Assembly (NCBI GenBank): GCA_038881895.1
Contig: JAVZOV010000005.1
Location: forward strand, 62,001 to 126,000
Source of the DNA: Thermoprotei archaeon
Lineage (GTDB): Archaea; Thermoproteota; Thermoprotei; Gearchaeales; WAQG01
Reading direction: 5' to 3'
Length of the DNA: 64,000 nt
Both the position numbers and the translations under genes were made by a program. The notes beneath the pieces were generated by a model, which had not been told where the DNA came from, made no database searches, and was given only the letters and a program-made list of their open reading frames with translations. Each line of letters opens with the position of its first letter. The first letter of the stretch is position 1. Positions 1 to 64,000 of the stretch are shown in pieces.

Positions 1-1
1 G

Positions 2-523
2 GCAGTATATCCATTCGTAACAGCTTTTACAGTATTATTTATAGCGGGAGCACTATTTGGATTCTTTGTACTAGCTCCTTTTGTGATTTGGACTGTAATA
101 CCATTTTCACAATTTGTTGGATCTGAGCCGGTATTGTCAGTATCCGATTTTTATTCGGTTATATTTGTTACAATAGCATTTAGTGGAATAGGGTTCACAT
201 TCCCAGCGATATTTGTTCTTTTAGTGAGATTAGGGATAACAAATACGTCAATAATAACAAAAAATAGAAGATATTTTTATGCTGCGTTGTACATAATTAC
301 AGCAATAATTACTCCAGATGGTGGTCCATTAGCGGATTTAGCGTTATTTATTCCAATGGCAGTTATGATGGAAATCACTGTTCATATAGCTAAGAAGTAT
401 GAAAAACAACAAGCAGTGAGTATAGAAGAACCAATGAAAAGTGGAAAATCATGTAAGTTTTGTGGATACTTGCTAAAAAATAATGAAATATTTTGTCCTA
501 AATGTGGTAGATCTCAAATTTAG
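2..523 (+). CDS. tatC: TatC, C-terminal part, with an added zinc ribbon (5' partial)
   Basis: This is the end of the multi-spanning receptor of the twin-arginine translocase, which exports folded proteins across the membrane. The reading frame is open from the window edge. The visible part has the late transmembrane helices with the TatC signature GIGFTFPAIF, the basic loop before the next helix, and the ITPDGGP segment before the last helix. After the last helix (about residue 100 counted from the GTG at 83) comes a charged linker and a Cys4 zinc ribbon (CKFCGY and CPKCGR). A zinc ribbon is not part of ordinary TatC, so this is a tail extension or fusion. It should lie on the cytoplasmic side if topology is standard. 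The stop overlaps the convergent ribonucleotide reductase stop by 4 bp. TatC identity is well supported; the role of the ribbon is unknown. Confidence 0.85.
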   Translation, partial: AVYPFVTAFTVLFIAGALFGFFVLAPFVIWTVIPFSQFVGSEPVLSVSDFYSVIFVTIAFSGIGFTFPAIFVLLVRLGITNTSIITKNRRYFYAALYIITAIITPDGGPLADLALFIPMAVMMEITVHIAKKYEKQQAVSIEEPMKSGKSCKFCGYLLKNNEIFCPKCGRSQI

Positions 524-3174
524 CTTACTGGGCACGCTATCCATCCGCAATCTAAACATTTTATGCAATCATCCTCGTAAATGAGGCGTTTACTTCCGCA
601 TTCTGGACACATTTCGATCTTTTCTTTTTCTTTTGGTTTAGGTTCTAGTATGAATGCTGTATCAAGACCTTTTGTTTTTATAACATTCTTTTCAATTTCT
701 GCTCTAACCGAACTCCTAGAGTTCAAAAGGTTTGTAATGTCTATTCCTAGAGATTGCATAAGTTTTAGTGTATTATTCTCTGTCAGTGTTACATATACGC
801 CAGATTTCTGTGATGGTGTTATTAGTACTTGTGCACTTTTAGAGCCGTCCCTGTAGATTGTAATACTTTTTAGGCCAAGCTTATAACTGAATAAATATGC
901 CTTTTCTACATCTTCTATTGTAACCCAGCTTGGCATGTTTATTGTCTTGCTTATGGATGCGCATATCCATATTTTTGCCTCAGCTTCAGCCCTTATATGA
1001 TCCCACCAAGGTATGTCGTAAGCTACAAGGAATACTTTTCTTATGTCTTCAGGTATTTCATTAATACCTTGTGCTGATCCTCCATTATCGGAGATTTTCT
1101 TCAGTATTCTCTCATCGTATAACGCTCTCTCTTTTAATTGCCTTTCGAATTCTATATCTGTATAAAAGAATGCTCCAACTGTGACTCTTTTCTCATAGAC
1201 TAAAGCAAATTGAGGTTCTATACCGGATGATACATCGAAAATCATGGATATAGAACCTGTGGGGGCAACTGTAGAGACCTCAGCATTTCTAATCCCATAC
1301 TTGGCTATTTCTTTAGCTAGTTCGTCCCAGTCTAAGGTCCAATACTCTCTATGATAAAATCCATCGAAAGGCATTTCACCATCAACATAACTAGTTTGAT
1401 TATAAATAGGAAACGGCCCCCTTTCTTTGGCATGCTCTATTGAGGCTTTCATAGCATAGTAAGTGAGGTTTTCAGTAATCCTTCTTATGAATGAAAAGCC
1501 TTCTTCACTATTATAAGGTATTTTTAGGGCGAATAATGCGTCTGCTAATCCCATGTAGCCTAAACCGATTTTTCTAGTAAGTTTTGTGGCATCATTTATT
1601 TTCTTACTGGGATATTTATTCACGTCTATAATATTATCTAAGAAGTGTGCAGCAACTTTTACTGCCTCTCTAAACTTTTCCCAATTAAAAACACCCTTAT
1701 CATCCCTAAAATCAATAAAAGCGTATAAGTTTATAGAACCCAAATTACATGATTCATAAGGATATAATGGTTCTTCACCGCATGGATTAGTGCACCTTAC
1801 ATAACCCAATGCTTTTTTAAATACGTTTCTCTTATTTATGTTATCAAAGAATATTACACCTGGATCGCCAGTTTTCCATGCCATTTCTGCAATCATGTGG
1901 AATATCTTTTTAGGATCGACCTCTTTCCATACTTTTCCATCCCTTGGATTCCTAAGAGGATATGGTTTGCCAGATTCATAGTATTCCCAAAAATCTGGGG
2001 TTATCATTACAGAAATATTGTAGTTCACGAATGCTGTCTCACTTATTTTGGAGGTAATAAATTTCTCGATATCCGGATGCCATATTTCAAGAATTCCCAT
2101 GTTCGCTCCACGGCGCTTTCCACCTTGCTTTATTACATCTGTTACTGTATCAATAATTCTCATGAAACTTACAGGACCTGATGCAACGCCTCTTGTTGAA
2201 AAAACTATATCACCTTCAGGCCTTAATTTAGAAAAATTAACACCAACACCACCACCTGATTTAAATATTATCGCTGCATCTTTTGCAGTATCCATTATCG
2301 ATTCTATATCATCATTTATATCTAATACAAAACATGCAGAGAGTTGCCCAAGTCTAGCACCAGCGTTAAAGAGAGTTGGTGAGTTTGGCAAGAACTTCTT
2401 CTCAATCATGAGATTATAGTACTTAAGGTAGTTATCATAGTATTTATCAAATTCTCCTTTTAAAAGCATGTCCCAAAACTGAGACCATGAAACTTTCATT
2501 TTACCCTGTGTATTTAACTCATCATATAAGGATTTCATGCGTTCTAAATGATACTCATTCCATGTTATCATATATCCTGATGTGTTTTTCCCTAAACCAA
2601 TCTTATGTTTCCACATCACAGGATTAAATTCTTCAAAAGCATGGATTGGCTGTTTACCATTTTTATCAAATATTTTCTCGTCATAAAGTATATCAGGTAT
2701 CACTACCAAAGCAGCAACACGCTGAAACATTTGTTTAGGACCTTCAATCAATTTTCCATTCTCATCACGCAGTAAGTATCGTGATGCGAGAAGTCTTATT
2801 GCATTAAGGCTAAGACTCTTATCGACTTCATCTATATAATCTCTCTCGAGTAAAAGCATCTTCTCCTTCCTAATATTTTCTCTTTCCTTTCTATAGAGAA
2901 TGTATGCCTTCGCAACCTCATAAAGACCATGCTTAACTAAAGCAAGTTCAACGATATCTTGAATTTCTTCAACATGTGGGTATACTCCACTCTCGCCAAA
3001 ACGTTCATCAATCATGCGTAATACATATAAAACCACACTATGAAGTGTAGTCTCATCATACTTTCTAACACTAACCATTGCTTTCTTGATAGCATTCTCA
3101 ATCCTAGATGGATCGAAATCAACAACTCTACCATCTCTCTTTACAACCTTTGTTACTCTCAGTTGCACTGCCAT
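520..3174 (-). CDS. nrdJ: Adenosylcobalamin-dependent (class II) ribonucleoside-diphosphate reductase
   Basis: Reduces ribonucleotides to deoxyribonucleotides with a B12-generated thiyl radical. At 884 aa it has a normal family length. Residues about 5-95 form an ATP-cone (VVKRDGRVVDFD). The catalytic barrel shows NSPTLFNAG near 263, a half-cystine in the SACF segment near 281, FKSGGGVGVNFS near 305, the radical-site loop NPCGEEPLYP near 465 and APTGSIS near 637. The tail has two CxxC pairs (CPECG, CLDCG) followed by a last CPV, matching the zinc-binding and thiol-shuttle tail of archaeal NrdJ. ATG start is preceded by GGAGGGT. No small subunit gene is adjacent, as expected for class II. It is transcribed away from the following zinc-ribbon gene across a 300-bp AT-rich gap. 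Confidence 0.95.
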   Translation of the reverse strand: MAVQLRVTKVVKRDGRVVDFDPSRIENAIKKAMVSVRKYDETTLHSVVLYVLRMIDERFGESGVYPHVEEIQDIVELALVKHGLYEVAKAYILYRKERENIRKEKMLLLERDYIDEVDKSLSLNAIRLLASRYLLRDENGKLIEGPKQMFQRVAALVVIPDILYDEKIFDKNGKQPIHAFEEFNPVMWKHKIGLGKNTSGYMITWNEYHLERMKSLYDELNTQGKMKVSWSQFWDMLLKGEFDKYYDNYLKYYNLMIEKKFLPNSPTLFNAGARLGQLSACFVLDINDDIESIMDTAKDAAIIFKSGGGVGVNFSKLRPEGDIVFSTRGVASGPVSFMRIIDTVTDVIKQGGKRRGANMGILEIWHPDIEKFITSKISETAFVNYNISVMITPDFWEYYESGKPYPLRNPRDGKVWKEVDPKKIFHMIAEMAWKTGDPGVIFFDNINKRNVFKKALGYVRCTNPCGEEPLYPYESCNLGSINLYAFIDFRDDKGVFNWEKFREAVKVAAHFLDNIIDVNKYPSKKINDATKLTRKIGLGYMGLADALFALKIPYNSEEGFSFIRRITENLTYYAMKASIEHAKERGPFPIYNQTSYVDGEMPFDGFYHREYWTLDWDELAKEIAKYGIRNAEVSTVAPTGSISMIFDVSSGIEPQFALVYEKRVTVGAFFYTDIEFERQLKERALYDERILKKISDNGGSAQGINEIPEDIRKVFLVAYDIPWWDHIRAEAEAKIWICASISKTINMPSWVTIEDVEKAYLFSYKLGLKSITIYRDGSKSAQVLITPSQKSGVYVTLTENNTLKLMQSLGIDITNLLNSRSSVRAEIEKNVIKTKGLDTAFILEPKPKEKEKIEMCPECGSKRLIYEDDCIKCLDCGWIACPVS

Positions 3175-3405
3175 ACAAACCCTCCAACTAGAACTAATAC
3201 TCAGAGACTTATAAAAAGATATTTTACATACCTAATTTTCTAACATTTATGTTTTCACATGGAATATTTCAAAAAAATTCGTAAAAATGTTTAACTGAAC
3301 CATTCAGAAGTAGGATCTACAAATAATAATATTTTCACTGTAAACAATTTTATATTGCGAGTATAAATTTTGATGTCTGTATATCGAAAATACAACACAT
3401 TAGGG

Positions 3406-3428
3406 GTCTTTTTAGAGTTTAAAAAGAC
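3406..3428. repeat. 9-bp inverted repeat with 5-nt loop upstream of the zinc-ribbon pair
   Basis: GTCTTTTTA and TAAAAAGAC flank GAGTT. The repeat sits about 40 bp before the start of the downstream gene in the divergent spacer after nrdJ. It could be an operator, or a terminator-like hairpin. The rest of the spacer (3175-3465) is AT-rich and holds nothing else I recognise. Confidence 0.5.
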
Positions 3429-3471
3429 ATACTTAAGATTTTTATGCTGATAAGAATTATCTTATGTGAAC

Positions 3472-4428
3472 ATGTCGATTCAAATATATAGATGCGCAAA
3501 CTGTAATGGTCCTTTAGAGATCACACCTGAAACAATAGTTTCTGTTTGCGAATATTGCGGATATCCTAATTGGATTAATACTTCAGTAAAGACTGAAATA
3601 ATGATCGTGCCATCAAAAAGTCGGGATGACATTATTAACGCTTTTCTAAACAGAGTAAACCGTGATTTCGATTTGAGTCATATTAAAAGTGAAATCTCAA
3701 TCAAAGACGTACAAGGTTTCTATATACCTTATTGGATAGTTGAGATAGAAACGAAGGCACATTACGAGGGTTATAAAGTAGAAGTGAGAACAGGAGCGAG
3801 GGGTAGTATTGAAACAAGAAAGGTACATACTAGTGGAGAATTTTCTTTTACAAAAATTTATGGTCTACTAGCAAGAAGAGCGGTGGAAGATCTAGCAGTT
3901 GAAAATCTGGCACAACATTATATTAAGAGTGATGCTGTGAATGAGATGAAGTTAGATCAGGTCGATTGGTCCAAAATTAAACTGAAGGTACTAAGTGGAG
4001 AGTATGATGAAAAAACTGCTATAGTAGAAGCTAAAGAAAGGGCTTTCAATGAAGCCGAAAAGAAATCACAAGAAAAAGTTACTGAACTGACACGATTTAT
4101 TTGTTACACAAATATTAAAAATGATCTTAAACCTAAACTTATACTCTTGCCATATTGGCTTCTTACATACAGTTATAAGAATAGTATTTTTAGATTCGTG
4201 GCATCTGGATGGGATGCTGAACCATTAGAGACTAGCGAACCTGTTCTTATTTACAGAAGAATTGTTTATTTACTTGGAATCTTTTGTGGAATCGCCATAT
4301 CGAGTCTAACAGCACCAATAGTAATTCATAATCCAATAGCAGGGATACTGGGGATAGTTTTTGGTAGCGCGTTAACTTTCAAATCAAGTGGGATATTTGT
4401 GTCAGATGTTAGATTAGAAAGAGGATGA
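3472..4428 (+). CDS. Zinc-ribbon membrane protein, paralogue 1
   Basis: I do not recognise a named family. The N-terminus is a Cys4 zinc ribbon (CANC and CEYCGY, residues about 7-30). A soluble middle region follows, with a motif FYIPYWIVEIETKA near 80 and a second PYWLLTY segment near 230. Near the C-terminus are one or two hydrophobic segments rich in Gly, Ile and Ala (about 265-305). The layout matches the next gene, so the two are likely an old tandem duplication. ATG at 3472 was preferred over an in-frame GTG at 3466. Only 6 bp separate the two genes, so they are probably co-transcribed and the products may work together at the membrane. Function unknown. Confidence 0.8.
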   Translation: MSIQIYRCANCNGPLEITPETIVSVCEYCGYPNWINTSVKTEIMIVPSKSRDDIINAFLNRVNRDFDLSHIKSEISIKDVQGFYIPYWIVEIETKAHYEGYKVEVRTGARGSIETRKVHTSGEFSFTKIYGLLARRAVEDLAVENLAQHYIKSDAVNEMKLDQVDWSKIKLKVLSGEYDEKTAIVEAKERAFNEAEKKSQEKVTELTRFICYTNIKNDLKPKLILLPYWLLTYSYKNSIFRFVASGWDAEPLETSEPVLIYRRIVYLLGIFCGIAISSLTAPIVIHNPIAGILGIVFGSALTFKSSGIFVSDVRLERG

Positions 4429-4434
4429 GAATTG

Positions 4435-5403
4435 ATGACCATGTGTCCATACTGTAAAGCTGAATTTGATGCCCCGCTTGATACAGAATACATTACGTGC
4501 CCATACTGTGGAACAGTTTTCCAAATTAAAACTGGAAATATAAAAGCTGAAAATCACTTTTTCTATCCAATAAACATCGATTCAACATTATCATTTAAGA
4601 ATCTTATATCGTTCCTTACACGCCAGTATGGTGCACCTAAGGATATAAATAACGCATCTATCACAAAACGCACATTACACTATTTACCACTTCATCTATA
4701 CGAAGGTAGAGGATATGCGAAATGTCCTAATGGTAGTGAAACATACTATGAAACACAGGAAGCTTACCTTGCACTAGTTAACCCTCCAATACCAATTTAC
4801 CATGAATACAGATTTCCAGTCAGGGGAAAGATATACTTTAAACCTAACATACTTGAATATGGAAAATATTATAATCCAGAAATATCAGATGATGGCTTTA
4901 AATCATTAGTTGAAAGCTCCGTTTATAACAAAATTTCAAGAGAGATCATACTATCATGTCAAAATCCCCAAATTAATGTAACTGTAAACTATCAAGGTTT
5001 AATACATTATCCATTCTGGGAATTCACATACCAATACAACAATGAATTATATAAAGGAATAGTAGACGCAGTGGATGGAATAGTTGTTTATGCTGAGTAT
5101 CCGCAAGAACTTGGTCACAGAAGAATCTTCGCAACAATAGGAATAATCTCCATAATTACAGGTCTAACACTTGGTACCATAAGTGGGCTTATCATAGGAA
5201 ATCTACTCTTAGGAATAATAGGTGGTCTTATAAGTGGTGTAATAGGTGGTTTGAGATTACTATCGCGATCTGCAAGACATAGAATTAAGACAACACAATT
5301 AAAAGAACGAATGGGGACAACAAATAAAGAGGAGCTGAGAGAATTAGTACATGATTTAGGAGAAATGATAACACGAAGCGTAAACCTTACTTCTAAATCA
5401 TAA
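4435..5403 (+). CDS. Zinc-ribbon membrane protein, paralogue 2
   Basis: Partner of the preceding gene, with the same architecture. It has an N-terminal Cys4 zinc ribbon (CPYCKAEF and CPYCGTVF), and a middle region with LPLHLYEGRGYA and HYPFWEFTY segments that echo the aromatic motifs of paralogue 1. A Gly-rich double transmembrane segment follows (about residues 230-275, glycine-zipper-like GxxxG spacing), then a charged tail. The ATG at 4435 follows an AGAGGATGAG stretch that includes the stop of paralogue 1; an in-frame TTG lies one codon earlier. No catalytic motif is visible. A membrane scaffold or sensor role would be a guess. Confidence 0.8.
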   Translation: MTMCPYCKAEFDAPLDTEYITCPYCGTVFQIKTGNIKAENHFFYPINIDSTLSFKNLISFLTRQYGAPKDINNASITKRTLHYLPLHLYEGRGYAKCPNGSETYYETQEAYLALVNPPIPIYHEYRFPVRGKIYFKPNILEYGKYYNPEISDDGFKSLVESSVYNKISREIILSCQNPQINVTVNYQGLIHYPFWEFTYQYNNELYKGIVDAVDGIVVYAEYPQELGHRRIFATIGIISIITGLTLGTISGLIIGNLLLGIIGGLISGVIGGLRLLSRSARHRIKTTQLKERMGTTNKEELRELVHDLGEMITRSVNLTSKS

Positions 5404-5420
5404 TAAAGCTTTTAGGCTTA

Positions 5421-5513
5421 ACACCTGTCTATGACGGTGGCACCTATAAAGGAGCGTGTAATTCTTGAGACCTTGGAAAAAACTCACTCTTCAGTACAAG
5501 GGGAATTACGCTA
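5421..5513 (+). ncRNA. Possible structured RNA or 5' leader upstream of the biotin ligase
   Basis: This 130-bp gap is richer in G and C than its surroundings and can fold into two consecutive hairpins. Hairpin 1 spans 5422-5439: CACC and GTC pair with GAC and GGTG, with a single bulged T and a TAT loop. Hairpin 2 spans 5453-5512: AGC and GTAATTC pair with GAATTAC and GCT across a 2-nt bulge, and an inner CCTTG (5471-5475) pairs with CAAGG (5497-5501). It matches no riboswitch or box C/D RNA that I recognise. It could be a free small RNA or a leader of the gene starting at 5534. Confidence 0.35.
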
Positions 5514-5533
5514 AAAAATAGGATAGAGCAATA

Positions 5534-6256
5534 ATGTACATACCACCTATTATCTTTTATCTAAGAACGAATTCAACGCAAGATAAGGCATGGGAATTTT
5601 ATAATAAAGGATTAAGTAATATTATTGTGCTAGCGAGCGAACAGTCCATGGGACGGGGAAGGTATGGGAGAAGATGGTTTTCGCCTAAAGGTGGATTGTG
5701 GTTCTCTTATTTAAAAACTGTTAATGTTCAACCTGAATTATTAGACCTTATTTCAATTGCGTGCGGTGTTGCTGTAGCACTCACATTAAGAGATCTAGGT
5801 TTAAACGCTCTTATAAAATGGCCAAATGATATAATTGTTAATGATAAAAAAATTGCTGGAATATTAATTAATACAAAGATCATGGAGAATAAAATAGTAG
5901 TATTAGTGATTGGTGTGGGCTTAAACCTGAATGTTTATATTAATGCGTTTCCTAAAGAACTAAGAGAACAAATAACCACAGTCTTAAACGAGATTAATCG
6001 TTATACTGATGAAATTAAAACTTTAATCTTAATACTCCAAAAAATAGATGAATTTCTCGATAATATAATATTAAATAAAACACTCATTCATAAATATGCA
6101 AAAGAACTAAATTATTTAAAAAATAAACCTATCAAGGCCTTATTAATGGGCAACAAAATAATCGAAGATATAGTTAAGGATATCGATGAGTCTGGTAAAC
6201 TTGTGACTACTAAAGGTTTAACATTGAGTATTCATGATGTGTTACAGTTATATTAA
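5534..6256 (+). CDS. birA: Biotin--[carboxylase] protein ligase, single-domain type
   Basis: Activates biotin to biotinyl-AMP and transfers it to a lysine of a biotin-carrier protein such as acyl-CoA carboxylase. At 240 aa it lacks the DNA-binding domain of bacterial BirA. The biotinyl-AMP loop is GRGRYGRRW (about 41-49), followed by SPKGGLWFS. The catalytic KWPNDI with the conserved lysine lies near 97, followed by KKIAGILI. The C-terminal part is a short SH3-like barrel. The gene follows the possible structured leader and ends just before IS-like remnant A. No biotin-dependent enzyme is in the window, so its substrate is encoded elsewhere. Confidence 0.92.
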   Translation: MYIPPIIFYLRTNSTQDKAWEFYNKGLSNIIVLASEQSMGRGRYGRRWFSPKGGLWFSYLKTVNVQPELLDLISIACGVAVALTLRDLGLNALIKWPNDIIVNDKKIAGILINTKIMENKIVVLVIGVGLNLNVYINAFPKELREQITTVLNEINRYTDEIKTLILILQKIDEFLDNIILNKTLIHKYAKELNYLKNKPIKALLMGNKIIEDIVKDIDESGKLVTTKGLTLSIHDVLQLY

Positions 6257-6269
6257 TACACTTTAACAC

Positions 6270-6541
6270 AGTCGGCGGGGAGTCTCCATCCGTAGGGGTG
6301 GGGATGAAGGCCGATAAGCTTATATTTTTTCTCGTTGTATTTATCATTGCTTGGTTGGCAGACCTAGTAGGCATGGGACAGGCCGAAAGAGACGCCTGCT
6401 GAGGGCAAGACCTCCGTAACCCACCTTCCACACGGGATTCCCGAAACGGTCTCACCTGCCGAGACCTCCGCTGTGGGTGTGGAGATCGAGTCTGTCCGTG
6501 GAAGCAGGAAGCCACCTGCGAAAGCTGGTGGTAGTTCACTC
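6270..6541 (+). mobile_element. TnpB-less IS200/IS605-type remnant A
   Basis: Fills the 315-bp gap between the biotin ligase and the NSUN gene and is GC-rich against an AT-rich background. Left end: an 8-bp hairpin at 6286-6305 (CTCCATCC, loop GTAG, GGGTGGGG) followed by ATGAAGG. Right end: hairpin 6512-6531 (CCACCTGC, GAAA loop, GCTGGTGG, one mismatch) followed by TAGTTCAC at 6532-6539. The segment before the right hairpin is open in the frame ending VRGSRKPPAKAGGSS, which resembles archaeal TnpB C-termini. No transposase core is present. Both ends follow the same plan as remnants B, C and D. Confidence 0.65.
6371..6540 (+). pseudogene. tnpB 3'-end remnant in element A
   Basis: An open frame with no start and no catalytic core leads into the right-end hairpin. 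It is preceded by a stop at 6368-6370. Its last residues (EIESVRGSRKPPAKAGGSS) have the Pro/Gly/Ser-rich character of the poorly conserved TnpB tail that overlaps the guide RNA in IS605-type elements. It runs through the element end with no stop of its own, so the stop of the original gene is lost or the frame is decayed. Identification rests on resemblance and on the element context. Confidence 0.4.
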
Positions 6542-6571
6542 TCAAAATTGCTTAAAGACAGAACAGCTAAT

Positions 6572-7783
6572 TCAAGTTTTTCTCATTTTTGCTATGGAGA
6601 AACCAGGTGTATCATCGATATGAGGTTGAAAACGTTGTATACTTTTTCCAAAATCATAGTTGCTTAAGGAGCTCCTAGAAGCTATGAATAATTTTTGTTC
6701 TATGGGTTCAAATGGTAACTTGTTTGTTGCTTCAGACATGATCTCTTCAACTTCATGTGGAGTAATAGTACATACGCTGAACACAACTATGCCGCCTCTT
6801 TTTAAAACTTTAGATGCAGCCTTCAGAAACTGAATTTGATACTGTTGATAATCTAAAATTTTCCTAAGTGTGATATCAGATGCAAGCTTTGGGCGAACAC
6901 CTAAAGCAGAACATGGTGGATCTATTATAATTTTATCAGCTTGAAGATCTGGCATTTCTAAATCGAGGTATCTTGTATCCATTACTCTAATGTTAACATT
7001 TTTAATATTTAACCTTTCCAATGTTTCTTTAAGAATACGAACTTTTCTTTCAGAGCGATCAAAACCATAAATGCGACCATTCATATTCATAAGAAATGCT
7101 ATGTAACTTAATTTGCCACCAGGTGCAGCACACATATCTATGACAGTTTCTCTAGGTTGTGGATCTAGTTCTTTAACAGCAACCATAGAGGGTAGTGACT
7201 GTGGATAGATAAGACCCCTATTGAAACTTTCTAACTCTCTTATAGGTGGTATCTTATAAAACGTGTGTGTAACATTAACTGCTATTCCCTTGCGAATGTC
7301 CATCTGATTAAACTCATCGCTACTTATTTTTGACTTACCAATTCCTATAAGAGCACCAAATGGATCTAAAACAGCCACGAGATCATCCTTTCTTACGTTA
7401 ATCATTTTCAAAACCCCTGGAATGTAGAGATTAGCACCTTCAATTACACTCTCTGAGGCAAATTTATCTGCTATCACAACTCCGTTGAAATCTGGTAATT
7501 TATCATAATCTATGTATTGAACATCTATATAAACTGCCTCATTGATATATGGATACTTTTTTACTATCAGTCCCTCTTTTTCTAACTTATCTATAACATA
7601 ATCAACATCAATTGAAGCGATTCTAAGAAAATATCGTTTCGCTGGCTTAGTTACTGAGTAGAGCGCATCTAACCAATCATCACCATATGCTATTTTAAAT
7701 ACATCAAGAACATCAGATGAAAATCTCTCTTTTAAATCTTCAAGTATTAGCTTATTAACCATTTTTATATTTTTAAGTTCCAT
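6572..7783 (-). CDS. NOP2/Sun (NSUN) family RNA m5C methyltransferase with PUA domain
   Basis: Transfers a methyl group from SAM to cytosine C5 in rRNA or tRNA. The N-terminal region (about 1-85) is followed by a PUA RNA-binding domain (about 90-170, including the YIPGVLK segment) and a Rossmann methyltransferase. Motif I is MCAAPGGKLSYIA near 218, motif IV is DPPCSALG near 288 and motif VI is SVCTITPHE near 362. The two cysteines of the NSUN double-Cys mechanism (PPC and SVC) are present. Its 5' end overlaps the nob1 3' end by 11 bp, so it is probably the last gene of an operon nadK-nob1-nsun. RNA target not deducible. Confidence 0.93.
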   Translation of the reverse strand: MELKNIKMVNKLILEDLKERFSSDVLDVFKIAYGDDWLDALYSVTKPAKRYFLRIASIDVDYVIDKLEKEGLIVKKYPYINEAVYIDVQYIDYDKLPDFNGVVIADKFASESVIEGANLYIPGVLKMINVRKDDLVAVLDPFGALIGIGKSKISSDEFNQMDIRKGIAVNVTHTFYKIPPIRELESFNRGLIYPQSLPSMVAVKELDPQPRETVIDMCAAPGGKLSYIAFLMNMNGRIYGFDRSERKVRILKETLERLNIKNVNIRVMDTRYLDLEMPDLQADKIIIDPPCSALGVRPKLASDITLRKILDYQQYQIQFLKAASKVLKRGGIVVFSVCTITPHEVEEIMSEATNKLPFEPIEQKLFIASRSSLSNYDFGKSIQRFQPHIDDTPGFSIAKMRKT

Positions 7784-8294
7784 TTCGTATCACGCTTATC
7801 CGTTTTTTAATAGGTTTTAGTTCAGTCCCACATATTTCACAGTAATTTTTCTCATAAGTGTAATAAGTTTTACATGCAGGACAACGTTTTGACCACTTCC
7901 ATACTTCTCTAATCCCTCTAAATCCTATACTAGCAAATTTTATACCAAAAAATGCCAACATATTTTGTATAGCATAGTCATTAGTGAACACGATAGTTGA
8001 ATCACGATCCAATTCGAGTGCAAGTGCTATCACCTCTAAATCAGTCTTTGTTATGCCTTTACCTCCAAGTTTTTTATGAGCATTCTTAACCTTATTAATA
8101 CTTTCATCAGAAGGTTCAACGATCTTTATAAGACTACTAGAGACTAAAGCGTTGACCATTTCCATGCTCCATTTATTTCTTATTTCATTGACAACACCTG
8201 GTGTAGTATAAATTATCACATCTTTTTTCGCAATCCTACCTGCCAAGCCCATTAAAAATGCGGGAGTATCGAAAACAAAAATCATGATAATCAC
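7773..8294 (-). CDS. nob1: Endoribonuclease Nob1 (16S rRNA 3'-end maturation)
   Basis: Cleaves pre-rRNA at the 3' end of the small-subunit rRNA. The PIN domain carries its acidic residues in FVFDTPAF near the start, VVNEIR, KTDLEV and FTNDYAIQ. It is followed by a Cys4 zinc ribbon (CPACKTYYTY, CEICG) near 136-156. The length of 173 aa fits archaeal Nob1. GTG at 8294 overlaps the last base of the nadK stop; an ATG nine bases further in would give a slightly shorter product. The genes on each side act on RNA and on NAD respectively. Confidence 0.9.
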   Translation of the reverse strand: MIIMIFVFDTPAFLMGLAGRIAKKDVIIYTTPGVVNEIRNKWSMEMVNALVSSSLIKIVEPSDESINKVKNAHKKLGGKGITKTDLEVIALALELDRDSTIVFTNDYAIQNMLAFFGIKFASIGFRGIREVWKWSKRCPACKTYYTYEKNYCEICGTELKPIKKRISVIRNGT

Positions 8295-9133
8295 TAGATC
8301 TCTGTGATCATCCTCTTTCTGACCTTATCATAAAATCTGTTAAATCGTATAAATCGCACTCTATTTTCAGAACCAGATATCTCTATATTTGTATGCGCCT
8401 GTATTTCGCTAACAATCATACCATCGACTATTAGTAATAAACCTTTCGGAGATGTTATTCTGAGATGTGAATTTGTAGACAAAATAAGTGTTCTAAACCC
8501 CCATAACAGAGGATTCATAACATCAACAATCATCACATCTAATTCTGGATCAACAATAGGGCCTCCACGCGAAGCATTATATGCGGTTGATCCCAAACTT
8601 GTTGAAACAAGAACACCATCACATCGACCTCTATATATCAGATCATTATCCTTCTTTACGGTCATCTCAACAGTCTTTCCTAATCTACTTGGTGTGATAA
8701 GGACATCATTTAATGCATTGTAACGCCCACCATGCCATGTAACTGAAAGAAGTCTTCTCTCCTCAATATTATAATTTTTTGCCTCAAGTTTGACGAGAAC
8801 TTCCCAGAATTCTTCTGGAGTGACCTCACATAAAAATCCAACATGACCATACTTTACACCTAACAATAATGCTTTAATGTCAGCCTCTAACAATTCGTGT
8901 GCACGCTCTAACAGTGTTCCATCACCACCAACTGAGACGAAGATATCAATATCCTTCATTCCTGATGCTGGAGCATGTTTTAGGTTGAGATGATTTAGAT
9001 ATTGGTAAATTCTCTCATCAATGATGACTTCATGACCTTGTGCACTAATTTCAAAGCATATCTCTCTTGCAACTGCCATGGCCTTCATATCATCAAGTCT
9101 ACTGGATACACCAAATCTCAATTTTTCCCCCAT
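8294..9133 (-). CDS. nadK: NAD kinase
   Basis: Phosphorylates NAD to NADP using ATP or polyphosphate. The diagnostic GGDGTLLERAHE lies near residue 65. The substrate loop NDVLITPSRLG follows, then GDGVLVSTSLGSTAYN, which contains the second nucleotide-binding loop. The longer frame starting at a TTG (9154) was rejected in favour of ATG at 9133, giving MGEKLRFGVSSR, the natural first beta strand of the fold. No Shine-Dalgarno sequence precedes it, which suggests a leaderless or nearly leaderless transcript. It is first in a minus-strand run with nob1 and the NSUN gene, divergent from the Lrp-type regulator. Confidence 0.93.
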   Translation of the reverse strand: MGEKLRFGVSSRLDDMKAMAVAREICFEISAQGHEVIIDERIYQYLNHLNLKHAPASGMKDIDIFVSVGGDGTLLERAHELLEADIKALLLGVKYGHVGFLCEVTPEEFWEVLVKLEAKNYNIEERRLLSVTWHGGRYNALNDVLITPSRLGKTVEMTVKKDNDLIYRGRCDGVLVSTSLGSTAYNASRGGPIVDPELDVMIVDVMNPLLWGFRTLILSTNSHLRITSPKGLLLIVDGMIVSEIQAHTNIEISGSENRVRFIRFNRFYDKVRKRMITEI

Positions 9134-9325
9134 ATTTAAAGAGACTAAGTACAAAATAAACTAATCCATTAACAATTTCGTATTTAACATAATACCTAGC
9201 AATTTTTATATTCATTTATAGTAAACATTATTTTTTATTAAAGTTTATATTATGAACATTTATTTTAAGGAATTAAACCATTCACAAGATAACAATAAAT
9301 ACATTTTTTAAGTTAAAGAATATGG

Positions 9326-9766
9326 ATGAAAATGGACGATAAAGATAAAATAATAATAGAGATGCTAATGAAAAATGCACGTATTTCATTAGCTGAAATA
9401 GCTGAAGCATTAAAAATAAGCGATGTGGCAGTTAGTAAACGAATAAAAAAGCTTGAAGAAAATGGTATAATTAAAGGATACACCGCGATAGTTAATCACA
9501 TAAAACTTGGATATTCAAGTGCTGCAATAGTAGGTATTGATGTAGAACCTGAGAGATTACTTGAAGTGTCAAGATTACTTAAAGAGAAAAATTATGTGCG
9601 TTATTTAGCATTAACAACTGGTGATCACATGTTAATTTTGCAGGTTTTGTCCAGAAATAATTACGATTTAACTAACATTCTAAAAGATATAGCAAGTACT
9701 AGCGGTGTAAAAAGTGTGCGACCAGCAATCGTGTTAGATACTATAAAAGGAATATTAGATGGTTAA
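9326..9766 (+). CDS. Lrp/AsnC family transcriptional regulator
   Basis: The 146-aa protein has an N-terminal winged helix-turn-helix (about 1-60; SLAEIAEALKISDVAVSKRIKKLE is the HTH helix pair) and a C-terminal RAM/AsnC ligand-binding domain (about 65-140; GHD-like motif TTGDHMLILQV). Such proteins form dimers and octamers and respond to amino acids or other small molecules. The 170-bp spacer it shares with nadK is AT-rich and likely holds both promoters. Immediately downstream is IS-like remnant B. Target genes and effector cannot be read from the sequence. Confidence 0.92.
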   Translation: MKMDDKDKIIIEMLMKNARISLAEIAEALKISDVAVSKRIKKLEENGIIKGYTAIVNHIKLGYSSAAIVGIDVEPERLLEVSRLLKEKNYVRYLALTTGDHMLILQVLSRNNYDLTNILKDIASTSGVKSVRPAIVLDTIKGILDG

Positions 9767-9839
9767 TAAATGCATATGTTTTTAAGCCTTCTAGATGCTG
9801 AACTTACGAAACACTAGTAGTCAACACAAACCCTAAAAT

Positions 9840-10058
9840 AGATGTGAGCTACTCCTCGACTAAAGTTGGGAGCTTCCAGCGTTTGAGATGAGCTTTACGC
9901 TAACTCATCTGCTGGTTTGCATGGTTCACAACTCCCCCATCCCATAGAGCTCTAATCTATGGGCTATGTTTATACATGCGTTTTGTATGAGAACAAATTT
10001 AGTGAGCTAACATTATGTTTAAACTTTGCCCATTCATCCCAGCAAAACTCTAGGCTTT
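9840..10058 (-). mobile_element. TnpB-less IS200/IS605-type remnant B
   Basis: Lies in the 410-bp gap between the Lrp gene and the CBS array, in minus orientation. The left-end hairpin at 10038-10054 reads on the minus strand CCTAG, a 7-nt loop, then CTGGG, and is followed by ATGAATGGGC and a GTTTAAAC segment. The right end, at the left side, is hairpin 9852-9872 (CTCC and CGAC pair with GTTG and GGAG around a TAAA loop, one bulged T) and TAGCTCAC on the minus strand at 9851-9844. Between them the minus strand matches remnant D closely: ATAAACATAGCCCAT, CAAACCAGCAGATG, AGCGTAAAGCTC and AAACGCTGGAAGC. The tnpB frame is broken by two in-frame TGA codons. The flanks (9767-9839 and 10059-10176) hold only AT-rich promoter-like sequence. 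Confidence 0.75.
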
Positions 10059-10176
10059 CTGGACGCTCATCTATACACTCACTAATCATTCATAGTAGGA
10101 ATAGTTAGTTTAATTGTTTTTCTAAGAACAAAGTTATATACCTTAAAATTTTTTTATTATATAGAGGCGTTCAAGG

Positions 10177-10761
10177 ATGCGGTTAGGAAGGCATGAGCTG
10201 GGAACTGCTCATCAGAGAATAAAAGTAGGGGATGTAATGAGTGTAAAACCCATCATTGTTGATCCAACAACTCCTATAAAACAAGTTGCTGAAATAATGG
10301 CTAAGAAAAATATAGGTGCATTAATCATTGTTGAGGATGAAAAACCAATTGGAGTAGTAACGGAACGTGATATTGTAACTAGAGTAATAGCTAAAGGTCT
10401 TGATCCGGAAAAAACAATCGTGCGTGAAATTATGAGCCAACCTCTAATTACTGTTACACCTGACACAGATTTAAGTGAGGCAATGCGAATGATGTCAAAG
10501 TTAAAAATTAGAAGACTCGTGGTTATAAACGATGGAAAATTAGTGGGCATGGTAACAGAAACTGATATACTATCAGTAGCACCAGAGTTGATAGATTTAC
10601 TTTACGAAACATCACGCACTATAGCTCCCATATATTCTATTGAAACGTTCTCAGGTTATTGTGATATGTGTAATAGATGGACAGATAATCTAATTGAAGT
10701 TGACGGAATGTTTCTTTGCGAAGAATGTAGAAAAGAATACTTAAAACAAGAAGAAGAATAA
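10177..10761 (+). CDS. CBS-pair protein with C-terminal zinc ribbon
   Basis: First of four neighbouring CBS-domain genes. Residues about 15-75 and 80-140 are two CBS motifs (for example MSVKPIIVDPTTPIKQ and MSQPLITVTPDTDLSE, each ending in GxVTExDI). A CBS pair usually binds an adenine nucleotide or SAM. A Cys4 zinc ribbon follows (CDMCNRW and CEECRK, about 160-183). ATG at 10177 follows AT-rich promoter sequence that includes a GTTATATA stretch near 10132. The product probably senses nucleotide levels and passes the signal to a partner. The partner is not identifiable. Confidence 0.88.
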   Translation: MRLGRHELGTAHQRIKVGDVMSVKPIIVDPTTPIKQVAEIMAKKNIGALIIVEDEKPIGVVTERDIVTRVIAKGLDPEKTIVREIMSQPLITVTPDTDLSEAMRMMSKLKIRRLVVINDGKLVGMVTETDILSVAPELIDLLYETSRTIAPIYSIETFSGYCDMCNRWTDNLIEVDGMFLCEECRKEYLKQEEE

Positions 10762-10779
10762 ATTTTAAGTGGTTTCGTT

Positions 10780-11571
10780 ATGATAATGGTGAAAGAGCTA
10801 TACGATAACATGGTTCGTCCAATTAATGCAGACGAATTAGCAACAAAAGCTAGAGCAACGATGCGAAGCAGAAAGGTTAGGCTGCTTCCAGTGGTTGATG
10901 AAGAGAATAAACTGGTTGGAGTTATATATAGAAGCACATTATTGGGGTTAGCTTCAACAAGATCTACACTCTTAGTTCGTGATATAATGTCCTTACCTAA
11001 AGTAATCGCTTATCCAGAGGATAATGCAGAAGAAGTTACAAAAAGAATGTTAAAAGTTGATGAATGGTATGCGCCAGTCGTCAAATCTAAGACTGACATG
11101 ACTTATATAGGAATATTTGGTCTTGAGCATATGATTGAAGAATACTTGCGGCGAGGTGGTCCAAAGTTAGAAATCAGATTAGAACAAATAATGAAAACTG
11201 ACCTAGTTACAGTAAAGCCGACCGATCCAATTTCAGTAGTGTGGAGAAAAATGATAGAAAAATCATATGCGGGAATACCGGTCGTCGATGATAAAATGCA
11301 TTTCGTTGGTCTTGTGACACAACTTGATTTACTTCTCTCCCGAGCTCCAGCACTAAATCTTTTCTTAGAAAGAATTCCAGCAAGCAGTGCGCCTGAAGTG
11401 TCAAGAGTAATGAACCGAAACGTTATTATTGCTAAACCCTATACAACTTTAGGAGAGGCCGCATATACCATGTTAAGACTTGAAATAGGACGTTTACCAG
11501 TCGCTGATGATGCAGGAATACTTATAGGCATGGTAGATAGAGAGGACATAGTGCGCGCACTCATGGAGTGA
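10780..11571 (+). CDS. Protein with four CBS domains (263 aa)
   Basis: Four CBS motifs in a row make up nearly the whole protein, with no catalytic or DNA-binding domain. The recognisable starts are MVRPINADELATKARATM, DIMSLPKVIAYPEDNAE, IMKTDLVTVKPTDPIS and VMNRNVIIAKPYTTLGE, and two of the repeats end in a GLVTQLDLL or GMVDREDIV strand-helix. Two tandem pairs can form a disc-like adenosine-ligand binding module. It lies 18 bp after the first CBS gene and 6 bp before the next, so an operon is likely. Probably a nucleotide-responsive regulatory subunit. Confidence 0.88.
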   Translation: MIMVKELYDNMVRPINADELATKARATMRSRKVRLLPVVDEENKLVGVIYRSTLLGLASTRSTLLVRDIMSLPKVIAYPEDNAEEVTKRMLKVDEWYAPVVKSKTDMTYIGIFGLEHMIEEYLRRGGPKLEIRLEQIMKTDLVTVKPTDPISVVWRKMIEKSYAGIPVVDDKMHFVGLVTQLDLLLSRAPALNLFLERIPASSAPEVSRVMNRNVIIAKPYTTLGEAAYTMLRLEIGRLPVADDAGILIGMVDREDIVRALME

Positions 11572-11577
11572 GGAAGA

Positions 11578-12501
11578 ATGTCCAACATTCCTATCAGAAA
11601 ACGTGAGAATCCCAGATTCCTTATGAAAGGTGCTCCTAGCTCATTTCCAACAAAGTCCGCATCAAATAGAAATGAAATCTTATTAGTTGCTCTACAAAAC
11701 TTTCCAACAGTAACATCATCCACGCCTGTAAAAATCGTTATAGATAACATAGCAGGAAGTGATATACGCAGGTTACCAGTAATTAATCCTGGTAATGAAA
11801 TATTAAAAGGATCAATCCCGATGATGAACATTATAGATTTCCTAAACGGAGAAAGATCTAACATTATTAAATCGAAGCATAATGGTAACTTATTTAAAGC
11901 ACTTATGGAACCAGCAGGGATACTCATCGAAAGCAAAACAATCACTGCAACACTAGATACTAGAATCGATGATGCTATAGCTCTTATGGCCAAGACTGGA
12001 ATAGGAACACTTATAATAGTTGACAATAAAAATCGTGTACGCTGTATACTTACGGAGAAAATTGTACTAAAGATGCTAGCAGGAAAGCTCACGTCAGTAC
12101 TAGTAAACGACATAATGACAAAGAACCCCATAACCACCACATCAAATGCGACGGTTGGAGAAGCACTTTCAACAATGTTAAAAAAAGGGTTCAGAAGGCT
12201 ACCAGTTATTGAGGAAGGAAAATTAGTTGGTATTTTCACGGGCATGGGATTATTAAGATATCTGAAAGGAAGTGGAATTTACACTTTAGTCAAGTCCGGC
12301 AATATTAATGACTTACTCTCAATAAAGATCGATGCATTAATGGTAAAAAATCCGATAACAATCACTCCTGATAAAACAACAACCGAGGCAGCTAAAATAA
12401 TGATCGAGAAAGGTGTTGGAAGTTTACCCGTTATAGAGGATGGAATACTTAAAGGAATTCTAACCGAGAGAGACTTTTTAAAGATGTTAGCACAAAAGTA
12501 A
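11578..12501 (+). CDS. Protein with CBS domains, first one degenerate (307 aa)
   Basis: The third CBS gene. The first ~110 residues retain parts of a CBS fold (ILLVALQNFPTVTSSTPV, RRLPVINPGNEILKG) but are poorly conserved. Clear motifs follow: TITATLDTRIDDAIALMAK, IMTKNPITTTSNATVGEA with RRLPVIEEGKLVGIF, and LMVKNPITITPDKTTTEA with GSLPVIEDGILKGILTERDF. Starts 6 bp after the previous stop, with GAGGA just upstream. It likely shares the regulatory role of its neighbours, and the divergence among the copies argues for distinct ligands or partners. Confidence 0.85.
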   Translation: MSNIPIRKRENPRFLMKGAPSSFPTKSASNRNEILLVALQNFPTVTSSTPVKIVIDNIAGSDIRRLPVINPGNEILKGSIPMMNIIDFLNGERSNIIKSKHNGNLFKALMEPAGILIESKTITATLDTRIDDAIALMAKTGIGTLIIVDNKNRVRCILTEKIVLKMLAGKLTSVLVNDIMTKNPITTTSNATVGEALSTMLKKGFRRLPVIEEGKLVGIFTGMGLLRYLKGSGIYTLVKSGNINDLLSIKIDALMVKNPITITPDKTTTEAAKIMIEKGVGSLPVIEDGILKGILTERDFLKMLAQK

Positions 12502-12517
12502 CATAGGTGAGAGGTTC

Positions 12518-13384
12518 GTGTTTAACAAAATCCAAGCAATGCGCTATGCCTCTACAGAGGTATACGTAGTAACATGGAACGATACGTTAGCATATGCTCG
12601 TAATCTAATGATGAGATACAATATCTCAAGACTTGTAGTGGTAGAGGATAAAAAACCAGTTGGAATGGTTAGTCAACGTGACCTACTCTCAGCAATTAGC
12701 AGACTTGACAGTGATTTTGAAGGACGAAATCTAGATGAAATATTAATAAAAGATATTGCATCAAGAGACCTTAAAACATTAGATACGAACGCAAGCATAA
12801 AAGATGCATGCAAGCTCATGAATGGACAAAACATTGGAAGTGTAGTACTCACAGACAAGGATAAAAACTTGGCAGGAATATTTACTAAAACAGATGCTGT
12901 AAAAGCTTTTACAGATTATGGATCAGGAAAGTGGAAGGTCATGAATATAATGGAAAAAATTGCAACAACTATAAACAGATTCCAAAGTCTAAAAAAAGCA
13001 ATAGACTTATTCGTGCATGACAAGGCAGATATAGTAATAGTCACTGATAATAAGGTTCCAGTCGGTGTAATAAGTTTAAAAAATATTCTAACCTATAGGA
13101 TAGATTTATTATTTAAATCCAAATCAGTAAAATACACAAGAGCAAAAGGAGGAATAGAAGAAAGTAGCTTTACAGAAGTGGGTGGAAAAATCAAACAACA
13201 ACCATTAGTAGAGGATCTAATGACTCCACTAAAAAATGCGGCAGGCGAAAATGATGATTTAGTAAAAGCTGCATCACTTATGCTCAAATTTGGCGTAAGT
13301 GGTATGCCTGTTGTTGACAATTTAGGAACACTAGTAGGTATTGTCACAAAAACTAATATTATTAGTCTGATATCAAAAGCATAG
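12518..13384 (+). CDS. Protein with four CBS domains (288 aa)
   Basis: The fourth CBS gene. Motifs appear at about 10-65 (RLVVVEDKKPVGMVSQRDLL), 80-130 (DLKTLDTNASIKDACKLMN with GIFTKTDAV), a weaker third (IATTINRFQSLKKAIDLF with VPVGVISLKNIL) and a last one ending VDNLGTLVGIVTKTNII. GTG start at 12518 is supported by GGTGA seven bases upstream. A charged, Lys- and Glu-rich linker separates copies three and four. The gene stops 1 bp before the Mut7-C gene starts, so the operon probably continues into it. Confidence 0.87.
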   Translation: MFNKIQAMRYASTEVYVVTWNDTLAYARNLMMRYNISRLVVVEDKKPVGMVSQRDLLSAISRLDSDFEGRNLDEILIKDIASRDLKTLDTNASIKDACKLMNGQNIGSVVLTDKDKNLAGIFTKTDAVKAFTDYGSGKWKVMNIMEKIATTINRFQSLKKAIDLFVHDKADIVIVTDNKVPVGVISLKNILTYRIDLLFKSKSVKYTRAKGGIEESSFTEVGGKIKQQPLVEDLMTPLKNAAGENDDLVKAASLMLKFGVSGMPVVDNLGTLVGIVTKTNIISLISKA

Positions 13385-13385
13385 G

Positions 13386-13886
13386 GTGGAAAAATTCGCT
13401 GAAATAAAATTTTTAACCGATGGCATGCTTGGCAAATTAACAAGATTTTTACGCATACTAGGCTTTGATACAATATACTTTAGAGGTACGAATGATAATG
13501 AATTGTTGACAATCTCACAAAAAGATAACAGAATATTGATTACAAGAGATAGAGAACTACATCAACGCGCAATAAAAATGAACATCAAATCTATACTTAT
13601 TACAGAAACAAGCTTAAAAAACCAACTTTTACAAATAGTCTCAAAACTCAATATTAGCCTAGATTTGGACACTGCCGAAACACGTTGCCCACTATGTAAT
13701 ACAAAATTAGAACACATTTCTAAATACGAAATAAAAAATAAAATCCCAGAAAAAATTTTTGCCTCACATGAAGAATTTTGGATATGCAAAAAATGTAATA
13801 AAATATATTGGATGGGTTCCCATTGGAAATCAATAAATAAAACAATTTTAAGTGTTAACTCCTCTCTATCCTCACTTAAATCTTAG
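13386..13886 (+). CDS. Mut7-C (PIN-like RNase) domain protein
   Basis: The 166-aa protein begins with the Mut7-C core: FLTDGMLGKLTRFLRILGFDT near 7-27 and RILITRDRELHQRA near 47-60, carrying conserved acidic residues of a PIN-like nuclease fold. A C-terminal zinc ribbon follows (CPLCNTKL near 100 and CKKCNKIYWMGSHWKS near 135), typical of this family. Mut7-C proteins are predicted RNases. The GTG start is one base after the last CBS stop, indicating co-transcription. RNA target unknown. Confidence 0.85.
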   Translation: MEKFAEIKFLTDGMLGKLTRFLRILGFDTIYFRGTNDNELLTISQKDNRILITRDRELHQRAIKMNIKSILITETSLKNQLLQIVSKLNISLDLDTAETRCPLCNTKLEHISKYEIKNKIPEKIFASHEEFWICKKCNKIYWMGSHWKSINKTILSVNSSLSSLKS

Positions 13887-13921
13887 ACATTAAACAAAAA
13901 TAGTTCTAAAAAGATAAAAAA

Positions 13922-14500
13922 ATGGTGTTATACTTGCTTGAAGTAATAACTGGTCCCATGTTCTCAGGCAAATCTCTTGAATTAATAAGACGACTAGAGA
14001 TTGAAAAGCTTTCTGGAAAAAAAGTAAATCTTTTCCGGCCAGAACTAGGACAACATTCTCCTAATAAAGAAACTATTGTTAATGTAATTCTTATCGAAAC
14101 ATCAATATCCGGCATTAGAAAAATAAAGAAAAGAAGTGAGAATTTAGACGTAGTGGGCATTCAACGAGCGCATTTATTTCCTAGATTCCTTGCAGAAGTA
14201 TGTGATGATTTAGCAAATAATGGTAAGCATGTGATAGTCTCAGGTTTAAACTTGGATTTCAAGGGAGAACCGTTTGAAACGATGATGGAACTAATAGCTA
14301 AAGCGGATAAAATTTATTATCTCACTTCTGTTTGTGCAGTCTGTGGGAATGAGGCTACACGTACACAGAGATTAATAGATGGTCTCCCAGCACACTATAA
14401 TAGTCCACAAATCATGATAGGGGAAAGAGAGCTCTACGAGCCTAGGTGCAGAAAATGTCATATAGTTATAAAGAGAAAATCTGACCTAGCTATGGAATGA
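13922..14500 (+). CDS. Thymidine kinase-like protein lacking the usual catalytic glutamate
   Basis: Fold and length (192 aa) match type II (TK1-like) thymidine kinase. It has the Walker A GPMFSGKS near 11-18, the zinc lasso cysteines (VCAVCG, RCRKCH) and the IGERELYEPRCRKCH signature that binds the nucleoside. However, the segment that normally reads GIDEAQFF (Walker B aspartate plus the general-base glutamate) reads GIQRAHLF here. The codons are clean (ATT CAA CGA GCG CAT TTA TTT), so a simple reading error is unlikely. The protein may have lost kinase activity or use another residue. It overlaps the convergent rqcH stop by 15 bp. Confidence 0.8.
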   Translation: MVLYLLEVITGPMFSGKSLELIRRLEIEKLSGKKVNLFRPELGQHSPNKETIVNVILIETSISGIRKIKKRSENLDVVGIQRAHLFPRFLAEVCDDLANNGKHVIVSGLNLDFKGEPFETMMELIAKADKIYYLTSVCAVCGNEATRTQRLIDGLPAHYNSPQIMIGERELYEPRCRKCHIVIKRKSDLAME

Positions 14501-16447
14501 TAAACTAAATTCACCCCTAGGAAGTCGTGCAATAAGTTCACTAATTAAATTCTTTCTATTTGGAGCCATCTTTAACCCATTTCTCTTAATCTCATAAAAG
14601 AATTTTATAATCTGCTTTGCGGCATCCTCTCTTGATATGCCACCAGGTGTTATCTCAACAAACATGTCTGTGAACATTTTTACAGGATCAATAGGACTTA
14701 CATAAAATTTTGCCCATCCCTCATCAAAGAAGAGTGTTACTGCAAGTTTAAGTGGTATATTACGAATATAATTTCTTTGTCCATAAATCATAAAAGAACC
14801 AGGCCTTAAATAAGTTCCTGATGGGGCTTTTTTAGATACTTGCTCAGGATAAACCCAATATGCATCAGCTGACGACAATTTTAAACTCCATGCACGTGAA
14901 AAACTCACTACAAATTGACCTGCTTCTTCTATAGTCTTCTGAGATATGTTCTCTCTCATACCTTTAATGAGTACAAACGGAGAGCCATGGATATCAGCAT
15001 GAACTACTATATCATTACTCTCCATCCTTCTTTTAATTAAGCTTTCATTCTGTGATGCATCCTTACCACCAACAACCAAAAATCCATCTGATGACCTAAA
15101 ATAATGAAAAGACTCATACCAAGCTGATGAAGGCTTTTTAATCATCATCAGTGAAGGCTGTAATAGAAATTGTTCATTAATTTTATTCATCTCTATTTTA
15201 AGTTTTTCAATACTTTCCAAAGTACGTTTAAATTTTCTTTCATATTCCTTAGCAAGATTAAAGATCATTTCTATATTTTTACCGACACTCCAATCAACCC
15301 TAATATTTATTTTTAAATCATCTACTACAATCACAAGAGATTTAGATTTCTTATCATATCCTAAAACTTTAAACCCAGAAAATAATTCTTCCAGTTTAGA
15401 CCTTAAGTTCTCCTCCCATCCTAATTTTCTTATACTATCCAGATAAGAACCAAGATCAGTCATACGTGATTGAATAAGGACAGCTAATGATCTCAAATTT
15501 CTTGCTAAATCAAAATAAAGTTTAGCCATTTTTTCTTGCTCAGAAATTGTAGTCAACAGTCTAGATTTCTCTTTCTCAATTTTTCTTGCATACTCTACTT
15601 CACTTTCTATAGCAATGAGTGCGTGAGCATACTCATCCACAGCATTATTAAATGTTGGATGAGAGATTATTTTATAATACTTATAAATCTCAAACATGCA
15701 CGGAGAAACGCTTACAGGTTTTTTATCACTCCACACACTCACAGGGTACTTCACATTCTTACTACAATCATATAATTCTCTAAAAGTACTCAAAATTTTA
15801 GTCACGTGATCCAACTCAAGCTTATTAGCAGGAAAATCCTTTACCAAATTACTCCTAAAAACAAGCTCTTCTGCAATTTCACCTGAAAGGCCCAGAAACT
15901 TTACGATCGACTGTACAACATTACCTTTCGACGATTTAAAAACTTCCAAAATTTGATCTGCACTAACTTTTAAAGGATCAAACCATTTTTGAACAGGCAA
16001 CGTATAACTCACACCACGTTTAAGAATTCTCTCCCTAGTCTCTTTAGTTTTATATACTACTGCGATAGTATTATCTGGTTCTGTCAGTATTATGTTCCCA
16101 TTATCCATGCCTTCTAGATATAACTTACAACCATTATCAAACTCAATCTCTAATAACCTATCAAACGATGGCTGAGAAATAGACTGTAGTTTCAGACCAA
16201 CTAATTTATTACGAATCATCTTGCACCAATTAGAAATTTCTCTTGGAGGTTCAAAAGAATATGAAGTAATACGTATCCATTTTCCAACATCAACTCTTAA
16301 ATCATTTTTTTCACCGCTCGATTGACGAAACCTAAATATTACTACATCATTAAAGTGGTAAATATTATCTACATACGAATTCTGCAATACCTTTCTTAAC
16401 TCCATTGAAAGTGCTAGAACATCCAGAGCATTTAACGAGGATTTCAT
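14486..16447 (-). CDS. rqcH: RqcH/NEMF family ribosome-quality-control protein
   Basis: Archaeal homologue of Rqc2/NEMF and bacterial RqcH, which bind stalled large ribosomal subunits and recruit tRNA to add C-terminal tails. The NFACT-N domain is at the start (SSLNALDVLALSMELRK). Long coiled-coil stretches rich in Glu and Lys follow, then the NFACT-R domain (SSAWYESFHYFRSSDGFLVVGGKDASQNE near residue 460, DIVVHADIHGSPFVLIKG just after). The frame can be extended upstream to 16564, but the family N-terminus fits ATG at 16447. No RqcP or Listerin-like partner is nearby. Confidence 0.88.
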   Translation of the reverse strand: MKSSLNALDVLALSMELRKVLQNSYVDNIYHFNDVVIFRFRQSSGEKNDLRVDVGKWIRITSYSFEPPREISNWCKMIRNKLVGLKLQSISQPSFDRLLEIEFDNGCKLYLEGMDNGNIILTEPDNTIAVVYKTKETRERILKRGVSYTLPVQKWFDPLKVSADQILEVFKSSKGNVVQSIVKFLGLSGEIAEELVFRSNLVKDFPANKLELDHVTKILSTFRELYDCSKNVKYPVSVWSDKKPVSVSPCMFEIYKYYKIISHPTFNNAVDEYAHALIAIESEVEYARKIEKEKSRLLTTISEQEKMAKLYFDLARNLRSLAVLIQSRMTDLGSYLDSIRKLGWEENLRSKLEELFSGFKVLGYDKKSKSLVIVVDDLKINIRVDWSVGKNIEMIFNLAKEYERKFKRTLESIEKLKIEMNKINEQFLLQPSLMMIKKPSSAWYESFHYFRSSDGFLVVGGKDASQNESLIKRRMESNDIVVHADIHGSPFVLIKGMRENISQKTIEEAGQFVVSFSRAWSLKLSSADAYWVYPEQVSKKAPSGTYLRPGSFMIYGQRNYIRNIPLKLAVTLFFDEGWAKFYVSPIDPVKMFTDMFVEITPGGISREDAAKQIIKFFYEIKRNGLKMAPNRKNLISELIARLPRGEFSLSFHS

Positions 16448-16724
16448 AAAATACCGCTCCCTAACTTCACAACTCATAATCAATATAAAAGTATTAATTA
16501 TTCTTTCTATCTTTTTAGAGGCGAGCATTCTTTGAGATCTTGAGTTAAACTCTTTTTTCATCAATAAAGATTTTCATGGTTTTATTATAGATGGAATTTT
16601 TGATATTGATTTTTTCTTTAACTTCTTCTCTGTCCTGAATTGCAAGATTTTAATGATCATAGGAAAATATCAGAGTAGTTTTTCTTTTTATTTGGGACTG
16701 AAAATTTTGACCGTATAATAACAG

Positions 16725-16734
16725 TTATAAATAG
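16725..16734 (+). promoter_or_regulatory. TATA box for the nicotinate phosphoribosyltransferase gene
   Basis: TTATAAATAG lies 22-31 bases before the preferred GTG start. With the usual archaeal TATA-to-start-site spacing this places transcription initiation at or very near the start codon, implying a leaderless mRNA. Confidence 0.5.
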
Positions 16735-16755
16735 CCTACATCTTAACATATTTTG

Positions 16756-17940
16756 GTGTGTATCTTGAGATATTTTTATATCGCAACTAATGAAGAGATA
16801 CTTTCAGGAAAAGTTACGGACACATATTATCCTAGAGCTCTACAAGTTTTAAAAGTGAAAGGAATTTCACGTAAAAATGTGGTCATGGATGTACACTCTT
16901 ATAGTACGCCTAAGGATTACTCATGGGGAATTTTTGCAGGTTTGGAGGAAGCATTGCATCTCTTTGAAAATAAACCAGTAGATGTTTACGCTATGGATGA
17001 AGGTACAATGTTTAGAGTAATGGAACCTGTTTTTAGTGTGCGCGGACCTTATGAAGAATTCGGTGTTTATGAGCCTACTTTAATAGGAATACTAAGACAT
17101 TACAGTAGCGTTGCTACTAAAGCTGCCAGATGTAAGAAAGCAGCTGGTGATAGGCAAGTGATCTTTTTTGGCATAAGAGCGGTACACCCTGCCATAGCTC
17201 CAATGATTGATAGGGCTGCATTTATTGGCGGTTGTGATGCCGTTTCAGGAATACTCGGCGCTGAGTTGATTAATGAGAAAAGTGTTGGAACAATGCCCCA
17301 TGAATTAATACTTTTGTTTGAAGATGTCAAAGATGCGTGGAAAGCATTTGATGAAATTGTTGACCCCTCTGTTCCTAGAATTGCTTTGTGTGATACCATG
17401 TTCGATGAAAGAACTGAAGTTTGGATGGCTGCCGATACATTAGGTAAAAAGCTCTACGGTATACGTATAGACACTCCAAGATCCAGAAAAGGAGATATAA
17501 GGCAGCTTTTAAGTGAGATACGTTGGATTCTTAACATGAAAGGGTTGCATAATACTAAGATCGTGTTAAGTAGTGGTATTGATGAATATCAAATCCAAGC
17601 TACGAAAGATCTTGTTGACATTTATGGAATTGGCACTTCTATAGCATTTCCTCCCTCAATCGATTTCGCTTTTGACATTGTAGAAATCAATGGAAAACCA
17701 TTCTCTAAAAGAGGTAAATTCCCAGGAAGAAAACAAGTTTATCGTTGCCAAGACTGCATGTATGATGAAATACGTCTAGAGTCAGATCAACCACCTGAAA
17801 AATGTCCCAGATGCGGTGGAAAAATGGAACCATTATTAAAACCAGTAATAAAGAACGGTAAGCTTGTTAAAGAATTACCATCTGCACGAGATATTAGAAG
17901 TTATGTTATTAGACAGTTAGAGAAAATTGAAGGATTTTAA
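16756..17940 (+). CDS. pncB: Nicotinate phosphoribosyltransferase
   Basis: Converts nicotinate and PRPP to nicotinate mononucleotide in NAD salvage. The 394-aa protein has the barrel fold of type II phosphoribosyltransferases, with EPTLIGILRHYSSVATKAAR near 112-131 and FFGIRAVHPAIAPMIDRAAF near 142 that shape the active site. DTPRSRKGD near 240 and the glycine-rich strand ending GIGTS near 290 fit the phosphate-binding region. A C-terminal Cys4 zinc ribbon (CQDCMYDE, CPRCGGK) is typical of the archaeal form. The start could be TTG 16753 or GTG 16756; the latter was chosen from the promoter position. Confidence 0.9.
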   Translation: MCILRYFYIATNEEILSGKVTDTYYPRALQVLKVKGISRKNVVMDVHSYSTPKDYSWGIFAGLEEALHLFENKPVDVYAMDEGTMFRVMEPVFSVRGPYEEFGVYEPTLIGILRHYSSVATKAARCKKAAGDRQVIFFGIRAVHPAIAPMIDRAAFIGGCDAVSGILGAELINEKSVGTMPHELILLFEDVKDAWKAFDEIVDPSVPRIALCDTMFDERTEVWMAADTLGKKLYGIRIDTPRSRKGDIRQLLSEIRWILNMKGLHNTKIVLSSGIDEYQIQATKDLVDIYGIGTSIAFPPSIDFAFDIVEINGKPFSKRGKFPGRKQVYRCQDCMYDEIRLESDQPPEKCPRCGGKMEPLLKPVIKNGKLVKELPSARDIRSYVIRQLEKIEGF

Positions 17941-17957
17941 TTTAAAAAATATTGTTT

Positions 17958-18218
17958 TTAAAGTAATTCAATCTCTCTAATATGGAGGGGATTCATTTTA
18001 CGAATGCCATTACTGCCATTCTCACTTTTAATTGCTTCATAAATACGCCACACTCTCTTAATAGTCACATGTCCAGTATAATAACCGAGCTCCTCTAGTC
18101 TCTTAATAACGATCTTCGATAATTCATACGGCTGAAATTCATGATTCATTGTGATTTCATTTATTATACTCTTAAGTACATCGTTAACCGGATATTTCTT
18201 GCGAACCATCATCGGCAC
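17958..18218 (-). CDS. Small conserved-looking protein, possible ATP-cone half
   Basis: An 86-aa basic protein, convergent with pncB. The pattern VNDVLKSIINEITMNHEFQ, then ELSKIVIKRLEELG, then VTIKRVWRIYEAI recalls the second part of an ATP-cone (helix, helix, V-x-x-x-V-W-x-x-x-E) but lacks the first VVKRDG strand. No cysteine, no transmembrane segment. It could be a small nucleic-acid-binding or nucleotide-sensing protein. Coding is supported by start, length and a conserved-looking helical pattern, not by a firm family assignment. Confidence 0.5.
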   Translation of the reverse strand: MPMMVRKKYPVNDVLKSIINEITMNHEFQPYELSKIVIKRLEELGYYTGHVTIKRVWRIYEAIKSENGSNGIRKMNPLHIREIELL

Positions 18219-18279
18219 CTCAGATGTTCTTAACTAATATATAACACTAAAGAAATTTAAAGGTATCTATGAATTTATA

Positions 18280-18297
18280 AAATAATAATTATTATTT
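18280..18297. repeat. 18-bp perfect AT palindrome
   Basis: AAATAATAATTATTATTT is its own reverse complement. It lies between the MarC stop and the small minus-strand gene start. It could be an operator or a replication-neutral AT tract; pure A/T composition makes chance occurrence easier. Confidence 0.3.
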
Positions 18298-18306
18298 CAT
18301 AAATTA

Positions 18307-18906
18307 TTATTTTGCGATATTCCAATCCACCAATGCAGAATGTATCATATCAGCTGCGAACGCAGCAAGTATGATAGACATTAGACGAGCTAACGCCACA
18401 GTCCCGCTCTTCCTTAATATTTTAACTAGGACGTGCGATACGTTAAGTGTTACATAAGATAACAAACCAGCTATGATTGCTGATAAAAATACTAGATATA
18501 TTGGATGAAGAGAACTCAATATCAAGAGCGTTGTAATAGTGCCTGGACCAACCAACAACGGTGTAGCCAACGGTACTACTGCAACATCTTCCTCAGACAT
18601 AGATTTTGTCCTTGAAAAACCCCCTAAAGTATCTATCGCTAGTATCATAAGTATTATACCGCCCCCAAATTTCAAACCCGAAATACTAATGTTTAATATC
18701 ATAAAAAATGGACCACCAGCTAATGAAAACAACGCCAACAAACCTAAAACTATGACAAAACTTCTTTTGGTTAGAGATTTTCTCTCATTTGGATCCATAC
18801 TGGATGTAACAGTTATATAAAACGGTACTACGCTTATTGGATTCAAAACCGAATATATTTGAACAGTCATGGCTGTAATCAATAGTACATTTTCTATAAT
18901 CGACAT
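18307..18906 (-). CDS. MarC family integral membrane protein
   Basis: The 199-aa protein has about six transmembrane helices and the MarC signatures: NPISVVPFYITVTSS near 22 (loop entering helix 2), a central FSRTKSMSEEDVAVVPLATPLLVGPGTITT near 100-128, and a final segment ARLMSIILAAFAADMIHSAL. The family resembles amino-acid exporters of the LysE type, but its substrate is not settled. No neighbouring gene gives a hint. Confidence 0.88.
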   Translation of the reverse strand: MSIIENVLLITAMTVQIYSVLNPISVVPFYITVTSSMDPNERKSLTKRSFVIVLGLLALFSLAGGPFFMILNISISGLKFGGGIILMILAIDTLGGFSRTKSMSEEDVAVVPLATPLLVGPGTITTLLILSSLHPIYLVFLSAIIAGLLSYVTLNVSHVLVKILRKSGTVALARLMSIILAAFAADMIHSALVDWNIAK

Positions 18907-19142
18907 TCACATCACCTTACCCAATCCATTACCCTTAAACATTTTATCACCAAAATCAATATAACCAAAGAAGATTTAAAATTATCACGATAAAAAGCTA
19001 ACAAGTTCAGGAGAATGTATCTAAAATTTAAGAATCTTCCTCATAAGACACATCTCTGACATTCTCTCCGTCCTAAAAAGGGCAGGAAGGTTTTCGTTAT
19101 AACTAAACATCTTCAGATCCGTCAAGAAAACAGAAAGGAAGA

Positions 19143-19152
19143 AATATATAAA
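19143..19152 (+). promoter_or_regulatory. TATA box of tRNA-Arg
   Basis: AATATATAAA lies about 20-29 bases upstream of the mature tRNA 5' end, the standard archaeal distance. Confidence 0.6.
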
Positions 19153-19171
19153 TGTTCGGATAGGAAAAATT

Positions 19172-19250
19172 GGGCCCGTAGTCTAGCATGGATTATGACG
19201 CAGGCCTGCGGAGCCTGAGATCCTGGGTTCAAATCCCAGCGGGCCCGCCA
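19172..19250 (+). tRNA. tRNA-Arg (anticodon GCG), CCA encoded
   Basis: Acceptor GGGCCCG (19172-19178) pairs with CGGGCCC (19240-19246), followed by discriminator G and a genomic CCA. The anticodon stem CAGGC/GCCTG encloses loop CTGCGGA, giving GCG, which reads CGC and CGU. The T arm shows CTGGGTTCAAATCCCAG. There is no intron. The gap before it (18907-19171) holds a degraded hairpin-like stretch near 19060-19095 and the tRNA promoter. Confidence 0.97.
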
Positions 19251-19363
19251 CACCAGTGCTCTGTGTTTATCTTTAGCTGCATTGTTTACATTTTATAAAA
19301 CCCATGCATGCAAGGAGAGCATTGACCATTTTGTGTGCCTTTTCTATTTCTTAAGTTTTTGTT

Positions 19364-19762
19364 TTACTTTATGGATGTGATGTATGATTTATATTCGTTT
19401 GCTGTCATAAGTTTTAATGTTTCGTTTGGGTCTGATATTTTGATTTTTGCTATCCATCCTTTTCCATAAGGATCTTTATTAATTAGTTCTGGTGATGTTG
19501 TTAGTTCTGTGTTTATGTCGATTATTGTTCCTGAAATAGGTGTGTAAATCTCTTCGGTCGCTTTTACGGATTCTATTGTTCCTATTGTTTCACCTGATTT
19601 TATTGTTTTCCCTTTTTCTGGTAATTCTACGTAGATTATATCTCTTAATTTCTTTTGGGCATAGAATGTTATTCCGATGGTTGCTATGTCTTTCTCGATC
19701 TTGACCCATTCATGAGTTTTTGAATATCTGTAATTTTCAGGAGTTTCTATATTTTGTGTCAT
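19364..19762 (-). CDS. gcvH: Glycine cleavage system H protein (lipoyl carrier)
   Basis: The 132-aa lipoyl protein carries the lipoylated lysine in IGTIESVKATEEIYTPISG (about 63-81). It has the H-protein opening YSKTHEWVKIEKDIATIGI and the conserved NKDPYGKGWIAKIK near the end. H proteins shuttle the aminomethyl group between the P, T and L proteins and can also relay lipoate to other complexes. None of the P, T or L genes is nearby. It is divergent from the AcoX-like gene across about 70 bp. Confidence 0.95.
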   Translation of the reverse strand: MTQNIETPENYRYSKTHEWVKIEKDIATIGITFYAQKKLRDIIYVELPEKGKTIKSGETIGTIESVKATEEIYTPISGTIIDINTELTTSPELINKDPYGKGWIAKIKISDPNETLKLMTANEYKSYITSIK

Positions 19763-19834
19763 CAGTTTTACCCTCCAATGAATATATTTTCTAAATAGTT
19801 ATATTTTTATCTGCGCGACTATTTGTGGTAGGTG

Positions 19835-20956
19835 ATGAAGGTTGGGTTTGTTGTTAATCCTATTGCTGGTTTGGGTGGACCGCTAGCTTTTAAGGGTACT
19901 ACTATGGAGGTTGCTAAAAGAGCGCTTTCAATGGGTATAAGACCGTGGGCTCCTTTGAGGGCTAGAAGGTTTTTGGAGCACTTGAAGTATAAGGTTCATC
20001 GTGATATAATGTTCATTACGTGTGGTTCTGATATGGGTGAGAATGAACTTAAAGGTGTTGGTTTTTCTTATGATGTTGTATATAATCCTCAAGAACCGTC
20101 CACCCGTTATGATACTATTAATGGTGTAAGAGCATTTGATGCTTTTGGCGTTGATGTGATAGTTTTTGTTGGTGGTGATGGCACGGCTAAGGATGTGTAT
20201 GAGGCTGTTGATACTCGTGCTATAGTGATTGGTGTTCCGGCTGGTGTTAAGATGTTTAGTGGCGTTTTTGCAATTAGTCCTGAGGGGGCTGCGAATATTC
20301 TCGCTGATTATATTAATGGTTTAGGTAATGTAGAGATGGGGGAGGTCTTAGATATAGATGAGGGAAAGTATAGGGGTGGTGAATTAAAGATTTCATTGAT
20401 TGGGTATATGCGTACGGTCCGTTCTTATCTTATTCAGGGGTCAAAAGTTCCTACTTATCAGGATGAGTACGAGGAGCAGGTTTCTATTGCTAAGTGGTTT
20501 AGTGAGAATATTGATGAGAATGCTTTTTACATTATGGGTCCTGGTTCTACTACCAAAGTTATTGCAGATCATTTAGGTCTTCCTAAAACTTTGCTCGGTG
20601 TTGATGTTTATCATGGTAGGAGGATTGTTATGCTTGATGCTGATGCTGAGTTTCTTAGAATTTTTATTAGAAAGAATTTGGGTTCTAGAATTTTTATTGT
20701 CGTTTCACCAACAGGTTCACAGGGATTTATTTTTGGGAGGGGTAATGTTCAGATTCCTTCTGATGTGATAAAGGCTGTTGGTAAGGAAAATATAATTATT
20801 GTGGCTACTAAGAGTAAGATTTTGAGAACGAAGATGTTTTATATTGATACTGGAGATGTTGGTGTTGATCTGTATCTCAGTGGATACATGAGAGTAATTT
20901 CAGGATATAATGAGGAAACTGTTATTAAGGTGAGAAATGGTTATAAGTATGAGTAA
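19835..20956 (+). CDS. ATP-NAD kinase-like (AcoX family) protein
   Basis: The 373-aa protein has the diacylglycerol/NAD-kinase fold. KVGFVVNPIAGLGG at the start and VFVGGDGTAKDVYEAV near 110 are the two nucleotide-binding signatures. Other motifs are GVPAGVKMFSGVFA near 137 and FYIMGPGSTTKVIADHLG near 232. It is longer than the true NAD kinase in this window and belongs to the archaeal AcoX group, whose substrate is uncertain. ATG at 19835 was preferred to an adjacent in-frame GTG. It lies about 20 bp before aglB, so the two may share a transcript. Confidence 0.85.
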   Translation: MKVGFVVNPIAGLGGPLAFKGTTMEVAKRALSMGIRPWAPLRARRFLEHLKYKVHRDIMFITCGSDMGENELKGVGFSYDVVYNPQEPSTRYDTINGVRAFDAFGVDVIVFVGGDGTAKDVYEAVDTRAIVIGVPAGVKMFSGVFAISPEGAANILADYINGLGNVEMGEVLDIDEGKYRGGELKISLIGYMRTVRSYLIQGSKVPTYQDEYEEQVSIAKWFSENIDENAFYIMGPGSTTKVIADHLGLPKTLLGVDVYHGRRIVMLDADAEFLRIFIRKNLGSRIFIVVSPTGSQGFIFGRGNVQIPSDVIKAVGKENIIIVATKSKILRTKMFYIDTGDVGVDLYLSGYMRVISGYNEETVIKVRNGYKYE

Positions 20957-20977
20957 ATATAATGGGTGTGAACCTCC

Positions 20978-23092
20978 ATGTCTATCAGAAGGATCAGGGA
21001 GAAATTTAGAGGTTTATTTTCGACTGTCTCTAAGAGATTAGGGAGTGTTCCTCGACCCAGTGGTCATGCAGTGCTTATATTTGTAATTCTAACGTTACTG
21101 TATATCGTAGCGTTTATGTTAAGAGTCACTCCAGCTCAGTATGGTGTTTACCTGAATGAGTATGATCCTTATATACATTATTATCAAGCGCAATGGATTT
21201 ATGAGAGGGGGTTGAAAGGATTTTATGATTGGTTTACCTGGAGTAATGATACACTATTTTGGTATCCTGCTGGTAGGAGTTTTGGTAGCACTGCTCAACC
21301 AGGAGTGCCTTTTACTGGTGCATTTATTTATATGGTAATAACTAGTCTCGGTTTTCATCCTAGTATGTTATCTGTTGTCACGTTAATTCCTGTGGTCTTT
21401 AGCTCTTTTACTGTAGTTGCATTGTATCTTTTAGGTCGAGAGGTTCATAGTGATGGTGCAGGTATTGTTGCAGGCCTTGTTTATGCTGTTGCTCCGTCAG
21501 TAATACAGAGAAGCACTTATGGATTTTTTGACAATGATCCTATTGCTTCACCGTTCATAATATTATCATTTTACTTCTTTATAAGAGCATACAAGAGAGG
21601 TTCGTTAGTGAATGCTATTGTAGCTGGTATTTTAATTGGGTATGTAACATTTATATGGGGAGCTTATATATATGTTGTTAATCTTCCAGGACTTTTCGTT
21701 ATCGTAGCAATGATATTGGGCAAGTATACCAGAAAGCTTGGATATTCATACTTGGTTACAATGGGTCTTGGGTTATTGGCAGTAGAACAGATTCCTAGGA
21801 CTAGTATTTTCCTTAAGTCTGGCGTTTCTGTGATCACGTGGGTTGCTATAGCAATGGTTATTATTTATGAACTAGTCTACAGAACTGAAATTATGACACG
21901 AAGGACAATACTGAAAATAACCACTGTAGGCGTTATTGTGTTTGGCATAACACTTGCATTACAAAGTTTTGGTGTAATAGGTCCTATAGCAGGTAAACTT
22001 ATGGTTGCACTGAACCCATTTTATCGTGAGGCCGCAACACCGCTTACAGCATGGTTTGAATCGGTAGGTGAGCACGTCACTGCAACTTGGTACACATTTT
22101 TCCTGGATCTTAACGTATTAGTGTTCTTTGTACCTCTTGGTTTTTATATAATGTTACGACGTGGTTCTTTGGATGACATTTTCATGTTTGTTTTTGGGAT
22201 AAGCGCAATGCATGTTGCGAGCTCCATGGTGCGTCTCACGATGTTCAGTGTGCCTGCGATGGCTGTTGTAGGTGGTGTAGGATTTTCAGCTACCGTGTCG
22301 AGTTATTTCAATATGATGTCTAAACCAGTCATTAGGAAGAGGAGTAAGTTGCCTGAGTTTGATAGATCGATAATAGGTATTATAATAATTTCTCTGATGG
22401 TTATACTTATCTTATCTACTGCGGTTACACCATATACGTTTGCGTCTTCTAATCAACCTCAAGCGATAGTTGCTGCTGAAGGAGGAAGTTTTGATACTGA
22501 TTGGCTTGCTGCATTAGCATGGATGAAAGCTAACTTACCTAGAAATTCTGTGATAGCTTCATGGTGGGACTATGGTTATTGGATTACAGTGAATACTGGT
22601 TTTTCAACGTTAGCGGATAACGCTAACATGAACTTTACTCAAGTGCAGCAAATTGCTATAGCATATATGAGTAATGAAACTGTTGCGCTTCGAATATTTA
22701 AACGTTATCATGTTAATTATGTTGTGGTGTTTGAGCGTTTCTTTGATTTAGGTAATATTAACCCGCAGTACCGAGGTATTTTCATACCATTATCTGGCGA
22801 TTTCGAAAAGAGTTATTGGATGGCTCGCATTGCAGGATATAATGATACCGAAATTAATCAGTACTTCATTAATTATGTTCCGCTTGGGGGTGGAAGATCA
22901 ATACCTCTACCCACCGGTTCAAAAGCAGATAATGTCACGTTATATAGGTTATTATTTAATAGAATACCTGGTGTTAGAGAGATGTATTATAACGTAAATA
23001 TTCCACAGCCAACTAATTTTAAGTTGGTTTATGCATCATCACCGAACGGATATGTGCTTGTGTACAAAGTTATATACAGTAATAATAATTAA
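20978..23092 (+). CDS. aglB: Dolichyl-phosphooligosaccharide-protein glycotransferase (AglB/STT3)
   Basis: Transfers a lipid-linked glycan to Asn in N-x-S/T sequons on the outer face of the membrane. About a dozen transmembrane helices precede an extracellular C-terminal domain. The metal-binding aspartate motif is NEYDPYIHYYQAQWI near residue 60. FFDNDPIASPFI near 185 is the second acidic loop. SWWDYGYWITVNTG near 528 is the WWDYG sequon-binding motif. 704 aa is short to normal for archaeal AglB. Convergent with nop10, with stops overlapping by 4 bp. Confidence 0.95.
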   Translation: MSIRRIREKFRGLFSTVSKRLGSVPRPSGHAVLIFVILTLLYIVAFMLRVTPAQYGVYLNEYDPYIHYYQAQWIYERGLKGFYDWFTWSNDTLFWYPAGRSFGSTAQPGVPFTGAFIYMVITSLGFHPSMLSVVTLIPVVFSSFTVVALYLLGREVHSDGAGIVAGLVYAVAPSVIQRSTYGFFDNDPIASPFIILSFYFFIRAYKRGSLVNAIVAGILIGYVTFIWGAYIYVVNLPGLFVIVAMILGKYTRKLGYSYLVTMGLGLLAVEQIPRTSIFLKSGVSVITWVAIAMVIIYELVYRTEIMTRRTILKITTVGVIVFGITLALQSFGVIGPIAGKLMVALNPFYREAATPLTAWFESVGEHVTATWYTFFLDLNVLVFFVPLGFYIMLRRGSLDDIFMFVFGISAMHVASSMVRLTMFSVPAMAVVGGVGFSATVSSYFNMMSKPVIRKRSKLPEFDRSIIGIIIISLMVILILSTAVTPYTFASSNQPQAIVAAEGGSFDTDWLAALAWMKANLPRNSVIASWWDYGYWITVNTGFSTLADNANMNFTQVQQIAIAYMSNETVALRIFKRYHVNYVVVFERFFDLGNINPQYRGIFIPLSGDFEKSYWMARIAGYNDTEINQYFINYVPLGGGRSIPLPTGSKADNVTLYRLLFNRIPGVREMYYNVNIPQPTNFKLVYASSPNGYVLVYKVIYSNNN

Positions 23093-23283
23093 ATTTTTTG
23101 ATTTATTTTGATTTCTATTCCTTTTCGTTGTATTATTGAATAGTATTTAATTATGTTATATTTATCGTTTGGTGAAAATTTTAATGGGTGTGGTGTTTTT
23201 AATTCTACTGAGTTGCAGTTGGGGCATTTGTTCGATATTGTGTATTGTCCGCACTTCATGCATTTGAGTATTTTGTTCTTCAT
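23089..23283 (-). CDS. nop10: H/ACA RNP component Nop10
   Basis: A 64-aa zinc protein that binds Cbf5 in the pseudouridylation particle. MKNKILKCMKCGQYTISNKCP gives the Cys4 site (CMKCG, CPNC), and TPHPLKFSPNDKY is the conserved Nop10 helix entry. The upstream extension into the aIF2 alpha frame was dropped; ATG at 23283 starts 1 bp after the aIF2 alpha stop. Last gene of the information cluster, in its usual place after aIF2 alpha. Confidence 0.95.
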   Translation of the reverse strand: MKNKILKCMKCGQYTISNKCPNCNSVELKTPHPLKFSPNDKYNIIKYYSIIQRKGIEIKINQKI

Positions 23284-23284
23284 A

Positions 23285-24088
23285 TTAACCACTCTCAATT
23301 CTTTTGAACTCACATATGCTGGATGCTGATAATGTTTTCATTATTTTGCATATTTCGTTTTGGAATATTTGGAATGCTGTTTCTGTGGTTTTATAATCGT
23401 GTGCAGTAAATGTTACACGATAATATGGTGCGCCTTTGCTTGCTATTGTTATTCTTACTCCTGCTTTTTCTGAGGTGATTTTTGCTGTAAGTAAGGCTTT
23501 CTTGATTTTTTCTATCCCATCCGGATCAAAGCACATTAGCATGACCTCTCCTATTATGTTGATTTCTTTTGGTTTTATACGCTCTGTAGCGATTTTATAT
23601 ATTCTTTCTGCTATTGGATCTTGTATTTCAGCTTTCTTTAATACGCTGATTCCTTCTGATACTGATTTTTCGAAAACTGAGTATAAATCCCCAAATCTTT
23701 CTTCTAGTTTAGGTATTAATTCACTGAGTATTTTCTTTGAATCTGGAATGTCGTTTAAGGCTAGTTCTAATAGTTTTAGTGCTTTTTGTTTACGTTTCCA
23801 TTCTATCATTTTTGATACACGTTCACTGTTGGATACTCTTTTTATTGAAACATCTACGTGACCTTTTACTGGATCTGTCCTGATTACTTTGCATACATAT
23901 TTGCGTCCTATTTTTATAAAATCCGTGATATTATCTATTCTTACTGATGCTATTTCTGTAAGTGGTATAAAAGCTTCTATCCCGTATTCATCAAGTTTTG
24001 CATAAGCACCTTTATCTAACGTTCTAGTTATTGTTGCTATTACTAGTTCATCATGATTTGGAAGACGTTTTTCATGAGGTGCACTCAT
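23285..24088 (-). CDS. eif2a: Translation initiation factor aIF2 alpha
   Basis: The 267-aa alpha subunit of the factor that delivers initiator tRNA. An N-terminal S1 (OB) domain (residues about 10-85; GAYAKLDEYGIEAFIPLTEI) precedes a helical domain and a C-terminal alpha-beta domain (about 175-260; AGVRITIASKGAPYYRVTFTA). Starts MSAPHEKRLPNHDELVIATI. It is followed directly by nop10. The gap before it holds inverted repeats described separately. Confidence 0.96.
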   Translation of the reverse strand: MSAPHEKRLPNHDELVIATITRTLDKGAYAKLDEYGIEAFIPLTEIASVRIDNITDFIKIGRKYVCKVIRTDPVKGHVDVSIKRVSNSERVSKMIEWKRKQKALKLLELALNDIPDSKKILSELIPKLEERFGDLYSVFEKSVSEGISVLKKAEIQDPIAERIYKIATERIKPKEINIIGEVMLMCFDPDGIEKIKKALLTAKITSEKAGVRITIASKGAPYYRVTFTAHDYKTTETAFQIFQNEICKIMKTLSASSICEFKRIESG

Positions 24089-24109
24089 GTTTACTCCCTA
24101 TGATTAAAT

Positions 24110-24203
24110 AATTCCTATTATTTAAGGTTTGATTACAACTGAAAAACTTTTTTTCTAGATGAAAAAGAGTTCAATTCTTCTAATAGGAATTTTGCTTTTT
24201 CAG
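24110..24203. repeat. Interleaved inverted repeats between S27e and aIF2 alpha
   Basis: AATTCCTATTA (24110-24120) has its reverse complement TAATAGGAATT at 24181-24191. CTGAAAAA (24139-24146), inside the first pair, has TTTTTCAG at 24196-24203, outside it. The crossing order is that of a pseudoknot. It falls in the 167-bp gap of an otherwise tightly packed operon, upstream of aIF2 alpha on the minus strand. Confidence 0.4.
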
Positions 24204-24255
24204 TCGAAATGGTGAAAATTGGATGCACCTAGATGAAAATTCAAAGCTTATTGGA

Positions 24256-24450
24256 TCAATATTCGCTTATTATTGTTCCGTAAAGTTTTCCTTTTCCTCC
24301 AGTGGGTTCTGCTAGAACGCGTCCACAAACGTTGCAGTTTACTGTTGTTGATGGATGGCTGAAGATGATTTGTTCGTTGTTGCAATCTGGGCATTTAATT
24401 TTTAGGAATTTAGATTTTGGTGTTGGGAAGAGTATTTTAGTTTTTTTCAT
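24256..24450 (-). CDS. rps27e: 30S ribosomal protein S27e
   Basis: A 64-aa zinc-ribbon ribosomal protein. [20 protein letters not shown] and [16 protein letters not shown] carry the four cysteines and the conserved C-terminal PTGGK. It lies 5 bp after L44e, the standard archaeal pair. Confidence 0.97.
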
Positions 24451-24455
24451 TTATT

Positions 24456-24743
24456 TCACCCTTTTACTTGTACTATTTCAAGTTTCTTTAATCTTATTCC
24501 AGTCTTATGTAGGGTGTATCCGCATTTTTTACATACTAATTTTATAACTTGTTTTTTGGTCACTTTTGCGAATCTTTTTTGTTCTGATGCTCTTTTGCTT
24601 CCATATCCTTCATTTTTTCTTAGGAATCTTCTTTGTCCTTGCGCCAGGTTGCGTCTTTTTCCAGCTTTATAGAGTATTACTTTATGCGGGGTGTGGGCCT
24701 TACATTTTGGACAAAATGTTGTTATTTCATCCGGTATTTTCAA
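24456..24743 (-). CDS. rpl44e: 50S ribosomal protein L44e
   Basis: A 95-aa basic zinc protein of the large subunit. Starts MKIPDEITTFCPKCKAHTPH and carries the second pair CKKCGYTLHKTGIRLKKLE; the L44e signature GKRRNLAQGQRR is present near 28. Its start overlaps the GINS stop by 17 bp. Confidence 0.97.
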   Translation of the reverse strand: MKIPDEITTFCPKCKAHTPHKVILYKAGKRRNLAQGQRRFLRKNEGYGSKRASEQKRFAKVTKKQVIKLVCKKCGYTLHKTGIRLKKLEIVQVKG

Positions 24744-25302
24744 ATTTTATCCCCTCCTCTAATTCATCCTGAACTTTACGGGCTATGCCACGTGTGATGA
24801 GCGTCATGGCGATCTCCTCTGGCAGATATACCACATCACCTTTTTGAAAAGGCCCATATATAAATCCGTCTGTATCACTTATTTCAGGTACATCATCAAA
24901 AACTCGTACTAAGAGTAACCCACGTTGGCGAGCTGGTATTATTGGTTGTTTAACTACTTCTTTTTCACGTGGCTCTGTTTCTTTTTTGATTGTGATTTCT
25001 TCTTCCCTACTTTCCTGTTCCATAATTTTTTGTTCTAAAGCGATCTTTGTTATTTCTTTTAGTTGTTTATGTGCCATTTTGATTTCTCTTATTTCTTTTA
25101 ATTTGTTAGTCATAATAATAACATTTTTTAGTTCAATGGATGCTATTTTTGAGCATAGAGGATTAGGGTCCTTGATTTTCTTTTTGAGTGATGCTATGTA
25201 TCTTTCAATTTTTTCGTAAAAATCGTTTGGTAATTCTTGTAGTTCTTCGCTTTCAAGCTCTTTTTTTAGTTTTTGAAAGATTTCCTGGTACATTAGTTCC
25301 AC
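24727..25302 (-). CDS. gins51: DNA replication complex GINS subunit (Gins51 type)
   Basis: A 191-aa subunit of the GINS complex that stimulates the replicative helicase. It has a helical A domain first (MELMYQEIFQKLKKELESEE and the NDFYEKIERYIASLKKK helix), a Glu/Lys-rich linker, then the small B domain (LLLVRVFDDVPEISDTDG, YGPFQKGDVVYLP). The A-then-B order is that of Sld5/Psf1, hence Gins51. Its neighbours on the upstream side are PriS, PriL and PCNA, all replication factors. The stop overlaps L44e. Confidence 0.85.
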   Translation of the reverse strand: MELMYQEIFQKLKKELESEELQELPNDFYEKIERYIASLKKKIKDPNPLCSKIASIELKNVIIMTNKLKEIREIKMAHKQLKEITKIALEQKIMEQESREEEITIKKETEPREKEVVKQPIIPARQRGLLLVRVFDDVPEISDTDGFIYGPFQKGDVVYLPEEIAMTLITRGIARKVQDELEEGIKFENTG

Positions 25303-26573
25303 CCTATTGGTTTAGCGTATTTGTTTAATATTAAATATATTGCTGTTGGTAGTGGTAGTGATATTGGTTTATTTTTTTCAATGATTGTTCCGTCAAAGTA
25401 ATAATCATCTATTGTTATTTTATGTACTCGTGGATCAGTTATAATTACTTTAAATTCATCACCTCTGAAAACTATTGCATCTTTTAATGGGTTAAATTTA
25501 TCTAGTTCCGAATAGCTTACTATTTTTGCTTTGAATCCTGTAGATCCGTGTAAGCTTTCTGGTAATCTGAGTAATCGTCTTACATCTTTAGTTACTCTTT
25601 CATCAATCCATACTTTTTTTCTTTTTATTGCTTCGTTGATTAATGATTCAGTTGATTTAAAACGGTCAAGGACGCGTGATCTAAGTTGTGAGTTTTCGTT
25701 GGTAAGTAGATCAAGTATGCGATCCCTTGACTTTATTATGTAATCAATATCTTCATTGTCGATGCCCAGTTCATTTAACATTTCTTTAGTGTATCCTGAG
25801 ATTATTTCGTATAATCCTCTCATTATTCGTCCTCTCCAACCTTCAGAGTTTAGTGTATAAAAAGAGAACCTAAGGCTTTTGTTTCTGTTGGATAGTTCAT
25901 TTATAATTTGTTTGACTATTTTTTCAGTGGTAGGTAATGAGATGTGTTCTACGATCATTCCCCTGCTTTCTACGTTTAATTTTTCATATTCAGGATTTTT
26001 TACTCTGACATGGTAGCCCCTGTGTCCTGAGAATGAGATGATTAATTCGCTTGGTGATAATCCTAGGTCTGAGATTAAGAATTCATCTATTAAAAGTTGT
26101 GTTTGTTCTTTTGCTTCATTGAAACAATTGTCGCAAATCCAGTTCCAGCTTTCTATTGATTCACTTCCACAGTTTGGACATTTAAGGGGTATAGTGCCTT
26201 TTCCTGTAAATTGACATGCTTTGCATTGCCACCAATCATGTTCATTTTTGCATTTTGTAGGTACATGGTCTATATCAATATCAAATGAGAGCTCGGCTCC
26301 AAGCCAATTTTTCAGATCCATGTTTTTTTCATCTGGTTTTTGATAAAATGCGCTAGAAAAATATACATCAGATGGCACTAAATCAATGATAAATTTTCTG
26401 AGTTCGTCCGGTGTTTTAAATGAAAAGTGCCGTTGCATTATGTTATCAAAGCTACGAAATCCAAATTCTCGCTGTTCGAATCTATCGATTACTATGTTGT
26501 TTAAAGAGAAATTATCCTTGTAATACTTCATGAATAAGCTTTTAATAAAATTATTCCACTCCTTTTGGTTCAT
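25293..26573 (-). CDS. priS: DNA primase small (catalytic) subunit PriS
   Basis: Makes RNA or DNA primers. The catalytic acidic pair is in LSFDIDIDHVP near 92. SGHRGYHVRV near 192 is the second active-site motif. A zinc insert between them has many cysteines (CKACQF, CPNCG, CDNC). The frame extends upstream, but MNQKEWNNFIKSLFMKYY at 26573 is the natural PriS start and overlaps the priL 3' end by 23 bp. The downstream GINS gene overlaps by 10 bp. 426 aa is a normal length. Confidence 0.95.
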   Translation of the reverse strand: MNQKEWNNFIKSLFMKYYKDNFSLNNIVIDRFEQREFGFRSFDNIMQRHFSFKTPDELRKFIIDLVPSDVYFSSAFYQKPDEKNMDLKNWLGAELSFDIDIDHVPTKCKNEHDWWQCKACQFTGKGTIPLKCPNCGSESIESWNWICDNCFNEAKEQTQLLIDEFLISDLGLSPSELIISFSGHRGYHVRVKNPEYEKLNVESRGMIVEHISLPTTEKIVKQIINELSNRNKSLRFSFYTLNSEGWRGRIMRGLYEIISGYTKEMLNELGIDNEDIDYIIKSRDRILDLLTNENSQLRSRVLDRFKSTESLINEAIKRKKVWIDERVTKDVRRLLRLPESLHGSTGFKAKIVSYSELDKFNPLKDAIVFRGDEFKVIITDPRVHKITIDDYYFDGTIIEKNKPISLPLPTAIYLILNKYAKPIGWN

Positions 26574-27612
26574 GCTCTTCGCCTTTTTTATATGATATTC
26601 TAACATATTGTAATGGATGTCTAATTTTAGCACATATTGGATCATCACCTGCATAACATATGTTTGCAGCTTTAAGTGTGCTACAACTTGGCATATTATA
26701 TACTGTTTTTGAACCTCGTAATCCATATATGTGTTCAACTTGATACCTAGTTATTCTTTCGTTGAAATCAGCTACTCTTGTAAAGAGTTTTATTACGTCC
26801 TCTGAATTCCAGCCAACGCTTCTGAGAAACGTAACTATAGAGAACCTGGCTAAGTGAGGGGGATTTTTCCCGGCCATTAATTCTCCTAGCATTACTCTAA
26901 TGCATGGTGGATAAAATGTTTCTTTTACGTTTTTTAATTCAGTGGTTGAATAACTTTGTTTGAATTTTTCCCCAGATATTCTTATTAGCTCTTCGATGTA
27001 TTCTGTAGCTCCAGAATAATTAACATTAACTATTGGGTTAAATAAATTTAATATGTGTTGTTTTACCCCTTCGCTGAGAAGTCGAGCATAATCACGTGGT
27101 AATAATTTAACATAACCCTTAGATAATGTTTGCATAGATAACGACCAGTTTTCGCCGCTTAATGATGAAGCTAATGAGATGTAAGTGATAACGTTTATTA
27201 GTAGGTATTTTGTACCATTTATTTCCTCTATGTCAGTATCCCAGTTTAATGATCTTCCTATGTAAATGAGCTTCTCTGGTGTTTCTTTTTTAAATAACTT
27301 TTCAGCTTTTTTTGATTCCGCAACTGCATATTTGTATGCCAATTGATCGTTTCCAACTATTGATATTATAAGTATTGCTGTTGGGAATGAAAGTATTTCT
27401 TCATCCATTAGTGAGGGATCTATTTTTTTATAAGGTACGATACCTTTATTGATAGCGTCAATTATGCGTTCATATGCACGTTTTAATATTGGCTTGAGCT
27501 CTGATGTAGAGAAAACATCTTCTATGCTTAAGCCTTTATTTTTTACATATTCGCGAGCTTCCTCAATAAAAGGGTATTTTATTAAATCTTCTGTTTCAAA
27601 AATATTGTACAT
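26551..27612 (-). CDS. priL: DNA primase large subunit PriL
   Basis: The regulatory subunit of the archaeal primase. The C-terminal iron-sulfur domain shows cysteines in FYPPCIRVML (near 240) and MPSCSTLKAANICYAGDDPIC (near 310-330), consistent with a 4Fe-4S cluster. The N-terminal helical region starts MYNIFETEDLIKYPFI. It starts 2 bp after the PCNA stop and overlaps priS. Confidence 0.93.
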   Translation of the reverse strand: MYNIFETEDLIKYPFIEEAREYVKNKGLSIEDVFSTSELKPILKRAYERIIDAINKGIVPYKKIDPSLMDEEILSFPTAILIISIVGNDQLAYKYAVAESKKAEKLFKKETPEKLIYIGRSLNWDTDIEEINGTKYLLINVITYISLASSLSGENWSLSMQTLSKGYVKLLPRDYARLLSEGVKQHILNLFNPIVNVNYSGATEYIEELIRISGEKFKQSYSTTELKNVKETFYPPCIRVMLGELMAGKNPPHLARFSIVTFLRSVGWNSEDVIKLFTRVADFNERITRYQVEHIYGLRGSKTVYNMPSCSTLKAANICYAGDDPICAKIRHPLQYVRISYKKGEEHEPKGVE

Positions 27613-27614
27613 GG

Positions 27615-28367
27615 TTAAACTTCTGTCCTTGGTGCTACATAGAATGTTAGTTCTCCACCATTTATCAGGCTATAGTAGAATTTTGCAGGTTTGCGAGACG
27701 CGAAGCTTACTTCTAGTACTTCTGATAATTCTGAATAAGTAACCATGTCAAGCAGATAGTTTGATGAGTATGCTGAGACAACTTCTTCAGCTTCCACATT
27801 TAAATCAATTAACTGGTCTCGTGAATATTCTGTGGCTCCACGACCTTTTTCACTGCCCGATGAAATTATGAATTTATCTTTTGTAGCCTTAAACTCGATA
27901 CTATCACTGAAAGCTGATGATGCCTTTACGGCATCGTAAAATTCATCAGTAACAATTTTTAGAGTGGCCTCATATTTCACTTTTGGTACAGGTATTTGTT
28001 CGAGTGCAAGGTCTAATAATGGAAGTTCGAATGTTCTGACTGATGATTTAGTAATGAACTTTAATTTTATGATGTTGGATCCTTCTGGGACTTCGAGTCC
28101 AAAGTTTGTGGTTCCTCTTTTTCCTAACTTTAAAATCTTTATTAAGTCTTTCACTCTCACTCCTATATTTACTTGACCTGAGACTTCATACTCTGTGAAA
28201 AATTGTTTTGGTAGCCTTACATCAACCATTGCACTACGTGCACTATCTAGACTTCGTAATGCTAGTGCTTCTTCGTTTGCAATAAATACAGCCTCATCTA
28301 TTATTGTTGAGATCGCATCTAGAATAGCTACAAATGTTTTAGGATCCTCGAGCGACAATTTTAACAA
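27615..28367 (-). CDS. pcn: DNA polymerase sliding clamp PCNA
   Basis: A 250-aa ring clamp. The signatures are EDPKTFVAILDAISTIIDEA at the start, EALALRSLDSARSAMVDV near 40, LPLLDLALEQIPVPKV near the interdomain loop and GGELTFYVAPRTEV at the C-terminus. It is the only PCNA in the window. The PolB of this window ends in a GGLDQFF tail that would bind such a clamp. It heads the run pcn-priL-priS-gins51. Confidence 0.95.
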   Translation of the reverse strand: MLKLSLEDPKTFVAILDAISTIIDEAVFIANEEALALRSLDSARSAMVDVRLPKQFFTEYEVSGQVNIGVRVKDLIKILKLGKRGTTNFGLEVPEGSNIIKLKFITKSSVRTFELPLLDLALEQIPVPKVKYEATLKIVTDEFYDAVKASSAFSDSIEFKATKDKFIISSGSEKGRGATEYSRDQLIDLNVEAEEVVSAYSSNYLLDMVTYSELSEVLEVSFASRKPAKFYYSLINGGELTFYVAPRTEV

Positions 28368-28399
28368 CTTTACTCACCAAAATACTTTTAACAAATAAG

Positions 28400-28408
28400 T
28401 ATAAAAGC
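28400..28408 (-). promoter_or_regulatory. Probable TATA box of the PCNA-primase operon
   Basis: On the minus strand CTTTTATAC lies about 33-41 bases before the PCNA start, leaving a short leader. It is the best TATA match in the 400-bp gap. The rest of that gap up to about 28555 is AT-rich with no gene; remnant C fills the remainder. Confidence 0.4.
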
Positions 28409-28554
28409 TTTAATAAAAAATTATTTAGCAATGTTCATAAAATTAACAAATCGTAACTTTACAAGAGATTAATAGAACGCATTAATAATAACTTCATAAA
28501 ATTTTGTTACATCGAAGAGGTTATGTTTAAGATTTATTTTGCTTTATTGCTTAT

Positions 28555-28765
28555 TTTTGACACTCTCATCAACTAAAGTCAGAAGGTTCTCGGTTTTTCA
28601 GTTTCGTGCTTCATCGTACCGAGTTAAGGGCTGTGCCAATTCAGCTCGGAACCTTATTTTGGACATCCGAGCCTCATTTGAGCGACACGCTCAAACAAAG
28701 GAGAGCTCATCACATTTAAACCTTTCAGCAATTCATCCCAGAACTAAAGTTCTAGGCTTTCCTGC
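28555..28765 (-). mobile_element. TnpB-less IS200/IS605-type remnant C
   Basis: Inserted between the TFS and PCNA genes of the information cluster, minus orientation. Left end: hairpin 28737-28756, on the minus strand CCTAGAAC, loop TTTA, GTTCTGGG, followed by ATGAATTGC and GTTTAAATG, as in B and D. Right end: a weak hairpin at 28566-28586 (GACTTTAGTT core) close in sequence to the right end of B. Inside, the minus strand holds MKHETEKPRTF-like coding and three copies of the CCGAG/CTCGG element that could form alternative stems. No usable TnpB frame remains. The left-end hairpin is 14 bp from the TFS stop. Confidence 0.6.
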
Positions 28766-28769
28766 CGAA

Positions 28770-29096
28770 CTATTTGTAATCTCTCCATGTGTGCCCACAT
28801 TTTGTGCATTTATAAAACGTAGTCGGTGGCTCATCAGCTGAACGTGTTTGTATCATCCACCAGTAAGCTTCATTATTACCGCATTTAGGGCACTCTACTC
28901 TAGTTTTTGGTAATGTGGAACTATCTGTGTTATCATTACTTATTAGTATATCCTTTTGGGTTTTTGATAATACAGATGATATTATGATTTGTCTTTCTGA
29001 TTCTTCCACATATCCGCAATTAGGACACATAAATCTCACTTTCCCACTCTTACGTTCGGGCTTCATTATGCTACCACATTTTGGACAGAACTTCAT
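28770..29096 (-). CDS. tfs: Transcription factor S (TFS), RNA cleavage factor
   Basis: A 108-aa TFIIS/Rpb9-like protein. The N-terminal zinc ribbon (CPKCGSIMKPER and CPNCGYVEES) is followed by a linker and the C-terminal ribbon (CPKCGNNEAYWWMIQTRSADE, CTKCGHTWRDYK). The QTRSADEPPT stretch contains the acidic DE pair inserted into the polymerase active site to cleave RNA, so the factor should be active. Confidence 0.96.
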   Translation of the reverse strand: MKFCPKCGSIMKPERKSGKVRFMCPNCGYVEESERQIIISSVLSKTQKDILISNDNTDSSTLPKTRVECPKCGNNEAYWWMIQTRSADEPPTTFYKCTKCGHTWRDYK

Positions 29097-29242
29097 CCCT
29101 ATTTAGCCTCCACGCATTTTTATATCACACAGTAATAAATACCTATTTTTGGAATGAGGTAATTCAGCATTAAGAATAAAGTTTTTCTCTCGCTTATTTT
29201 TATACGAGACTTCTTTGAAAGGGTAAGAAGAGTTTATTCGTA

Positions 29243-29647
29243 TTAAGTGATTTTTTCTTCATAAAGTTGTTTTAATAATGCGGGGTTTAGTGAGTTAAGT
29301 ATTATGTTTGCATATGAGCATGCTTGAAGTGCTAATAGTTCTAATCTCGTATGAATGTTTTTCTGTTTTAGTTCACTAATTTTTAATGATTGTTTACCTA
29401 ATTGTGATAGAATTTGATTTAGATCATTTTGTTCAAAGTGTTCATCATCGAATAATATGATGTGTGCTTGTATGTAATATTTATCTTTGATTATTCTTTC
29501 TTTTAGCGTTGTAGAATAATTGTTTTTGTTAAGTAGATAAACTGTTATCCCTTCTATTATGAATTCGCGGAGCAATACTCCTATTATTATTTTTTTGTCG
29601 TTTATGTTTCTTGCTGAAAACCCTAGGGCTCGTAATCCGTGTTTCAT
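29243..29647 (-). CDS. Shortened DUF99-like protein
   Basis: The 134-aa protein starts MKHGLRALGFSARN and continues KKIIIGVLLREFIIEGITVYLL, then YYIQAHIILFDDEHFEQNDL. This strand pattern matches DUF99 (an endonuclease V-like RNase H fold), which is usually nearer 190 aa and opens with an LGIDDGPF-type acidic motif. Here that motif is replaced by SARN and the C-terminal part is short, so catalytic residues seem lost. The ATG overlaps the rpoL stop by 4 bp, indicating translational coupling. The family call is by eye and could be wrong; the gene itself is convincing. Confidence 0.6.
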   Translation of the reverse strand: MKHGLRALGFSARNINDKKIIIGVLLREFIIEGITVYLLNKNNYSTTLKERIIKDKYYIQAHIILFDDEHFEQNDLNQILSQLGKQSLKISELKQKNIHTRLELLALQACSYANIILNSLNPALLKQLYEEKIT

Positions 29648-29934
29648 TTGTTTAATGCGTTAATAAATTCTTGCTTTAATTCTTGTAAAGAATTTTCAAT
29701 TTTGCTCAAGGCTTCTTGAAGTGCGTTTTTAGGAGTTACAGTTCCGTCTGTGAGTATGTACATTTTTATTATTGGTTCTAATGGGTGAGGTTTGTTTGCC
29801 CATGCGTTAAGAACTCTTTTGTCTGTTAAGAGTTGTTTAACTATAGCATAACAAAATCCAATATCAGTGTCTCTAAACTCTAAGAGTATTGAGTTGTTTC
29901 CTTTCTCTAGAATTTTCATCTTCATATTTTGCAC
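29644..29934 (-). CDS. rpoL: DNA-directed RNA polymerase subunit L (RpoL/Rpb11)
   Basis: A 96-aa partner of RpoD in the polymerase assembly platform. Recognised from LEFRDTDIGFCYAIVKQLL (normally HTxxN-L, here diverged), VLNAWANKPHPLEPIIKMYI and the long C-terminal helix. Lies between csl4 and the DUF99-like gene, a familiar archaeal position. Confidence 0.9.
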   Translation of the reverse strand: MQNMKMKILEKGNNSILLEFRDTDIGFCYAIVKQLLTDKRVLNAWANKPHPLEPIIKMYILTDGTVTPKNALQEALSKIENSLQELKQEFINALNK

Positions 29935-30114
29935 CCTGCCTTATTCTGAAAATTTATAGTATAATATAACTCTAGCGCTTTGATATATAGAGTTGCCCGA
30001 TGAAGGCCTTGTATTATTTTTGAATTCTTGGAATAGATAGCTTGGATTATCCTGTAGCCTTTCACTTATTTCCGTCAATCCAGAACTAAGATTAGTAGCA
30101 GTTTTTATAAAAAT

Positions 30115-30684
30115 TTATTGTACTTTTCTGAACCAATTTGGTTCTTCTGGTTTTCTGTTGTCGATAAATCCGCATTGAGAACAAGTTATTTTCCTTCCTT
30201 TTATTACTAGTTCTCCAGGACATTGTGGACATAATGCATATATCAATCCTAATTTTTTGTCGTTGATTTCCAGTATCAGTGGTATGGTATCTGCTACTAT
30301 TTTTGCTCTTATAACGTCATAGTTTCTGATTTCTAATGAGGTTTTTCTGCTTCTTAAAAGTAATAATCCGTCTAGTTCTACGTCGATAATGGATTCTTGA
30401 GATTTCTCGATACCTATTACTTTTACATTGGCATGATCTCTATTGTGGTCTAAAACAACAGCTATTACTATGTCATTAACTTTTGGTATTAACAGTTTTT
30501 TGATTGGTTTGAGTCTTGCAGTTCTTGAGGATAAATCTAATTCAACTTCACCTGCACCTACAGTATATATGTATCCATTATCTTCTACTAATCCTTCACC
30601 TGGCAAGAATTCCTCTATTACGCCAACTGGGATACCAGGCATGTATATTCCAAGTTTTTTTGTTTGGGGTGTTCTGCGGCTCAC
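30115..30684 (-). CDS. csl4: Exosome complex RNA-binding protein Csl4
   Basis: A 189-aa cap protein of the archaeal RNA exosome. The N-terminal domain begins GIYMPGIPVGVIEEFLPGEGLVEDNGYIYT. An S1 domain (about 65-140; KVNDIVIAVVLDHNRDHANVKVI) follows, then a C-terminal Cys4 zinc ribbon (CPQCPGE, CSQCGF). Overlaps the preceding methyltransferase stop by 4 bp. The 180-bp gap after it (29935-30114) holds no recognisable feature. Confidence 0.94.
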   Translation of the reverse strand: MSRRTPQTKKLGIYMPGIPVGVIEEFLPGEGLVEDNGYIYTVGAGEVELDLSSRTARLKPIKKLLIPKVNDIVIAVVLDHNRDHANVKVIGIEKSQESIIDVELDGLLLLRSRKTSLEIRNYDVIRAKIVADTIPLILEINDKKLGLIYALCPQCPGELVIKGRKITCSQCGFIDNRKPEEPNWFRKVQ

Positions 30685-31298
30685 TTTCTTTGCACCACAG
30701 CTTTATAAATTTCAACTTGCACCCTATATAACCTTTTTTTGTGGTGCTTCATTGTCATCTTAAGTAGTATTGTTGATTTGAATACCTTCTCGACCCTACA
30801 CATGTTTTTCTCGTAAAATTTTAAAAGAAAATCTGAGCTTGATGCCTTGTGCACTGAATATATTACATTGGCAATTCTTGAACTACTCTCAATAAAAATC
30901 CTGTCCACATGTTTTCTCTGGACACCAAAGGGAGGATTTTGTATAATTGTGTCAACGTATCTTATACAAGGATAAGAATAATCACATACTATTACATCAA
31001 TAATAGCTCCTAAGCTAAATATTTTTACGTTATGTTTAGTTATTTGAAGAACATTTCGATCAATATCAATACCAATTGCATAATGAGCACCGAGTAATGC
31101 TGCGCCTATTAACAAACGTCCCGGTCCACATCCTGGATCCAATATTATTTTACCATGTATATCATCTAACGATATCCACAGAATTTTAGCAGCATCGGAA
31201 GCTGTTAATGAGTATTGTTCAAACTCTGGTTTAGGATTTTCATAATCTTTTAATCTTTCGAGCATAATCTCTAAAGAACGCTTTTTTATTAGTTCCAT
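30681..31298 (-). CDS. METTL5-like N6-adenine RNA/DNA methyltransferase
   Basis: A 205-aa class I SAM-dependent methyltransferase. Motif I is ILDPGCGPGRLLIGAAL near 58, the acidic ribose loop is AIGIDIDRNV near 80, and the catalytic motif is NPPFG near 122, diagnostic for N6-adenine methylation. The csl4-METTL5 arrangement recurs in archaea. In eukaryotes METTL5 methylates 18S rRNA; by analogy the target is likely 16S rRNA. Confidence 0.88.
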   Translation of the reverse strand: MELIKKRSLEIMLERLKDYENPKPEFEQYSLTASDAAKILWISLDDIHGKIILDPGCGPGRLLIGAALLGAHYAIGIDIDRNVLQITKHNVKIFSLGAIIDVIVCDYSYPCIRYVDTIIQNPPFGVQRKHVDRIFIESSSRIANVIYSVHKASSSDFLLKFYEKNMCRVEKVFKSTILLKMTMKHHKKRLYRVQVEIYKAVVQRK

Positions 31299-31491
31299 GT
31301 AGTTCTCAGCTATTTTTACTATAAATAAATTGGTATTTTAAAACTTTATGTTATAAAAAGAATTTGTAATTCATCCTACGGTTGAAAACATGAGTTTTCT
31401 TGTTGAGTTTCATGTAAGAAATGAAGCTGAATGAGTGTGCTTTGTATAATAATATTGAAATCGTTGTAGAAGAATCGTTTTTTGAGATGAT

Positions 31492-32205
31492 CTATGTTGT
31501 TAAATTTTCTTTGGATGTGCATGCTGTTACTAAATCATAAATTTTTCTGAAACACCCTATTAGTGTGTAAGCTTCTCTACCTGTGAGGAAGCTTCTTGAT
31601 AGTAATCTGGAAAACACTAACTCTGATGCGCGGATTTTATGTGCCTGGATTTTGGTGTGCTTAAGAGTTTCGATAAAAAATCTTTCTATCATTTTTCTCT
31701 CTTCTCTTTTGGCTAACCTATATTTTTTTATTTTTATTTTATTTCTAGTGAGTTCATAAAGTATTACTGCTACTGCATGTGAGAGATTCATTACAGGGTA
31801 TTCTTCTGATGATGGTATTGTAGTAACCATGTCACATAGTGCTATTTCTTCATTGCTTAACCCGTGATCTTCTCTGCCAAAAACTAATGCTACGTTGCCA
31901 TAGTAATTAATTAGATTGCTAAGTCCTTGGATTGGTACCGCTATTCTCAATACATTATAATCTCCTCCTATTACTCCTGTTGTCGCTATTGATAGGTCTG
32001 TATCTTTAATAGCATCGCTAAGTGTTTTGACTATTTTTGCATTTTCTAAAACGTCTACGGCATGAGAAGCATATTTTCGAGCCTCTTCACCCAGTGATCT
32101 GGGGTTCACGAGATATAAATCACTAAACCCAAAATTTTTCATAGCTCTTGCGATCATTCCAAGGTTGAATTCATAAATTGGTTCAACAACTACCACTCTA
32201 ATCAT
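31492..32205 (-). CDS. SPOUT (TrmJ/SpoU-like) RNA 2'-O-methyltransferase
   Basis: A 237-aa protein. The trefoil-knot motifs are VVEPIYEFNLGMIARAMKNF near 5-24, ALVFGREDHGLSNEE near 105-119, and PVMNLSHAVAVILYEL near 138-153. Together they are typical of the TrmJ family, which methylates the ribose at tRNA position 32. A C-terminal helical extension is present. The gap before the METTL5-like gene (31299-31491) shows no gene; only AT-rich sequence and a short GAAAAC/GTTTTC inverted repeat near 31384. Confidence 0.9.
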   Translation of the reverse strand: MIRVVVVEPIYEFNLGMIARAMKNFGFSDLYLVNPRSLGEEARKYASHAVDVLENAKIVKTLSDAIKDTDLSIATTGVIGGDYNVLRIAVPIQGLSNLINYYGNVALVFGREDHGLSNEEIALCDMVTTIPSSEEYPVMNLSHAVAVILYELTRNKIKIKKYRLAKREERKMIERFFIETLKHTKIQAHKIRASELVFSRLLSRSFLTGREAYTLIGCFRKIYDLVTACTSKENLTT

Positions 32206-32334
32206 TTCAGTACATCTGAATTCTTTATGTATAATAAGCTTATTTTTGTTAGTTTATTTAAGGTTCTATGAGAAATGTAATAGAGTGTTGGGTTAGATTT
32301 AAATAAAACAACTGCCATAATCGTGGTGGTGAAC

Positions 32335-32691
32335 ATGTCCTATCCTGCACCATCACAGCCTCAAGTAATTCAAAAAGATAAGGCTCGCAATGACGTAATG
32401 AATAGATTAGTAGAGCTTGGTATAAAGGCTGAGTTTGTATCAAGATGTAATGCTAACATAGAATATATGGATGGTTATGTTACGTATTTTTATCCTAATG
32501 ATTGGAATATTGTTAGGACCACATTAGAAGACTTCATTGAAAAGAAATTTAAACCTAGTAGCGCGTCAGTTATGTATGTATGGTTTACGTTAGAAGGAAA
32601 TTATAGATATCTTCATGTTGGATTTTTTACAAAGGACAGTGAGCAGTTAATAATACTGCGAAAGATCACAATTGGTGTTTCATTATATTAA
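32335..32691 (+). CDS. Uncharacterised 118-aa protein
   Basis: No family recognised. It starts MSYPAPSQPQVIQ, preceded by a GGTGGTG ribosome site, and contains alternating strand-helix segments (YMDGYVTYFYPNDWNIVR, ASVMYVWFTLEGNYRYLHVGFF). It is rich in aromatic residues and has one cysteine and no transmembrane helix. It lies 60 bp upstream of the glycoside hydrolase gene on the same strand, so it may be co-transcribed with it. A small binding or chaperone role is only a guess. Confidence 0.7.
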   Translation: MSYPAPSQPQVIQKDKARNDVMNRLVELGIKAEFVSRCNANIEYMDGYVTYFYPNDWNIVRTTLEDFIEKKFKPSSASVMYVWFTLEGNYRYLHVGFFTKDSEQLIILRKITIGVSLY

Positions 32692-32751
32692 AAGCTAATA
32701 AAAATATTTACGAAAAGTAAATAAACAGAGAGGAATAAATAGAATAGAAAA

Positions 32752-34947
32752 ATGAAAACTCACACTTCGAAAAACACGATAAGTTACGAAAAAAATATTA
32801 TGCCTAGAATAATGGTTAATGCTGAGGAGGACCCTGATTGGTTTTATCCTAGAACTAAACGATTTTTATTACGAACACCCACTGCAGAATTAGGATTCTC
32901 ATGTTTTTCAGTTAAAACGATAATAAACTCTACAGAGTACATAGTACCTAACAGAGATTACAGCTATGAAGGTTTCAATGCACTATTGAATGATGATAAT
33001 TGGAAGATTATTGATGGATTTGCGCTTTCTGTATTCAATGAGGATAAATTCACGGCTCCAAAACCTGTTAATTTAATCATAAAACCTAACGAAGTAACAT
33101 ACAATTATGTCATTAATAATAACACCATTTCATTGACATATAAGTTAATAGACCTCATTGAAGCTGCACAATTAAAAATCGATATAAAAACTAGTGAGCC
33201 GATGCGTGCCAAAATTGCGCCCTTTATAGATATGAGACATGTTTATGATAACTCTGCACCTAATGAACACAATATAAAAGAGATAGGTAAAAATTACTTA
33301 CTCATAAATCGAAAGAATTATGAACTAAAAATAATGCTTGATGGTAATGAACCCCTTTTCTCATTGAAAGAATGTTTATTACAATGGATTTATAAATTAG
33401 GTGATGGTGCTCGTGAAGAAAGTGAAAAGGGTGTAATATTTAGACCGCACGTTAAAACATTATACATACCAGGCTTTTTTGAAGTTGAAGGTAATAAGAT
33501 TTCCATTAATGCCATAGTTTATTTGATTAATAACACCTCAAGAATAGGGAAAACGTATTCTGTGAGTAATATAGAGTTAGAGCAAGTGTTCAATAAATTT
33601 TTAGACATCTCCTTGGGTGTTGAATATTTTGATAATGCTTTATTTGGTTTGATTTCAACATTACATACTCTGGGAATACGTGCAAAATCCTTTAATATAA
33701 TTTTACCAGAGGCTGGCGCATGGTGGTTTAGGTCAGTATGGGTTAGAGATTTGATGGAAGCAATCAGCAATAATTTCATGGCACTAACAAGATTAAAAGG
33801 AGAAAAATGGATCATGGAAGTATTGAGGATAATGTCCTTAATGTTAAGTAAAGAAATAGGCCTTCTACCGATCACTATTATGCATAAAGATAAGCTTCCT
33901 TGTTCCTATACAGTTGATGGAACACTTAAGTGGATTCTCAATTATCTCAAATTTCTCTCAGAATATTGGGATGCAAAAGAAGCATTAATCCTCTTAGACA
34001 ATGTAAGTAGCATGATAGCAGCATGGAGCAATACAAAAAACATGTTTACACAAATAGATGAGATAACAGGGCTTCTTAGAACTGTGGCATGTCAAAGCTG
34101 GATAGACACTATGATACGTGTGAATATTGATGGTTTTATTTATCGCGTGCCTAGCAGATTGAGCATAGATTCAATAAGAGAATTATGGGAGAAAAGAAGA
34201 GACATCGAAAAGTATTTATCGTTACCAACGATTTTACTCCCAGAAATTAATGCAATGTGGCTAAAGATGTTAGATCAAACGTTGTGGCTTATTAAAAAAT
34301 TGCAATCAGAAGGTTATGATGTAGATAATGTTTCAGATATTCTTAATAGGTTACTAAAAAGTGGGAAGAAAAATTACGTAAAATTTTTTTGGAATCGTGA
34401 CACAAACAAATTGAATAATGCAGTGATACTTGAATATGATATAGAAGATGCTATATCCTCATCAACTAGCATTGTGTCCGTATCAACTGTACCATGGATA
34501 TTTAATAGAAATATGCTGGATGAAATTTGGACTATGATGAAAAATGATTTACTAGTTTATAGACGTATTTCGCTAAATAACGAATGGAAGCCGTTCGGAA
34601 TAATAACTAGGACTACTGGTAGTAGGGTTTTTAAGGGAGATGAGGAATATCATGGGTATGTAGTATGGCCTAGGGATACACCGTATTTGATTGATTTAGC
34701 GCACATATTAAATGAGAAAGAATTCATTGGTGATATATTACTGAATTATTTAGATGCATTAATATCAGAATCAACAGTGTTTCATGCAAGAGAACTATAT
34801 GCGTTACCTGTAGGTAAAAATCCTTACCCTACGGAAACATCAGGCAATCCAATACCTGTAAAAAATCCGTCACAATCGTGGAGCATATTCATAGACCCGT
34901 ACATTAAATTTAGAGATATTATAGTGGAAAGACTGTTACATAGTTAA
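32752..34947 (+). CDS. Glycogen debranching enzyme-like glycoside hydrolase
   Basis: A 731-aa protein with an N-terminal beta-rich domain (about 1-280) and an (alpha/alpha)6 barrel (about 285-730). Barrel motifs are GAWWFRSVWVRDLMEAISNN near 322, CSYTVDGTLKWI near 384 and YVVWPRDTPYLIDLAH near 640. These match the amylo-alpha-1,6-glucosidase/GDE_C clan, in which acidic residues of the RD and DxT motifs are catalytic. No signal peptide, so it is likely cytoplasmic and works on storage glucans or disaccharides. No glycogen genes are adjacent, so the exact substrate is open. Confidence 0.75.
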   Translation: MKTHTSKNTISYEKNIMPRIMVNAEEDPDWFYPRTKRFLLRTPTAELGFSCFSVKTIINSTEYIVPNRDYSYEGFNALLNDDNWKIIDGFALSVFNEDKFTAPKPVNLIIKPNEVTYNYVINNNTISLTYKLIDLIEAAQLKIDIKTSEPMRAKIAPFIDMRHVYDNSAPNEHNIKEIGKNYLLINRKNYELKIMLDGNEPLFSLKECLLQWIYKLGDGAREESEKGVIFRPHVKTLYIPGFFEVEGNKISINAIVYLINNTSRIGKTYSVSNIELEQVFNKFLDISLGVEYFDNALFGLISTLHTLGIRAKSFNIILPEAGAWWFRSVWVRDLMEAISNNFMALTRLKGEKWIMEVLRIMSLMLSKEIGLLPITIMHKDKLPCSYTVDGTLKWILNYLKFLSEYWDAKEALILLDNVSSMIAAWSNTKNMFTQIDEITGLLRTVACQSWIDTMIRVNIDGFIYRVPSRLSIDSIRELWEKRRDIEKYLSLPTILLPEINAMWLKMLDQTLWLIKKLQSEGYDVDNVSDILNRLLKSGKKNYVKFFWNRDTNKLNNAVILEYDIEDAISSSTSIVSVSTVPWIFNRNMLDEIWTMMKNDLLVYRRISLNNEWKPFGIITRTTGSRVFKGDEEYHGYVVWPRDTPYLIDLAHILNEKEFIGDILLNYLDALISESTVFHARELYALPVGKNPYPTETSGNPIPVKNPSQSWSIFIDPYIKFRDIIVERLLHS

Positions 34948-34990
34948 TGATAGATAACTGTACTGAAGTATGAAGCTTAACATTCTTTTG

Positions 34991-35455
34991 TTAACTTAGT
35001 GGTTTTTCCGTACTTATTTTTAAAAGGTAAAGCACAATTGATGCTAATCCTATTACGCTCATCATGCCAGGTACTCCTATATGAACTGCTTTTCCTAATT
35101 CTAGTTCTCTTTTTGTTAATCCTGGTTCCATTCCTCCAAAAACTAGGAATACATTTTTATCGATGTTTTTAAGTTCTTCTGGGTTAAATTTATTGTTGGA
35201 ATTTTCCGGGGATGTGAATAACATAAATTCTCCTTGAAATAATTCTTTTATGTCTTTTAGATCTGGGACGATTATTAATTTTACACCAGTTTTTACTGCG
35301 ATTTTAAAAGCTTCTGGTATACCTACTTGTGCTGCTGAACCTATTGGCTTTGAAATTATAATAGTTTTGTATCCCAGTGATGTGCATATAGATACGAACT
35401 CTTCTAGCCTGTTTGGACTGTTTATGTTATGAAGTACGGGTATTATCTCAGACAT
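34991..35455 (-). CDS. SPOUT-fold protein (COG4080-like)
   Basis: A 154-aa protein. The signatures are IPVLHNINSPNRLEEFVSIC at the start, KTIIISKPIGSAAQVGIPEA near 30 and a knot-like C-terminal stretch LVFGGMEPGLTKRELELG, HIGVPGMMSVIGLASIVLYLL. These suit a small archaeal SPOUT methyltransferase-like family sometimes annotated as RecB-related. ATG at 35455 was preferred to an in-frame TTG at 35464. RNA substrate unknown. Confidence 0.65.
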   Translation of the reverse strand: MSEIIPVLHNINSPNRLEEFVSICTSLGYKTIIISKPIGSAAQVGIPEAFKIAVKTGVKLIIVPDLKDIKELFQGEFMLFTSPENSNNKFNPEELKNIDKNVFLVFGGMEPGLTKRELELGKAVHIGVPGMMSVIGLASIVLYLLKISTEKPLS

Positions 35456-35476
35456 CGCAATCAAACAAATAATAAA

Positions 35477-36436
35477 TTACCAATTAATATTTCTAAGCAA
35501 AAAATCAGCTATTGCTTTAGCTAAAGGAACAGGTACAGCTTCTCCGACTTGATCAAACTGTGAATCTTTACCGCCATAAAATATAAAGTTATCAGGAAAT
35601 CCCATTAACCTTGCATGTTCTCTAACAGTAAGCAACCTATTTTCAAATGGATGAATGAACCTAGATTTACCCATAATTGGTGGCGCGAGCTTATAGGGAT
35701 CAAGCCTTATAAAGTTTGACTTCATTTTCCCATCGGCTCCAACAAAACTAATCATGGATTGATTTCTTTTTAACCTAGAAATTTTCCTAAACCTTCTATA
35801 TCCGACTGATACGTACTCATGGTTTGGAATGTTATGATCACTTTTAGGATCTGGAAGATCACCTATCGCATCCCATACTGTTGTTCGCCTGTTAGATTTT
35901 TGGGGTTGCAACTCAACATTAGAAATAAACATTCTTCTTCTGAGGGATGGTGTACCATAATCTTCAGCATCAAGAACGTTAAAATAAACTTTATAACCTA
36001 CACGCGCAAACTCCCTCTTTAATTGTTCTTTTAAAATGCCATCAGCTATATGAATCACATTCTCCATAACGAATATTTTTGGTTGCAGATCACCAACAAT
36101 TCTTATAAAATGTAACGTCAGTTGTCCACGTGGATCTTTATAAAGCCTATCAAGTGGATCTGGCATTCTTTTAAAGTTAGCTGATGTGAAGGATTCACAT
36201 GGTGGTCCACCTATTATAACATCAGGTTGACCAATAAGAGATTCAATCTGATTTGATGTCACTTCCTTTATATCACTTAATATTAATTCAGCATCAGGGA
36301 AATTTGCTTTAAATGTCTTTCCTGCAGCTTCGAAATTATCTAGACCAGCGACTATCTTAAATCCAGCTTCTTTAAATCCTTCGCTAAATCCTCCTGCTCC
36401 TGAAAATAAATCTAATACTTTAATTATTTGACGCAT
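35477..36436 (-). CDS. dcm: DNA (cytosine-5) methyltransferase, orphan
   Basis: A 319-aa m5C DNA methyltransferase with motifs in canonical order: I VLDLFSGAGGFSEGF, IV GGPPCESFT with the catalytic cysteine near 82, VI FVMENV, VIII DYGTPSLRRRMFIS, a short target-recognition region, then IX-X LTVREHARLMGFPDNF and QVGEAVPVPLAKAIADFL. No restriction endonuclease or specificity gene is adjacent, so it acts alone or the partner is elsewhere. ATG at 36436 fits motif I spacing; a TTG at 36448 is in frame. Confidence 0.92.
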   Translation of the reverse strand: MRQIIKVLDLFSGAGGFSEGFKEAGFKIVAGLDNFEAAGKTFKANFPDAELILSDIKEVTSNQIESLIGQPDVIIGGPPCESFTSANFKRMPDPLDRLYKDPRGQLTLHFIRIVGDLQPKIFVMENVIHIADGILKEQLKREFARVGYKVYFNVLDAEDYGTPSLRRRMFISNVELQPQKSNRRTTVWDAIGDLPDPKSDHNIPNHEYVSVGYRRFRKISRLKRNQSMISFVGADGKMKSNFIRLDPYKLAPPIMGKSRFIHPFENRLLTVREHARLMGFPDNFIFYGGKDSQFDQVGEAVPVPLAKAIADFLLRNINW

Positions 36437-36581
36437 TCTATTTTTCAATGAATATTAAAAACTTCGTACAAATAAATTTTAGTATTTAAAAAGCTCTTAA
36501 TTTTTACTTGGAATATTCTATTGTATTGGTATCTATAAGCTCAGATAAATTAAAATTAAGGTTATATAATTAAGATAGTGT

Positions 36582-37736
36582 ATGGTGAAGGAAGAAAATA
36601 ATGAGTTTGTTGTGACACCTTGGGAAGTGAAGGGTAGGGTTGATTATGAGAAACTAATGAAGCAATTCGGTACTGAACGAATTACAGATGAGTTAAGACT
36701 AAGATTAGAAGAGTACGCGAAGGATTTGCATGTTTTGCTCAGAAGAAATGTTTTCTTTTCTCATAGAGATCTAGATAAGATTCTCGATGATTACGAAAAG
36801 GGGAGGGGTTTCTTTCTTTATACTGGTAGAGGTCCTAGTGGTCCGATGCATATTGGGCATATTATACCTTTTATAATGACAAAGTGGTTGCAGGAGAAAT
36901 TTAACGTGAATGTTTATATAGAATTAACTGATGATGAGAAATTCCTTGATGAGGAAAGTTTTACTTTAGATGATGTGCGTAAGTGGGCTTATGAAAACTC
37001 ACTGGATATAATAGCTTTAGGTTTTGATCCTGATAAAACCTTTATATTTAAAGATACAGAATACATAAAAAATATGTATCCATTGGCTATAAAAATAGCT
37101 AAGAAAATTAATTTTTCGCTCGTAAAGGCAGTTTTTGGTTTTAAGAATGAGACTAATATAGGTATGATATTTTATCCAGCACTACAAATAGTACCAACGT
37201 TTTTTGAAAAAAGACGTTGCTTAATACCAGCTGCTATAGATCAAGATCCATATTGGAGAATACAAAGAGATATCGCTGAAAGTTTCGGTTATTATAAAGC
37301 GGCTGCAATACATAACAAATTCCTTCCACCATTAACAGGGCTTGAAGGAAAAATGAGCGCATCGCAACCAGAAACTGCTATATATCTGCACGATGATTCC
37401 AAAACAGTAGAGTATAAGATTATGAGGTATGCGTTCTCAGGTGGTCAATCCACAGTAGAACTCCATAGGAAATTAGGCGGTAATCCAGATATAGATGTAT
37501 CATTTCAATGGCTTAAATTCCTATTCGAACCTGATGATTCGAAATTAAAAAAGATTGAGGATGATTATAGATCAGGAAAGATGCTTACTGGTGAACTGAA
37601 AAGAATATTGATAGAGAAGATAAATGATTTCTTAGAGAATCACAGATCTAGAAGGGAGGAAGCTAGAAAGTTAATAAAAGATTTCATGTATGATGGAGCA
37701 TTAGCATCAGAAATGAACAAACAAATATTAGAATAA
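36582..37736 (+). CDS. trpS: Tryptophanyl-tRNA synthetase
   Basis: A class I synthetase of archaeal/eukaryotic type, 384 aa. The HIGH motif is GPSGPMHIGHIIPF near 88-101, and the KMSKS motif is LEGKMSASQPETA near 258. The active-site IELTDDEKFL loop and the DQDPYWRIQRDIAE segment support the Trp enzyme. Starts ATG at 36582. Convergent with the L10e gene 2 bp later. Confidence 0.96.
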   Translation: MVKEENNEFVVTPWEVKGRVDYEKLMKQFGTERITDELRLRLEEYAKDLHVLLRRNVFFSHRDLDKILDDYEKGRGFFLYTGRGPSGPMHIGHIIPFIMTKWLQEKFNVNVYIELTDDEKFLDEESFTLDDVRKWAYENSLDIIALGFDPDKTFIFKDTEYIKNMYPLAIKIAKKINFSLVKAVFGFKNETNIGMIFYPALQIVPTFFEKRRCLIPAAIDQDPYWRIQRDIAESFGYYKAAAIHNKFLPPLTGLEGKMSASQPETAIYLHDDSKTVEYKIMRYAFSGGQSTVELHRKLGGNPDIDVSFQWLKFLFEPDDSKLKKIEDDYRSGKMLTGELKRILIEKINDFLENHRSRREEARKLIKDFMYDGALASEMNKQILE

Positions 37737-37738
37737 AT

Positions 37739-38257
37739 CTATGATGCTTTGTTTTTAATGCTTCTAACTATAATTGAACACGGCATAGGCATTTTTGATG
37801 ATGCCCTTCGCAACGCCTCTTTAACCTCATTAATGAATTGTGGCTCTGTCCACACTGTCATTATTACATCGTTAGTGTCGACTATAGCAGCTCTACCAGT
37901 GGGTTTTCCAAAAGCTCTTCTCATACCCTCTTGAAGTCTATCAGCACCAGCCATAGCTAACATTTTATTCTCTCTTATTATATGATGAGGATATTTAACC
38001 ACTCTTAGATGATAGTTTTCATCTTTTATCGTTGCCGAAAGATACTTGTTAGCCATAACACGCGCTGCTTCTAGAGCGTTATGTCTAATTAAACCACTCT
38101 CTTCAGAAACTAGATCTATTTGGATACTAAATTGTTTACCTGGAGAGCCCATGTCAAACTTATTGATCTTTGGTTGTGGAGCACCATCAATATACTCAGT
38201 CCTAGTATAAGGCGGTGTATCTAAATATCTATAGCATCTTCCTGGTCTTAGCGGCAT
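37739..38257 (-). CDS. rpl10e: 50S ribosomal protein L10e (uL16)
   Basis: A 172-aa ribosomal protein near the peptidyl transferase centre and tRNA site. Starts MPLRPGRCYRYLDTPPYTRTEY. Conserved ENKMLAMAGADRLQEGMRRAFGKP lies near 96-119. A single-gene unit, divergent from polB. Confidence 0.97.
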   Translation of the reverse strand: MPLRPGRCYRYLDTPPYTRTEYIDGAPQPKINKFDMGSPGKQFSIQIDLVSEESGLIRHNALEAARVMANKYLSATIKDENYHLRVVKYPHHIIRENKMLAMAGADRLQEGMRRAFGKPTGRAAIVDTNDVIMTVWTEPQFINEVKEALRRASSKMPMPCSIIVRSIKNKAS

Positions 38258-38388
38258 TGTTTATCACCCACTAAGAGAACTAGAACTTCAAATATAAGTA
38301 TTTGCTAAGAAGTTTAGTATGCTTATTCTGTTTCGTTAAATTGTTTATAGCTAGTCTTTTTAAGCTCTGCGGGTATCTTATAAGTGAG

Positions 38389-40725
38389 ATGCCTTACTGG
38401 ATTATTGATATTAATCATGAGGTTGTTAGTAGGAACAATGTTAAGAGGGATGAGATTTGGCTCTGGTGTGTTAATGATGATGGTGAGAGAGTATTATTAG
38501 TTGATGGTAGTTTTAAACCTTTTTTGTATGTTGAGGTCTCGGTTGGTGTACCTATTAAAGAGCTTGAGGAAAATTTGAGGAACACATTGTCTGGATTTTT
38601 TGAAAGAATATCTATTGTGGAGAAGAAGAGATTAGGAAAACCTATTAAAGTTGTTGAAATTGTCTTTAAAGATTCTGATTTCAAAGATAAGGCTCTTGAA
38701 AAGATAAACAGCTTACGGGGAGTTGGAAATGTGTATAATTCTGATATACGACCTAGTCTTCTATATTTCATAACGAGAGATTTGAAACCGTCAAGTTGGA
38801 TCGATGCTGAAATTATTGAAAGTTTGAAAATTACTAACATTCCATATGAAATCAAAGAGATTAGAAATCCTCGAATTGTTGAGAATAAGCAGTTGCCAAA
38901 GTTAAAGGAGATGTATGTTATGTTTTTTGCTTTTAGAAAAATTGGCACTCCTGATCCTGATGAAGATCCATTAGCTTTTATTGCAGTTGCGTTTGATAAT
39001 AATGAACCCTTCATAATAGAAGCTGATAATGATAAGGAAATTATAAACATGTTAATTAAATTGGTATCTGAGAATGATCCAGACCTTGTAATTGGATGGG
39101 AAACGAATAGGTGGAGTTTCAATTATCTTAGTAGAAGAGCCGAAGTTAATAAGGTAAGATTGTCTCTTGGAAGGAATGGTGATGTGCCTAGGGGAGGAGT
39201 ATATGGTCACATATCATTAGTTGGCAGAATTCATGTTGATGTAAGAGATATTGCTGAAGGTATGCCTGAACTTAAGATGAAGACACTTGAGGAAATGAGT
39301 ATTCATCATGGTGTTTGGAAAGGAAATGTGATTGAGAATGTAGAGCTCAATGATATGTGGTTTAGTGGTGAAAGAGATAAAGCTAAAGATTATGCTTTAA
39401 AACTTATTAGCTCGTTACGTGATCTTTGGAAATTATACTTTGATTATACTGTACATCTGAGCTCATTAGTTGGATATCCTATGGATTATGTGCTTAAAGC
39501 GTCGCCTGGACATAGAGTTGATGGATATATAGTGTATCATTCAATGAAGCTTAATGAGGTCATACCGCGTAAAGTGGAATCTGCATATGAGAGGTATAGG
39601 GGTGCAATAGTTTTTACACCAAGTCCTGGACTACATACTAATGTTGCAGTGTTAGATTTTGCATCAATGTATCCTCGCATAATAGCTAAGTACAATATTT
39701 CACCAGATACTTTAATGCAGAAAGAAGAATCTAGTGAAGCGTACGTTGCACCTGAAGTTGGTCATAGATTTAGGGTCTCACCTGATGGTCTTTATAAATC
39801 TGCAATACTTAGATTGCTCGAAGCTAGAGAACAGATTAAAAGACGTATAAAGGAATTACCTGAAGGCCCTGAAAGAAAAGCTCTAGAGTCTCAAGAGCGT
39901 GCTATAAAGGTTGTAGCAAATGCAATGTATGGTTATGTAGGGTGGGTTTCTTCTAGATGGTATATGAAGGAGGTCGCCGAGGCTATAACAGCTTGGGGTA
40001 GAAATACTATAGTTAAAGCTGCTGAGCTAGCTAACAAAGAATTTGGTTTAAAAGTGATATACGGTGATACTGATTCACTCTTTGTTGAGTATAAAGGTGT
40101 GGATGTAGATAAGTTAATTGATGCTATTGAAAATGAGTTAGGAATGGAGATTAAGTTAGAGACGATCTATAAACGTGTTTTATTTACTGAGGCAAAGAAA
40201 CGTTATGCTGGTCTTACGATTGATGATGAACTCGATTTAACAGGCTTTGAAGTAGTTAGGGGAGATTGGTGTGATTATGCAAGACGCACACAAGAAAGGA
40301 TTTTGAGCGTGCTTCTCATAACAGGCAATGTAAATCAAGCTGTTGATGTTGCGAGAGAAATGATAGAAGCTTTTAAGAATGAAGAGTTCACTATAAAAGA
40401 TGTAGTTATCTGGAAAAGTCTTGATAAACCTTTATCGGATTATAAAGCAAGAGCTCCACACGTTTCCATAGCTCTTCAGCTTTCTAAAAAAGGTTGGAAA
40501 TTCAGAGTTGGTGATAAGATAGGGTATGTTGTCGCTAAAGGACAGGGCCCAATATATGAGAGAGCCGTTTTCTATGACGATGCTGAAAAATCTATCGTCG
40601 ATATAGATTATTATATCACTAACCAAATAATACCTGTAGCGTTAAGAGTTCTTGAACCATTAGGAATTACAGAAGATCAGTTAATAAAAAAGGCAGCAAA
40701 AGGAGGACTTGATCAATTCTTTTAA
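38389..40725 (+). CDS. polB: Family B DNA polymerase with disrupted exonuclease motifs
   Basis: The 778-aa product has intact polymerase motifs: A LDFASMYPRIIAKY near 425, B KVVANAMYGYVGW near 510 and C YGDTDSLFVEY near 564. The 3'-5' proofreading motifs look lost. Exo I, normally DIE, reads MFFAFRKIG near 186. Exo II, normally NFD, reads TNRWSFNYL near 246. Exo III, normally YxxxD, reads YALKLI near 333. The C-terminus GGLDQFF fits a PCNA-interacting box. ATG at 38389 (MPYWIIDINHEVV) fits the family start; a longer frame begins at 38302. It probably synthesises DNA without proofreading, or works as a specialised polymerase. Confidence 0.88.
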   Translation: MPYWIIDINHEVVSRNNVKRDEIWLWCVNDDGERVLLVDGSFKPFLYVEVSVGVPIKELEENLRNTLSGFFERISIVEKKRLGKPIKVVEIVFKDSDFKDKALEKINSLRGVGNVYNSDIRPSLLYFITRDLKPSSWIDAEIIESLKITNIPYEIKEIRNPRIVENKQLPKLKEMYVMFFAFRKIGTPDPDEDPLAFIAVAFDNNEPFIIEADNDKEIINMLIKLVSENDPDLVIGWETNRWSFNYLSRRAEVNKVRLSLGRNGDVPRGGVYGHISLVGRIHVDVRDIAEGMPELKMKTLEEMSIHHGVWKGNVIENVELNDMWFSGERDKAKDYALKLISSLRDLWKLYFDYTVHLSSLVGYPMDYVLKASPGHRVDGYIVYHSMKLNEVIPRKVESAYERYRGAIVFTPSPGLHTNVAVLDFASMYPRIIAKYNISPDTLMQKEESSEAYVAPEVGHRFRVSPDGLYKSAILRLLEAREQIKRRIKELPEGPERKALESQERAIKVVANAMYGYVGWVSSRWYMKEVAEAITAWGRNTIVKAAELANKEFGLKVIYGDTDSLFVEYKGVDVDKLIDAIENELGMEIKLETIYKRVLFTEAKKRYAGLTIDDELDLTGFEVVRGDWCDYARRTQERILSVLLITGNVNQAVDVAREMIEAFKNEEFTIKDVVIWKSLDKPLSDYKARAPHVSIALQLSKKGWKFRVGDKIGYVVAKGQGPIYERAVFYDDAEKSIVDIDYYITNQIIPVALRVLEPLGITEDQLIKKAAKGGLDQFF

Positions 40726-40734
40726 CTTTATCAC

Positions 40735-40985
40735 AACTTGCAAGAAGACCCCATCCGCAAGGGTGGGGATGAATTGCGTTAAACTTAAATAACTCAGAGT
40801 AGCACTTAAGTTTAGGAATGTTTCCTAACCGAGATTTGAACAGGGCTATAAACATAGCCCATGCCTTAATGAGAGGCATGGGATGGCGGAGCTGTGAGCC
40901 CCGCAAACCAGCAGATGCGACTGGAAGCGTAAAGCTCCAGACAAACGCTGGAAGCCCCTTGCGATAGCGAGGGGTAGTTCACTCC
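40735..40985 (+). mobile_element. TnpB-less IS200/IS605-type remnant D
   Basis: Fills the gap between polB and sufU. Left-end hairpin 40749-40768 (CCCCATCC, GCAA, GGGTGGGG) is followed by ATGAATTGCG and TTAAACTTAAATA. Right-end hairpin 40955-40974 (CCCCTTGC, GATA, GCGAGGGG, 8 pairs) is followed by TAGTTCAC at 40975-40982. The interior shares long blocks with remnant B (AACATAGCCCAT, CAAACCAGCAGATG, AGCGTAAAGCTC, AAACGCTGGAAGC). It is the best preserved of the four. The stop codon of sufU (40979-40981 on the minus strand) lies inside its terminal TTCAC. Confidence 0.8.
40803..40967 (+). pseudogene. tnpB 3'-end fragment in element D
   Basis: An open frame ending in a TAG at 40965-40967 encodes FPNRDLNRAINIAHALM, which is the RuvC-III motif (DRDxNAAxNI) that closes the TnpB nuclease domain, then GMGWRSCEPRKPADATG and KLQTNAGSPLR. 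The frame is cut by a TAG at 40800-40802, so the fragment has no start and lacks the other catalytic motifs. The left end joins directly to this tail, indicating an internal deletion of nearly the whole tnpB. Confidence 0.75.
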
Positions 40986-41407
40986 TCTTCTACCTTTTCT
41001 CTTAAGTATTTTTCTAGATCGAACTCTTTTCCTTCATATTTAGATATGCCTTCATTGAGGACTTTGAGTGAAAGTAGAGCACACTTCATTCGTGTTGGAG
41101 AGAGGTTTATTCCAAGCATACTAAGTATATCTTTCTTAGTTAATTTTTTCATGTCCTCAAGGTTCATACCCACGATTCTTTCCATTAACATTGATGCTGA
41201 AGCTTGACTTATTATGCATCCTTGTCCTCTGAATTTTGCGTCAACTACCTTACCATCCTTTATTTTTATGAAAATTTCTATGTGATCACCACATGGTATG
41301 TTATCATCCTCAGCATGTATATCAGGATTCTCTATTATGCCAACGTTTTTAGGATTTTTATAATAATCTAGGATTTCTTCCATTTGCAAATAGAAATCAT
41401 CACTCAA
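40979..41407 (-). CDS. sufU: Iron-sulfur cluster scaffold protein SufU/IscU-like
   Basis: A 142-aa scaffold or sulfur-acceptor protein. Three conserved cysteines are at NIPCGDHIEI near 38, GQGCIISQASA near 63 and RMKCALLSL near 114, matching the U-type fold, with the aspartate of CGD. Start overlaps the sufS stop by 4 bp, so it is coupled to the desulfurase. The C-terminal codons and stop run into mobile remnant D, so the last residues (KVEEE) may be altered by the insertion. Confidence 0.92.
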   Translation of the reverse strand: MSDDFYLQMEEILDYYKNPKNVGIIENPDIHAEDDNIPCGDHIEIFIKIKDGKVVDAKFRGQGCIISQASASMLMERIVGMNLEDMKKLTKKDILSMLGINLSPTRMKCALLSLKVLNEGISKYEGKEFDLEKYLREKVEEE

Positions 41408-42648
41408 ATTTTTAACCTCCTCCTTATTTTATTTAAAACGTCTATAAAAACATCAACTTCGTTTATATCATTATAAATGTAGAAGCTTGCTCGTGCAGTA
41501 GCCGTTACTCCTAATCGTGTCATGAGGGGCTGTGCACAATGATGCCCAGCTCTTATTGCTATACCTTCTGAATCTAAGATTGATGCAAGATCATGAGAGT
41601 GAAGATTACCTAAGTTAAAAGATATTACTCCACCTCTAAGTTCTGTATCTTTAGGACCATATATTTTCATATCCTCAATTTCTGACATTTGATCTAAAGC
41701 GTATTTTGTCAGTTCTTTTTCATGTTCTCTTATAGATTTCATTCCTATTGAATTGAGATAATCTATTGCAGCACTTAATCCTACTGCTCCCTCTACATTA
41801 GATGTTCCAGCTTCAAATTTCCATGGTAAATCATTCCATGAGCATTCAAACAATGAGCATGATTTAATCATATCTCCACCGCCTAAAAATGGACCAATTT
41901 TCTCCAGTATTTCTCTTTTACAATAAAGAACTCCTATACCCATAGGTCCTAGCATTTTATGTCCTGAGAAAGCAAAGAAGTCCGCACCAATGTTTCTAAC
42001 ATCTACCGGCATATGAGGTGTTGATTGCGCTCCATCAACAAGAAATAGTGCTCCTTTTTCATGAGCGATTTGTCCGATTTCCTCTACTGGGTTTATCGTT
42101 CCAAGCACGTTAGAAACGTGTGTAATGCTAACTAATTTAGTATGTTCATCGATAAGTTTTTCTGCCTGATCAACCTTTAAAAGACCTTCCTCATCTATAT
42201 CTATGAAACGCAATTCTACCTTTTTTTCTTGTGCAAGAAGTTGCCATGGGACTAGGTTACTATGATGCTCCATCACTGTGAGCACTATATTGTCACCTTT
42301 CGATATATTTCTCCAACCCCAAGCATAAGCAACTAGATTTATTGATTCAGTTGTATTCCTTGTGTATATTATTTCCTCCCACCGTCGAGCATTTATAAAT
42401 CTCGCAACTTTTTTCTTTGATTCTTCATAGAGTTGTGTCGCTTCTTCACTCAGTGCATATATTCCTCTGTGAATGTTAGCATTTTGCTCCTCATAATATT
42501 TTCTTATTGCTTCAATCACTTGCCTAGGTTTTTGAGACGTAGCAGCATTATCAAAATATATGAGCGGTTTGCCATAAAATTTTCTTTTGAGTATCGGGAA
42601 ATCCTCCTTAATTTGTTCTACGTTTATAACCTTACTAATACTGCCCAT
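41404..42648 (-). CDS. sufS: Cysteine desulfurase SufS
   Basis: Takes sulfur from cysteine for Fe-S cluster assembly, PLP-dependent. Starts GKPLIYFDNAATSQKPRQVIEAI. PLP lysine is in FSGHKMLGPMGIG near 227, and the active-site cysteine in RAGHHCAQPLM near 367. 414 aa is normal for group II desulfurases. Translationally coupled to sufU. The 195-bp gap upstream contains an inverted repeat and separates it from sufC. Confidence 0.95.
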   Translation of the reverse strand: MGSISKVINVEQIKEDFPILKRKFYGKPLIYFDNAATSQKPRQVIEAIRKYYEEQNANIHRGIYALSEEATQLYEESKKKVARFINARRWEEIIYTRNTTESINLVAYAWGWRNISKGDNIVLTVMEHHSNLVPWQLLAQEKKVELRFIDIDEEGLLKVDQAEKLIDEHTKLVSITHVSNVLGTINPVEEIGQIAHEKGALFLVDGAQSTPHMPVDVRNIGADFFAFSGHKMLGPMGIGVLYCKREILEKIGPFLGGGDMIKSCSLFECSWNDLPWKFEAGTSNVEGAVGLSAAIDYLNSIGMKSIREHEKELTKYALDQMSEIEDMKIYGPKDTELRGGVISFNLGNLHSHDLASILDSEGIAIRAGHHCAQPLMTRLGVTATARASFYIYNDINEVDVFIDVLNKIRRRLKI

Positions 42649-42675
42649 TACATAACACCCCTTAGAAATATTCGT

Positions 42676-42716
42676 GGATGTATGATATCTTCAAATATTA
42701 TACCAAAGATACATCC
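42676..42716. repeat. Inverted repeat upstream of sufS
   Basis: GGATGTAT (42676-42683) and ATACATCC (42709-42716) flank a 25-bp AT-rich spacer, about 30 bp before the sufS start on the minus strand. It may be an operator or a leader hairpin in the sufC-sufS gap. The rest of the gap is AT-rich with no gene. Confidence 0.35.
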
Positions 42717-42843
42717 CATATATATCACTATTAGATAATATAAATTCAAGTTAAAGAATTTATCTCTTTGGTGATGTATTTATCAATGAATTTTTAAATA
42801 TTTTTCCTTAATCTGAAAATCTCATTTTAAGGTAAGGAAGAGT

Positions 42844-43605
42844 TCAGTTAGTTAAAAATTGTTGCGTAAGCCATCCATAACCTTTTGCTTCTAATTCTTC
42901 CGCTAATTTATAATCTCCAGATACCACTATTTTACCGTTCAGAATTACATGGACGTAGTCTGGTTTTATATATTTCAAAATTCTTTGATAGTGTGTTATC
43001 ATTAGTATTGATCTGTTTTGATCCCTTAATGAATTTATAGCCTGTGCTATAATTTTTAATGAGTCTATGTCAAGACCTGTATCAACTTCGTCTAGGATTG
43101 CTAGTTTTGGTTTGAGTATTAACATTTGCAAAACTTCGTTCTTTTTGCGTTCTCCGCCAGAGAATCCCTCATTAAGATATCTTTTTGCAAACGATTCATC
43201 CATATTAAGCATGGATATTTTTTCTCTAATAATTTTCATAAATTCCGCTGGGGATACTTGTACTTCACCTGATTGCCTTACTATCATATTGTACGCAGTT
43301 CTTAAAAAGCCTACAAGAGGAAGTCCTTGAATTTCTAGTGGTGTTTGGAATGCTAGAAATAACCCCAACCTTGCACGCTGGTCAGTAGTCAGTTGTAAAA
43401 TACTTTGACCATTAAAGAATATGTCTCCCTCTGTGATTTTATACTTTGGATGACCCATTATTGAATAAGCTAGTGTGCTTTTACCCGATCCGTTAGGACC
43501 CATAATTGCGTGTACTTCACCTTGATTGATAGCCAGATTAATACCCTTTAAGATCTCTTTACCTTCTACTGCTACCTTGAGATTTTTTATTTCTAGTAAT
43601 GTCAT
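42844..43605 (-). CDS. sufC: Fe-S assembly ATPase SufC
   Basis: A 253-aa ABC-type ATPase that normally partners SufB/SufD. Walker A is GPNGSGKST near 37, the ABC signature is FSGGERKKNE near 149, Walker B is LAILDEVDTGLDIDS near 170 and the H-loop is MITHYQRI near 203. SufB and SufD are not in the window. The promoter region shared with the HTH gene carries the 30-bp palindrome. Confidence 0.95.
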   Translation of the reverse strand: MTLLEIKNLKVAVEGKEILKGINLAINQGEVHAIMGPNGSGKSTLAYSIMGHPKYKITEGDIFFNGQSILQLTTDQRARLGLFLAFQTPLEIQGLPLVGFLRTAYNMIVRQSGEVQVSPAEFMKIIREKISMLNMDESFAKRYLNEGFSGGERKKNEVLQMLILKPKLAILDEVDTGLDIDSLKIIAQAINSLRDQNRSILMITHYQRILKYIKPDYVHVILNGKIVVSGDYKLAEELEAKGYGWLTQQFLTN

Positions 43606-43640
43606 AATTTTTCACTCCTTTTTGTAAATAATAGCGGTAT

Positions 43641-43670
43641 ATTTAAATATAACTTAAGTTATATTTAAAT
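43641..43670. promoter_or_regulatory. 30-bp perfect palindrome: bidirectional promoter/operator of sufC and the HTH regulator
   Basis: The 30 bases read ATTTAAATATAACTT then AAGTTATATTTAAAT, a perfect dyad with no spacer. The sufC start is 36 bp to the left and the regulator start 23 bp to the right. Each half contains a TTTAAATA/TATTTAAA-type TATA element, so the two divergent promoters overlap the dyad. A dimeric HTH protein such as the adjacent gene product could bind here and control both genes. Confidence 0.7.
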
Positions 43671-43692
43671 TGATGACGTTAAGGTGATTTAA

Positions 43693-44076
43693 TTGATATT
43701 ACCTGATGAAATAATAGCAAAGGCAGTAATTCCTGCGTTAAGGGCAATGATTGCTAAAGAGCTTATTGAAAAATATGGACTTACTCAGCAGTCTGCTGCG
43801 AAGCTTCTTAATGTAAGTCAAGCAGCGATAAGTAATTATATGAGGGGCATCAGGGGAATAGTAGTGAACCTTGAACAAGATAAGGATATAAGAACGATCA
43901 CATCAAATATTGCTGATATGTTGGTTAATAACAGTGATCCTAAAGATATAGTATCCATGTTCAATCTGGCTATAAGGATTATTACTATGCGGGGAATATT
44001 ATGTAATGTTCATAAGAAATTCGAACCTATTTTTGAGAATTGCGATATATGTAATATAAAACCGTTTCTTTCATAA
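43693..44076 (+). CDS. HTH regulator with C-terminal cysteines, divergent from sufC
   Basis: A 127-aa protein. The DNA-binding part is LTQQSAAKLLNVSQAAISNYM (about 32-52), a XRE/Lambda-repressor-like HTH, preceded by IPALRAMIAKELIEKYG. The C-terminal half is helical and ends with three cysteines in GILCNVHKKF and ENCDICNIKPF (about 105-122), a candidate metal or Fe-S site. It resembles a small archaeal predicted-regulator family (COG2522-like). TTG start at 43693. Its place opposite sufC, over the palindrome, suggests autoregulation and control of Fe-S assembly. Confidence 0.78.
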   Translation: MILPDEIIAKAVIPALRAMIAKELIEKYGLTQQSAAKLLNVSQAAISNYMRGIRGIVVNLEQDKDIRTITSNIADMLVNNSDPKDIVSMFNLAIRIITMRGILCNVHKKFEPIFENCDICNIKPFLS

Positions 44077-44176
44077 GTTTAGTATAAATTATGATAAAAT
44101 TATATTAACAGTTAGTTAGATTAATGTCTAGAAATAAATTTATGTATGTTTTAATATAAAATACGTGTGAGATTTA

Positions 44177-44992
44177 GTGGCAAAATGTCAGGTGTGCAAC
44201 AAAGATATCGCATTACCATTTACTTGCAGATATTGCGGTGGAACATTTTGCGCTGAACACCATTTGCCAGAAAATCATAATTGCCCTGGATTATCTCGTC
44301 AAAAAGAATTGTGGAAAGAGCTCATAATGTACGAACCACAAAAGAAGAATGTGATGCAGGTTCTTAAGTTACATTCCAGGTCTAGAAGATTAAGAATGCG
44401 CCTGAGTAATCTTTTGTTAGGAACAGAATTTAGAAGACTATTAACAGCAATTTTTGTGATTTTTATAGTGATAAGTGGTATAGACATATTTGGTTTGTTT
44501 TATGGTAATCTTAAACCTGCTTTTATATTAGTTGCGATTATATTAGGTTTTGTGATACATGAATTGGCACATAAATACGTTGCTATAAGAAAGGGTTTTT
44601 TTGCTGAGTTCATGTTTGATACACGTTGGGCTTTAATAAGCTTACTTACTACATTTTTGCCATTCAAGCTTTTAGCAACAGGATACGTAGCCATAATAGG
44701 CAATGTGAGCCCGCGGGATTCTGGTAAAATAGCTGCAGCTGGACCATTAATGAATATTTTGATTAGTTTAATTTCGTTAAGCGCTTTTCAAACTCTTTCT
44801 TTATTCTATGGGTTTTCGATTGTTAGTGCATTTTTACTTACTGTTGCTTATGTAAACTCTTATCTTGCTTTATTTAACATGCTTCCTATTCCCCCATTAG
44901 ATGGAAGTAAGGTTTTTGGATGGAGCATGAAGAACTGGGCTTATTTATTTATAGCCAGTGTAATATTATTGATCTCATCAGTATATATTTAA
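44177..44992 (+). CDS. AN1 zinc-finger/M50 (site-2 protease-like) membrane protein
   Basis: A 271-aa protein. The N-terminus is an AN1-type zinc finger ([32 protein letters not shown]; about 4-40). A basic linker follows, then five or so transmembrane helices. The metalloprotease motif is HELAHKYVA near 129, and the second metal ligand is in [14 protein letters not shown] near 234. This is the M50 layout of intramembrane proteases. The PDZ domain found in bacterial RseP is absent. GTG start at 44177. Substrate unknown. Confidence 0.85.
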
Positions 44993-45078
44993 TAATTAGT
45001 AGGACTAGTCAACAGTTTTCGAACAGTTCTCGCATTACTATTTGAGGAATTTGGACTTTAATTTAGGATTTGTGAAAT

Positions 45079-45156
45079 TGGTGGGGCCGCCAGGATTTGA
45101 ACCTGGGTCACAGGACCCCAAGTCCTGCAGTCTCGTCCAAGCTAGCCTACGGCCCC
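45079..45156 (-). tRNA. tRNA-Pro (anticodon TGG), CCA encoded
   Basis: On the minus strand acceptor GGGGCCG (45156-45150) pairs with CGGCCCC, then discriminator A and a genomic CCA (45081-45079). The anticodon stem CAGGA/TCCTG encloses CTTGGGG, anticodon TGG at 45120-45118. The T arm shows CCAGGTTCAAATCCTGG. No intron. Confidence 0.97.
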
Positions 45157-45251
45157 TCATGAAGAAGAATAGTGACAAACATATTTGTTTTTCTATTTTA
45201 TTTTCAATAAATATATTAATCATGTAGGAGTTTTATTTGCTGGTGGAGTAG

Positions 45252-45605
45252 TTGAGCGTATCTGTTAGGGTTGAGGATGGTAATATTTTGATACAAACTA
45301 AGTATGACCCTAAATTAGTGGAAACCATGAGATCATTAGGAGCCACATGGGATAAGGAGAAAAAAATTTGGATCGTTCCATTGTCCAAAAAACAAGAAGT
45401 TGAAAAAGCATTGAAAGTAAAAATACCTAGTCGTGGACAGACAGTATATATAAGAGCAAGTAAGAAAGGTAGAGGAACTATGATTGTGTGGCTTCCAAGT
45501 GGTGAGTTATTAGTTATGAAATTGAGCGAAATATGCAAACTTTTATCTGGTGAACAAGAGTATGCGAGAGCACGTCTCTTACCACCAAAAGAAAAAACCA
45601 GTTGA
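45252..45605 (+). CDS. Small HARP-like protein
   Basis: A 117-aa protein. The N-terminal half (VRVEDGNILIQTKYDPKLVETMRSLGATWDKEKKIWIVPLSKKQEV) has the layout of the HARP substrate-recognition domain of SMARCAL1-type helicases: a beta hairpin, a helix, and a W-x(4-6)-W-x-V-P strand. The C-terminal half is basic (IRASKKGRGTMIVWLPSGELL). TTG start with GGTGGAG just before it. It may bind structured DNA or RNA; this is by resemblance only. Confidence 0.65.
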   Translation: MSVSVRVEDGNILIQTKYDPKLVETMRSLGATWDKEKKIWIVPLSKKQEVEKALKVKIPSRGQTVYIRASKKGRGTMIVWLPSGELLVMKLSEICKLLSGEQEYARARLLPPKEKTS

Positions 45606-45663
45606 AGATTAATTCCATAAAGAATCAATAATATAGGCTAGTTGTACCTTAATTAGACTAGTA

Positions 45664-45993
45664 TTATCCATACATTGTTGTTTTTGTTCCACTTGGTTTT
45701 GATGGAATGCCTTGCATTTTAATTTCTCCAAACATTTTTTCATATTCTTTTATATGCATTTGCATCCATTCTGCAATGCTTTTGAATTGTAACGGTGACA
45801 TTTTAATTTCTATTATTAATTCACGTTCAATAGAATCTATTACCATTGTTCCGTCAGGATTTGTTTTTGGTATTAGTTTATCAACAAATACTATTATTGT
45901 TCCTTCATTAGGATTAATACCACCTACGATACCTGATGCGTGGACAACTTTATAATCAACTGCTCTTTTTGTCTCAAATCTAGGTATTGACAT
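45664..45993 (-). CDS. DUF3467-like small protein
   Basis: A 109-aa protein beginning MSIPRFETKRAVDYKVVHASG, with strands GGINPNEGTIIVFVDKLIPK and ELIIEIKMSPLQFKSIAEWMQMHIKEYEKMFGEI. The pattern of two strand pairs then a MSP-x-Q-x-K-helix ending in KEYEKxFGEI matches DUF3467-type proteins found beside ribosomal or regulatory genes. Function unknown. Start moved from 46014 to the ATG at 45993 to match the family N-terminus. Confidence 0.7.
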   Translation of the reverse strand: MSIPRFETKRAVDYKVVHASGIVGGINPNEGTIIVFVDKLIPKTNPDGTMVIDSIERELIIEIKMSPLQFKSIAEWMQMHIKEYEKMFGEIKMQGIPSKPSGTKTTMYG

Positions 45994-46135
45994 ACTATTA
46001 TCTATACGTAACATATTAATATTATTATTTCTTAAACTCTAAAAAGCAAGCTGATGACTATCGTTTTATCATAAATAATTTTCTTAGTTGCGATGACTTT
46101 TTATTTTTTAATTATCCTAACAAGTAGTGATCCAA

Positions 46136-46459
46136 ATGGAACGGAAATCATGGATCTGTTTTGTGTGTAATAGTAATGTTTTTGAGGGACAACGTATTGC
46201 TTTTACTAAATACGGTCCAGCTCACTGGGAATGCTGGGTTAGCTGGATTGATAAAAAGCTTAATTATGTAGCGCATAATGATGTATTTCTTCTAATGGAG
46301 TCTGAAGACTTTATAAATGTTAGTATTATTAAACTCAAAGAATATGAACAGAGAGCTAAGGATGAGAATGTTAAAAAACGTTTACATGAATTGAGAAAAA
46401 CACTGGAAATTGAAGGTGCTAAAATAGAAAAACTTTTGGAAGAGAAAATTTCTGCATAA
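46136..46459 (+). CDS. DUF2175-like zinc protein
   Basis: A 107-aa protein. An N-terminal zinc-binding region (WICFVCNSNVFEGQRIAFTKYG, then HWECW) is followed by a helical, charged C-terminus (KLKEYEQRAKDENVKKRLHELRKTLE). The first part matches DUF2175 of Thermoprotei and Thaumarchaea. ATG at 46136 was preferred over GTG at 46127. No function is known. Confidence 0.7.
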   Translation: MERKSWICFVCNSNVFEGQRIAFTKYGPAHWECWVSWIDKKLNYVAHNDVFLLMESEDFINVSIIKLKEYEQRAKDENVKKRLHELRKTLEIEGAKIEKLLEEKISA

Positions 46460-46476
46460 ATAAGGAACGGACTTTC

Positions 46477-47004
46477 CTATTTAACACCTTTATTTTTAAA
46501 TAATATTTTTATTCTCTCATCTAATTTGTACGTCTTTATGTACTCAGCAATTTTTGAAGGCACAAGGTGTTCCCACTTTTCATTGATGGCTATTAGATAT
46601 CTTATTTTAGTTGCCTCATAAAATTCTCTATCAAAAAATGGTATTGGTAAGACTTCAATACCACGCTCTTTAAATAATACTTGAGTGAGTGGATCATTAG
46701 AGTATACGCGCTTGAATTTTGGGCAATAATGTTCAACTAACGACACCCATACTGAATGCACATCACTGTCAGGGACTGCAGACAAAATAACTTGGTCACT
46801 CAAATTATCAGATCGTAGTTGATTCCATATCATTTCTATTCTTTCTCCTGCAGTGAATGGGTTTTCTACTGTATGGCTGTATTGCGCTGATCCAATACAC
46901 AAAATAATCGGTGATTTTTCTTTTTCAAGTATCCATTTAAGAGCAGCATAGTGTCCATTATGGAAAGGTTGAAACCTACCTATGTAGACAGCGTTAACAG
47001 TCAT
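46477..47004 (-). CDS. nadM: Nicotinamide-nucleotide adenylyltransferase, archaeal type
   Basis: Joins NMN or NaMN with ATP to form NAD or its deamido form. Starts MTVNAVYIGRFQPFHNGHYAAL with the GRFQPFHNGH nucleotidyltransferase motif at about 9-18. ATKIRYLI near 143 replaces the usual ISGTxIR motif, with the catalytic arginine kept. Works in the same pathway as pncB and nadK elsewhere in the window. 175 aa is normal. ATG at 47004 chosen from the family start. Confidence 0.92.
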   Translation of the reverse strand: MTVNAVYIGRFQPFHNGHYAALKWILEKEKSPIILCIGSAQYSHTVENPFTAGERIEMIWNQLRSDNLSDQVILSAVPDSDVHSVWVSLVEHYCPKFKRVYSNDPLTQVLFKERGIEVLPIPFFDREFYEATKIRYLIAINEKWEHLVPSKIAEYIKTYKLDERIKILFKNKGVK

Positions 47005-47171
47005 CACAATCACCAATAACATCACAACACCTAAAGTATTTAATATTTAAAAAGATAAAGATCAAAAATATTATAATAATACTTCAGATTTCAGAACAGA
47101 GAAAAAGTCAAAGGAGCGCGAGGTTTTTAAGTAGAGCTAAAAATAAGGTTAAAAATGTTGTGAGGTTGTGG

Positions 47172-48137
47172 TTATATATTTGAGAGTCCTGATATGTTTA
47201 GTTCCCATACTAGTTCTTTGTATCTATTTCTTATCGTTACTTCAGTGACTTGTGCTGCTCTTGCTACTTCTTTTTGTGTTCTTCTTTCACCGTGTAGTAG
47301 GCCTGCGATGTATACTGCTGCAGCTGCGAATCCTGCTGGGTCTTTTCCTGCTGTTAATCCTTTCTCTTTTGCTTTTTTAATTATTTCTAGTGCATCCGCT
47401 TGTACTTCTGGTTTTAAGTTTAATAGGTTCATTATTCTTTCAACGAAGTCTGCTGGATCTGCTACATTAACTCTCACATTAGCGTCTCTTATGAGTAAAC
47501 GATAGCATCTTGCTATGTCTTTTCTATCACCTGCTTCACTGTGCTTAGCAAATTCATCCAATGTTATTGGTATTCTCATTCTTCTGCAAGCAGCGTAAAG
47601 TGCTGCTGCAATTACTGAGCTTATTGATCTGCCTTTTACTAATCCTTTCTCGACGGCTCGTTTGTAGATTAACAGTGCTTCATCGCGTACGGTTTGTGGT
47701 AGTCCTAAGTTGCTTGATAATCTATCAGCCTCATCCATAGCCTGTATTAAGTTTCTTTCGAGTGCACTGCTAACGCTTACTCTGTGCCATCTTCTTAATC
47801 TGAGCACTTCCATTCTCTGTTTTGCTGTGAGTCTTTTGCCTGCAGCATCCTTACCTCTCCAATCTATGCCAGCCGATATACTTGATGGTATCGAGATTGA
47901 AAGATAGCTCGGTGGGCCTACCCTGCTTCGTCTATCTCTCTCTTCCGGTGTGAATGCTCTCCACTCCGGGCCTACATCGATGATCTTGGCTTTAATTACT
48001 GTTCCACACTGTGAACATGTGACTTCTCCACGTTCAGGTGATCTAACAAGTTTTGTACTACCACAAACAGGACAAACATCGATTTCATTTATATCATCAA
48101 CTATATATTCTCCTTTTGTAGTTCTAATTGTTGGCAT
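47172..48137 (-). CDS. tfb: Transcription initiation factor TFB
   Basis: A 321-aa TFIIB homologue that recruits RNA polymerase to TBP at TATA/BRE promoters. The N-terminal zinc ribbon (CPVCGSTKLVRSPERGEVTCSQCG) is followed by the B-finger/linker (AFTPEERDRRSRVGPP) and two cyclin repeats (about 120-215 and 220-315, ending VTIRNRYKELVWELNISG). A strong GGAGGTGATG ribosome site precedes the start. The 270 bp upstream (48138-48408) is AT-rich with no gene. Confidence 0.96.
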   Translation of the reverse strand: MPTIRTTKGEYIVDDINEIDVCPVCGSTKLVRSPERGEVTCSQCGTVIKAKIIDVGPEWRAFTPEERDRRSRVGPPSYLSISIPSSISAGIDWRGKDAAGKRLTAKQRMEVLRLRRWHRVSVSSALERNLIQAMDEADRLSSNLGLPQTVRDEALLIYKRAVEKGLVKGRSISSVIAAALYAACRRMRIPITLDEFAKHSEAGDRKDIARCYRLLIRDANVRVNVADPADFVERIMNLLNLKPEVQADALEIIKKAKEKGLTAGKDPAGFAAAAVYIAGLLHGERRTQKEVARAAQVTEVTIRNRYKELVWELNISGLSNI

Positions 48138-48408
48138 AACTCACATCACCTCCATAAACTAAACCGTAAACCATATATATTACCTAAAGAGTTAGAGTTA
48201 AGCTTGTATATAAATTTTTCTATTCTAACACAAGAAACATTGTCCGATTTTGTCATTTTATTCTCCCCCATTTAATAAATATACTACATCATCCTAGTGT
48301 CGCGCAAATATCTAAAATTCTATTGATAGGATATTAGAAGATTTCTTTTTATGGACTGTGAGACTCATGCTTTTATATCATTATGTTTTAGTATACCTGT
48401 GAGTACAA

Positions 48409-49209
48409 ATGGGGAAGCTATTGAGTTTGGGAGCTTCATCCTTAGGAAAGGTGTTAATAGTATTTATGCTAATTTTATTACAATTGAGTTTGTTAACGGT
48501 GGATCGTGCTGAGGCTTTAACATACAACGATGTAGCTTCGTCTGTTATTAATAAATTACCACCTGAGTGGAGTTATTTGCTAAAAGAGCAGAACAATATT
48601 GTGCAAAATTCCATTAGTGATTGTCGTGCAAAGCTTGGTTCGATGAAGTATGTGGTAAGTAATGGGAGTGGGCAGCTTGTTGATTTGGCTGTAAATGCTT
48701 ACAATAACATAACTAGTTATATGCATAGAAATAATTATACTAGTCTTGCTAAAAGCTATGGGTTGTTAGTTTGTTATGTGACTGCTTTAGTGAATCCGTT
48801 GAGGTTGTCAGGTAATACTACTAGAGATCTAATAGATAGTTATGAGTATTTTGTTGATCATGAGAGTTTTAGTGTTGTTGTTGGATCAGCTGATAGTGTG
48901 ACTGATGTCAGGGATTATCTTAAAAATTTAGCTGCATATTCTTATAATTATTTTAATGTTATTTATAGTAGTATGATTAATGTTACTCCCGGGTCAAATC
49001 TAGGTTTCAGTGTTTATAATGTAACACAGGTTTTAATAAATAAGGCTGCTACTGCTGTATACTCACTTATGATTAAGGCGATTAATGATCATAGGGTTGA
49101 AGTGTTGCCTTTAGGGATTGCATGGATAGCTGTGGGGATTATTGTGGGCATCATAATTGTGAAACGTGAAAGTATATTCCAAATTATAAGAAAGTCTAAA
49201 GAGGAATGA
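48409..49209 (+). CDS. Membrane-anchored extracellular protein
   Basis: A 266-aa protein with a signal-peptide-like start (VLIVFMLILLQLSLLTVDRAEA), a largely helical extracellular part with several N-x-S/T sequons that AglB could glycosylate (NNIT, NNYT, NTT, NVT), and a C-terminal transmembrane segment (LGIAWIAVGIIVGIIIVKRE) with a short basic tail. Tyr, Asn and Ser are abundant. Convergent with nuoN. I recognise no family. Confidence 0.7.
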   Translation: MGKLLSLGASSLGKVLIVFMLILLQLSLLTVDRAEALTYNDVASSVINKLPPEWSYLLKEQNNIVQNSISDCRAKLGSMKYVVSNGSGQLVDLAVNAYNNITSYMHRNNYTSLAKSYGLLVCYVTALVNPLRLSGNTTRDLIDSYEYFVDHESFSVVVGSADSVTDVRDYLKNLAAYSYNYFNVIYSSMINVTPGSNLGFSVYNVTQVLINKAATAVYSLMIKAINDHRVEVLPLGIAWIAVGIIVGIIIVKRESIFQIIRKSKEE

Positions 49210-50679
49210 TTAGTGAGAGGTTATTGGATATATCGTTGATACTGCTTTACTTATAATGTTGAATATTGGGTCGTAGAATATTCCTGTGATTAATACGAGT
49301 ATTGCTATTATAATGATTGTGCTGGTTATTATTTTTGATTCTTTAACGTTTATTGTGTACTTTGGTTTGTCTAGGTACATGCGTTTGATTATCCATGCAT
49401 AATATGCTATTGAGAATGCACTGTTTAATAATCCTGCTACTGCTATCCATGCATATCCTCCTTGTATTGCTGCCCAGAAGAGTAATACTTTGCTCCAGAA
49501 TCCGTTGAGTGGCGGTATTCCACCGAGTGCTAGTAGGACTATGCTTAGTGAGAAGGCTGTGAAAGGCATTGATTTACTAAGTCCATTATATATTTCTATA
49601 TCAGATGATCCATATTCTTTTTCGACACTTGTTGCTGCTAAGAATGCTCCTCCTTTCATTAACACGTAATATATTGCGTGTAATACTGCGCTCGATAATG
49701 CGAAGATTGCTACTGGCGTGGATATAAATATTATACCTATCATTATGTAACCCACGTGCGCTATTCCACTATACACAAGAAGTCGCATCATGTTTCTTTG
49801 CATCAATGCTGCTATGTTTCCTATTGTCATTGTCAGGACTGAGAGAAATGAGATGACTGGTATCCATGAGGTGGTGAATATTGGTGAGAGTGCTACTAAT
49901 AAGCGTATGAATGCAGCTAATCCTGCTATTTTACTGATTGTCATTATATACGTTGCAACAATTGGTGCAGTACCTTCACATACATCAGGCATCCATAAAT
50001 GAAACGGAACTATAGCCATTTCAAATCCGATGCCTGCGATGAGGATGAGGAAAACAATGGAGATTAAATCTTTGTAAATGCTTGAATTATTAAATAATAT
50101 TTTTTCAATTTCTGGTATACTCGTAGTTCCTGTTAGTCCATAGATTATTGACGCCGCATAAAGTACTAACGCTGATGAGAGCACACTAATTAAGAAATAT
50201 TTCATTGCTGCTTCACTAGCATATGCATCCTTTTTTATTGCCACTAAATTATATGAAGCGATACTAAACAAAGAGACTGCTATGAATAAGAATAATAAAT
50301 CATTAGAAAATGCGATTAGCACTGAACCCACTACAGAAAGCAAAAGTAATCCGTAAAATGCTTCACTATTAGGATTATTTCTCAATGATTCTAATGAGGC
50401 TGCTGTGATAAGAAGGCCAGATAGTGAGAATATGAATCCAAAGATGTAGCCTAGGAGATCAATCTTCATCTGACCCCAGACCCATGTTTTTATACCTTCC
50501 ATCGGTATTAATGCAAAATATAGAAGTGAGAATGTAAATACGGATAATGCTATGTATGGTGTCAAATCGTTATTTCCTCTATTTTTCATTATACGACCTA
50601 TTGTTGGTGTTATTAATCCAGTTAAGGATAGTATGAAAAGAGCCGGTGTGGGTGGTATCATTAAGTCTAATATGTCCAT
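49210..50679 (-). CDS. nuoN: NADH dehydrogenase-like complex subunit N
   Basis: A 489-aa antiporter-like proton channel subunit with about 14 helices. Central motifs are MAIVPFHLWMPDVCEGTAPIVATY near 220 and LRLLVYSGIAHVGYIMIGI near 295. These contain the conserved Lys/His and the loop of the Mrp-like subunits. Last gene of the nuo run, 6 bp after nuoL. The operon is nuoABCDHIJKMLN in transcription order. Confidence 0.92.
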   Translation of the reverse strand: MDILDLMIPPTPALFILSLTGLITPTIGRIMKNRGNNDLTPYIALSVFTFSLLYFALIPMEGIKTWVWGQMKIDLLGYIFGFIFSLSGLLITAASLESLRNNPNSEAFYGLLLLSVVGSVLIAFSNDLLFLFIAVSLFSIASYNLVAIKKDAYASEAAMKYFLISVLSSALVLYAASIIYGLTGTTSIPEIEKILFNNSSIYKDLISIVFLILIAGIGFEMAIVPFHLWMPDVCEGTAPIVATYIMTISKIAGLAAFIRLLVALSPIFTTSWIPVISFLSVLTMTIGNIAALMQRNMMRLLVYSGIAHVGYIMIGIIFISTPVAIFALSSAVLHAIYYVLMKGGAFLAATSVEKEYGSSDIEIYNGLSKSMPFTAFSLSIVLLALGGIPPLNGFWSKVLLFWAAIQGGYAWIAVAGLLNSAFSIAYYAWIIKRMYLDKPKYTINVKESKIITSTIIIIAILVLITGIFYDPIFNIISKAVSTIYPITSH

Positions 50680-50685
50680 CAGCTA

Positions 50686-52839
50686 TCACCACAATAATAT
50701 GAAGAGAGCTATTAATGAAAAACCGATTATGAAAAGAGCTAAGTATTTTTGTATTGCTCCAGTTTCAGTGGATTCTCTTAGTGATTTTGATAACCATGAA
50801 CCAGCACCAGCCACAACATCGTTTATTTTATCGATAACAGCTTTTTCAAACCAGCGATTAACTCCATAAGCTACTATAAGTGTGCCAACTGGCATCACAG
50901 TATTGTAGAAACCATCTATTACAAATCTATCAAACCACTTATAAATACCACGTGCTGACCAGAAGATACCATTTACAAATACTCTATAATAAATTGCATT
51001 AATGTACCAACGATTATAGAGGAATGCCTGAATGCCTCTGTATATTGGGTTAGCTGTTGAAAGTATTTTACTAACTCCTTTGATGTATATATAATAACTA
51101 GATAATCCACCAAGTGTTAGAGCTAATGCTGTTGCTGTCAGAGCATAAATTTCATATGTTGGGCTTACCTCTTCAACAACATGAACAAAACTTATTGATC
51201 CAGATAAAAATTTTTCTAATTGCGCTTCGAAGTTAACACCAGGTATTATAATTAACAATCCTACTATTAGTGAGGCTAATGATAATGTCATGTAAGGTAT
51301 CCACATTACTTTAGGTGCTTCGTGCATTTCATGATGACCTTCAATTGGTGCATAGTGCGATGAGTGTCCCCCTCCATCATAGCTCTTTATAGAACCGAAG
51401 AATATGATTCCTATCATTCTCAATGTATAGAATGCGGTCAGTATTGCTGTAATTGTTGCTAATATAAACATGATCGGTTGTCCTGCCTCTAATGTTGCTG
51501 TGAGTATTGCATCTTTACTCCAGAATCCGCTTAATGGGGGCATGCCCATTAAACTCAACCCAGCTATAAGCATTGAGACAAAAGTGATCTTCATTTTATT
51601 TTTTAATCCGCCCATCTCTGTCATATAACGAGTTCCCGTTGCATGTATTAGTGCTCCAGAAGCTAAAAATAATGATGCTTTAAAGATAGCATGGCTCATC
51701 AAGTGAAAGAGCCCGGCAAAATATCCTATGATGAAGTTAGTCATTAAACCAGCTACACCTAACGCAAGCATCATGTAACCTATCTGCGATACTGTAGAAT
51801 ATGCTAATACTTTCTTTACTTCTGTAGATACCATTGCTTGCGTTGCGGCTATGAATGCGGTAATCACACCTATCCAAGCTACTGTTTCGAAGAAAATTAA
51901 CATTTGAGGACCTGCTTTCTCATAAATCATGAATACTAACGGTGAAAATCTAGCTATGAAGAATACACCAGCTTTAACCATCGTTGCTGCATGTATTAAT
52001 GCTGAAACTGATGATGGGCCTGTCATGGCATCTGGTAGCCACTCATGAAGCGGAAATTGAGCAGATTTACCTATTGGCCCGCCGAGTAGTAAAAGTAATG
52101 ATGGGACCAAAAGGCCAGTAGATATTAAAGTACCTAACCATGGAGGTATTGATGCAGAAGATAATGAATTTTCTATCTGGCTTAGGTTAAAAGTGTGTGT
52201 TGCCGTATATAATGTTAGAATGCCTACTAAAAATCCAGCATCCCCTAATCTTGTCATTATAAATGCTTTAATTCCTGAATGACTTGGAGAATATGCTGTG
52301 TCAACACCTAGTGCCTTCTTTCCTACATCACCTACCCATGTTTTGTAATCATCATCAGTGTACCAAAATCCGATAAGCTGATAGGAACATATTCCTACGC
52401 CTTCCCATGCTATAAATAGTTGGAGCAAATTATCTGAAAGAACTAATAGTAGCATGTTTCCTATAAAATAATTCATGAAAAACCAGTATCTAGTAAGACT
52501 TGGATCATCTTTCATATACCCTACGCTATATACCATAATAAGAAAACTTATCCACGCTACTACGTTTGACATAAATATACTAAGGGGATCAGCTCTAAGA
52601 ACAATGTTAACATTTAATGTTGGTATCCATGGGTATGTAAAAAGGTGAAGTCCCCCATCCCCAAATCCTATAAATAATAGTACTGCAGAGACTGCTGCTA
52701 AGAAAGCGAAAAATGGTGCCATTATATCTCTAACTTTTTTACCTAATAGTGCGAAGAGAGGTGTTAGTATTGCACCTAGCATTGGCAGTCCCCAAGTGAG
52801 CCATGGTGATGCTTGTAATAGCTCTTCCAGGAGGCTCAT
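50686..52839 (-). CDS. nuoL: NADH dehydrogenase-like complex subunit L
   Basis: A 717-aa distal proton-pump subunit with about 16 helices. The conserved core is WEGVGICSYQLIGFWY, LGGPIGKSAQFPLHEWLPDAMTGPSSVSALIHAATMVKAG near 255-295, and VKKVLAYSTVSQIGYMMLALG near 340. The long C-terminus contains the lateral helix region. 6 bp after nuoM. Confidence 0.95.
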   Translation of the reverse strand: MSLLEELLQASPWLTWGLPMLGAILTPLFALLGKKVRDIMAPFFAFLAAVSAVLLFIGFGDGGLHLFTYPWIPTLNVNIVLRADPLSIFMSNVVAWISFLIMVYSVGYMKDDPSLTRYWFFMNYFIGNMLLLVLSDNLLQLFIAWEGVGICSYQLIGFWYTDDDYKTWVGDVGKKALGVDTAYSPSHSGIKAFIMTRLGDAGFLVGILTLYTATHTFNLSQIENSLSSASIPPWLGTLISTGLLVPSLLLLLGGPIGKSAQFPLHEWLPDAMTGPSSVSALIHAATMVKAGVFFIARFSPLVFMIYEKAGPQMLIFFETVAWIGVITAFIAATQAMVSTEVKKVLAYSTVSQIGYMMLALGVAGLMTNFIIGYFAGLFHLMSHAIFKASLFLASGALIHATGTRYMTEMGGLKNKMKITFVSMLIAGLSLMGMPPLSGFWSKDAILTATLEAGQPIMFILATITAILTAFYTLRMIGIIFFGSIKSYDGGGHSSHYAPIEGHHEMHEAPKVMWIPYMTLSLASLIVGLLIIIPGVNFEAQLEKFLSGSISFVHVVEEVSPTYEIYALTATALALTLGGLSSYYIYIKGVSKILSTANPIYRGIQAFLYNRWYINAIYYRVFVNGIFWSARGIYKWFDRFVIDGFYNTVMPVGTLIVAYGVNRWFEKAVIDKINDVVAGAGSWLSKSLRESTETGAIQKYLALFIIGFSLIALFILLW

Positions 52840-52844
52840 GTATT

Positions 52845-54362
52845 TTAACCTCCTATGAATGCTAATATTTTGCTAACAAATTTATCTGCAAAAATATATG
52901 CAAATTTTATGAGAGGCTCCGGGTATATTCCGAGGATTAGCGATATTATGGCTAGTAATAATAGTGGTCCTATTGCAGTGAATGGTGGATCTTTTACATG
53001 TTCCACATCGGGTGATAAACTACCAAAGAATATCCTCTTGAGAGCCCAAACTGCGTATGCCACTGTTAACGTAGTTATGAGCGCTGCCGCAACACCAAGG
53101 AGGAAGTAATCTATATTGACAATTTTTATTGCTTTTCCGAATACTCCACCAAATATTTCCCATTCTGCTTGAAATCCCAGTAATGGTGGGACACCTCCTA
53201 TTGTGAGAAATCCCATAAATGCTGCTATAGCTGTGAGTGGCATTTTCTTTGCTAGACCTCCCATCTTACTTATGCTTCTGAGCCCATGCGCCATCATTAT
53301 TATCGTTCCGGCAGTCATGAAGAGTACTGCTTTGCCTAGTCCATGACTAACATATTGTATTACTGCTCCTGTTAATCCTAAAGCTTGGAATGTGGAGATT
53401 CCAAGGAGTATGTATCCCATTTGGCTAATGCTTGAGTATGCGAGAAAGCGTTTAAAATCATCTTGTGTTAACGCCATTAATCCTCCGTACGCCATAGTGA
53501 TTATAGCCCATACGGTAAACCATGTAGCATAATGAGAAAATGTTTCTGGAAAGATTTGAAGAACTATTCTTATGATTGCATAGCCTCCTATTCCTACCAT
53601 TGCTGGTGAAAGAAGGGCGCTTATAGGTGTTGGTGCCTCTGCATGTGCATAAGGTAACCATATGTGTACTCCGAATACTGCCATTTTAACTAATAATCCT
53701 ATAACTATCGCGGCCATTATCCATGTGGCTATTTTCAGTACATCACCTTGTCCTGTAAGATTACTTATTATGAATGTGCCCGTGTATACTTTGAGTGCTA
53801 ATATCCCAACTAGTAGCAATATTGCGCCAACATGTGTCCATAGGAAATACATGATTGCTATTCTTCCCCTGTTTCCATATCCCCAGAGTGCTATATGTAC
53901 AAAGGATGGTATTAGCATTAGTTCGAAGTAGATGTAGAATTCAAGGAGGTTTGTTGCTAAAACTGTCCCCATCATGCCTATTGCATACAATATATAGAGA
54001 GCGAAATATGCTCCATAACTTGGTAGAGGTTCTTCAGACTCCTCTATACGATGTTTCATGTATGGGATCGAATATATTGCTATCAATGCGGAGAGTAATG
54101 CAATTGTGAAGAAGAAGGGTGTGCTTAGTCCATCTGAGATCATTCTAAAAGGTTCTGTGATTGTTGTGTTGAAGTATGGTGGTTCTGATGCTGAAGATCC
54201 GCTAACTAGGATATAGAGGGCTACTGAAAGTGGGTATAGTAGTATTAAGAATGTTAACCAGCCTGTACGTTCTTTTAAGCTACGTCCTGCTAGGTAGACT
54301 ATTGGACTTAGGACAGCAGGTATTAATATGCTAGATGCTATCAGGGGGAATTGGAATTCCAT
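52845..54362 (-). CDS. nuoM: NADH dehydrogenase-like complex subunit M
   Basis: A 505-aa antiporter-like subunit. Motifs are LLEFYIYFELMLIPSF near 135 with the conserved glutamate, VKMAVFGVHIWLPYAHAEAPTPISALL near 220-250 and FKRFLAYSSISQMGYILLGI near 300. The ATG at 54362 is preceded by GGTGAT at 5-nt spacing, so it was preferred over the GTG at 54371 that overlaps the nuoK stop. Confidence 0.94.
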   Translation of the reverse strand: MEFQFPLIASSILIPAVLSPIVYLAGRSLKERTGWLTFLILLYPLSVALYILVSGSSASEPPYFNTTITEPFRMISDGLSTPFFFTIALLSALIAIYSIPYMKHRIEESEEPLPSYGAYFALYILYAIGMMGTVLATNLLEFYIYFELMLIPSFVHIALWGYGNRGRIAIMYFLWTHVGAILLLVGILALKVYTGTFIISNLTGQGDVLKIATWIMAAIVIGLLVKMAVFGVHIWLPYAHAEAPTPISALLSPAMVGIGGYAIIRIVLQIFPETFSHYATWFTVWAIITMAYGGLMALTQDDFKRFLAYSSISQMGYILLGISTFQALGLTGAVIQYVSHGLGKAVLFMTAGTIIMMAHGLRSISKMGGLAKKMPLTAIAAFMGFLTIGGVPPLLGFQAEWEIFGGVFGKAIKIVNIDYFLLGVAAALITTLTVAYAVWALKRIFFGSLSPDVEHVKDPPFTAIGPLLLLAIISLILGIYPEPLIKFAYIFADKFVSKILAFIGG

Positions 54363-54367
54363 TTTTA

Positions 54368-54676
54368 TCACCCTCTTAATTTTCTAAGTTGTGTTACATC
54401 TATTGTTCCATTTGCTCTGAATATTGTTACTGATAGTGCTAATCCTACTGCAGCTTCGGCTGCTGCCACTGCGATTGCGAACATCGCAAATATGTGACCT
54501 CCTAGTCCAGAGTTGATATTGTATGTGTTGAATGCTACTAAGTTTAGGTTTGCTGCATTGAATATGATCTCTACTGATATTAAGAGACGTATGAAGCTTC
54601 TTTTTGATATGATACCATAAACACCTATTGAAAAGAGTATTGCGGAAATCAACATGTAATAGGTCAGATCTATCAT
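54368..54676 (-). CDS. nuoK: NADH dehydrogenase-like complex subunit K
   Basis: A 102-aa, three-helix subunit in the proton-transfer axis. It carries the conserved membrane glutamates in RLLISVEIIFNAANLNLVAF near 30-49 and AVAAAEAAVGLALSVTIF near 68-85. Its stop overlaps the region of the nuoM ribosome site. Confidence 0.94.
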   Translation of the reverse strand: MIDLTYYMLISAILFSIGVYGIISKRSFIRLLISVEIIFNAANLNLVAFNTYNINSGLGGHIFAMFAIAVAAAEAAVGLALSVTIFRANGTIDVTQLRKLRG

Positions 54677-54701
54677 CCCTTATTCCTCCATGGTTATCTT
54701 A

Positions 54702-55223
54702 TTAAGTCTCCTTTTTAACTTTTACTGTATCTGCCTTACCTATAGCCAATGCTCCTATGAGTGCTGCTGAAAGTAATAGTGAAAGGACGAGAACTGACAT
54801 GCCGTATTGGTTTATAATGTATTTTGATGTTTCATTACCCCATTGTTGAATATTAATGTTTATGTAGGGTGTTTGGTGTAGATATTGTACTGTTCCTAGT
54901 ATTGCGACGAGAAGTATACTTAAAAATGCCATTGCTGTTAGTATTCCTAATCCTTCTTGTGATAGTTTAAATACTTTAGGTTCTCTCGGGAATAGCATCA
55001 CTGTGAATAGTATTAGACTAACAACCGCGCCTACATAAACTGCAATTTGAAATATTGTGAGGTAGCTTGCGGACAGTATCATGAAGAATACTGCTATTCC
55101 AAGGCTCATAACCATTAGCGACATAACCGAATACACAAGACTTCTTGCTTCTACTGCTAGTATCGCAGTAATTATAACTATTATGCCTATTGCGAGTGTT
55201 AATGTATCAATAAATATGCTCAT
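54702..55223 (-). CDS. nuoJ: NADH dehydrogenase-like complex subunit J
   Basis: A 173-aa membrane subunit with five helices. The core is ARSLVYSVMSLMVMSLGIAVFF near 26, then LTIFQIAVYVGAVVSLILFTVML near 54-76, which is the conserved TM3 region with its pi-bulge (YVGAV). Starts 6 bp after the nuoI stop. Confidence 0.92.
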   Translation of the reverse strand: MSIFIDTLTLAIGIIVIITAILAVEARSLVYSVMSLMVMSLGIAVFFMILSASYLTIFQIAVYVGAVVSLILFTVMLFPREPKVFKLSQEGLGILTAMAFLSILLVAILGTVQYLHQTPYININIQQWGNETSKYIINQYGMSVLVLSLLLSAALIGALAIGKADTVKVKKET

Positions 55224-55229
55224 GTTTTC

Positions 55230-55814
55230 TCACTTCTTTTCCCAGCTTTTTAATCCCATAACGTTTTCTGTTGTCTTAAATGGATTTTTATCTTTAGAAG
55301 TTATATACTTTACGCCTTTATCCTTTACAACTGTATCTACATATGTTGATTTCCAGAGTTCTTCTGATTCTTTAAGTTCTTCTGCATAAGCATAAAGTAT
55401 TGAGGGATCATCTTTTACTCTGGCTAGAAATTCTGGGGGATGTATTAGTGCTTCCCTTGTGTATGTTGCTATATCATGGATGTTTGTTTCGTGTATTGCG
55501 TCGAATGGACAATAGTGAACGCAGAATCCACAGTAAATGCAGTAATTATAATTTACTAATGGGAATTTACCACCTTTATTTTTTGGTGTCGGTTCCCTGC
55601 GAACCATTGTTATAGCTCTTGGTGGGCACACTATTGCACATATGCTGCAACCTGTACATCTATCCATATAAAGATAATGCTGTCCACGGTACCCTTCTGG
55701 GATTGTCATTCTCTGCATTGGATATTTGAGTGTGGTTCTTGGATAAAATATATTCTTTATAGCTGTATAAATTGAGGTAAAGGTTAAGTAAAGTGTTTTT
55801 AATGGATTACCCAT
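55230..55814 (-). CDS. nuoI: NADH dehydrogenase-like complex subunit I (two 4Fe-4S clusters)
   Basis: A 194-aa ferredoxin-like subunit that relays electrons to NuoB. The two cluster motifs are CTGCSICAIVCPPRAI (near 58-73) and CIYCGFCVHYCPFDAI (near 98-113). The start ATG at 55814 lies 2 bp after the nuoH stop; the longer frame overlapping nuoH was rejected. The C-terminus is longer than the motif core and charged. Confidence 0.94.
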   Translation of the reverse strand: MGNPLKTLYLTFTSIYTAIKNIFYPRTTLKYPMQRMTIPEGYRGQHYLYMDRCTGCSICAIVCPPRAITMVRREPTPKNKGGKFPLVNYNYCIYCGFCVHYCPFDAIHETNIHDIATYTREALIHPPEFLARVKDDPSILYAYAEELKESEELWKSTYVDTVVKDKGVKYITSKDKNPFKTTENVMGLKSWEKK

Positions 55815-55816
55815 TT

Positions 55817-56845
55817 TTAGACACCTCCAGGAGCTAAACCAGCCCAAATAATGATTAGTGTTATGAGGAGGTTAAGCATTGTTAGTGGTAATAATTTAGT
55901 CCAAGCCAATTCTAAAAAGTTTCTTATCTTAGTTCTTGGAAATGCAGCCCTTAAGATAAAAACTAAGATCATGATAATCATAGCTTTAGCTAATGTCCAT
56001 ATTTCTGGTGAACCGAAACCTGGTAGCCATCCACCTAGGTACAATATTGAATAGAATAACGAAAGTACATAGAGTTTCACGTAGAGTTCTGATGCCATAA
56101 AGAGTGCAAAGAATGTCCCAGTATACTCAACATACCATCCGGCGGCAATTTCTTGTTCTGCCTCAGGTAAATCATATGGGAGTCTCCCTGTCTCTGCGAG
56201 CATGGCTATGAAGAAGATGAAAGCACCTATTGGTTGATATATTATGAACCACGTGGATTTGGCTTGCACGTTAACAACATCAATTAAGTTAAATGAATGT
56301 GCGAGAATTGCTATAGGAAGTATTGAGAACCATATGAGCAATTCATATGCAATTTGTTGATAGGCTCCTCTAATACCCCCTATGAACGCGAACTTACTAT
56401 TACTGATCCACCCTGTTAATAACAGTAGTATTGGGAATAGTATGGTTGTGGCAATTACTAACATCATTCCTAAGTTGGAGGGAACTATGATGAACCTCTC
56501 ACTTAACGGTATGAACGCGAGAGGTAAGAATGCTAGCACAAAGGCGAATATTGGCATTAAATAAAACATTGGTCTATCTACATACTCAGGTATTATAAGC
56601 TCTTTTGTTGCAAATTTCACGAAATCGGCTATTGGTTGTAGAATACCTCCAGGACCACCTGCGTGTAATGGTCCAATTCTCATTTGAACTCTAGCAGCGA
56701 TTTTCCTCTCAAGCCATACTAGTACTATTGCTAAAATTAATGTCAAGACTAATCCTGGGAATACTATTGCTTGAAATATGGGGCCTCCGCTTAAAATATC
56801 AGTGATGATATAATTAATTAATTGTATTGGATCCATTTTTCTCAC
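55817..56845 (-). CDS. nuoH: NADH dehydrogenase-like complex subunit H
   Basis: A 342-aa membrane subunit that forms the quinone chamber with D and B. The signatures are WLERKIAARVQMRIGPLHAGGPGGILQPIADFVK near 44-77, LAETGRLPYDLPEAEQEIAAGWYVEYTG near 215-242 and RAAFPRTKIRNFLELAW near 298. The acidic E-channel residues in the ETGR-LPEAE loop are intact. Overlaps nuoD by 4 bp. Confidence 0.96.
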   Translation of the reverse strand: MRKMDPIQLINYIITDILSGGPIFQAIVFPGLVLTLILAIVLVWLERKIAARVQMRIGPLHAGGPGGILQPIADFVKFATKELIIPEYVDRPMFYLMPIFAFVLAFLPLAFIPLSERFIIVPSNLGMMLVIATTILFPILLLLTGWISNSKFAFIGGIRGAYQQIAYELLIWFSILPIAILAHSFNLIDVVNVQAKSTWFIIYQPIGAFIFFIAMLAETGRLPYDLPEAEQEIAAGWYVEYTGTFFALFMASELYVKLYVLSLFYSILYLGGWLPGFGSPEIWTLAKAMIIMILVFILRAAFPRTKIRNFLELAWTKLLPLTMLNLLITLIIIWAGLAPGGV

Positions 56846-58011
56846 CTGTCTGCCTCAGGTCCCCAGTAATCAAGGCTCATATATATTGCTGGTAGGTCAG
56901 CTAATGTTGCTCCTCTTAATAAGAAGGGTATTGCTGGCATATTTCTAAAGGATGGTGATGCCATTTTTAATCGGTATGGTTTTTCTGTTCCATCACTTAC
57001 TAGATAAAATCCTACTTCTCCTCGTGCCGCCTCAGCTCTGCTATAATATTCTCCAACTTTTACTGGCCATCGTGGAATTAAACGGCCTGGTGGATTTCTT
57101 ATGGGACCTGGTGGCATGTCTCTTAATGCTTGTCTGATGATTTTAACACTCTCCTGTAACTCTCTAAATCTGACCATGACTCTTGAATATGAATCTCCTT
57201 CTTTAAAAGACGGTATTTCGAAATCTATCTTATCGTATGCTGCGTAAGGATCATCCTTTCTTACATCGTGCTTTATTCCAGACCCTCTCACTACAGGTCC
57301 TACCACTCCCAACTTAATAGCATCCTCCGGTTTCAGGACTCCTATTCCTACTGTTCTTTCCTGAAGTATTGGATTATCCATGAATATTTTTTCATAATCT
57401 TTTAAGTGTTTTTCGAAATAGTCAAGAGTTTTTAACGTCTTTTCTTCGAATCCTTGTGGTATATCTCGATAAACACCACCAGCTAGGAAAAATGCATAGG
57501 TTATTCTCGCGCCTGTGAGCATTTGGCCCAGATCAGCAAATAAATCTCTATCTCCTAATGCCCACATGAACATTGTTGAATGGTTTAAGAATATACCGAA
57601 TATTCCAAAGAAGTAGAGGTGACTCATTATTCTGCTAATTTCACATAATATTGTTCTAATGTACTGTGCTCGCTCAGGTACTTCTATGCCTGAGAGCTCC
57701 TCGACTGTTCTAACGTAGCCCATTACTAAATTGGCTGGATCTGCATGATTTGGCTTTTCAGCTAATGGAACGTTATGGATGTATGTCATGTTTTCTGCCA
57801 ATTTTTCATAACTTCTATGCACAAAACCTGGGTCAGGTATTGCGTCAACTATAACATCACCGTCAAGTTTAAGGATTATTCTAAAGTGTCCTGCGCCTGA
57901 ATGTTGAGGTCCGATACTTACTATCATTTCATTTTCTGTTACTATTGCCTCAGCCTCTGTTAGTTGTTCAATTTTTCTTGCAATATCTTTCTTACTTATG
58001 CTACTTCCCAT
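56842..58011 (-). CDS. nuoD: NADH dehydrogenase-like complex subunit D (49-kDa type)
   Basis: A 389-aa subunit homologous to the [NiFe]-hydrogenase large subunit; it lines the quinone site. Motifs are SIGPQHSGAGHFRIILKLDGDV near 31-52 and FVHRSYEKLAENMTYI near 59. The C-terminus DYWGPEADR replaces the hydrogenase nickel cysteines, so it is a complex I subunit and not a hydrogenase. ATG at 58011 has GGGAGGA 5-6 bases upstream; the longer frame was rejected. Overlaps nuoC by 16 bp. Confidence 0.95.
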   Translation of the reverse strand: MGSSISKKDIARKIEQLTEAEAIVTENEMIVSIGPQHSGAGHFRIILKLDGDVIVDAIPDPGFVHRSYEKLAENMTYIHNVPLAEKPNHADPANLVMGYVRTVEELSGIEVPERAQYIRTILCEISRIMSHLYFFGIFGIFLNHSTMFMWALGDRDLFADLGQMLTGARITYAFFLAGGVYRDIPQGFEEKTLKTLDYFEKHLKDYEKIFMDNPILQERTVGIGVLKPEDAIKLGVVGPVVRGSGIKHDVRKDDPYAAYDKIDFEIPSFKEGDSYSRVMVRFRELQESVKIIRQALRDMPPGPIRNPPGRLIPRWPVKVGEYYSRAEAARGEVGFYLVSDGTEKPYRLKMASPSFRNMPAIPFLLRGATLADLPAIYMSLDYWGPEADR

Positions 58012-58496
58012 TGTTCCTCCCTTCTCACACCATAATCTTTTCTGAGCGGTGGTGGTCCATTCCAATCCTCAAGTAGCAATGGGCCAAGGTTTGGATGACC
58101 CTTGAATATTATTCCATACATTTCATGGGTTTCTCGTTCATGGTATAATGCACTTTCCCAAACGTTGACTAGTGTAGGTATTTCGGGTTTATCTCTATCA
58201 ATGTATGTTTTGAGCACTACTACAACACTTTTTAGTTCAGGTTTTGTTCTTGATAAAAGGTGGTAAACGACGGCGAATTTCTTCTCTTTTATGTAATCTA
58301 CTCCTGATACTGATGCAACAACCTCGAATCCTTCACTCTTTAAAAGTTGTGCAGCCTTTTCTATTCCTTCAGGTTTTACAGTGATCGTTGCTCGTCTTGG
58401 ATTAGGTATGGATTTTTCGATGACAATATCCTTTAACTCGTTAGCTATTTTATCTATTATATTTTGGAGTGGGATAATCTGTTGGGTTTGAGTCAC
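57996..58496 (-). CDS. nuoC: NADH dehydrogenase-like complex subunit C (30-kDa type)
   Basis: A 166-aa peripheral-arm subunit. The signature is VNVWESALYHERETHEMYGIIFKGHPNLGPLLLEDWNGPPPLRKDY, seen in two blocks (near 105-125 and 130-155). GTG start 2 bp after the nuoB stop. Not fused to nuoD, unlike some bacteria. Confidence 0.94.
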   Translation of the reverse strand: MTQTQQIIPLQNIIDKIANELKDIVIEKSIPNPRRATITVKPEGIEKAAQLLKSEGFEVVASVSGVDYIKEKKFAVVYHLLSRTKPELKSVVVVLKTYIDRDKPEIPTLVNVWESALYHERETHEMYGIIFKGHPNLGPLLLEDWNGPPPLRKDYGVRREEQWEVA

Positions 58497-58498
58497 TT

Positions 58499-59032
58499 TT
58501 ATGTCACCACAAATGGCTCAAATGATTCTCCATTTAGTTTCATTTTTCTGATTTTGTTTTGTAATAATACGACCGCTCTTCCTAGTGCTTCTGGTCGTGG
58601 TGGACATCCTGGTACGAATACATCAACTGGTACTACTTTGCTTACATCATGTACAACATTGTATGCATCTCTAAAGATTCCTCCTGCTAGAGCGCATGCA
58701 CCTATTGCTATTACGTACTTAGGATCGGGCATTTGATCATAGATATAGCGTACTCTTTTTGCCATCTTGTAGCTTAATGTTCCCTCTATTATTATTAAAT
58801 CATTTTGTCTTAAGGATCCATAAGGTAATACTCCGAATCTTTCGTAATCGAATCGTGCTCCTGACCCTGCTGCTAATGCTACGCTACAACATGAGGTTAC
58901 TAGGTGCACTGGCCATAATGAATATGCTCTCCCCCAATTAAGAATATCTCTGATTGTTTTCATTTCAGCTATTTTTCCTGTTAGAGTTCTAGCTAAATTA
59001 TCTAACTTTCCGAGTAACGCTGTACCTTCCAC
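58499..59032 (-). CDS. nuoB: NADH dehydrogenase-like complex subunit B (terminal cluster N2)
   Basis: A 177-aa PSST-type subunit. Ligands of the last 4Fe-4S cluster are the tandem cysteines in VTSCCSVALAAGSGARFD near 45, the cysteine in IAIGACALAGG near 110 and VFVPGCPPRPEAL near 140. A GTG at 59032 sits 6 nt after GGAGGTG and was chosen over the in-frame GTG at 59041, which would lie on the ribosome site. Overlaps nuoA by about 31 bp. Confidence 0.94.
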   Translation of the reverse strand: MEGTALLGKLDNLARTLTGKIAEMKTIRDILNWGRAYSLWPVHLVTSCCSVALAAGSGARFDYERFGVLPYGSLRQNDLIIIEGTLSYKMAKRVRYIYDQMPDPKYVIAIGACALAGGIFRDAYNVVHDVSKVVPVDVFVPGCPPRPEALGRAVVLLQNKIRKMKLNGESFEPFVVT

Positions 59033-59415
59033 AATTCCCACCTCCTAGATAAGCTAAGACCATAAGGTAGTGTAATAAGCAGCGAACCCAGAAATGTTAG
59101 CATGAGAATTGATGCGCTTCTAATTTCTTCTGGAGTTTGAACAAATGTTAATAGGAAGATAAAGATAGAGAGCGTATCGAATATTAGAAACATTAGTAAG
59201 TATCCATAATATTGCATTATTAGAGACCAACGTCCAGTTCCTGTAGTATATATTTCACCGCTTTCAAAGGGTAATAGTTTAATTTTGTTTGGATTTCTTG
59301 GTGCGAGGAACCATGAACCTAAGATCATTAATATTGGCAGTATGATTAGTACTAAAATAAACGTTATGAAGCCGATTAGTGCACTATCCACAAATACCAC
59401 CATTTTATTTATCAT
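59002..59415 (-). CDS. nuoA: NADH dehydrogenase-like complex subunit A
   Basis: A 137-aa, three-helix subunit; first gene of the operon. It has the conserved LLPFESGEIYTTGTGRWSLIMQYYGYLLMFLIFDT (two blocks, near 47-60 and 62-82), where a usual cysteine in the loop (PYECG) is replaced by ESGE. No nuoE, F or G follows or precedes the run, so the electron donor is not NADH through the usual input module. Confidence 0.93.
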   Translation of the reverse strand: MINKMVVFVDSALIGFITFILVLIILPILMILGSWFLAPRNPNKIKLLPFESGEIYTTGTGRWSLIMQYYGYLLMFLIFDTLSIFIFLLTFVQTPEEIRSASILMLTFLGSLLITLPYGLSLSRRWELWKVQRYSES

Positions 59416-59552
59416 TGAGGTAGATATATAGTTTTGTTGATCTATGATAAATTTAGTATAATTCTCAATATTCGCTTTATTGGAAAATATGTTGGCTGGT
59501 CAATTATATATATTACCATAACTAAGGTCAATATGATAGTGGTGGTGATGAG

Positions 59553-60734
59553 ATGAAGACTAAGGTGGTAATAATCGGTGCTGGTCCAGCTGGTTCAATA
59601 GCAGGATATGAATTAGCTAGATTAGGTGTTGATGTAACCATTATTGAAATGAAAAATCAAATAGGTGTTCCAGTAATCTGTGGAGAATTTGTACCTAGTT
59701 ATGAAGAGCTAGAGAGTGTAGGATTTAAAGTTGATGGGTTAAAAGAAATCTATAATAAGTTTATCGACAAACCTGATATTGTAGTCAATAGAACTGATAC
59801 TATAGAGCTCAGCATAGAAAATGGCCGAAAATTTGTTTTCTCATATGCTGGACTTATTGTAGATAAAGATCGCATGCTCCAAGGAATAGTGAAGTCTGCT
59901 CAGGATAACGGTGCAAAAGTATTAAGTGGAAGAAGAGCTGTGAGTATTAATTATGATAACGGAAAGTATTTGGTTAGTGCGTATCTCAATGATGGTGTTG
60001 AGATCATTGAATCTGAATACCTAGTTGGTGCGGATGGACTTCGTGGCATAATTGCAAAGTCTCTCAATTTTAATAATGGTTTTACTAAAATGGATGAAGC
60101 TCTGACATGTAATCAAAAAATGATTAACGTAAATTCAGATCCAAGAGTTATTAAAATGGTATTGACAGCAAAATTAGCGCCTGGTGGTTATGGATGGATA
60201 ATACCAAAGGGTAATAAGGAGGCTAATGTTGGAGTTGGGATCAGAAGTAATGTCGTTGATAAGTATAATGTTCACGAGCTACAAAAATTGTTTATTTCTA
60301 AGCTTCCTGAATTAACGAATGCCAAAATCTCTTCACCACTACTTTGTAAATTTATACCTGTTGGTGGATTAGCCAAGGAATTTGTTAAGGGTAAGGCAGT
60401 ATTACTTGGAGATGCTGCAGGCGCAGTAATGCCTACTAATGGTGGAGGCATCGTTCCAGCAATGGCTACAGGATTAATATATGCTCAAGAGTTCATTAAG
60501 GATCCGACATTAAACACTTTTGCAAAACGAATGAAACGGGAAATCGGTGATTTCTTAAGCTTTTCACTGAAATATAGAAAAATTGCTGATGAACTTCTCT
60601 TTGATGAACGAAAATTAAGAAGACATACTAGTTATATGAGTACCAACTTGATGAGAGATATAGTAGCATGCAGAAAAAACAGAGTCATATTAACTTTAGC
60701 ACCCTTAATAAAATTAATGTTACGAATTATCTAG
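59553..60734 (+). CDS. Geranylgeranyl reductase family flavoprotein
   Basis: A 393-aa FAD-dependent enzyme that reduces the double bonds of geranylgeranyl chains in archaeal lipids, or of the quinone side chain. FAD binding is KVVIIGAGPAGSIAGYELARLG near 3-24, with IIEMK at the next strand. GYGWIIPKGN near 215 is the family PxxYxWxFP-like motif, and VLLGDAAGAVMPTNGGGIVPAM near 285 is the second FAD loop. A GGTGGTGATGAG ribosome site precedes the ATG. It is divergent from nuoA and followed by a convergent methyltransferase. Confidence 0.9.
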   Translation: MKTKVVIIGAGPAGSIAGYELARLGVDVTIIEMKNQIGVPVICGEFVPSYEELESVGFKVDGLKEIYNKFIDKPDIVVNRTDTIELSIENGRKFVFSYAGLIVDKDRMLQGIVKSAQDNGAKVLSGRRAVSINYDNGKYLVSAYLNDGVEIIESEYLVGADGLRGIIAKSLNFNNGFTKMDEALTCNQKMINVNSDPRVIKMVLTAKLAPGGYGWIIPKGNKEANVGVGIRSNVVDKYNVHELQKLFISKLPELTNAKISSPLLCKFIPVGGLAKEFVKGKAVLLGDAAGAVMPTNGGGIVPAMATGLIYAQEFIKDPTLNTFAKRMKREIGDFLSFSLKYRKIADELLFDERKLRRHTSYMSTNLMRDIVACRKNRVILTLAPLIKLMLRII

Positions 60735-61450
60735 CTTTTTCTTAAGATAAAAATTGATACGCCTCCGAGTGCCTTAAAGTAATGGTTTACATTATTAAAA
60801 AATTGCTTTAACAGATGTAACATTTTATCTTTAGTAGGGTATCGTAAATATGTGAACAACAATTTTGAATAATGCTTCACATAATTAACATCAATAAGTG
60901 CTACAACTAACACTGGGATAATAGTCCAATATATTGCAAATACAATCTTTAGTAAGGGAAAGCTTGGTTTACCCATGTCCAATATTACAAAGTATCCATT
61001 ATTCTTTAGCACTCTGCTAACTTCTTTTACAGCCATCTTCATGTTTATAGCATCTCTAAGTGAAAATCCACACATTGCTAAATCTATTGAACAATCTTTG
61101 AACGGTAGATACTCAAATACACCTATTACAAATTGTATATCTGGTCTCCTTTTAAACCGCATCTTTGAAAGTTTCATCATAGATCTCGATGCGTCAAATT
61201 CAATAATTAGATCGTGCAATCTGGTGCTGATTTCAAGTAATGCACTAGTCATGAGTCCAGTACCAGAACCTGCATCTAATACAATCTCTGTACTAGGTCT
61301 GATAATATTTTTCAATGATTCTTTTCTGTACATTGCATCTGTTCCCAATGACATAAGTCGACTGGTTTTATCATAAATATTCGGTATAGCATTAAGTGAT
61401 GATTCTACCATAAACCACTTATCTTTTAATCCATGACATTCTTCATTCAT
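60731..61450 (-). CDS. UbiE/MenG-type methyltransferase
   Basis: A 239-aa class I methyltransferase. The N-terminal YDKTSRLMSLGTDAMYRKES matches quinone-ring methyltransferases. Motif I is VLDAGSGTGLMTSALL near 59. CGFSLRDAINMKMAVKEVSRVLKNNGYFVILDMGKP near 125 holds the FGLRN-like and LKPGG-like motifs. The ending FFNNVNHYFKALGGVSIFIL recalls the MenG tail. Together with complex I and the reductase opposite, a role in menaquinone synthesis is likely but not proven. Stops overlap by 4 bp with the reductase. Confidence 0.8.
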   Translation of the reverse strand: MNEECHGLKDKWFMVESSLNAIPNIYDKTSRLMSLGTDAMYRKESLKNIIRPSTEIVLDAGSGTGLMTSALLEISTRLHDLIIEFDASRSMMKLSKMRFKRRPDIQFVIGVFEYLPFKDCSIDLAMCGFSLRDAINMKMAVKEVSRVLKNNGYFVILDMGKPSFPLLKIVFAIYWTIIPVLVVALIDVNYVKHYSKLLFTYLRYPTKDKMLHLLKQFFNNVNHYFKALGGVSIFILRKS

Positions 61451-61619
61451 ATTTCTCAAACTCTCTGTCTAAAATATCGTTAGCTTAGCAATCATTTATA
61501 TACTTGTTTCTTTAGTGGAAAGAATATCACGATAAAGTAGTTCTCATTACTTGTTCTTATCATTCCTATGCTTTTTTTCATCCGCATGAATAACTTTGAG
61601 TGGCCTTTGTCTAAATCTT

Positions 61620-61641
61620 TTCTCTAACAATATATAGAGAA
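61620..61641. repeat. Short inverted repeat in the methyltransferase/MurL-like gap
   Basis: TTCTCTA and TAGAGAA flank 8 bases. It could be a terminator hairpin for the minus-strand MurL-like operon. The rest of 61451-61709 is AT-rich without a gene. Confidence 0.3.
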
Positions 61642-61709
61642 ATTCGATAATAGGATAGAACTTTAATTCTTGGATGAGCTGTTAAGCTTAAGAATGCTCA
61701 ATAATTATT

Positions 61710-63200
61710 TTAGTAAATAAGGAAAGTTTGAGGTTGTTGTTTAAGCAAATCTTTCCATGTGTGACCTTTTATTGCATCTTCTAATGTTATTGGTATCCAT
61801 TCTCCGTTTCTTAAGTAAACGATACCTTTTGTATAATTAAGCATTATTTTGTAGAGAGTTTCTCTAAATTCTGGTGGTGTGTTGTTGAATTTGCTGTTTT
61901 TGTCATCAAAGTGTAACATTTCGACGTGTTCGTGTTTGAGTCCTCCTGTGAGGTTATAGTTTTTACTGGCTAGATAAATAGAATGTTCTTTTTCATCTTT
62001 GTCGAGTTTTAACCCGGTTTTTATTATGTTTTGTAGGTTCTTAATATGTTCAGGTTTATACCTGATTGTTGTTGCGTCTATGTTGTTTGCAAGCAGGAAT
62101 AGCATGATCCCGCCACATTTTGAGCATCGTCCACATGGAATAATTGTGTTGTTTTCGATGTGGACCATATGGCAGGATGTCTGAAGTTTAAAGAATTCTG
62201 GATAGCGGTCATGTAATACTCTTTCTACTAATAATCCTGTTAAGGGTCTTACTGCTGACCATTGTCTTATACCTAAGCCTTTTTGATTTAGCCACTCTGT
62301 CATGTAATCATCAAAATCTTGACTTTGATCATATATTCCGTAGTAGTGTCTTATTCCATTGAATTCATAGCTAACGTTGTTAGGATCATCGTATTCATTA
62401 CCCATATTGATGTTACCTATCTTGTATTTATATACTAATGGCATGTAAAGAAATATGTAGTATCCAAATACAAAGAGTCTTATTGGGTATATGTCTGAGA
62501 ATTTTTTATAGAATCCTGGCACTAAAATCTTCATGTTACGCTCAATAAACAAGTATAGGCGATCAATGTTTGTCCATACTTTCATTGTTTCTGGAATGTT
62601 ATCTTTAAACCATCTATACGCTGTCAGCGCTGTGAACCAGTGACGCCCAGACTCATTTACAAAGAATGGATAAACTTTGCATCCGATTTCTTTAAGTAAA
62701 CAGTACGTGAGCAAGCTTTCTTTACCACCAGATGATAGCACTCCACATTTTTTATAATCTGGGGAAAAGTCTAATTTTTCGTCATCAATTATATCTTTTA
62801 CACTTATTATAGCCCTTGGTCTGGCATTAGAGTCGTTTATTTCGTCTTCTTTAGGGATGTATTCTTCTTTAATGAATCCAGTTCGTCTAACAATTCTGTT
62901 AACAAATATGTCACGTGAGATTATGTTAGTAATATCATTGATTAGTTTTAGATCGAGCTTTGTTAATGAAAACTTTATATCAATTTCATCGGTAAACAAT
63001 GCATAATTTATAATGGGTGATATAGTAGCTAATTTTGCAAATTCTTCTGTGATAGGAGTAATTATTGGTTCTTGATAATACTGCATAAGGAAGTACTCTT
63101 TTCTTATACCATTAACACTTAGTTCTATCTTAGTGCGTATTCTTTTATTTTTAATTTCAGGTTCATAAATTGTGATCTTGTCAAAACATTTTAAATCCAT
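61710..63200 (-). CDS. PP-loop ATPase resembling MurL
   Basis: A 496-aa protein. The centre has a PP-loop GVLSSGGKESLLTYCLLKEIG near 160-180 (SGGKES is the pyrophosphate loop of adenylating enzymes). Residues about 340-375 contain LQTSCHMVH and CGRCSKCGGIMLFLLANN, a cysteine cluster. This layout recalls MurL, the ATP-dependent epimerase that converts L-Glu to D-Glu at the end of a peptide, and related PP-loop proteins. The start overlaps the DUF1611 gene end by 1 bp (TAATG), so the two are coupled. It is a cytosolic enzyme by sequence. The MurL assignment is by motif and shape only. Confidence 0.6.
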   Translation of the reverse strand: MDLKCFDKITIYEPEIKNKRIRTKIELSVNGIRKEYFLMQYYQEPIITPITEEFAKLATISPIINYALFTDEIDIKFSLTKLDLKLINDITNIISRDIFVNRIVRRTGFIKEEYIPKEDEINDSNARPRAIISVKDIIDDEKLDFSPDYKKCGVLSSGGKESLLTYCLLKEIGCKVYPFFVNESGRHWFTALTAYRWFKDNIPETMKVWTNIDRLYLFIERNMKILVPGFYKKFSDIYPIRLFVFGYYIFLYMPLVYKYKIGNINMGNEYDDPNNVSYEFNGIRHYYGIYDQSQDFDDYMTEWLNQKGLGIRQWSAVRPLTGLLVERVLHDRYPEFFKLQTSCHMVHIENNTIIPCGRCSKCGGIMLFLLANNIDATTIRYKPEHIKNLQNIIKTGLKLDKDEKEHSIYLASKNYNLTGGLKHEHVEMLHFDDKNSKFNNTPPEFRETLYKIMLNYTKGIVYLRNGEWIPITLEDAIKGHTWKDLLKQQPQTFLIY

Positions 63201-64000
63201 TATTGCGTCACGCTCAGGTATTTTTTCAGAATTACATCAACTATCTTGTCCACTCCATCCCATAAGGGATCACACACAATAACATTATACTTTCGTTCAT
63301 ATTCCTTTTTAATATAATCTACCTCCTCCCTTTTCATATTTTCATGATTAATTGTTATGGCTTCAACATTTCTTTCTGTTAAAATGTTTATCGCTCTAAT
63401 ATAACGATCTATTGGTGGGATTTCAAAACCTGGAAACCCATCAAAAAACTTTCTTTTTGGAGCATGTTGTAATACTATGAGCTCTGGCTTTGCTGCTGCA
63501 AGAATTTCAAAACTGCCCGGAAATGCAGGATGAAGTATTGAACCTTGACCGCTTATTACTATTACATCTGGGTTTTCGTTCTTATAAGCTCGCCATATTA
63601 CATCCTCAATAGCTCCAGCTACGAAATCATTGATTAATGCATCAATAACTACAGTGTATTTAAATCCTTGCATCCATGAAGTTTGCCCAGTTCCTATAAA
63701 AATTGACTTAACACCCCTTTTTAGCAATTCATTATTTATCATTATTGCAGTAGTTCTCTTTCCCACAACAGAATCTGTGCCAAGAACAACAACCTTTAAA
63801 GCTTTAACCTCTTTAATCACACCTCTGAATGGTATCTTCATGTCCCTAAAGATTTTTCGCACATCGATTATTTCTGCATTATTATTATGCGCTATTTTTA
63901 CTAGTTCTGGATCATCGCTAAGGAATTCATGCAAACCTGATATGATGTTTATACCAAATTCTAATGCTTTTCTTACAACTTCCCTATAACCCTTTGGTAG
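63200..64000 (-). CDS. DUF1611 (DgcN-like) protein, 5' partial
   Basis: The frame is open past the right edge: LPKGYREVVRKALEFGINII continues into SGLHEFLSDDPEL, the usual DUF1611 N-terminal domain. A P-loop VVLGTDSVVGKRTTAIMI marks the C-terminal domain, followed by FIGTGQTSWMQGF and VISGQGSILHPAFPG. DgcN, a DUF1611 member, acetylates D-glutamate and usually works with DgcA, an epimerase that makes N-acetyl-L-glutamate. Here the partner downstream is the MurL-like gene; whether a DgcA lies beyond the edge cannot be seen. Function inferred from family. Confidence 0.8.
   Translation of the reverse strand, partial: LPKGYREVVRKALEFGINIISGLHEFLSDDPELVKIAHNNNAEIIDVRKIFRDMKIPFRGVIKEVKALKVVVLGTDSVVGKRTTAIMINNELLKRGVKSIFIGTGQTSWMQGFKYTVVIDALINDFVAGAIEDVIWRAYKNENPDVIVISGQGSILHPAFPGSFEILAAAKPELIVLQHAPKRKFFDGFPGFEIPPIDRYIRAINILTERNVEAITINHENMKREEVDYIKKEYERKYNVIVCDPLWDGVDKIVDVILKKYLSVTQ

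Follow-up and report, generated by a model that had tools for sequence, protein, structure and literature searches.

Among the closest described relatives of the elements considered here are the PATEs of Haloquadratum, which are gene-less and derived from IS605, have near-terminal palindromes, make no target duplication and outnumber the transposases (PMC3119063). SMN1 is mentioned in PMC3718332, which cites Berkner and Lipps 2007, as a 320-bp Sulfolobus MITE mobilised by ISC1733. In the literature searched no RNA role for SMN1 was found. In S. islandicus the TAM is TTTAA for elements with tnpA and tnpB and TTTAT for solo-tnpB elements (PMC10640517). The omega RNA of ISDra2 is linked to tnpB and takes the right flank as its guide; its scaffold of 116 nt holds a GAA/UUC pseudoknot at positions -5 to -3 (PMC10097598).

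The window is a stretch of 64,000 nucleotides (contig 5, positions 62001-126000) within a 1.75 Mb archaeal assembly that is 97% complete. An initial annotation described four TnpB-less remnants of IS605-type elements in it, two in each orientation. These are real, with A and D on the forward strand and B and C on the reverse (Table 1). A and D have no transposase gene, carry subterminal palindromes and lack terminal inverted repeats, which is the layout of the PATE/MITE type. We argue, at a probability of about 0.66, that the elements are gene-less IS605 elements with a stand-alone omega RNA that is used by TnpB in trans. The argument starts from the ends, target motif, copies, parent, fold, transfer and a relative's empty site, all observed; transcription, TnpB loading and cleavage are what we infer as their best explanation.

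Table 1. Features of the four elements in the window (positions count from its first letter).
Feature	Position	Strand	Basis or remark
TAM-like target motif TTTAA of element A	6262..6266	+	TTTAAC in 34/34 A copies
Element A, gene-less IS605-type mini-element	6267..6539	+	one of 14 genome copies
Left hairpin of A, then GATGAA	6284..6306	+	aligned copies; hairpin varies between the two archaeal genomes
BRE/TATA-like archaeal box of A, putative promoter	6309..6326	+	CCGATAAGCTTATATTTT
Omega-RNA-like stand-alone body of A (model R1)	6371..6539	+	covariance model, covarying helices
Right hairpin and end of A, TAGTTCAC	6513..6539	+	seen in sequence
Would-be guide of A, first 20 nt of right flank	6540..6559	+	analogy with TnpB omega RNAs
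Element B, decayed solo element, c6/c7 RNA type	9844..10065 (left boundary approximate)	-	sequence, R2 model matches
Element C, decayed solo relative of cluster-2 TnpB elements	28557..28771	-	compared with cluster-2 ends
Target motif TTTAT of element D	40727..40731	+	3/3 D copies and both cluster-3 TnpB elements
Element D, gene-less, mosaic	40732..40982	+	layout as in A; three copies 98-100% identical
Would-be guide of D	40983..41002	+	unique to window copy

The copy count that the initial annotation proposed gives 14 full-length copies of A in the window's genome (93-100% identical) and three of D (98-100%), each 3' of TTTAT. It had also raised random flanks as a possibility. The flanks are not random, as a strict TAM-like motif, TTTAA for A and TTTAT for D, precedes the elements. 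When 34 copies of A in two genomes were found through an internal motif and the flank was then read, TTTAAC stood before 34/34, against a background in which TTTAA makes up 0.37% of positions. Every complete A copy terminates in TAGTTCAC. The right flanks all differ, and the 20-nt would-be guide of A is found at no other copy. It must be noted that TAGYTCAC by itself is not evidence, with 6 occurrences found where a mean of 3.0 is expected, which is within chance. What places the elements beyond chance is copy number and flanks. The fixed copies are mostly intergenic with differing flanks, and their orientation relative to neighbouring genes is unbiased (12 vs 10). Among the loci examined there is no empty site for a copy of A or D, and no off-site target for the guides of the genome's copies.

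A left hairpin followed by GATGAA was claimed for all four elements. It is there in A, D and C, while the left hairpin of B is weak. On the right, the hairpin and TAGYTCAC-type end stand for A, B (which ends in TAGCTCAC) and D. C is decayed as claimed, with GTGTCAA in place of TAGYTCAC, and B proved decayed too. The short blocks said to be common to B and D are there, 40 nt at 88% identity and 33 nt at 85%. Still, the four elements are not a single family but trace back to separate IS605-type sources. Both ends of A recur in a cluster 5 TnpB element (type c5), C matches cluster 2 (c2) and B matches the type of C3:35285 (c7). In D, a mosaic, a cluster-3-like left end is combined with a cluster-6-like RNA body and a cluster-5-like right hairpin, and the element is 84% identical to the c6 3' end over 154 nt. 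For the ends of D only mosaic partners carrying tnpB were found, unlike the tnpA+tnpB parent of A. The R2 model finds at least 29 strong RNA bodies of the B/D type in the genome, only two of which (C3:35285 and C3:188959) coincide with a TnpB-domain match.

The genome has 63 TnpB-domain matches, one Y1 transposase and 12 serine-recombinase matches in 1.75 Mb. Its TnpB loci group into several clusters. Clusters 0 and 1 look IS607-type: they lack hairpin ends with GATGAA, and upstream of them lies a helix-turn-helix or serine recombinase. A single IS607-like cluster holds 26 of the 63 matches, and its aligned members have a helix-turn-helix remnant upstream with no full serine recombinase. Cluster 5 has one intact member of 382 aa (C1:439374) and one that is truncated (C1:136467). 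A TnpA matching A is absent from this 97% complete assembly, which keeps the one intact c5 tnpB. The genome's sole Y1 TnpA, an unrelated one, was considered as a helper for A, but the ends of its element are different. Since the matching TnpA is missing, the A copies of this genome may now be immobile. Locus C2:406251-407814 is a diverged A-type element split by an IS607-type tnpB element; its A-like match (C2:406251-406398) was rejected as a tnpB-linked parent on that ground.

The initial annotation proposed a search for TnpA and TnpB with matching ends, and an intact element does exist, in another genome. The A-core pattern has 31 matching stretches, and all of them are in Candidatus Brockarchaeota archaeon DRTY-1.bins.18, which belongs to the same phylum as the window's genome and to another class. 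DRTY-1.bins.18 has only one Y1 transposase gene, and this lies inside a 1587-bp element (TAM included) that encodes TnpA together with a TnpB of the cluster-5 type and has the same ends as A. This tnpA+tnpB element is the autonomous parent of A. At least 19 full-length A copies are found beside it in that genome, and many others are cut by contig ends. In the C1:439374 element the place upstream of tnpB, taken by tnpA in the DRTY element, is occupied by an ORF of 41 aa whose match is VapB/DUF7557 antitoxin-like.

The A copies of the two genomes are 82-92% identical in DNA, whereas sampled orthologous proteins are only about 40-58% identical. The family therefore moved by horizontal transfer and was then amplified in each lineage. 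The cluster-5 TnpB of the window's genome and that of DRTY differ with dN 0.12 and dS 0.90, so this protein is under purifying selection. The intact c5 TnpB retains the RuvC residues D188, E272 and D332, and ISDra2 TnpB is among the best matches of the DRTY ortholog to solved structures. Cluster-5 TnpB (C1:439374; L143:390-1520) has no cysteine zinc-finger of the TNB domain and keeps the RuvC residues; this zinc-finger-less form occurs in two archaeal classes.

Relatives of the A type are carried by the S. islandicus plasmids pARN4 and pHVE14 and by Acidianus tailed spindle virus. Across the insertion pARN4 reads GGTTTTAA, element, TGAAGTTAAGAACC, and the same site in pARN3 is uninterrupted (GGTTTTAATGAAGTTAAGAACC). 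pARN3 is thus the empty site, and the pARN4 element was inserted immediately 3' of TTTAA, without target duplication. Mobility of this type of element is shown by that empty site in a relative. If the RNA of the pARN4 copy is made, it would have a perfect TAM-bearing target on pARN3. Plasmid pYN01 has TTCTGA in place of TTTTAA at this position and so has no TAM, though the would-be target is kept. In the spindle virus the annotated ORF ATSV_D57 lies antisense inside the A-type solo element (17392-17565) and is probably not a real gene. Viral contigs gave no exact match to the A-core pattern.

The claim that a guide-RNA region is kept is supported, as the body of A is a covarying RNA. The covariance model R1 represents this body over 171 nt and matches 29/398 genomes of the phylum. 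No upstream TnpB ORF abuts the RNA at any of the 40 R1 loci inspected. R1 was built from solo elements and favours solo architecture, yet it also finds the tnpB-linked cluster-5 RNAs, which score 43-45 bits with the whole model covered. On 26 diverse sequences RNAalifold predicts 32 pairs, and compensatory changes occur in 19 of these. For the covariation test the terminal hairpin was excluded because it is also a DNA signal for TnpA, and a CCUGC/GCAGG pseudoknot was added, which leaves 29 helix pairs. Within the body 94.9% of helix cells pair, and 79 cells are compensated by a double change, against 25.7 after shuffling and 6-14 in slid controls. Folded as a single sequence, A has only a small advantage over shuffles (z = -1.1). 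GUUCA, directly before the guide, and a GAA upstream of it give a GAA...UUC pairing in the register that the pseudoknot of ISDra2 has, scaffold positions -5 to -3. This pairing is argued from its position more than from covariation, since its cells are mostly invariant. The box CCGATAAGCTTATATTTT follows the left hairpin and precedes the RNA body, and it is almost invariant in 28 aligned A copies.

Compared with that of the tnpB-linked cluster-5 RNA, the inner domain of the solo RNA is enlarged, with two extra helices and a hairpin. For this reason compatibility with c5 TnpB is not guaranteed. It also changes how the loss of the nuclease should be read. There is no tnpB inside the elements, as was claimed, but A is not simply a recent or local tnpB deletion, because its inner domain is absent from tnpB-linked RNAs and the solo lineage is widespread. 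The RNA of A belongs to that widespread solo lineage, and Rfam 15 has no family corresponding to it.

The would-be guides have a composition of their own. The first 20 nt to the right of A-type elements, read on the element strand, are G-poor and C-rich in three independent sets: 22 G and 76 C in the window's genome, 52 G and 93 C in DRTY, and 144 G and 256 C in 50 copies of other genomes (218 G vs 425 C when summed). The bias fades past 20-40 nt from the right end. It is absent from the genome's IS607-type copies (143 G, 141 C) and from ten copies of the B/D type. Either selection in favour of unstructured guides or a preference of TnpA for certain single-stranded targets could explain it, and we treat it as a lead rather than proof.

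One can imagine a scenario where only the DNA ends matter, and the RNA-like interior is inherited filler that looks similar through recent spread, with any RNA being inert. A copies within one genome are indeed highly similar, the literature amply describes MITEs and PATEs for which no RNA function is known (PMC3119063, PMC3718332), and TnpA alone explains the terminal hairpins. However, TnpA needs only the ends, and the internal helices covary across many families. Between the two genomes the body of A is also better conserved than the element's left part, and the components of the pseudoknot are retained. We consider inert filler an unlikely account of this interior.

It is also worth considering that the solo RNA does bind TnpB, only not as a working guide, and mainly titrates or silences TnpB or the parent element. 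The extra conserved inner domain, absent from tnpB-linked RNAs, would fit such a role, as would the many solo copies for each TnpB. However, a decoy does not strictly need the guide-proximal end (UAGUUCAC and the pseudoknot), which is kept, and an invariant TAM motif and a composition bias in the would-be guide region also argue against it, so we find this role distinctly improbable. The last scenario makes the fixed copies guide RNAs domesticated by the host, which would bring TnpB, or a nuclease-dead relative, to certain loci and so regulate or protect them. There are multiple fixed copies, mostly intergenic and with differing flanks, and c5 TnpB is under purifying selection. But no copies are shared at orthologous sites and no other guide match exists among the loci examined, the family moves horizontally, and TnpB retains its RuvC residues. 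Domestication would be very surprising here.

We argue instead for gene-less elements whose stand-alone RNA serves TnpB in trans. They keep a conserved guide-RNA-like RNA and the parental motif, and therefore probably borrow both proteins: they probably move by a borrowed transposase and aim by a borrowed TnpB nuclease. They would be palindrome-associated IS200/IS605 mini-elements (PATE/MITE type) that keep both DNA hairpins recognised by the Y1 transposase. Between the promoter-like box and the right end would lie a stand-alone omega RNA, with flanking DNA as its guide. The TnpA of an autonomous relative would excise the elements and reinsert them without duplication, A exactly 3' of TTTAA and D exactly 3' of TTTAT. 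The element's own promoter would drive transcription of the RNA, and the right flank would serve as guide. A TnpB of the SisTnpB1 type may then use the solo RNA in trans to cleave unoccupied copies of the site, which would favour retention and spread of the element.

A wider version of this scenario is one we hold tentatively, at somewhat less than even odds. Gene-less IS605 elements would be an ancient mobile guide-RNA lineage across the Thermoproteota, with an architecture and promoter of their own, that travels on plasmids and a virus and parasitises TnpB; the pARN4 element would arm the host's TnpB against pARN3-like sisters. If we are right, supposedly inert MITEs such as SMN1 and the PATEs are a set of mobile guide RNAs, and archaeal TnpB works with many guides made in trans. 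Such an arrangement would be a move in the direction of CRISPR, where nuclease and guide array are separate. The pARN4/pARN3 pair and a culturable Sulfolobus make the idea directly testable.

The known systems each match a part of this picture. The Haloquadratum PATEs resemble A and D in their gene-less layout with near-terminal palindromes and in their IS605-type origin. A conserved guide RNA is not described for them (PMC3119063), whereas here a covarying RNA body is kept across the phylum. SMN1, as cited at second hand above, is about 320 bp, gene-less and hosted by Sulfolobus islandicus, and the pARN4 and pHVE14 relatives are 327 bp including the TAM; judging by size and host, they are likely of the same family. 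The S. islandicus IS200/IS605 elements, including SisTnpB1, have TAMs identical to the motifs of A (TTTAA) and D (TTTAT), and the spacing of RuvC residues in SisTnpB1 is similar to that of c5 TnpB. The RNA of that system is linked to tnpB, while the RNA of A and D stands alone. The ISDra2 omega RNA has the same register of the guide-proximal GAA/UUC pseudoknot as A, whose body differs by its expanded inner domain. Altae-Tran in 2021 reportedly described stand-alone omega RNAs of IscB in Ktedonobacter, orphan guides served by a nuclease in trans. Those RNAs serve IscB, whereas the partner we propose for the A-type RNA would be TnpB.

Follow-up and report, generated by a model that had tools for sequence, protein, structure and literature searches.

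Fe-S cluster assembly is essential and ancient, yet we found no description of a dedicated archaeal regulator of Fe-S biogenesis in the open-access literature that we searched (subscription papers fell outside the scope of the search). A 64,000-nucleotide stretch of DNA from a Thermoprotei archaeon, analyzed at its full length and hereafter called the window, raises the question of whether such a regulator and its operator can be recognized beside sufC. A sequence-only reading of the locus had proposed that a palindrome between sufC and a divergent helix-turn-helix (HTH) gene belongs to an IscR/SufR-like, Fe-S-sensing repressor of sufC and of itself.

A perfect palindrome lies between sufC and a divergent HTH gene

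The Fe-S assembly ATPase gene sufC (42844-43605, minus strand; TIGR01978, E=4e-105) is the first gene of the operon that we propose to be controlled, and is followed on the same strand by sufS, encoding a cysteine desulfurase (41404-42648; TIGR01979, E=5e-185), and by a gene for a sufU-like sulfur-transfer/scaffold protein (40979-41407; TIGR01994, E=4e-28). Divergent from these, on the plus strand, a gene with a TTG start encodes a 127-aa XRE-type HTH protein (43693-44076), hereafter the regulator. Between sufC and this gene lies ATTTAAATATAACTTAAGTTATATTTAAAT (43641-43670, assigned to neither strand), a perfect 30-bp palindrome of two 15-nt arms with no mismatch and no spacer, which we propose as an operator common to both promoters. 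Among perfect even palindromes in the window it alone has arms longer than 9 nt, and no second copy is present in the window at up to three mismatches, where chance would also give none. In 60 first-order Markov copies of the window the longest palindrome arm did not exceed 12 nt. These copies were built on average composition and so somewhat understate the chance in AT-rich intergenic stretches, which by our estimate is nevertheless only about 1e-7 per position.

Each arm contains a TATA-like element, TTTAAATATA. The left-arm copy (43642-43651, plus strand) is assigned to the regulator gene by sequence reading and by its distance to the start codon, and the right-arm copy (43660-43669, minus strand) to sufC by sequence reading. 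Both are good candidates for archaeal TATA boxes, an inference made from sequence alone. They lie at suitable distances from the start codons and ribosome sites, although no start has been mapped: transcription of the regulator gene is predicted to begin near 43672, with a short leader containing GGTGA (43683-43687), and that of sufC near 43640, upstream of AGGAG (43615-43619). The earlier claim of a mismatch-free palindrome covering both TATA elements thus held, with the TATA elements still resting on sequence reading. The part of the palindrome that is kept at other Fe-S, sulfur and iron promoters is its core, TATAACTTAAGTTATA, or TATAAC-N4-GTTATA (43648-43663, likewise strandless).

The gene downstream of the regulator (44177-44992) appears to encode a membrane metalloprotease of the M50 family that bears an AN1 zinc finger at its N-terminus. 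The regulator gene of two relatives, G003 and G004, is instead divergent from a gene for an HtpX-like protease.

The regulator carries an invariant set of three cysteines and one histidine

The regulator matched PF01381, the XRE/lambda-repressor-like HTH family, significantly (E=4.6e-7; 30.2 bits against a cut-off of 23), and in Pfam it matched HTH_3-like domains and nothing else. Residues 41-55 (VSQAAISNYMRGIRG; codons 43813-43857, plus strand) span the predicted recognition helix (43-50), and the segment QAAISNYMR in this region is identical in L007, L008 and L010. DNA binding by the 127-aa protein is strongly suggested, but this is an inference made without binding data.

The only Cys and His residues of the protein are C104, H107, C117 and C120, arranged as CxxH-x9-CxxC (codons 44002-44052, plus strand). 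An alignment with seven orthologs that share 33-46% identity with the regulator, eight sequences in total, showed all four to be invariant, so that the conservation of this putative ligand set is established computationally. The sequence-only reading had seen a CxxC and a third cysteine near the C-terminus, and would have been refuted had the cysteines not been conserved. Both the observation (C117, C120 and C104) and the idea survive this check in the closest orthologs; what it had missed is H107.

An AlphaFold2 model built from 24 family members was confident and all-helical (pLDDT 90.7, pTM 0.85), with a long first helix, the HTH at residues 32-50, two long helices, a short helix bearing C104 and H107, and a terminal loop bearing C117 and C120; ligand geometry was not measured. 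A fold search with this model against the PDB returned nothing at E<=0.001, only weak matches to XRE-type HTH domains, and a sequence search of the PDB matched the HTH alone, with no solved structure matching past it.

The proposed operator core marks Fe-S, sulfur and iron promoters across the genome

We counted sites by pattern search across the organism's own genome (G000; 1.75 Mb in 7 contigs, 97% complete). At up to two mismatches, the core TATAACTTAAGTTATA was found at the window site, before feoC-feoB, an FTR1 gene and a dsrE gene, at one other intergenic position and at two positions in coding sequence. A pattern merging the two observed centres (CTTAAG and CATATG), TATAACWTAWGTTATA, added at one mismatch a single match to those of the core scan, 14 bp before sufB. 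With at most one mismatch allowed, this pattern has exactly five sites in the whole genome, against 0.98 expected, and all five are in promoters: those of sufC and the regulator, sufBD, feoC-feoB, the FTR1 permease gene, and dsrE-tusA-cysteine synthase (cysK-like). Searches of Pfam and NCBIfam confirmed the target families (FeoC, FeoB, FTR1/EfeU, DsrE, TusA, cysteine synthase and FeS_assembly_P). The regulon is thus shown at the level of computation, and the original proposal that the targets are sufC and the regulator's own gene was too narrow, as the site is also present at sufBD and at iron-uptake and sulfur-carrier genes. Since sufBD lies about 100 kb from sufC in this genome, a common operator would reunite a split suf system.

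Looser definitions were less informative. The DUF59/sufT gene has a two-mismatch site 11 bp before its start; at that level the genome as a whole is near background (19 sites versus 13 for the reversed pattern). The free-centre pattern TATAACNNNNGTTATA at one mismatch also gave mostly background (22 versus 14 for the control) and was dropped as a definition of the regulon. One site within one mismatch of the free-centre motif, TATAATAACAGTTATA at window positions 16714-16729, lies 39 bp ahead of a gene (395 aa, at 16753) whose product looks by eye like a nicotinate phosphoribosyltransferase; it may be background or possibly a weak additional target.

The core recurs at suf promoters of relatives that carry the regulator

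Orthologs with the CxxH...CxxC set were found in three genomes of the same order (G002-G004) and in four of another lineage, two of which are Candidatus Pelearchaeum. In six of these relatives we found suf genes, and in all six an exact TATAAC-N3/4-GTTATA precedes sufC, sufB or both. By comparison, among 40 further members of the class that lack this type of regulator, the best match before any suf gene had at least three mismatches. With the window genome included, the contrast of 7/7 with 0/40 would have a probability of 1.6e-8 if genomes were independent; their kinship means that this figure overstates the case. Across the seven genomes with both regulator and suf genes, 23 of 31 exact sites lie at Fe-S, sulfur or iron genes (sufC, sufB, tusA/dsrE, rhodanese sulfurtransferase, sulfite reductase, the A-type carrier gene iscA and FTR1), and the reversed-pattern control gave seven matches in total. 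The centres of sites elsewhere are often GC-rich (GGC, GCC, GCT), and their distance to start codons ranges from -52 to -8. G002, in which suf genes were not found, has exact sites at two OsmC genes and a ZIP transporter gene.

Conservation of the operator is thus shown computationally, in a form different from that first imagined. Absence of the palindrome from relatives had been named as grounds for refutation; the full 30-bp form is indeed not shared, but its core is present at the suf promoters of all six relatives and also precedes many regulator genes. The pairing of the regulator gene with sufC is not conserved, the two being adjacent in no relative that we examined.

L221:2643-3386 and L223:2616-3365 encode a further HTH protein, about 248 aa long, whose C-terminal part weakly matches rubrerythrin-like sequence. 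Its gene is divergent from FTR1 in G082 and, in G083, from a gene for a phosphonate-type binding protein; an exact TATAACGGTGTTATA lies between the divergent genes.

Proposed operators and recognition helices co-vary among sampled members of the regulator family

A profile of the regulator family matched 286 of 299 sampled Thermoproteota genomes, a count that includes ThiR-type paralogs and ammonia-oxidizer-type genomes. A site with at most two mismatches was present within 120 bp upstream of the regulator's own gene at 20 of 29 family loci, compared with one for the reversed control; this sample includes a few near-identical loci, and some members of an alternative-palindrome branch were counted at two mismatches. 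A strict palindrome score had missed own-promoter sites that the motif scan later found. The orthologs L007, L010 and L024 have no clear own-promoter site.

A second branch of the family lacks CxxH...CxxC and has instead a CE near the N-terminus and a later CxxC; its members often have cysteine desulfurase and IscU-type genes as neighbors. G011 has just two exact sites in its genome, which stand in tandem before an operon of a PLP enzyme gene, a family member, sufS, iscS and iscU, and both exact sites of G008 are in or before the sufS and iscS-iscU operons. Family paralogs with other recognition helices are associated with other palindromes: TATTACAATTGTAATA before members that adjoin FTR1 and/or are divergent from flavodiiron protein genes, TACAACGGCGTTGTA (TACAAC-GTTGTA) before the sulfite reductase-tusA-REG2 operon, and ACATGTTTATAAACATGT between a ThiR-like paralog and thiD. 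This co-variation of operator and helix is our main reason for naming the regulator family as the binder, and the link between operator and family is itself shown computationally. At cytX-thiD in G029 an almost identical motif goes with a ThiR-type member, so the motif alone does not identify its binder.

In ammonia-oxidizer-type genomes no such site was found near the orthologous gene, a search confined to its neighborhood that excluded suf promoters. These genomes (L269-L278, their lineage inferred from gene content and genome size) each hold one CxxH...CxxC member in a conserved neighborhood without suf genes and without the motif. In the organism's own genome a third family paralog (L022:2630-3032; G000 C2:265.6 kb) is broken by in-frame stops, has TATTACAATTGTAATA upstream and is immediately followed by an FTR1-like reading frame; G274 has an intact regulator-FTR1 pair with the same TATTACAATTGTAATA palindrome. 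Nearby on that contig (L022:4843-5193), a recurring FQALIGILKT-like translation suggests an array of repeats, either short tandem or CRISPR-like.

A proposed mechanism and its rivals

We consider it likely that the HTH protein is an autoregulated one-component repressor of an Fe-S, sulfur and iron regulon, responding to a cluster (or iron/persulfide) signal; binding, repression and signal are all inferred. Regulator dimers would bind at TATAAC-N3/4-GTTATA, in positions overlapping TATA boxes or transcription starts. A single operator, that of the window, would silence sufCSU and the regulator's own gene together, and other copies would control sufBD, sufT, feoC-feoB, FTR1 and dsrE-tusA-cysteine synthase. 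The signal would most likely be the state of an Fe-S cluster (or the supply of iron or persulfide) held by the three Cys and one His: with clusters plentiful the holo-protein would repress, and loss of the cluster would lift repression.

We favor repression over activation, without direct evidence, because the sites overlap either TATA boxes (sufC and the regulator gene here, and sufC and sufB in G003 and G004) or a probable transcription start or leader (sufBD, dsrE and G081-G084), the start sites being themselves inferred. Cluster-dependent repression is favored because a cell running short of clusters would be expected to raise the targets, which serve cluster assembly, sulfur delivery and iron import, and because the ligand composition is like that of IscR. 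Cluster sensing remains a reasoned guess that could go either way, as there are no cofactor data. The original idea of an IscR/SufR-like Fe-S-sensing repressor is supported, with the sensing step still an inference and a zinc or thiol sensor not excluded.

That sensor is the main rival. It keeps the same protein, operator and regulon but takes CxxH/CxxC to be a structural zinc site or a thiol/persulfide switch, with sulfur or redox state as the signal, as for SurR. In its favor, sulfur-carrier genes (tusA, dsrE, rhodanese, sulfite reductase, cysteine synthase) are as abundant in the regulon as Fe-S genes; CxxH...CxxC resembles a zinc site, is found in ThiR-type and further members of the family as well, and might be structural; and SurR is an archaeal precedent for a CxxC sulfur switch (PMC12162507). 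Against it, the targets include the iron importers feoB and FTR1 and the Fe-S-specific sufB, sufC, sufT and iscA, and the ligand set of IscR likewise comprises three Cys and one His (PMC8593673). In addition, members beside suf/isc genes use the different three-cysteine set described above, which suggests a functional rather than a purely structural site. On balance we lean slightly against this rival.

The remaining alternatives concern the binder or the palindrome itself. Another iron regulator, such as a DtxR-family protein, might bind the palindrome and the HTH gene be a mere target; DtxR control of feo and FTR1 is common in prokaryotes, and the genome encodes one DtxR-family protein, at the head of an operon with genes for a metal-binding protein and an ABC transporter. 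However, the promoter of that gene (L116:5492-5522, G000 C2) has tandem TTAGGTTCAGCCTAA / TTAGGTTGAGCCTAA, DtxR-type TTAGGTT...CCTAA boxes unlike the palindrome, and the TATAAC-GTTATA site tracks HTH family genes across the phylum. We rejected DtxR as the binder on the evidence of its own promoter and regard this reading as very improbable. Just as improbable is the reading in which the palindrome serves merely as a bidirectional promoter, its two TATA boxes mirroring each other, without a dedicated operator function. Both arms do contain a TATA-like sequence, and archaeal promoters are often bidirectional; but elsewhere TATAAC-N3/4-GTTATA is kept, often with GC-rich centres and at variable distances from starts, occurs mainly at Fe-S, sulfur and iron genes, and is absent from the suf promoters of the 40 other class genomes. 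Finally, the paralog REG2 (139 aa; sulfite reductase-tusA operon, G000 C2:239 kb) might bind some or all of the sites, given its nearly identical recognition helix (KQQAISNYMRG) and its place in a sulfur operon. This is unlikely, as another palindrome, TACAACGGCGTTGTA, precedes the REG2 operon, and the TATAAC form covers the window regulator's own promoter.

Implications and comparison with known regulators

The proposed repressor would act as a switch by which genes for building clusters, handling sulfur and taking up iron are turned on or off together, in many relatives as well. With the protein family named, its operator defined precisely, its targets listed and four ligand residues pinpointed, an open question can now be put to the test. 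The family is near-universal in Thermoproteota, including ammonia oxidizers, where iron supply has ecological weight. A bolder reading, for which the case still falls a little short, is that this family holds an unrecognized archaeal system of Fe-S and sulfur homeostasis, made up of cluster-sensing XRE-type repressors with exchangeable Cys/His sites, from which ThiR branched off by gaining an enzyme-derived sensor domain. For an archaeal suf regulator, and equally for ThiR sites, the open-access literature that we searched gave no direct match; the class of regulator is known, and the family assignment, operator and regulon are probably undescribed.

IscR, of the bacterial Rrf2 family, regulates Fe-S assembly genes and itself, with a [2Fe-2S] cluster held by three Cys and one His (PMC8593673). 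The regulator resembles it in its place at Fe-S assembly genes, in its inferred self-regulation and in ligand composition. It differs in being an XRE-type PF01381 protein, in the order C-x2-H-x9-C-x2-C and in its operator, and no cluster has been shown for it; Pfam and NCBIfam gave no match to the Rrf2 winged HTH. SufR, a DeoR-family protein of cyanobacteria and some actinobacteria, is dedicated to suf, autoregulated and bound to a perfect palindrome, CAAC-N6-GTTG (PMC8593673). Shared with it are the inferred role, a palindromic operator at suf promoters and the half-site letters AAC...GTT. The fold families are unrelated, however, and SufR has the ligands C-X12-C-X13-C-X14-C and a spacer of 6 rather than the 3-4 of the archaeal site. 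The regulator has no DeoR HTH match in Pfam or NCBIfam and only three Cys, at spacings of 12 and 2, and the suf promoters here carry TATAAC-N3/4-GTTATA in place of CAAC-N6-GTTG.

SurR, the ArsR-type winged-HTH protein of Thermococcales, is likewise archaeal, controls sulfur-related genes and has a CxxC, and its motif GTTn3AAC has the same letters as the regulator's site in mirrored order (PMC12162507). It belongs to another fold family, with its CxxC in the N-terminal DNA-binding domain and a regulon of hydrogen and sulfur energy metabolism; our protein does not qualify as a SurR, its HTH being XRE-type and its CxxC lying at residues 117-120. Archaeal metal regulators of the DtxR/IdeR type also control feo and other iron genes; they differ in family and operator, and the DtxR of this genome has TTAGGTT-type boxes. 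The regulator is kin to ThiR, the archaeal HTH-ThiN thiamine regulator, represented in the organism's own genome by the ThiR-like paralog L003 (309 aa, beside thiD). The N-terminal HTH and the CxxH...CxxC region are homologous, and in one genome the cytX-thiD operator is very similar. Unlike ThiR, the regulator ends at residue 127 without a C-terminal ThiN sensor domain, for which Pfam gave no match, and its targets are Fe-S, sulfur and iron genes. We conclude that it is a relative of ThiR without ThiN, IscR- or SufR-like in its inferred function and neither of these by fold.
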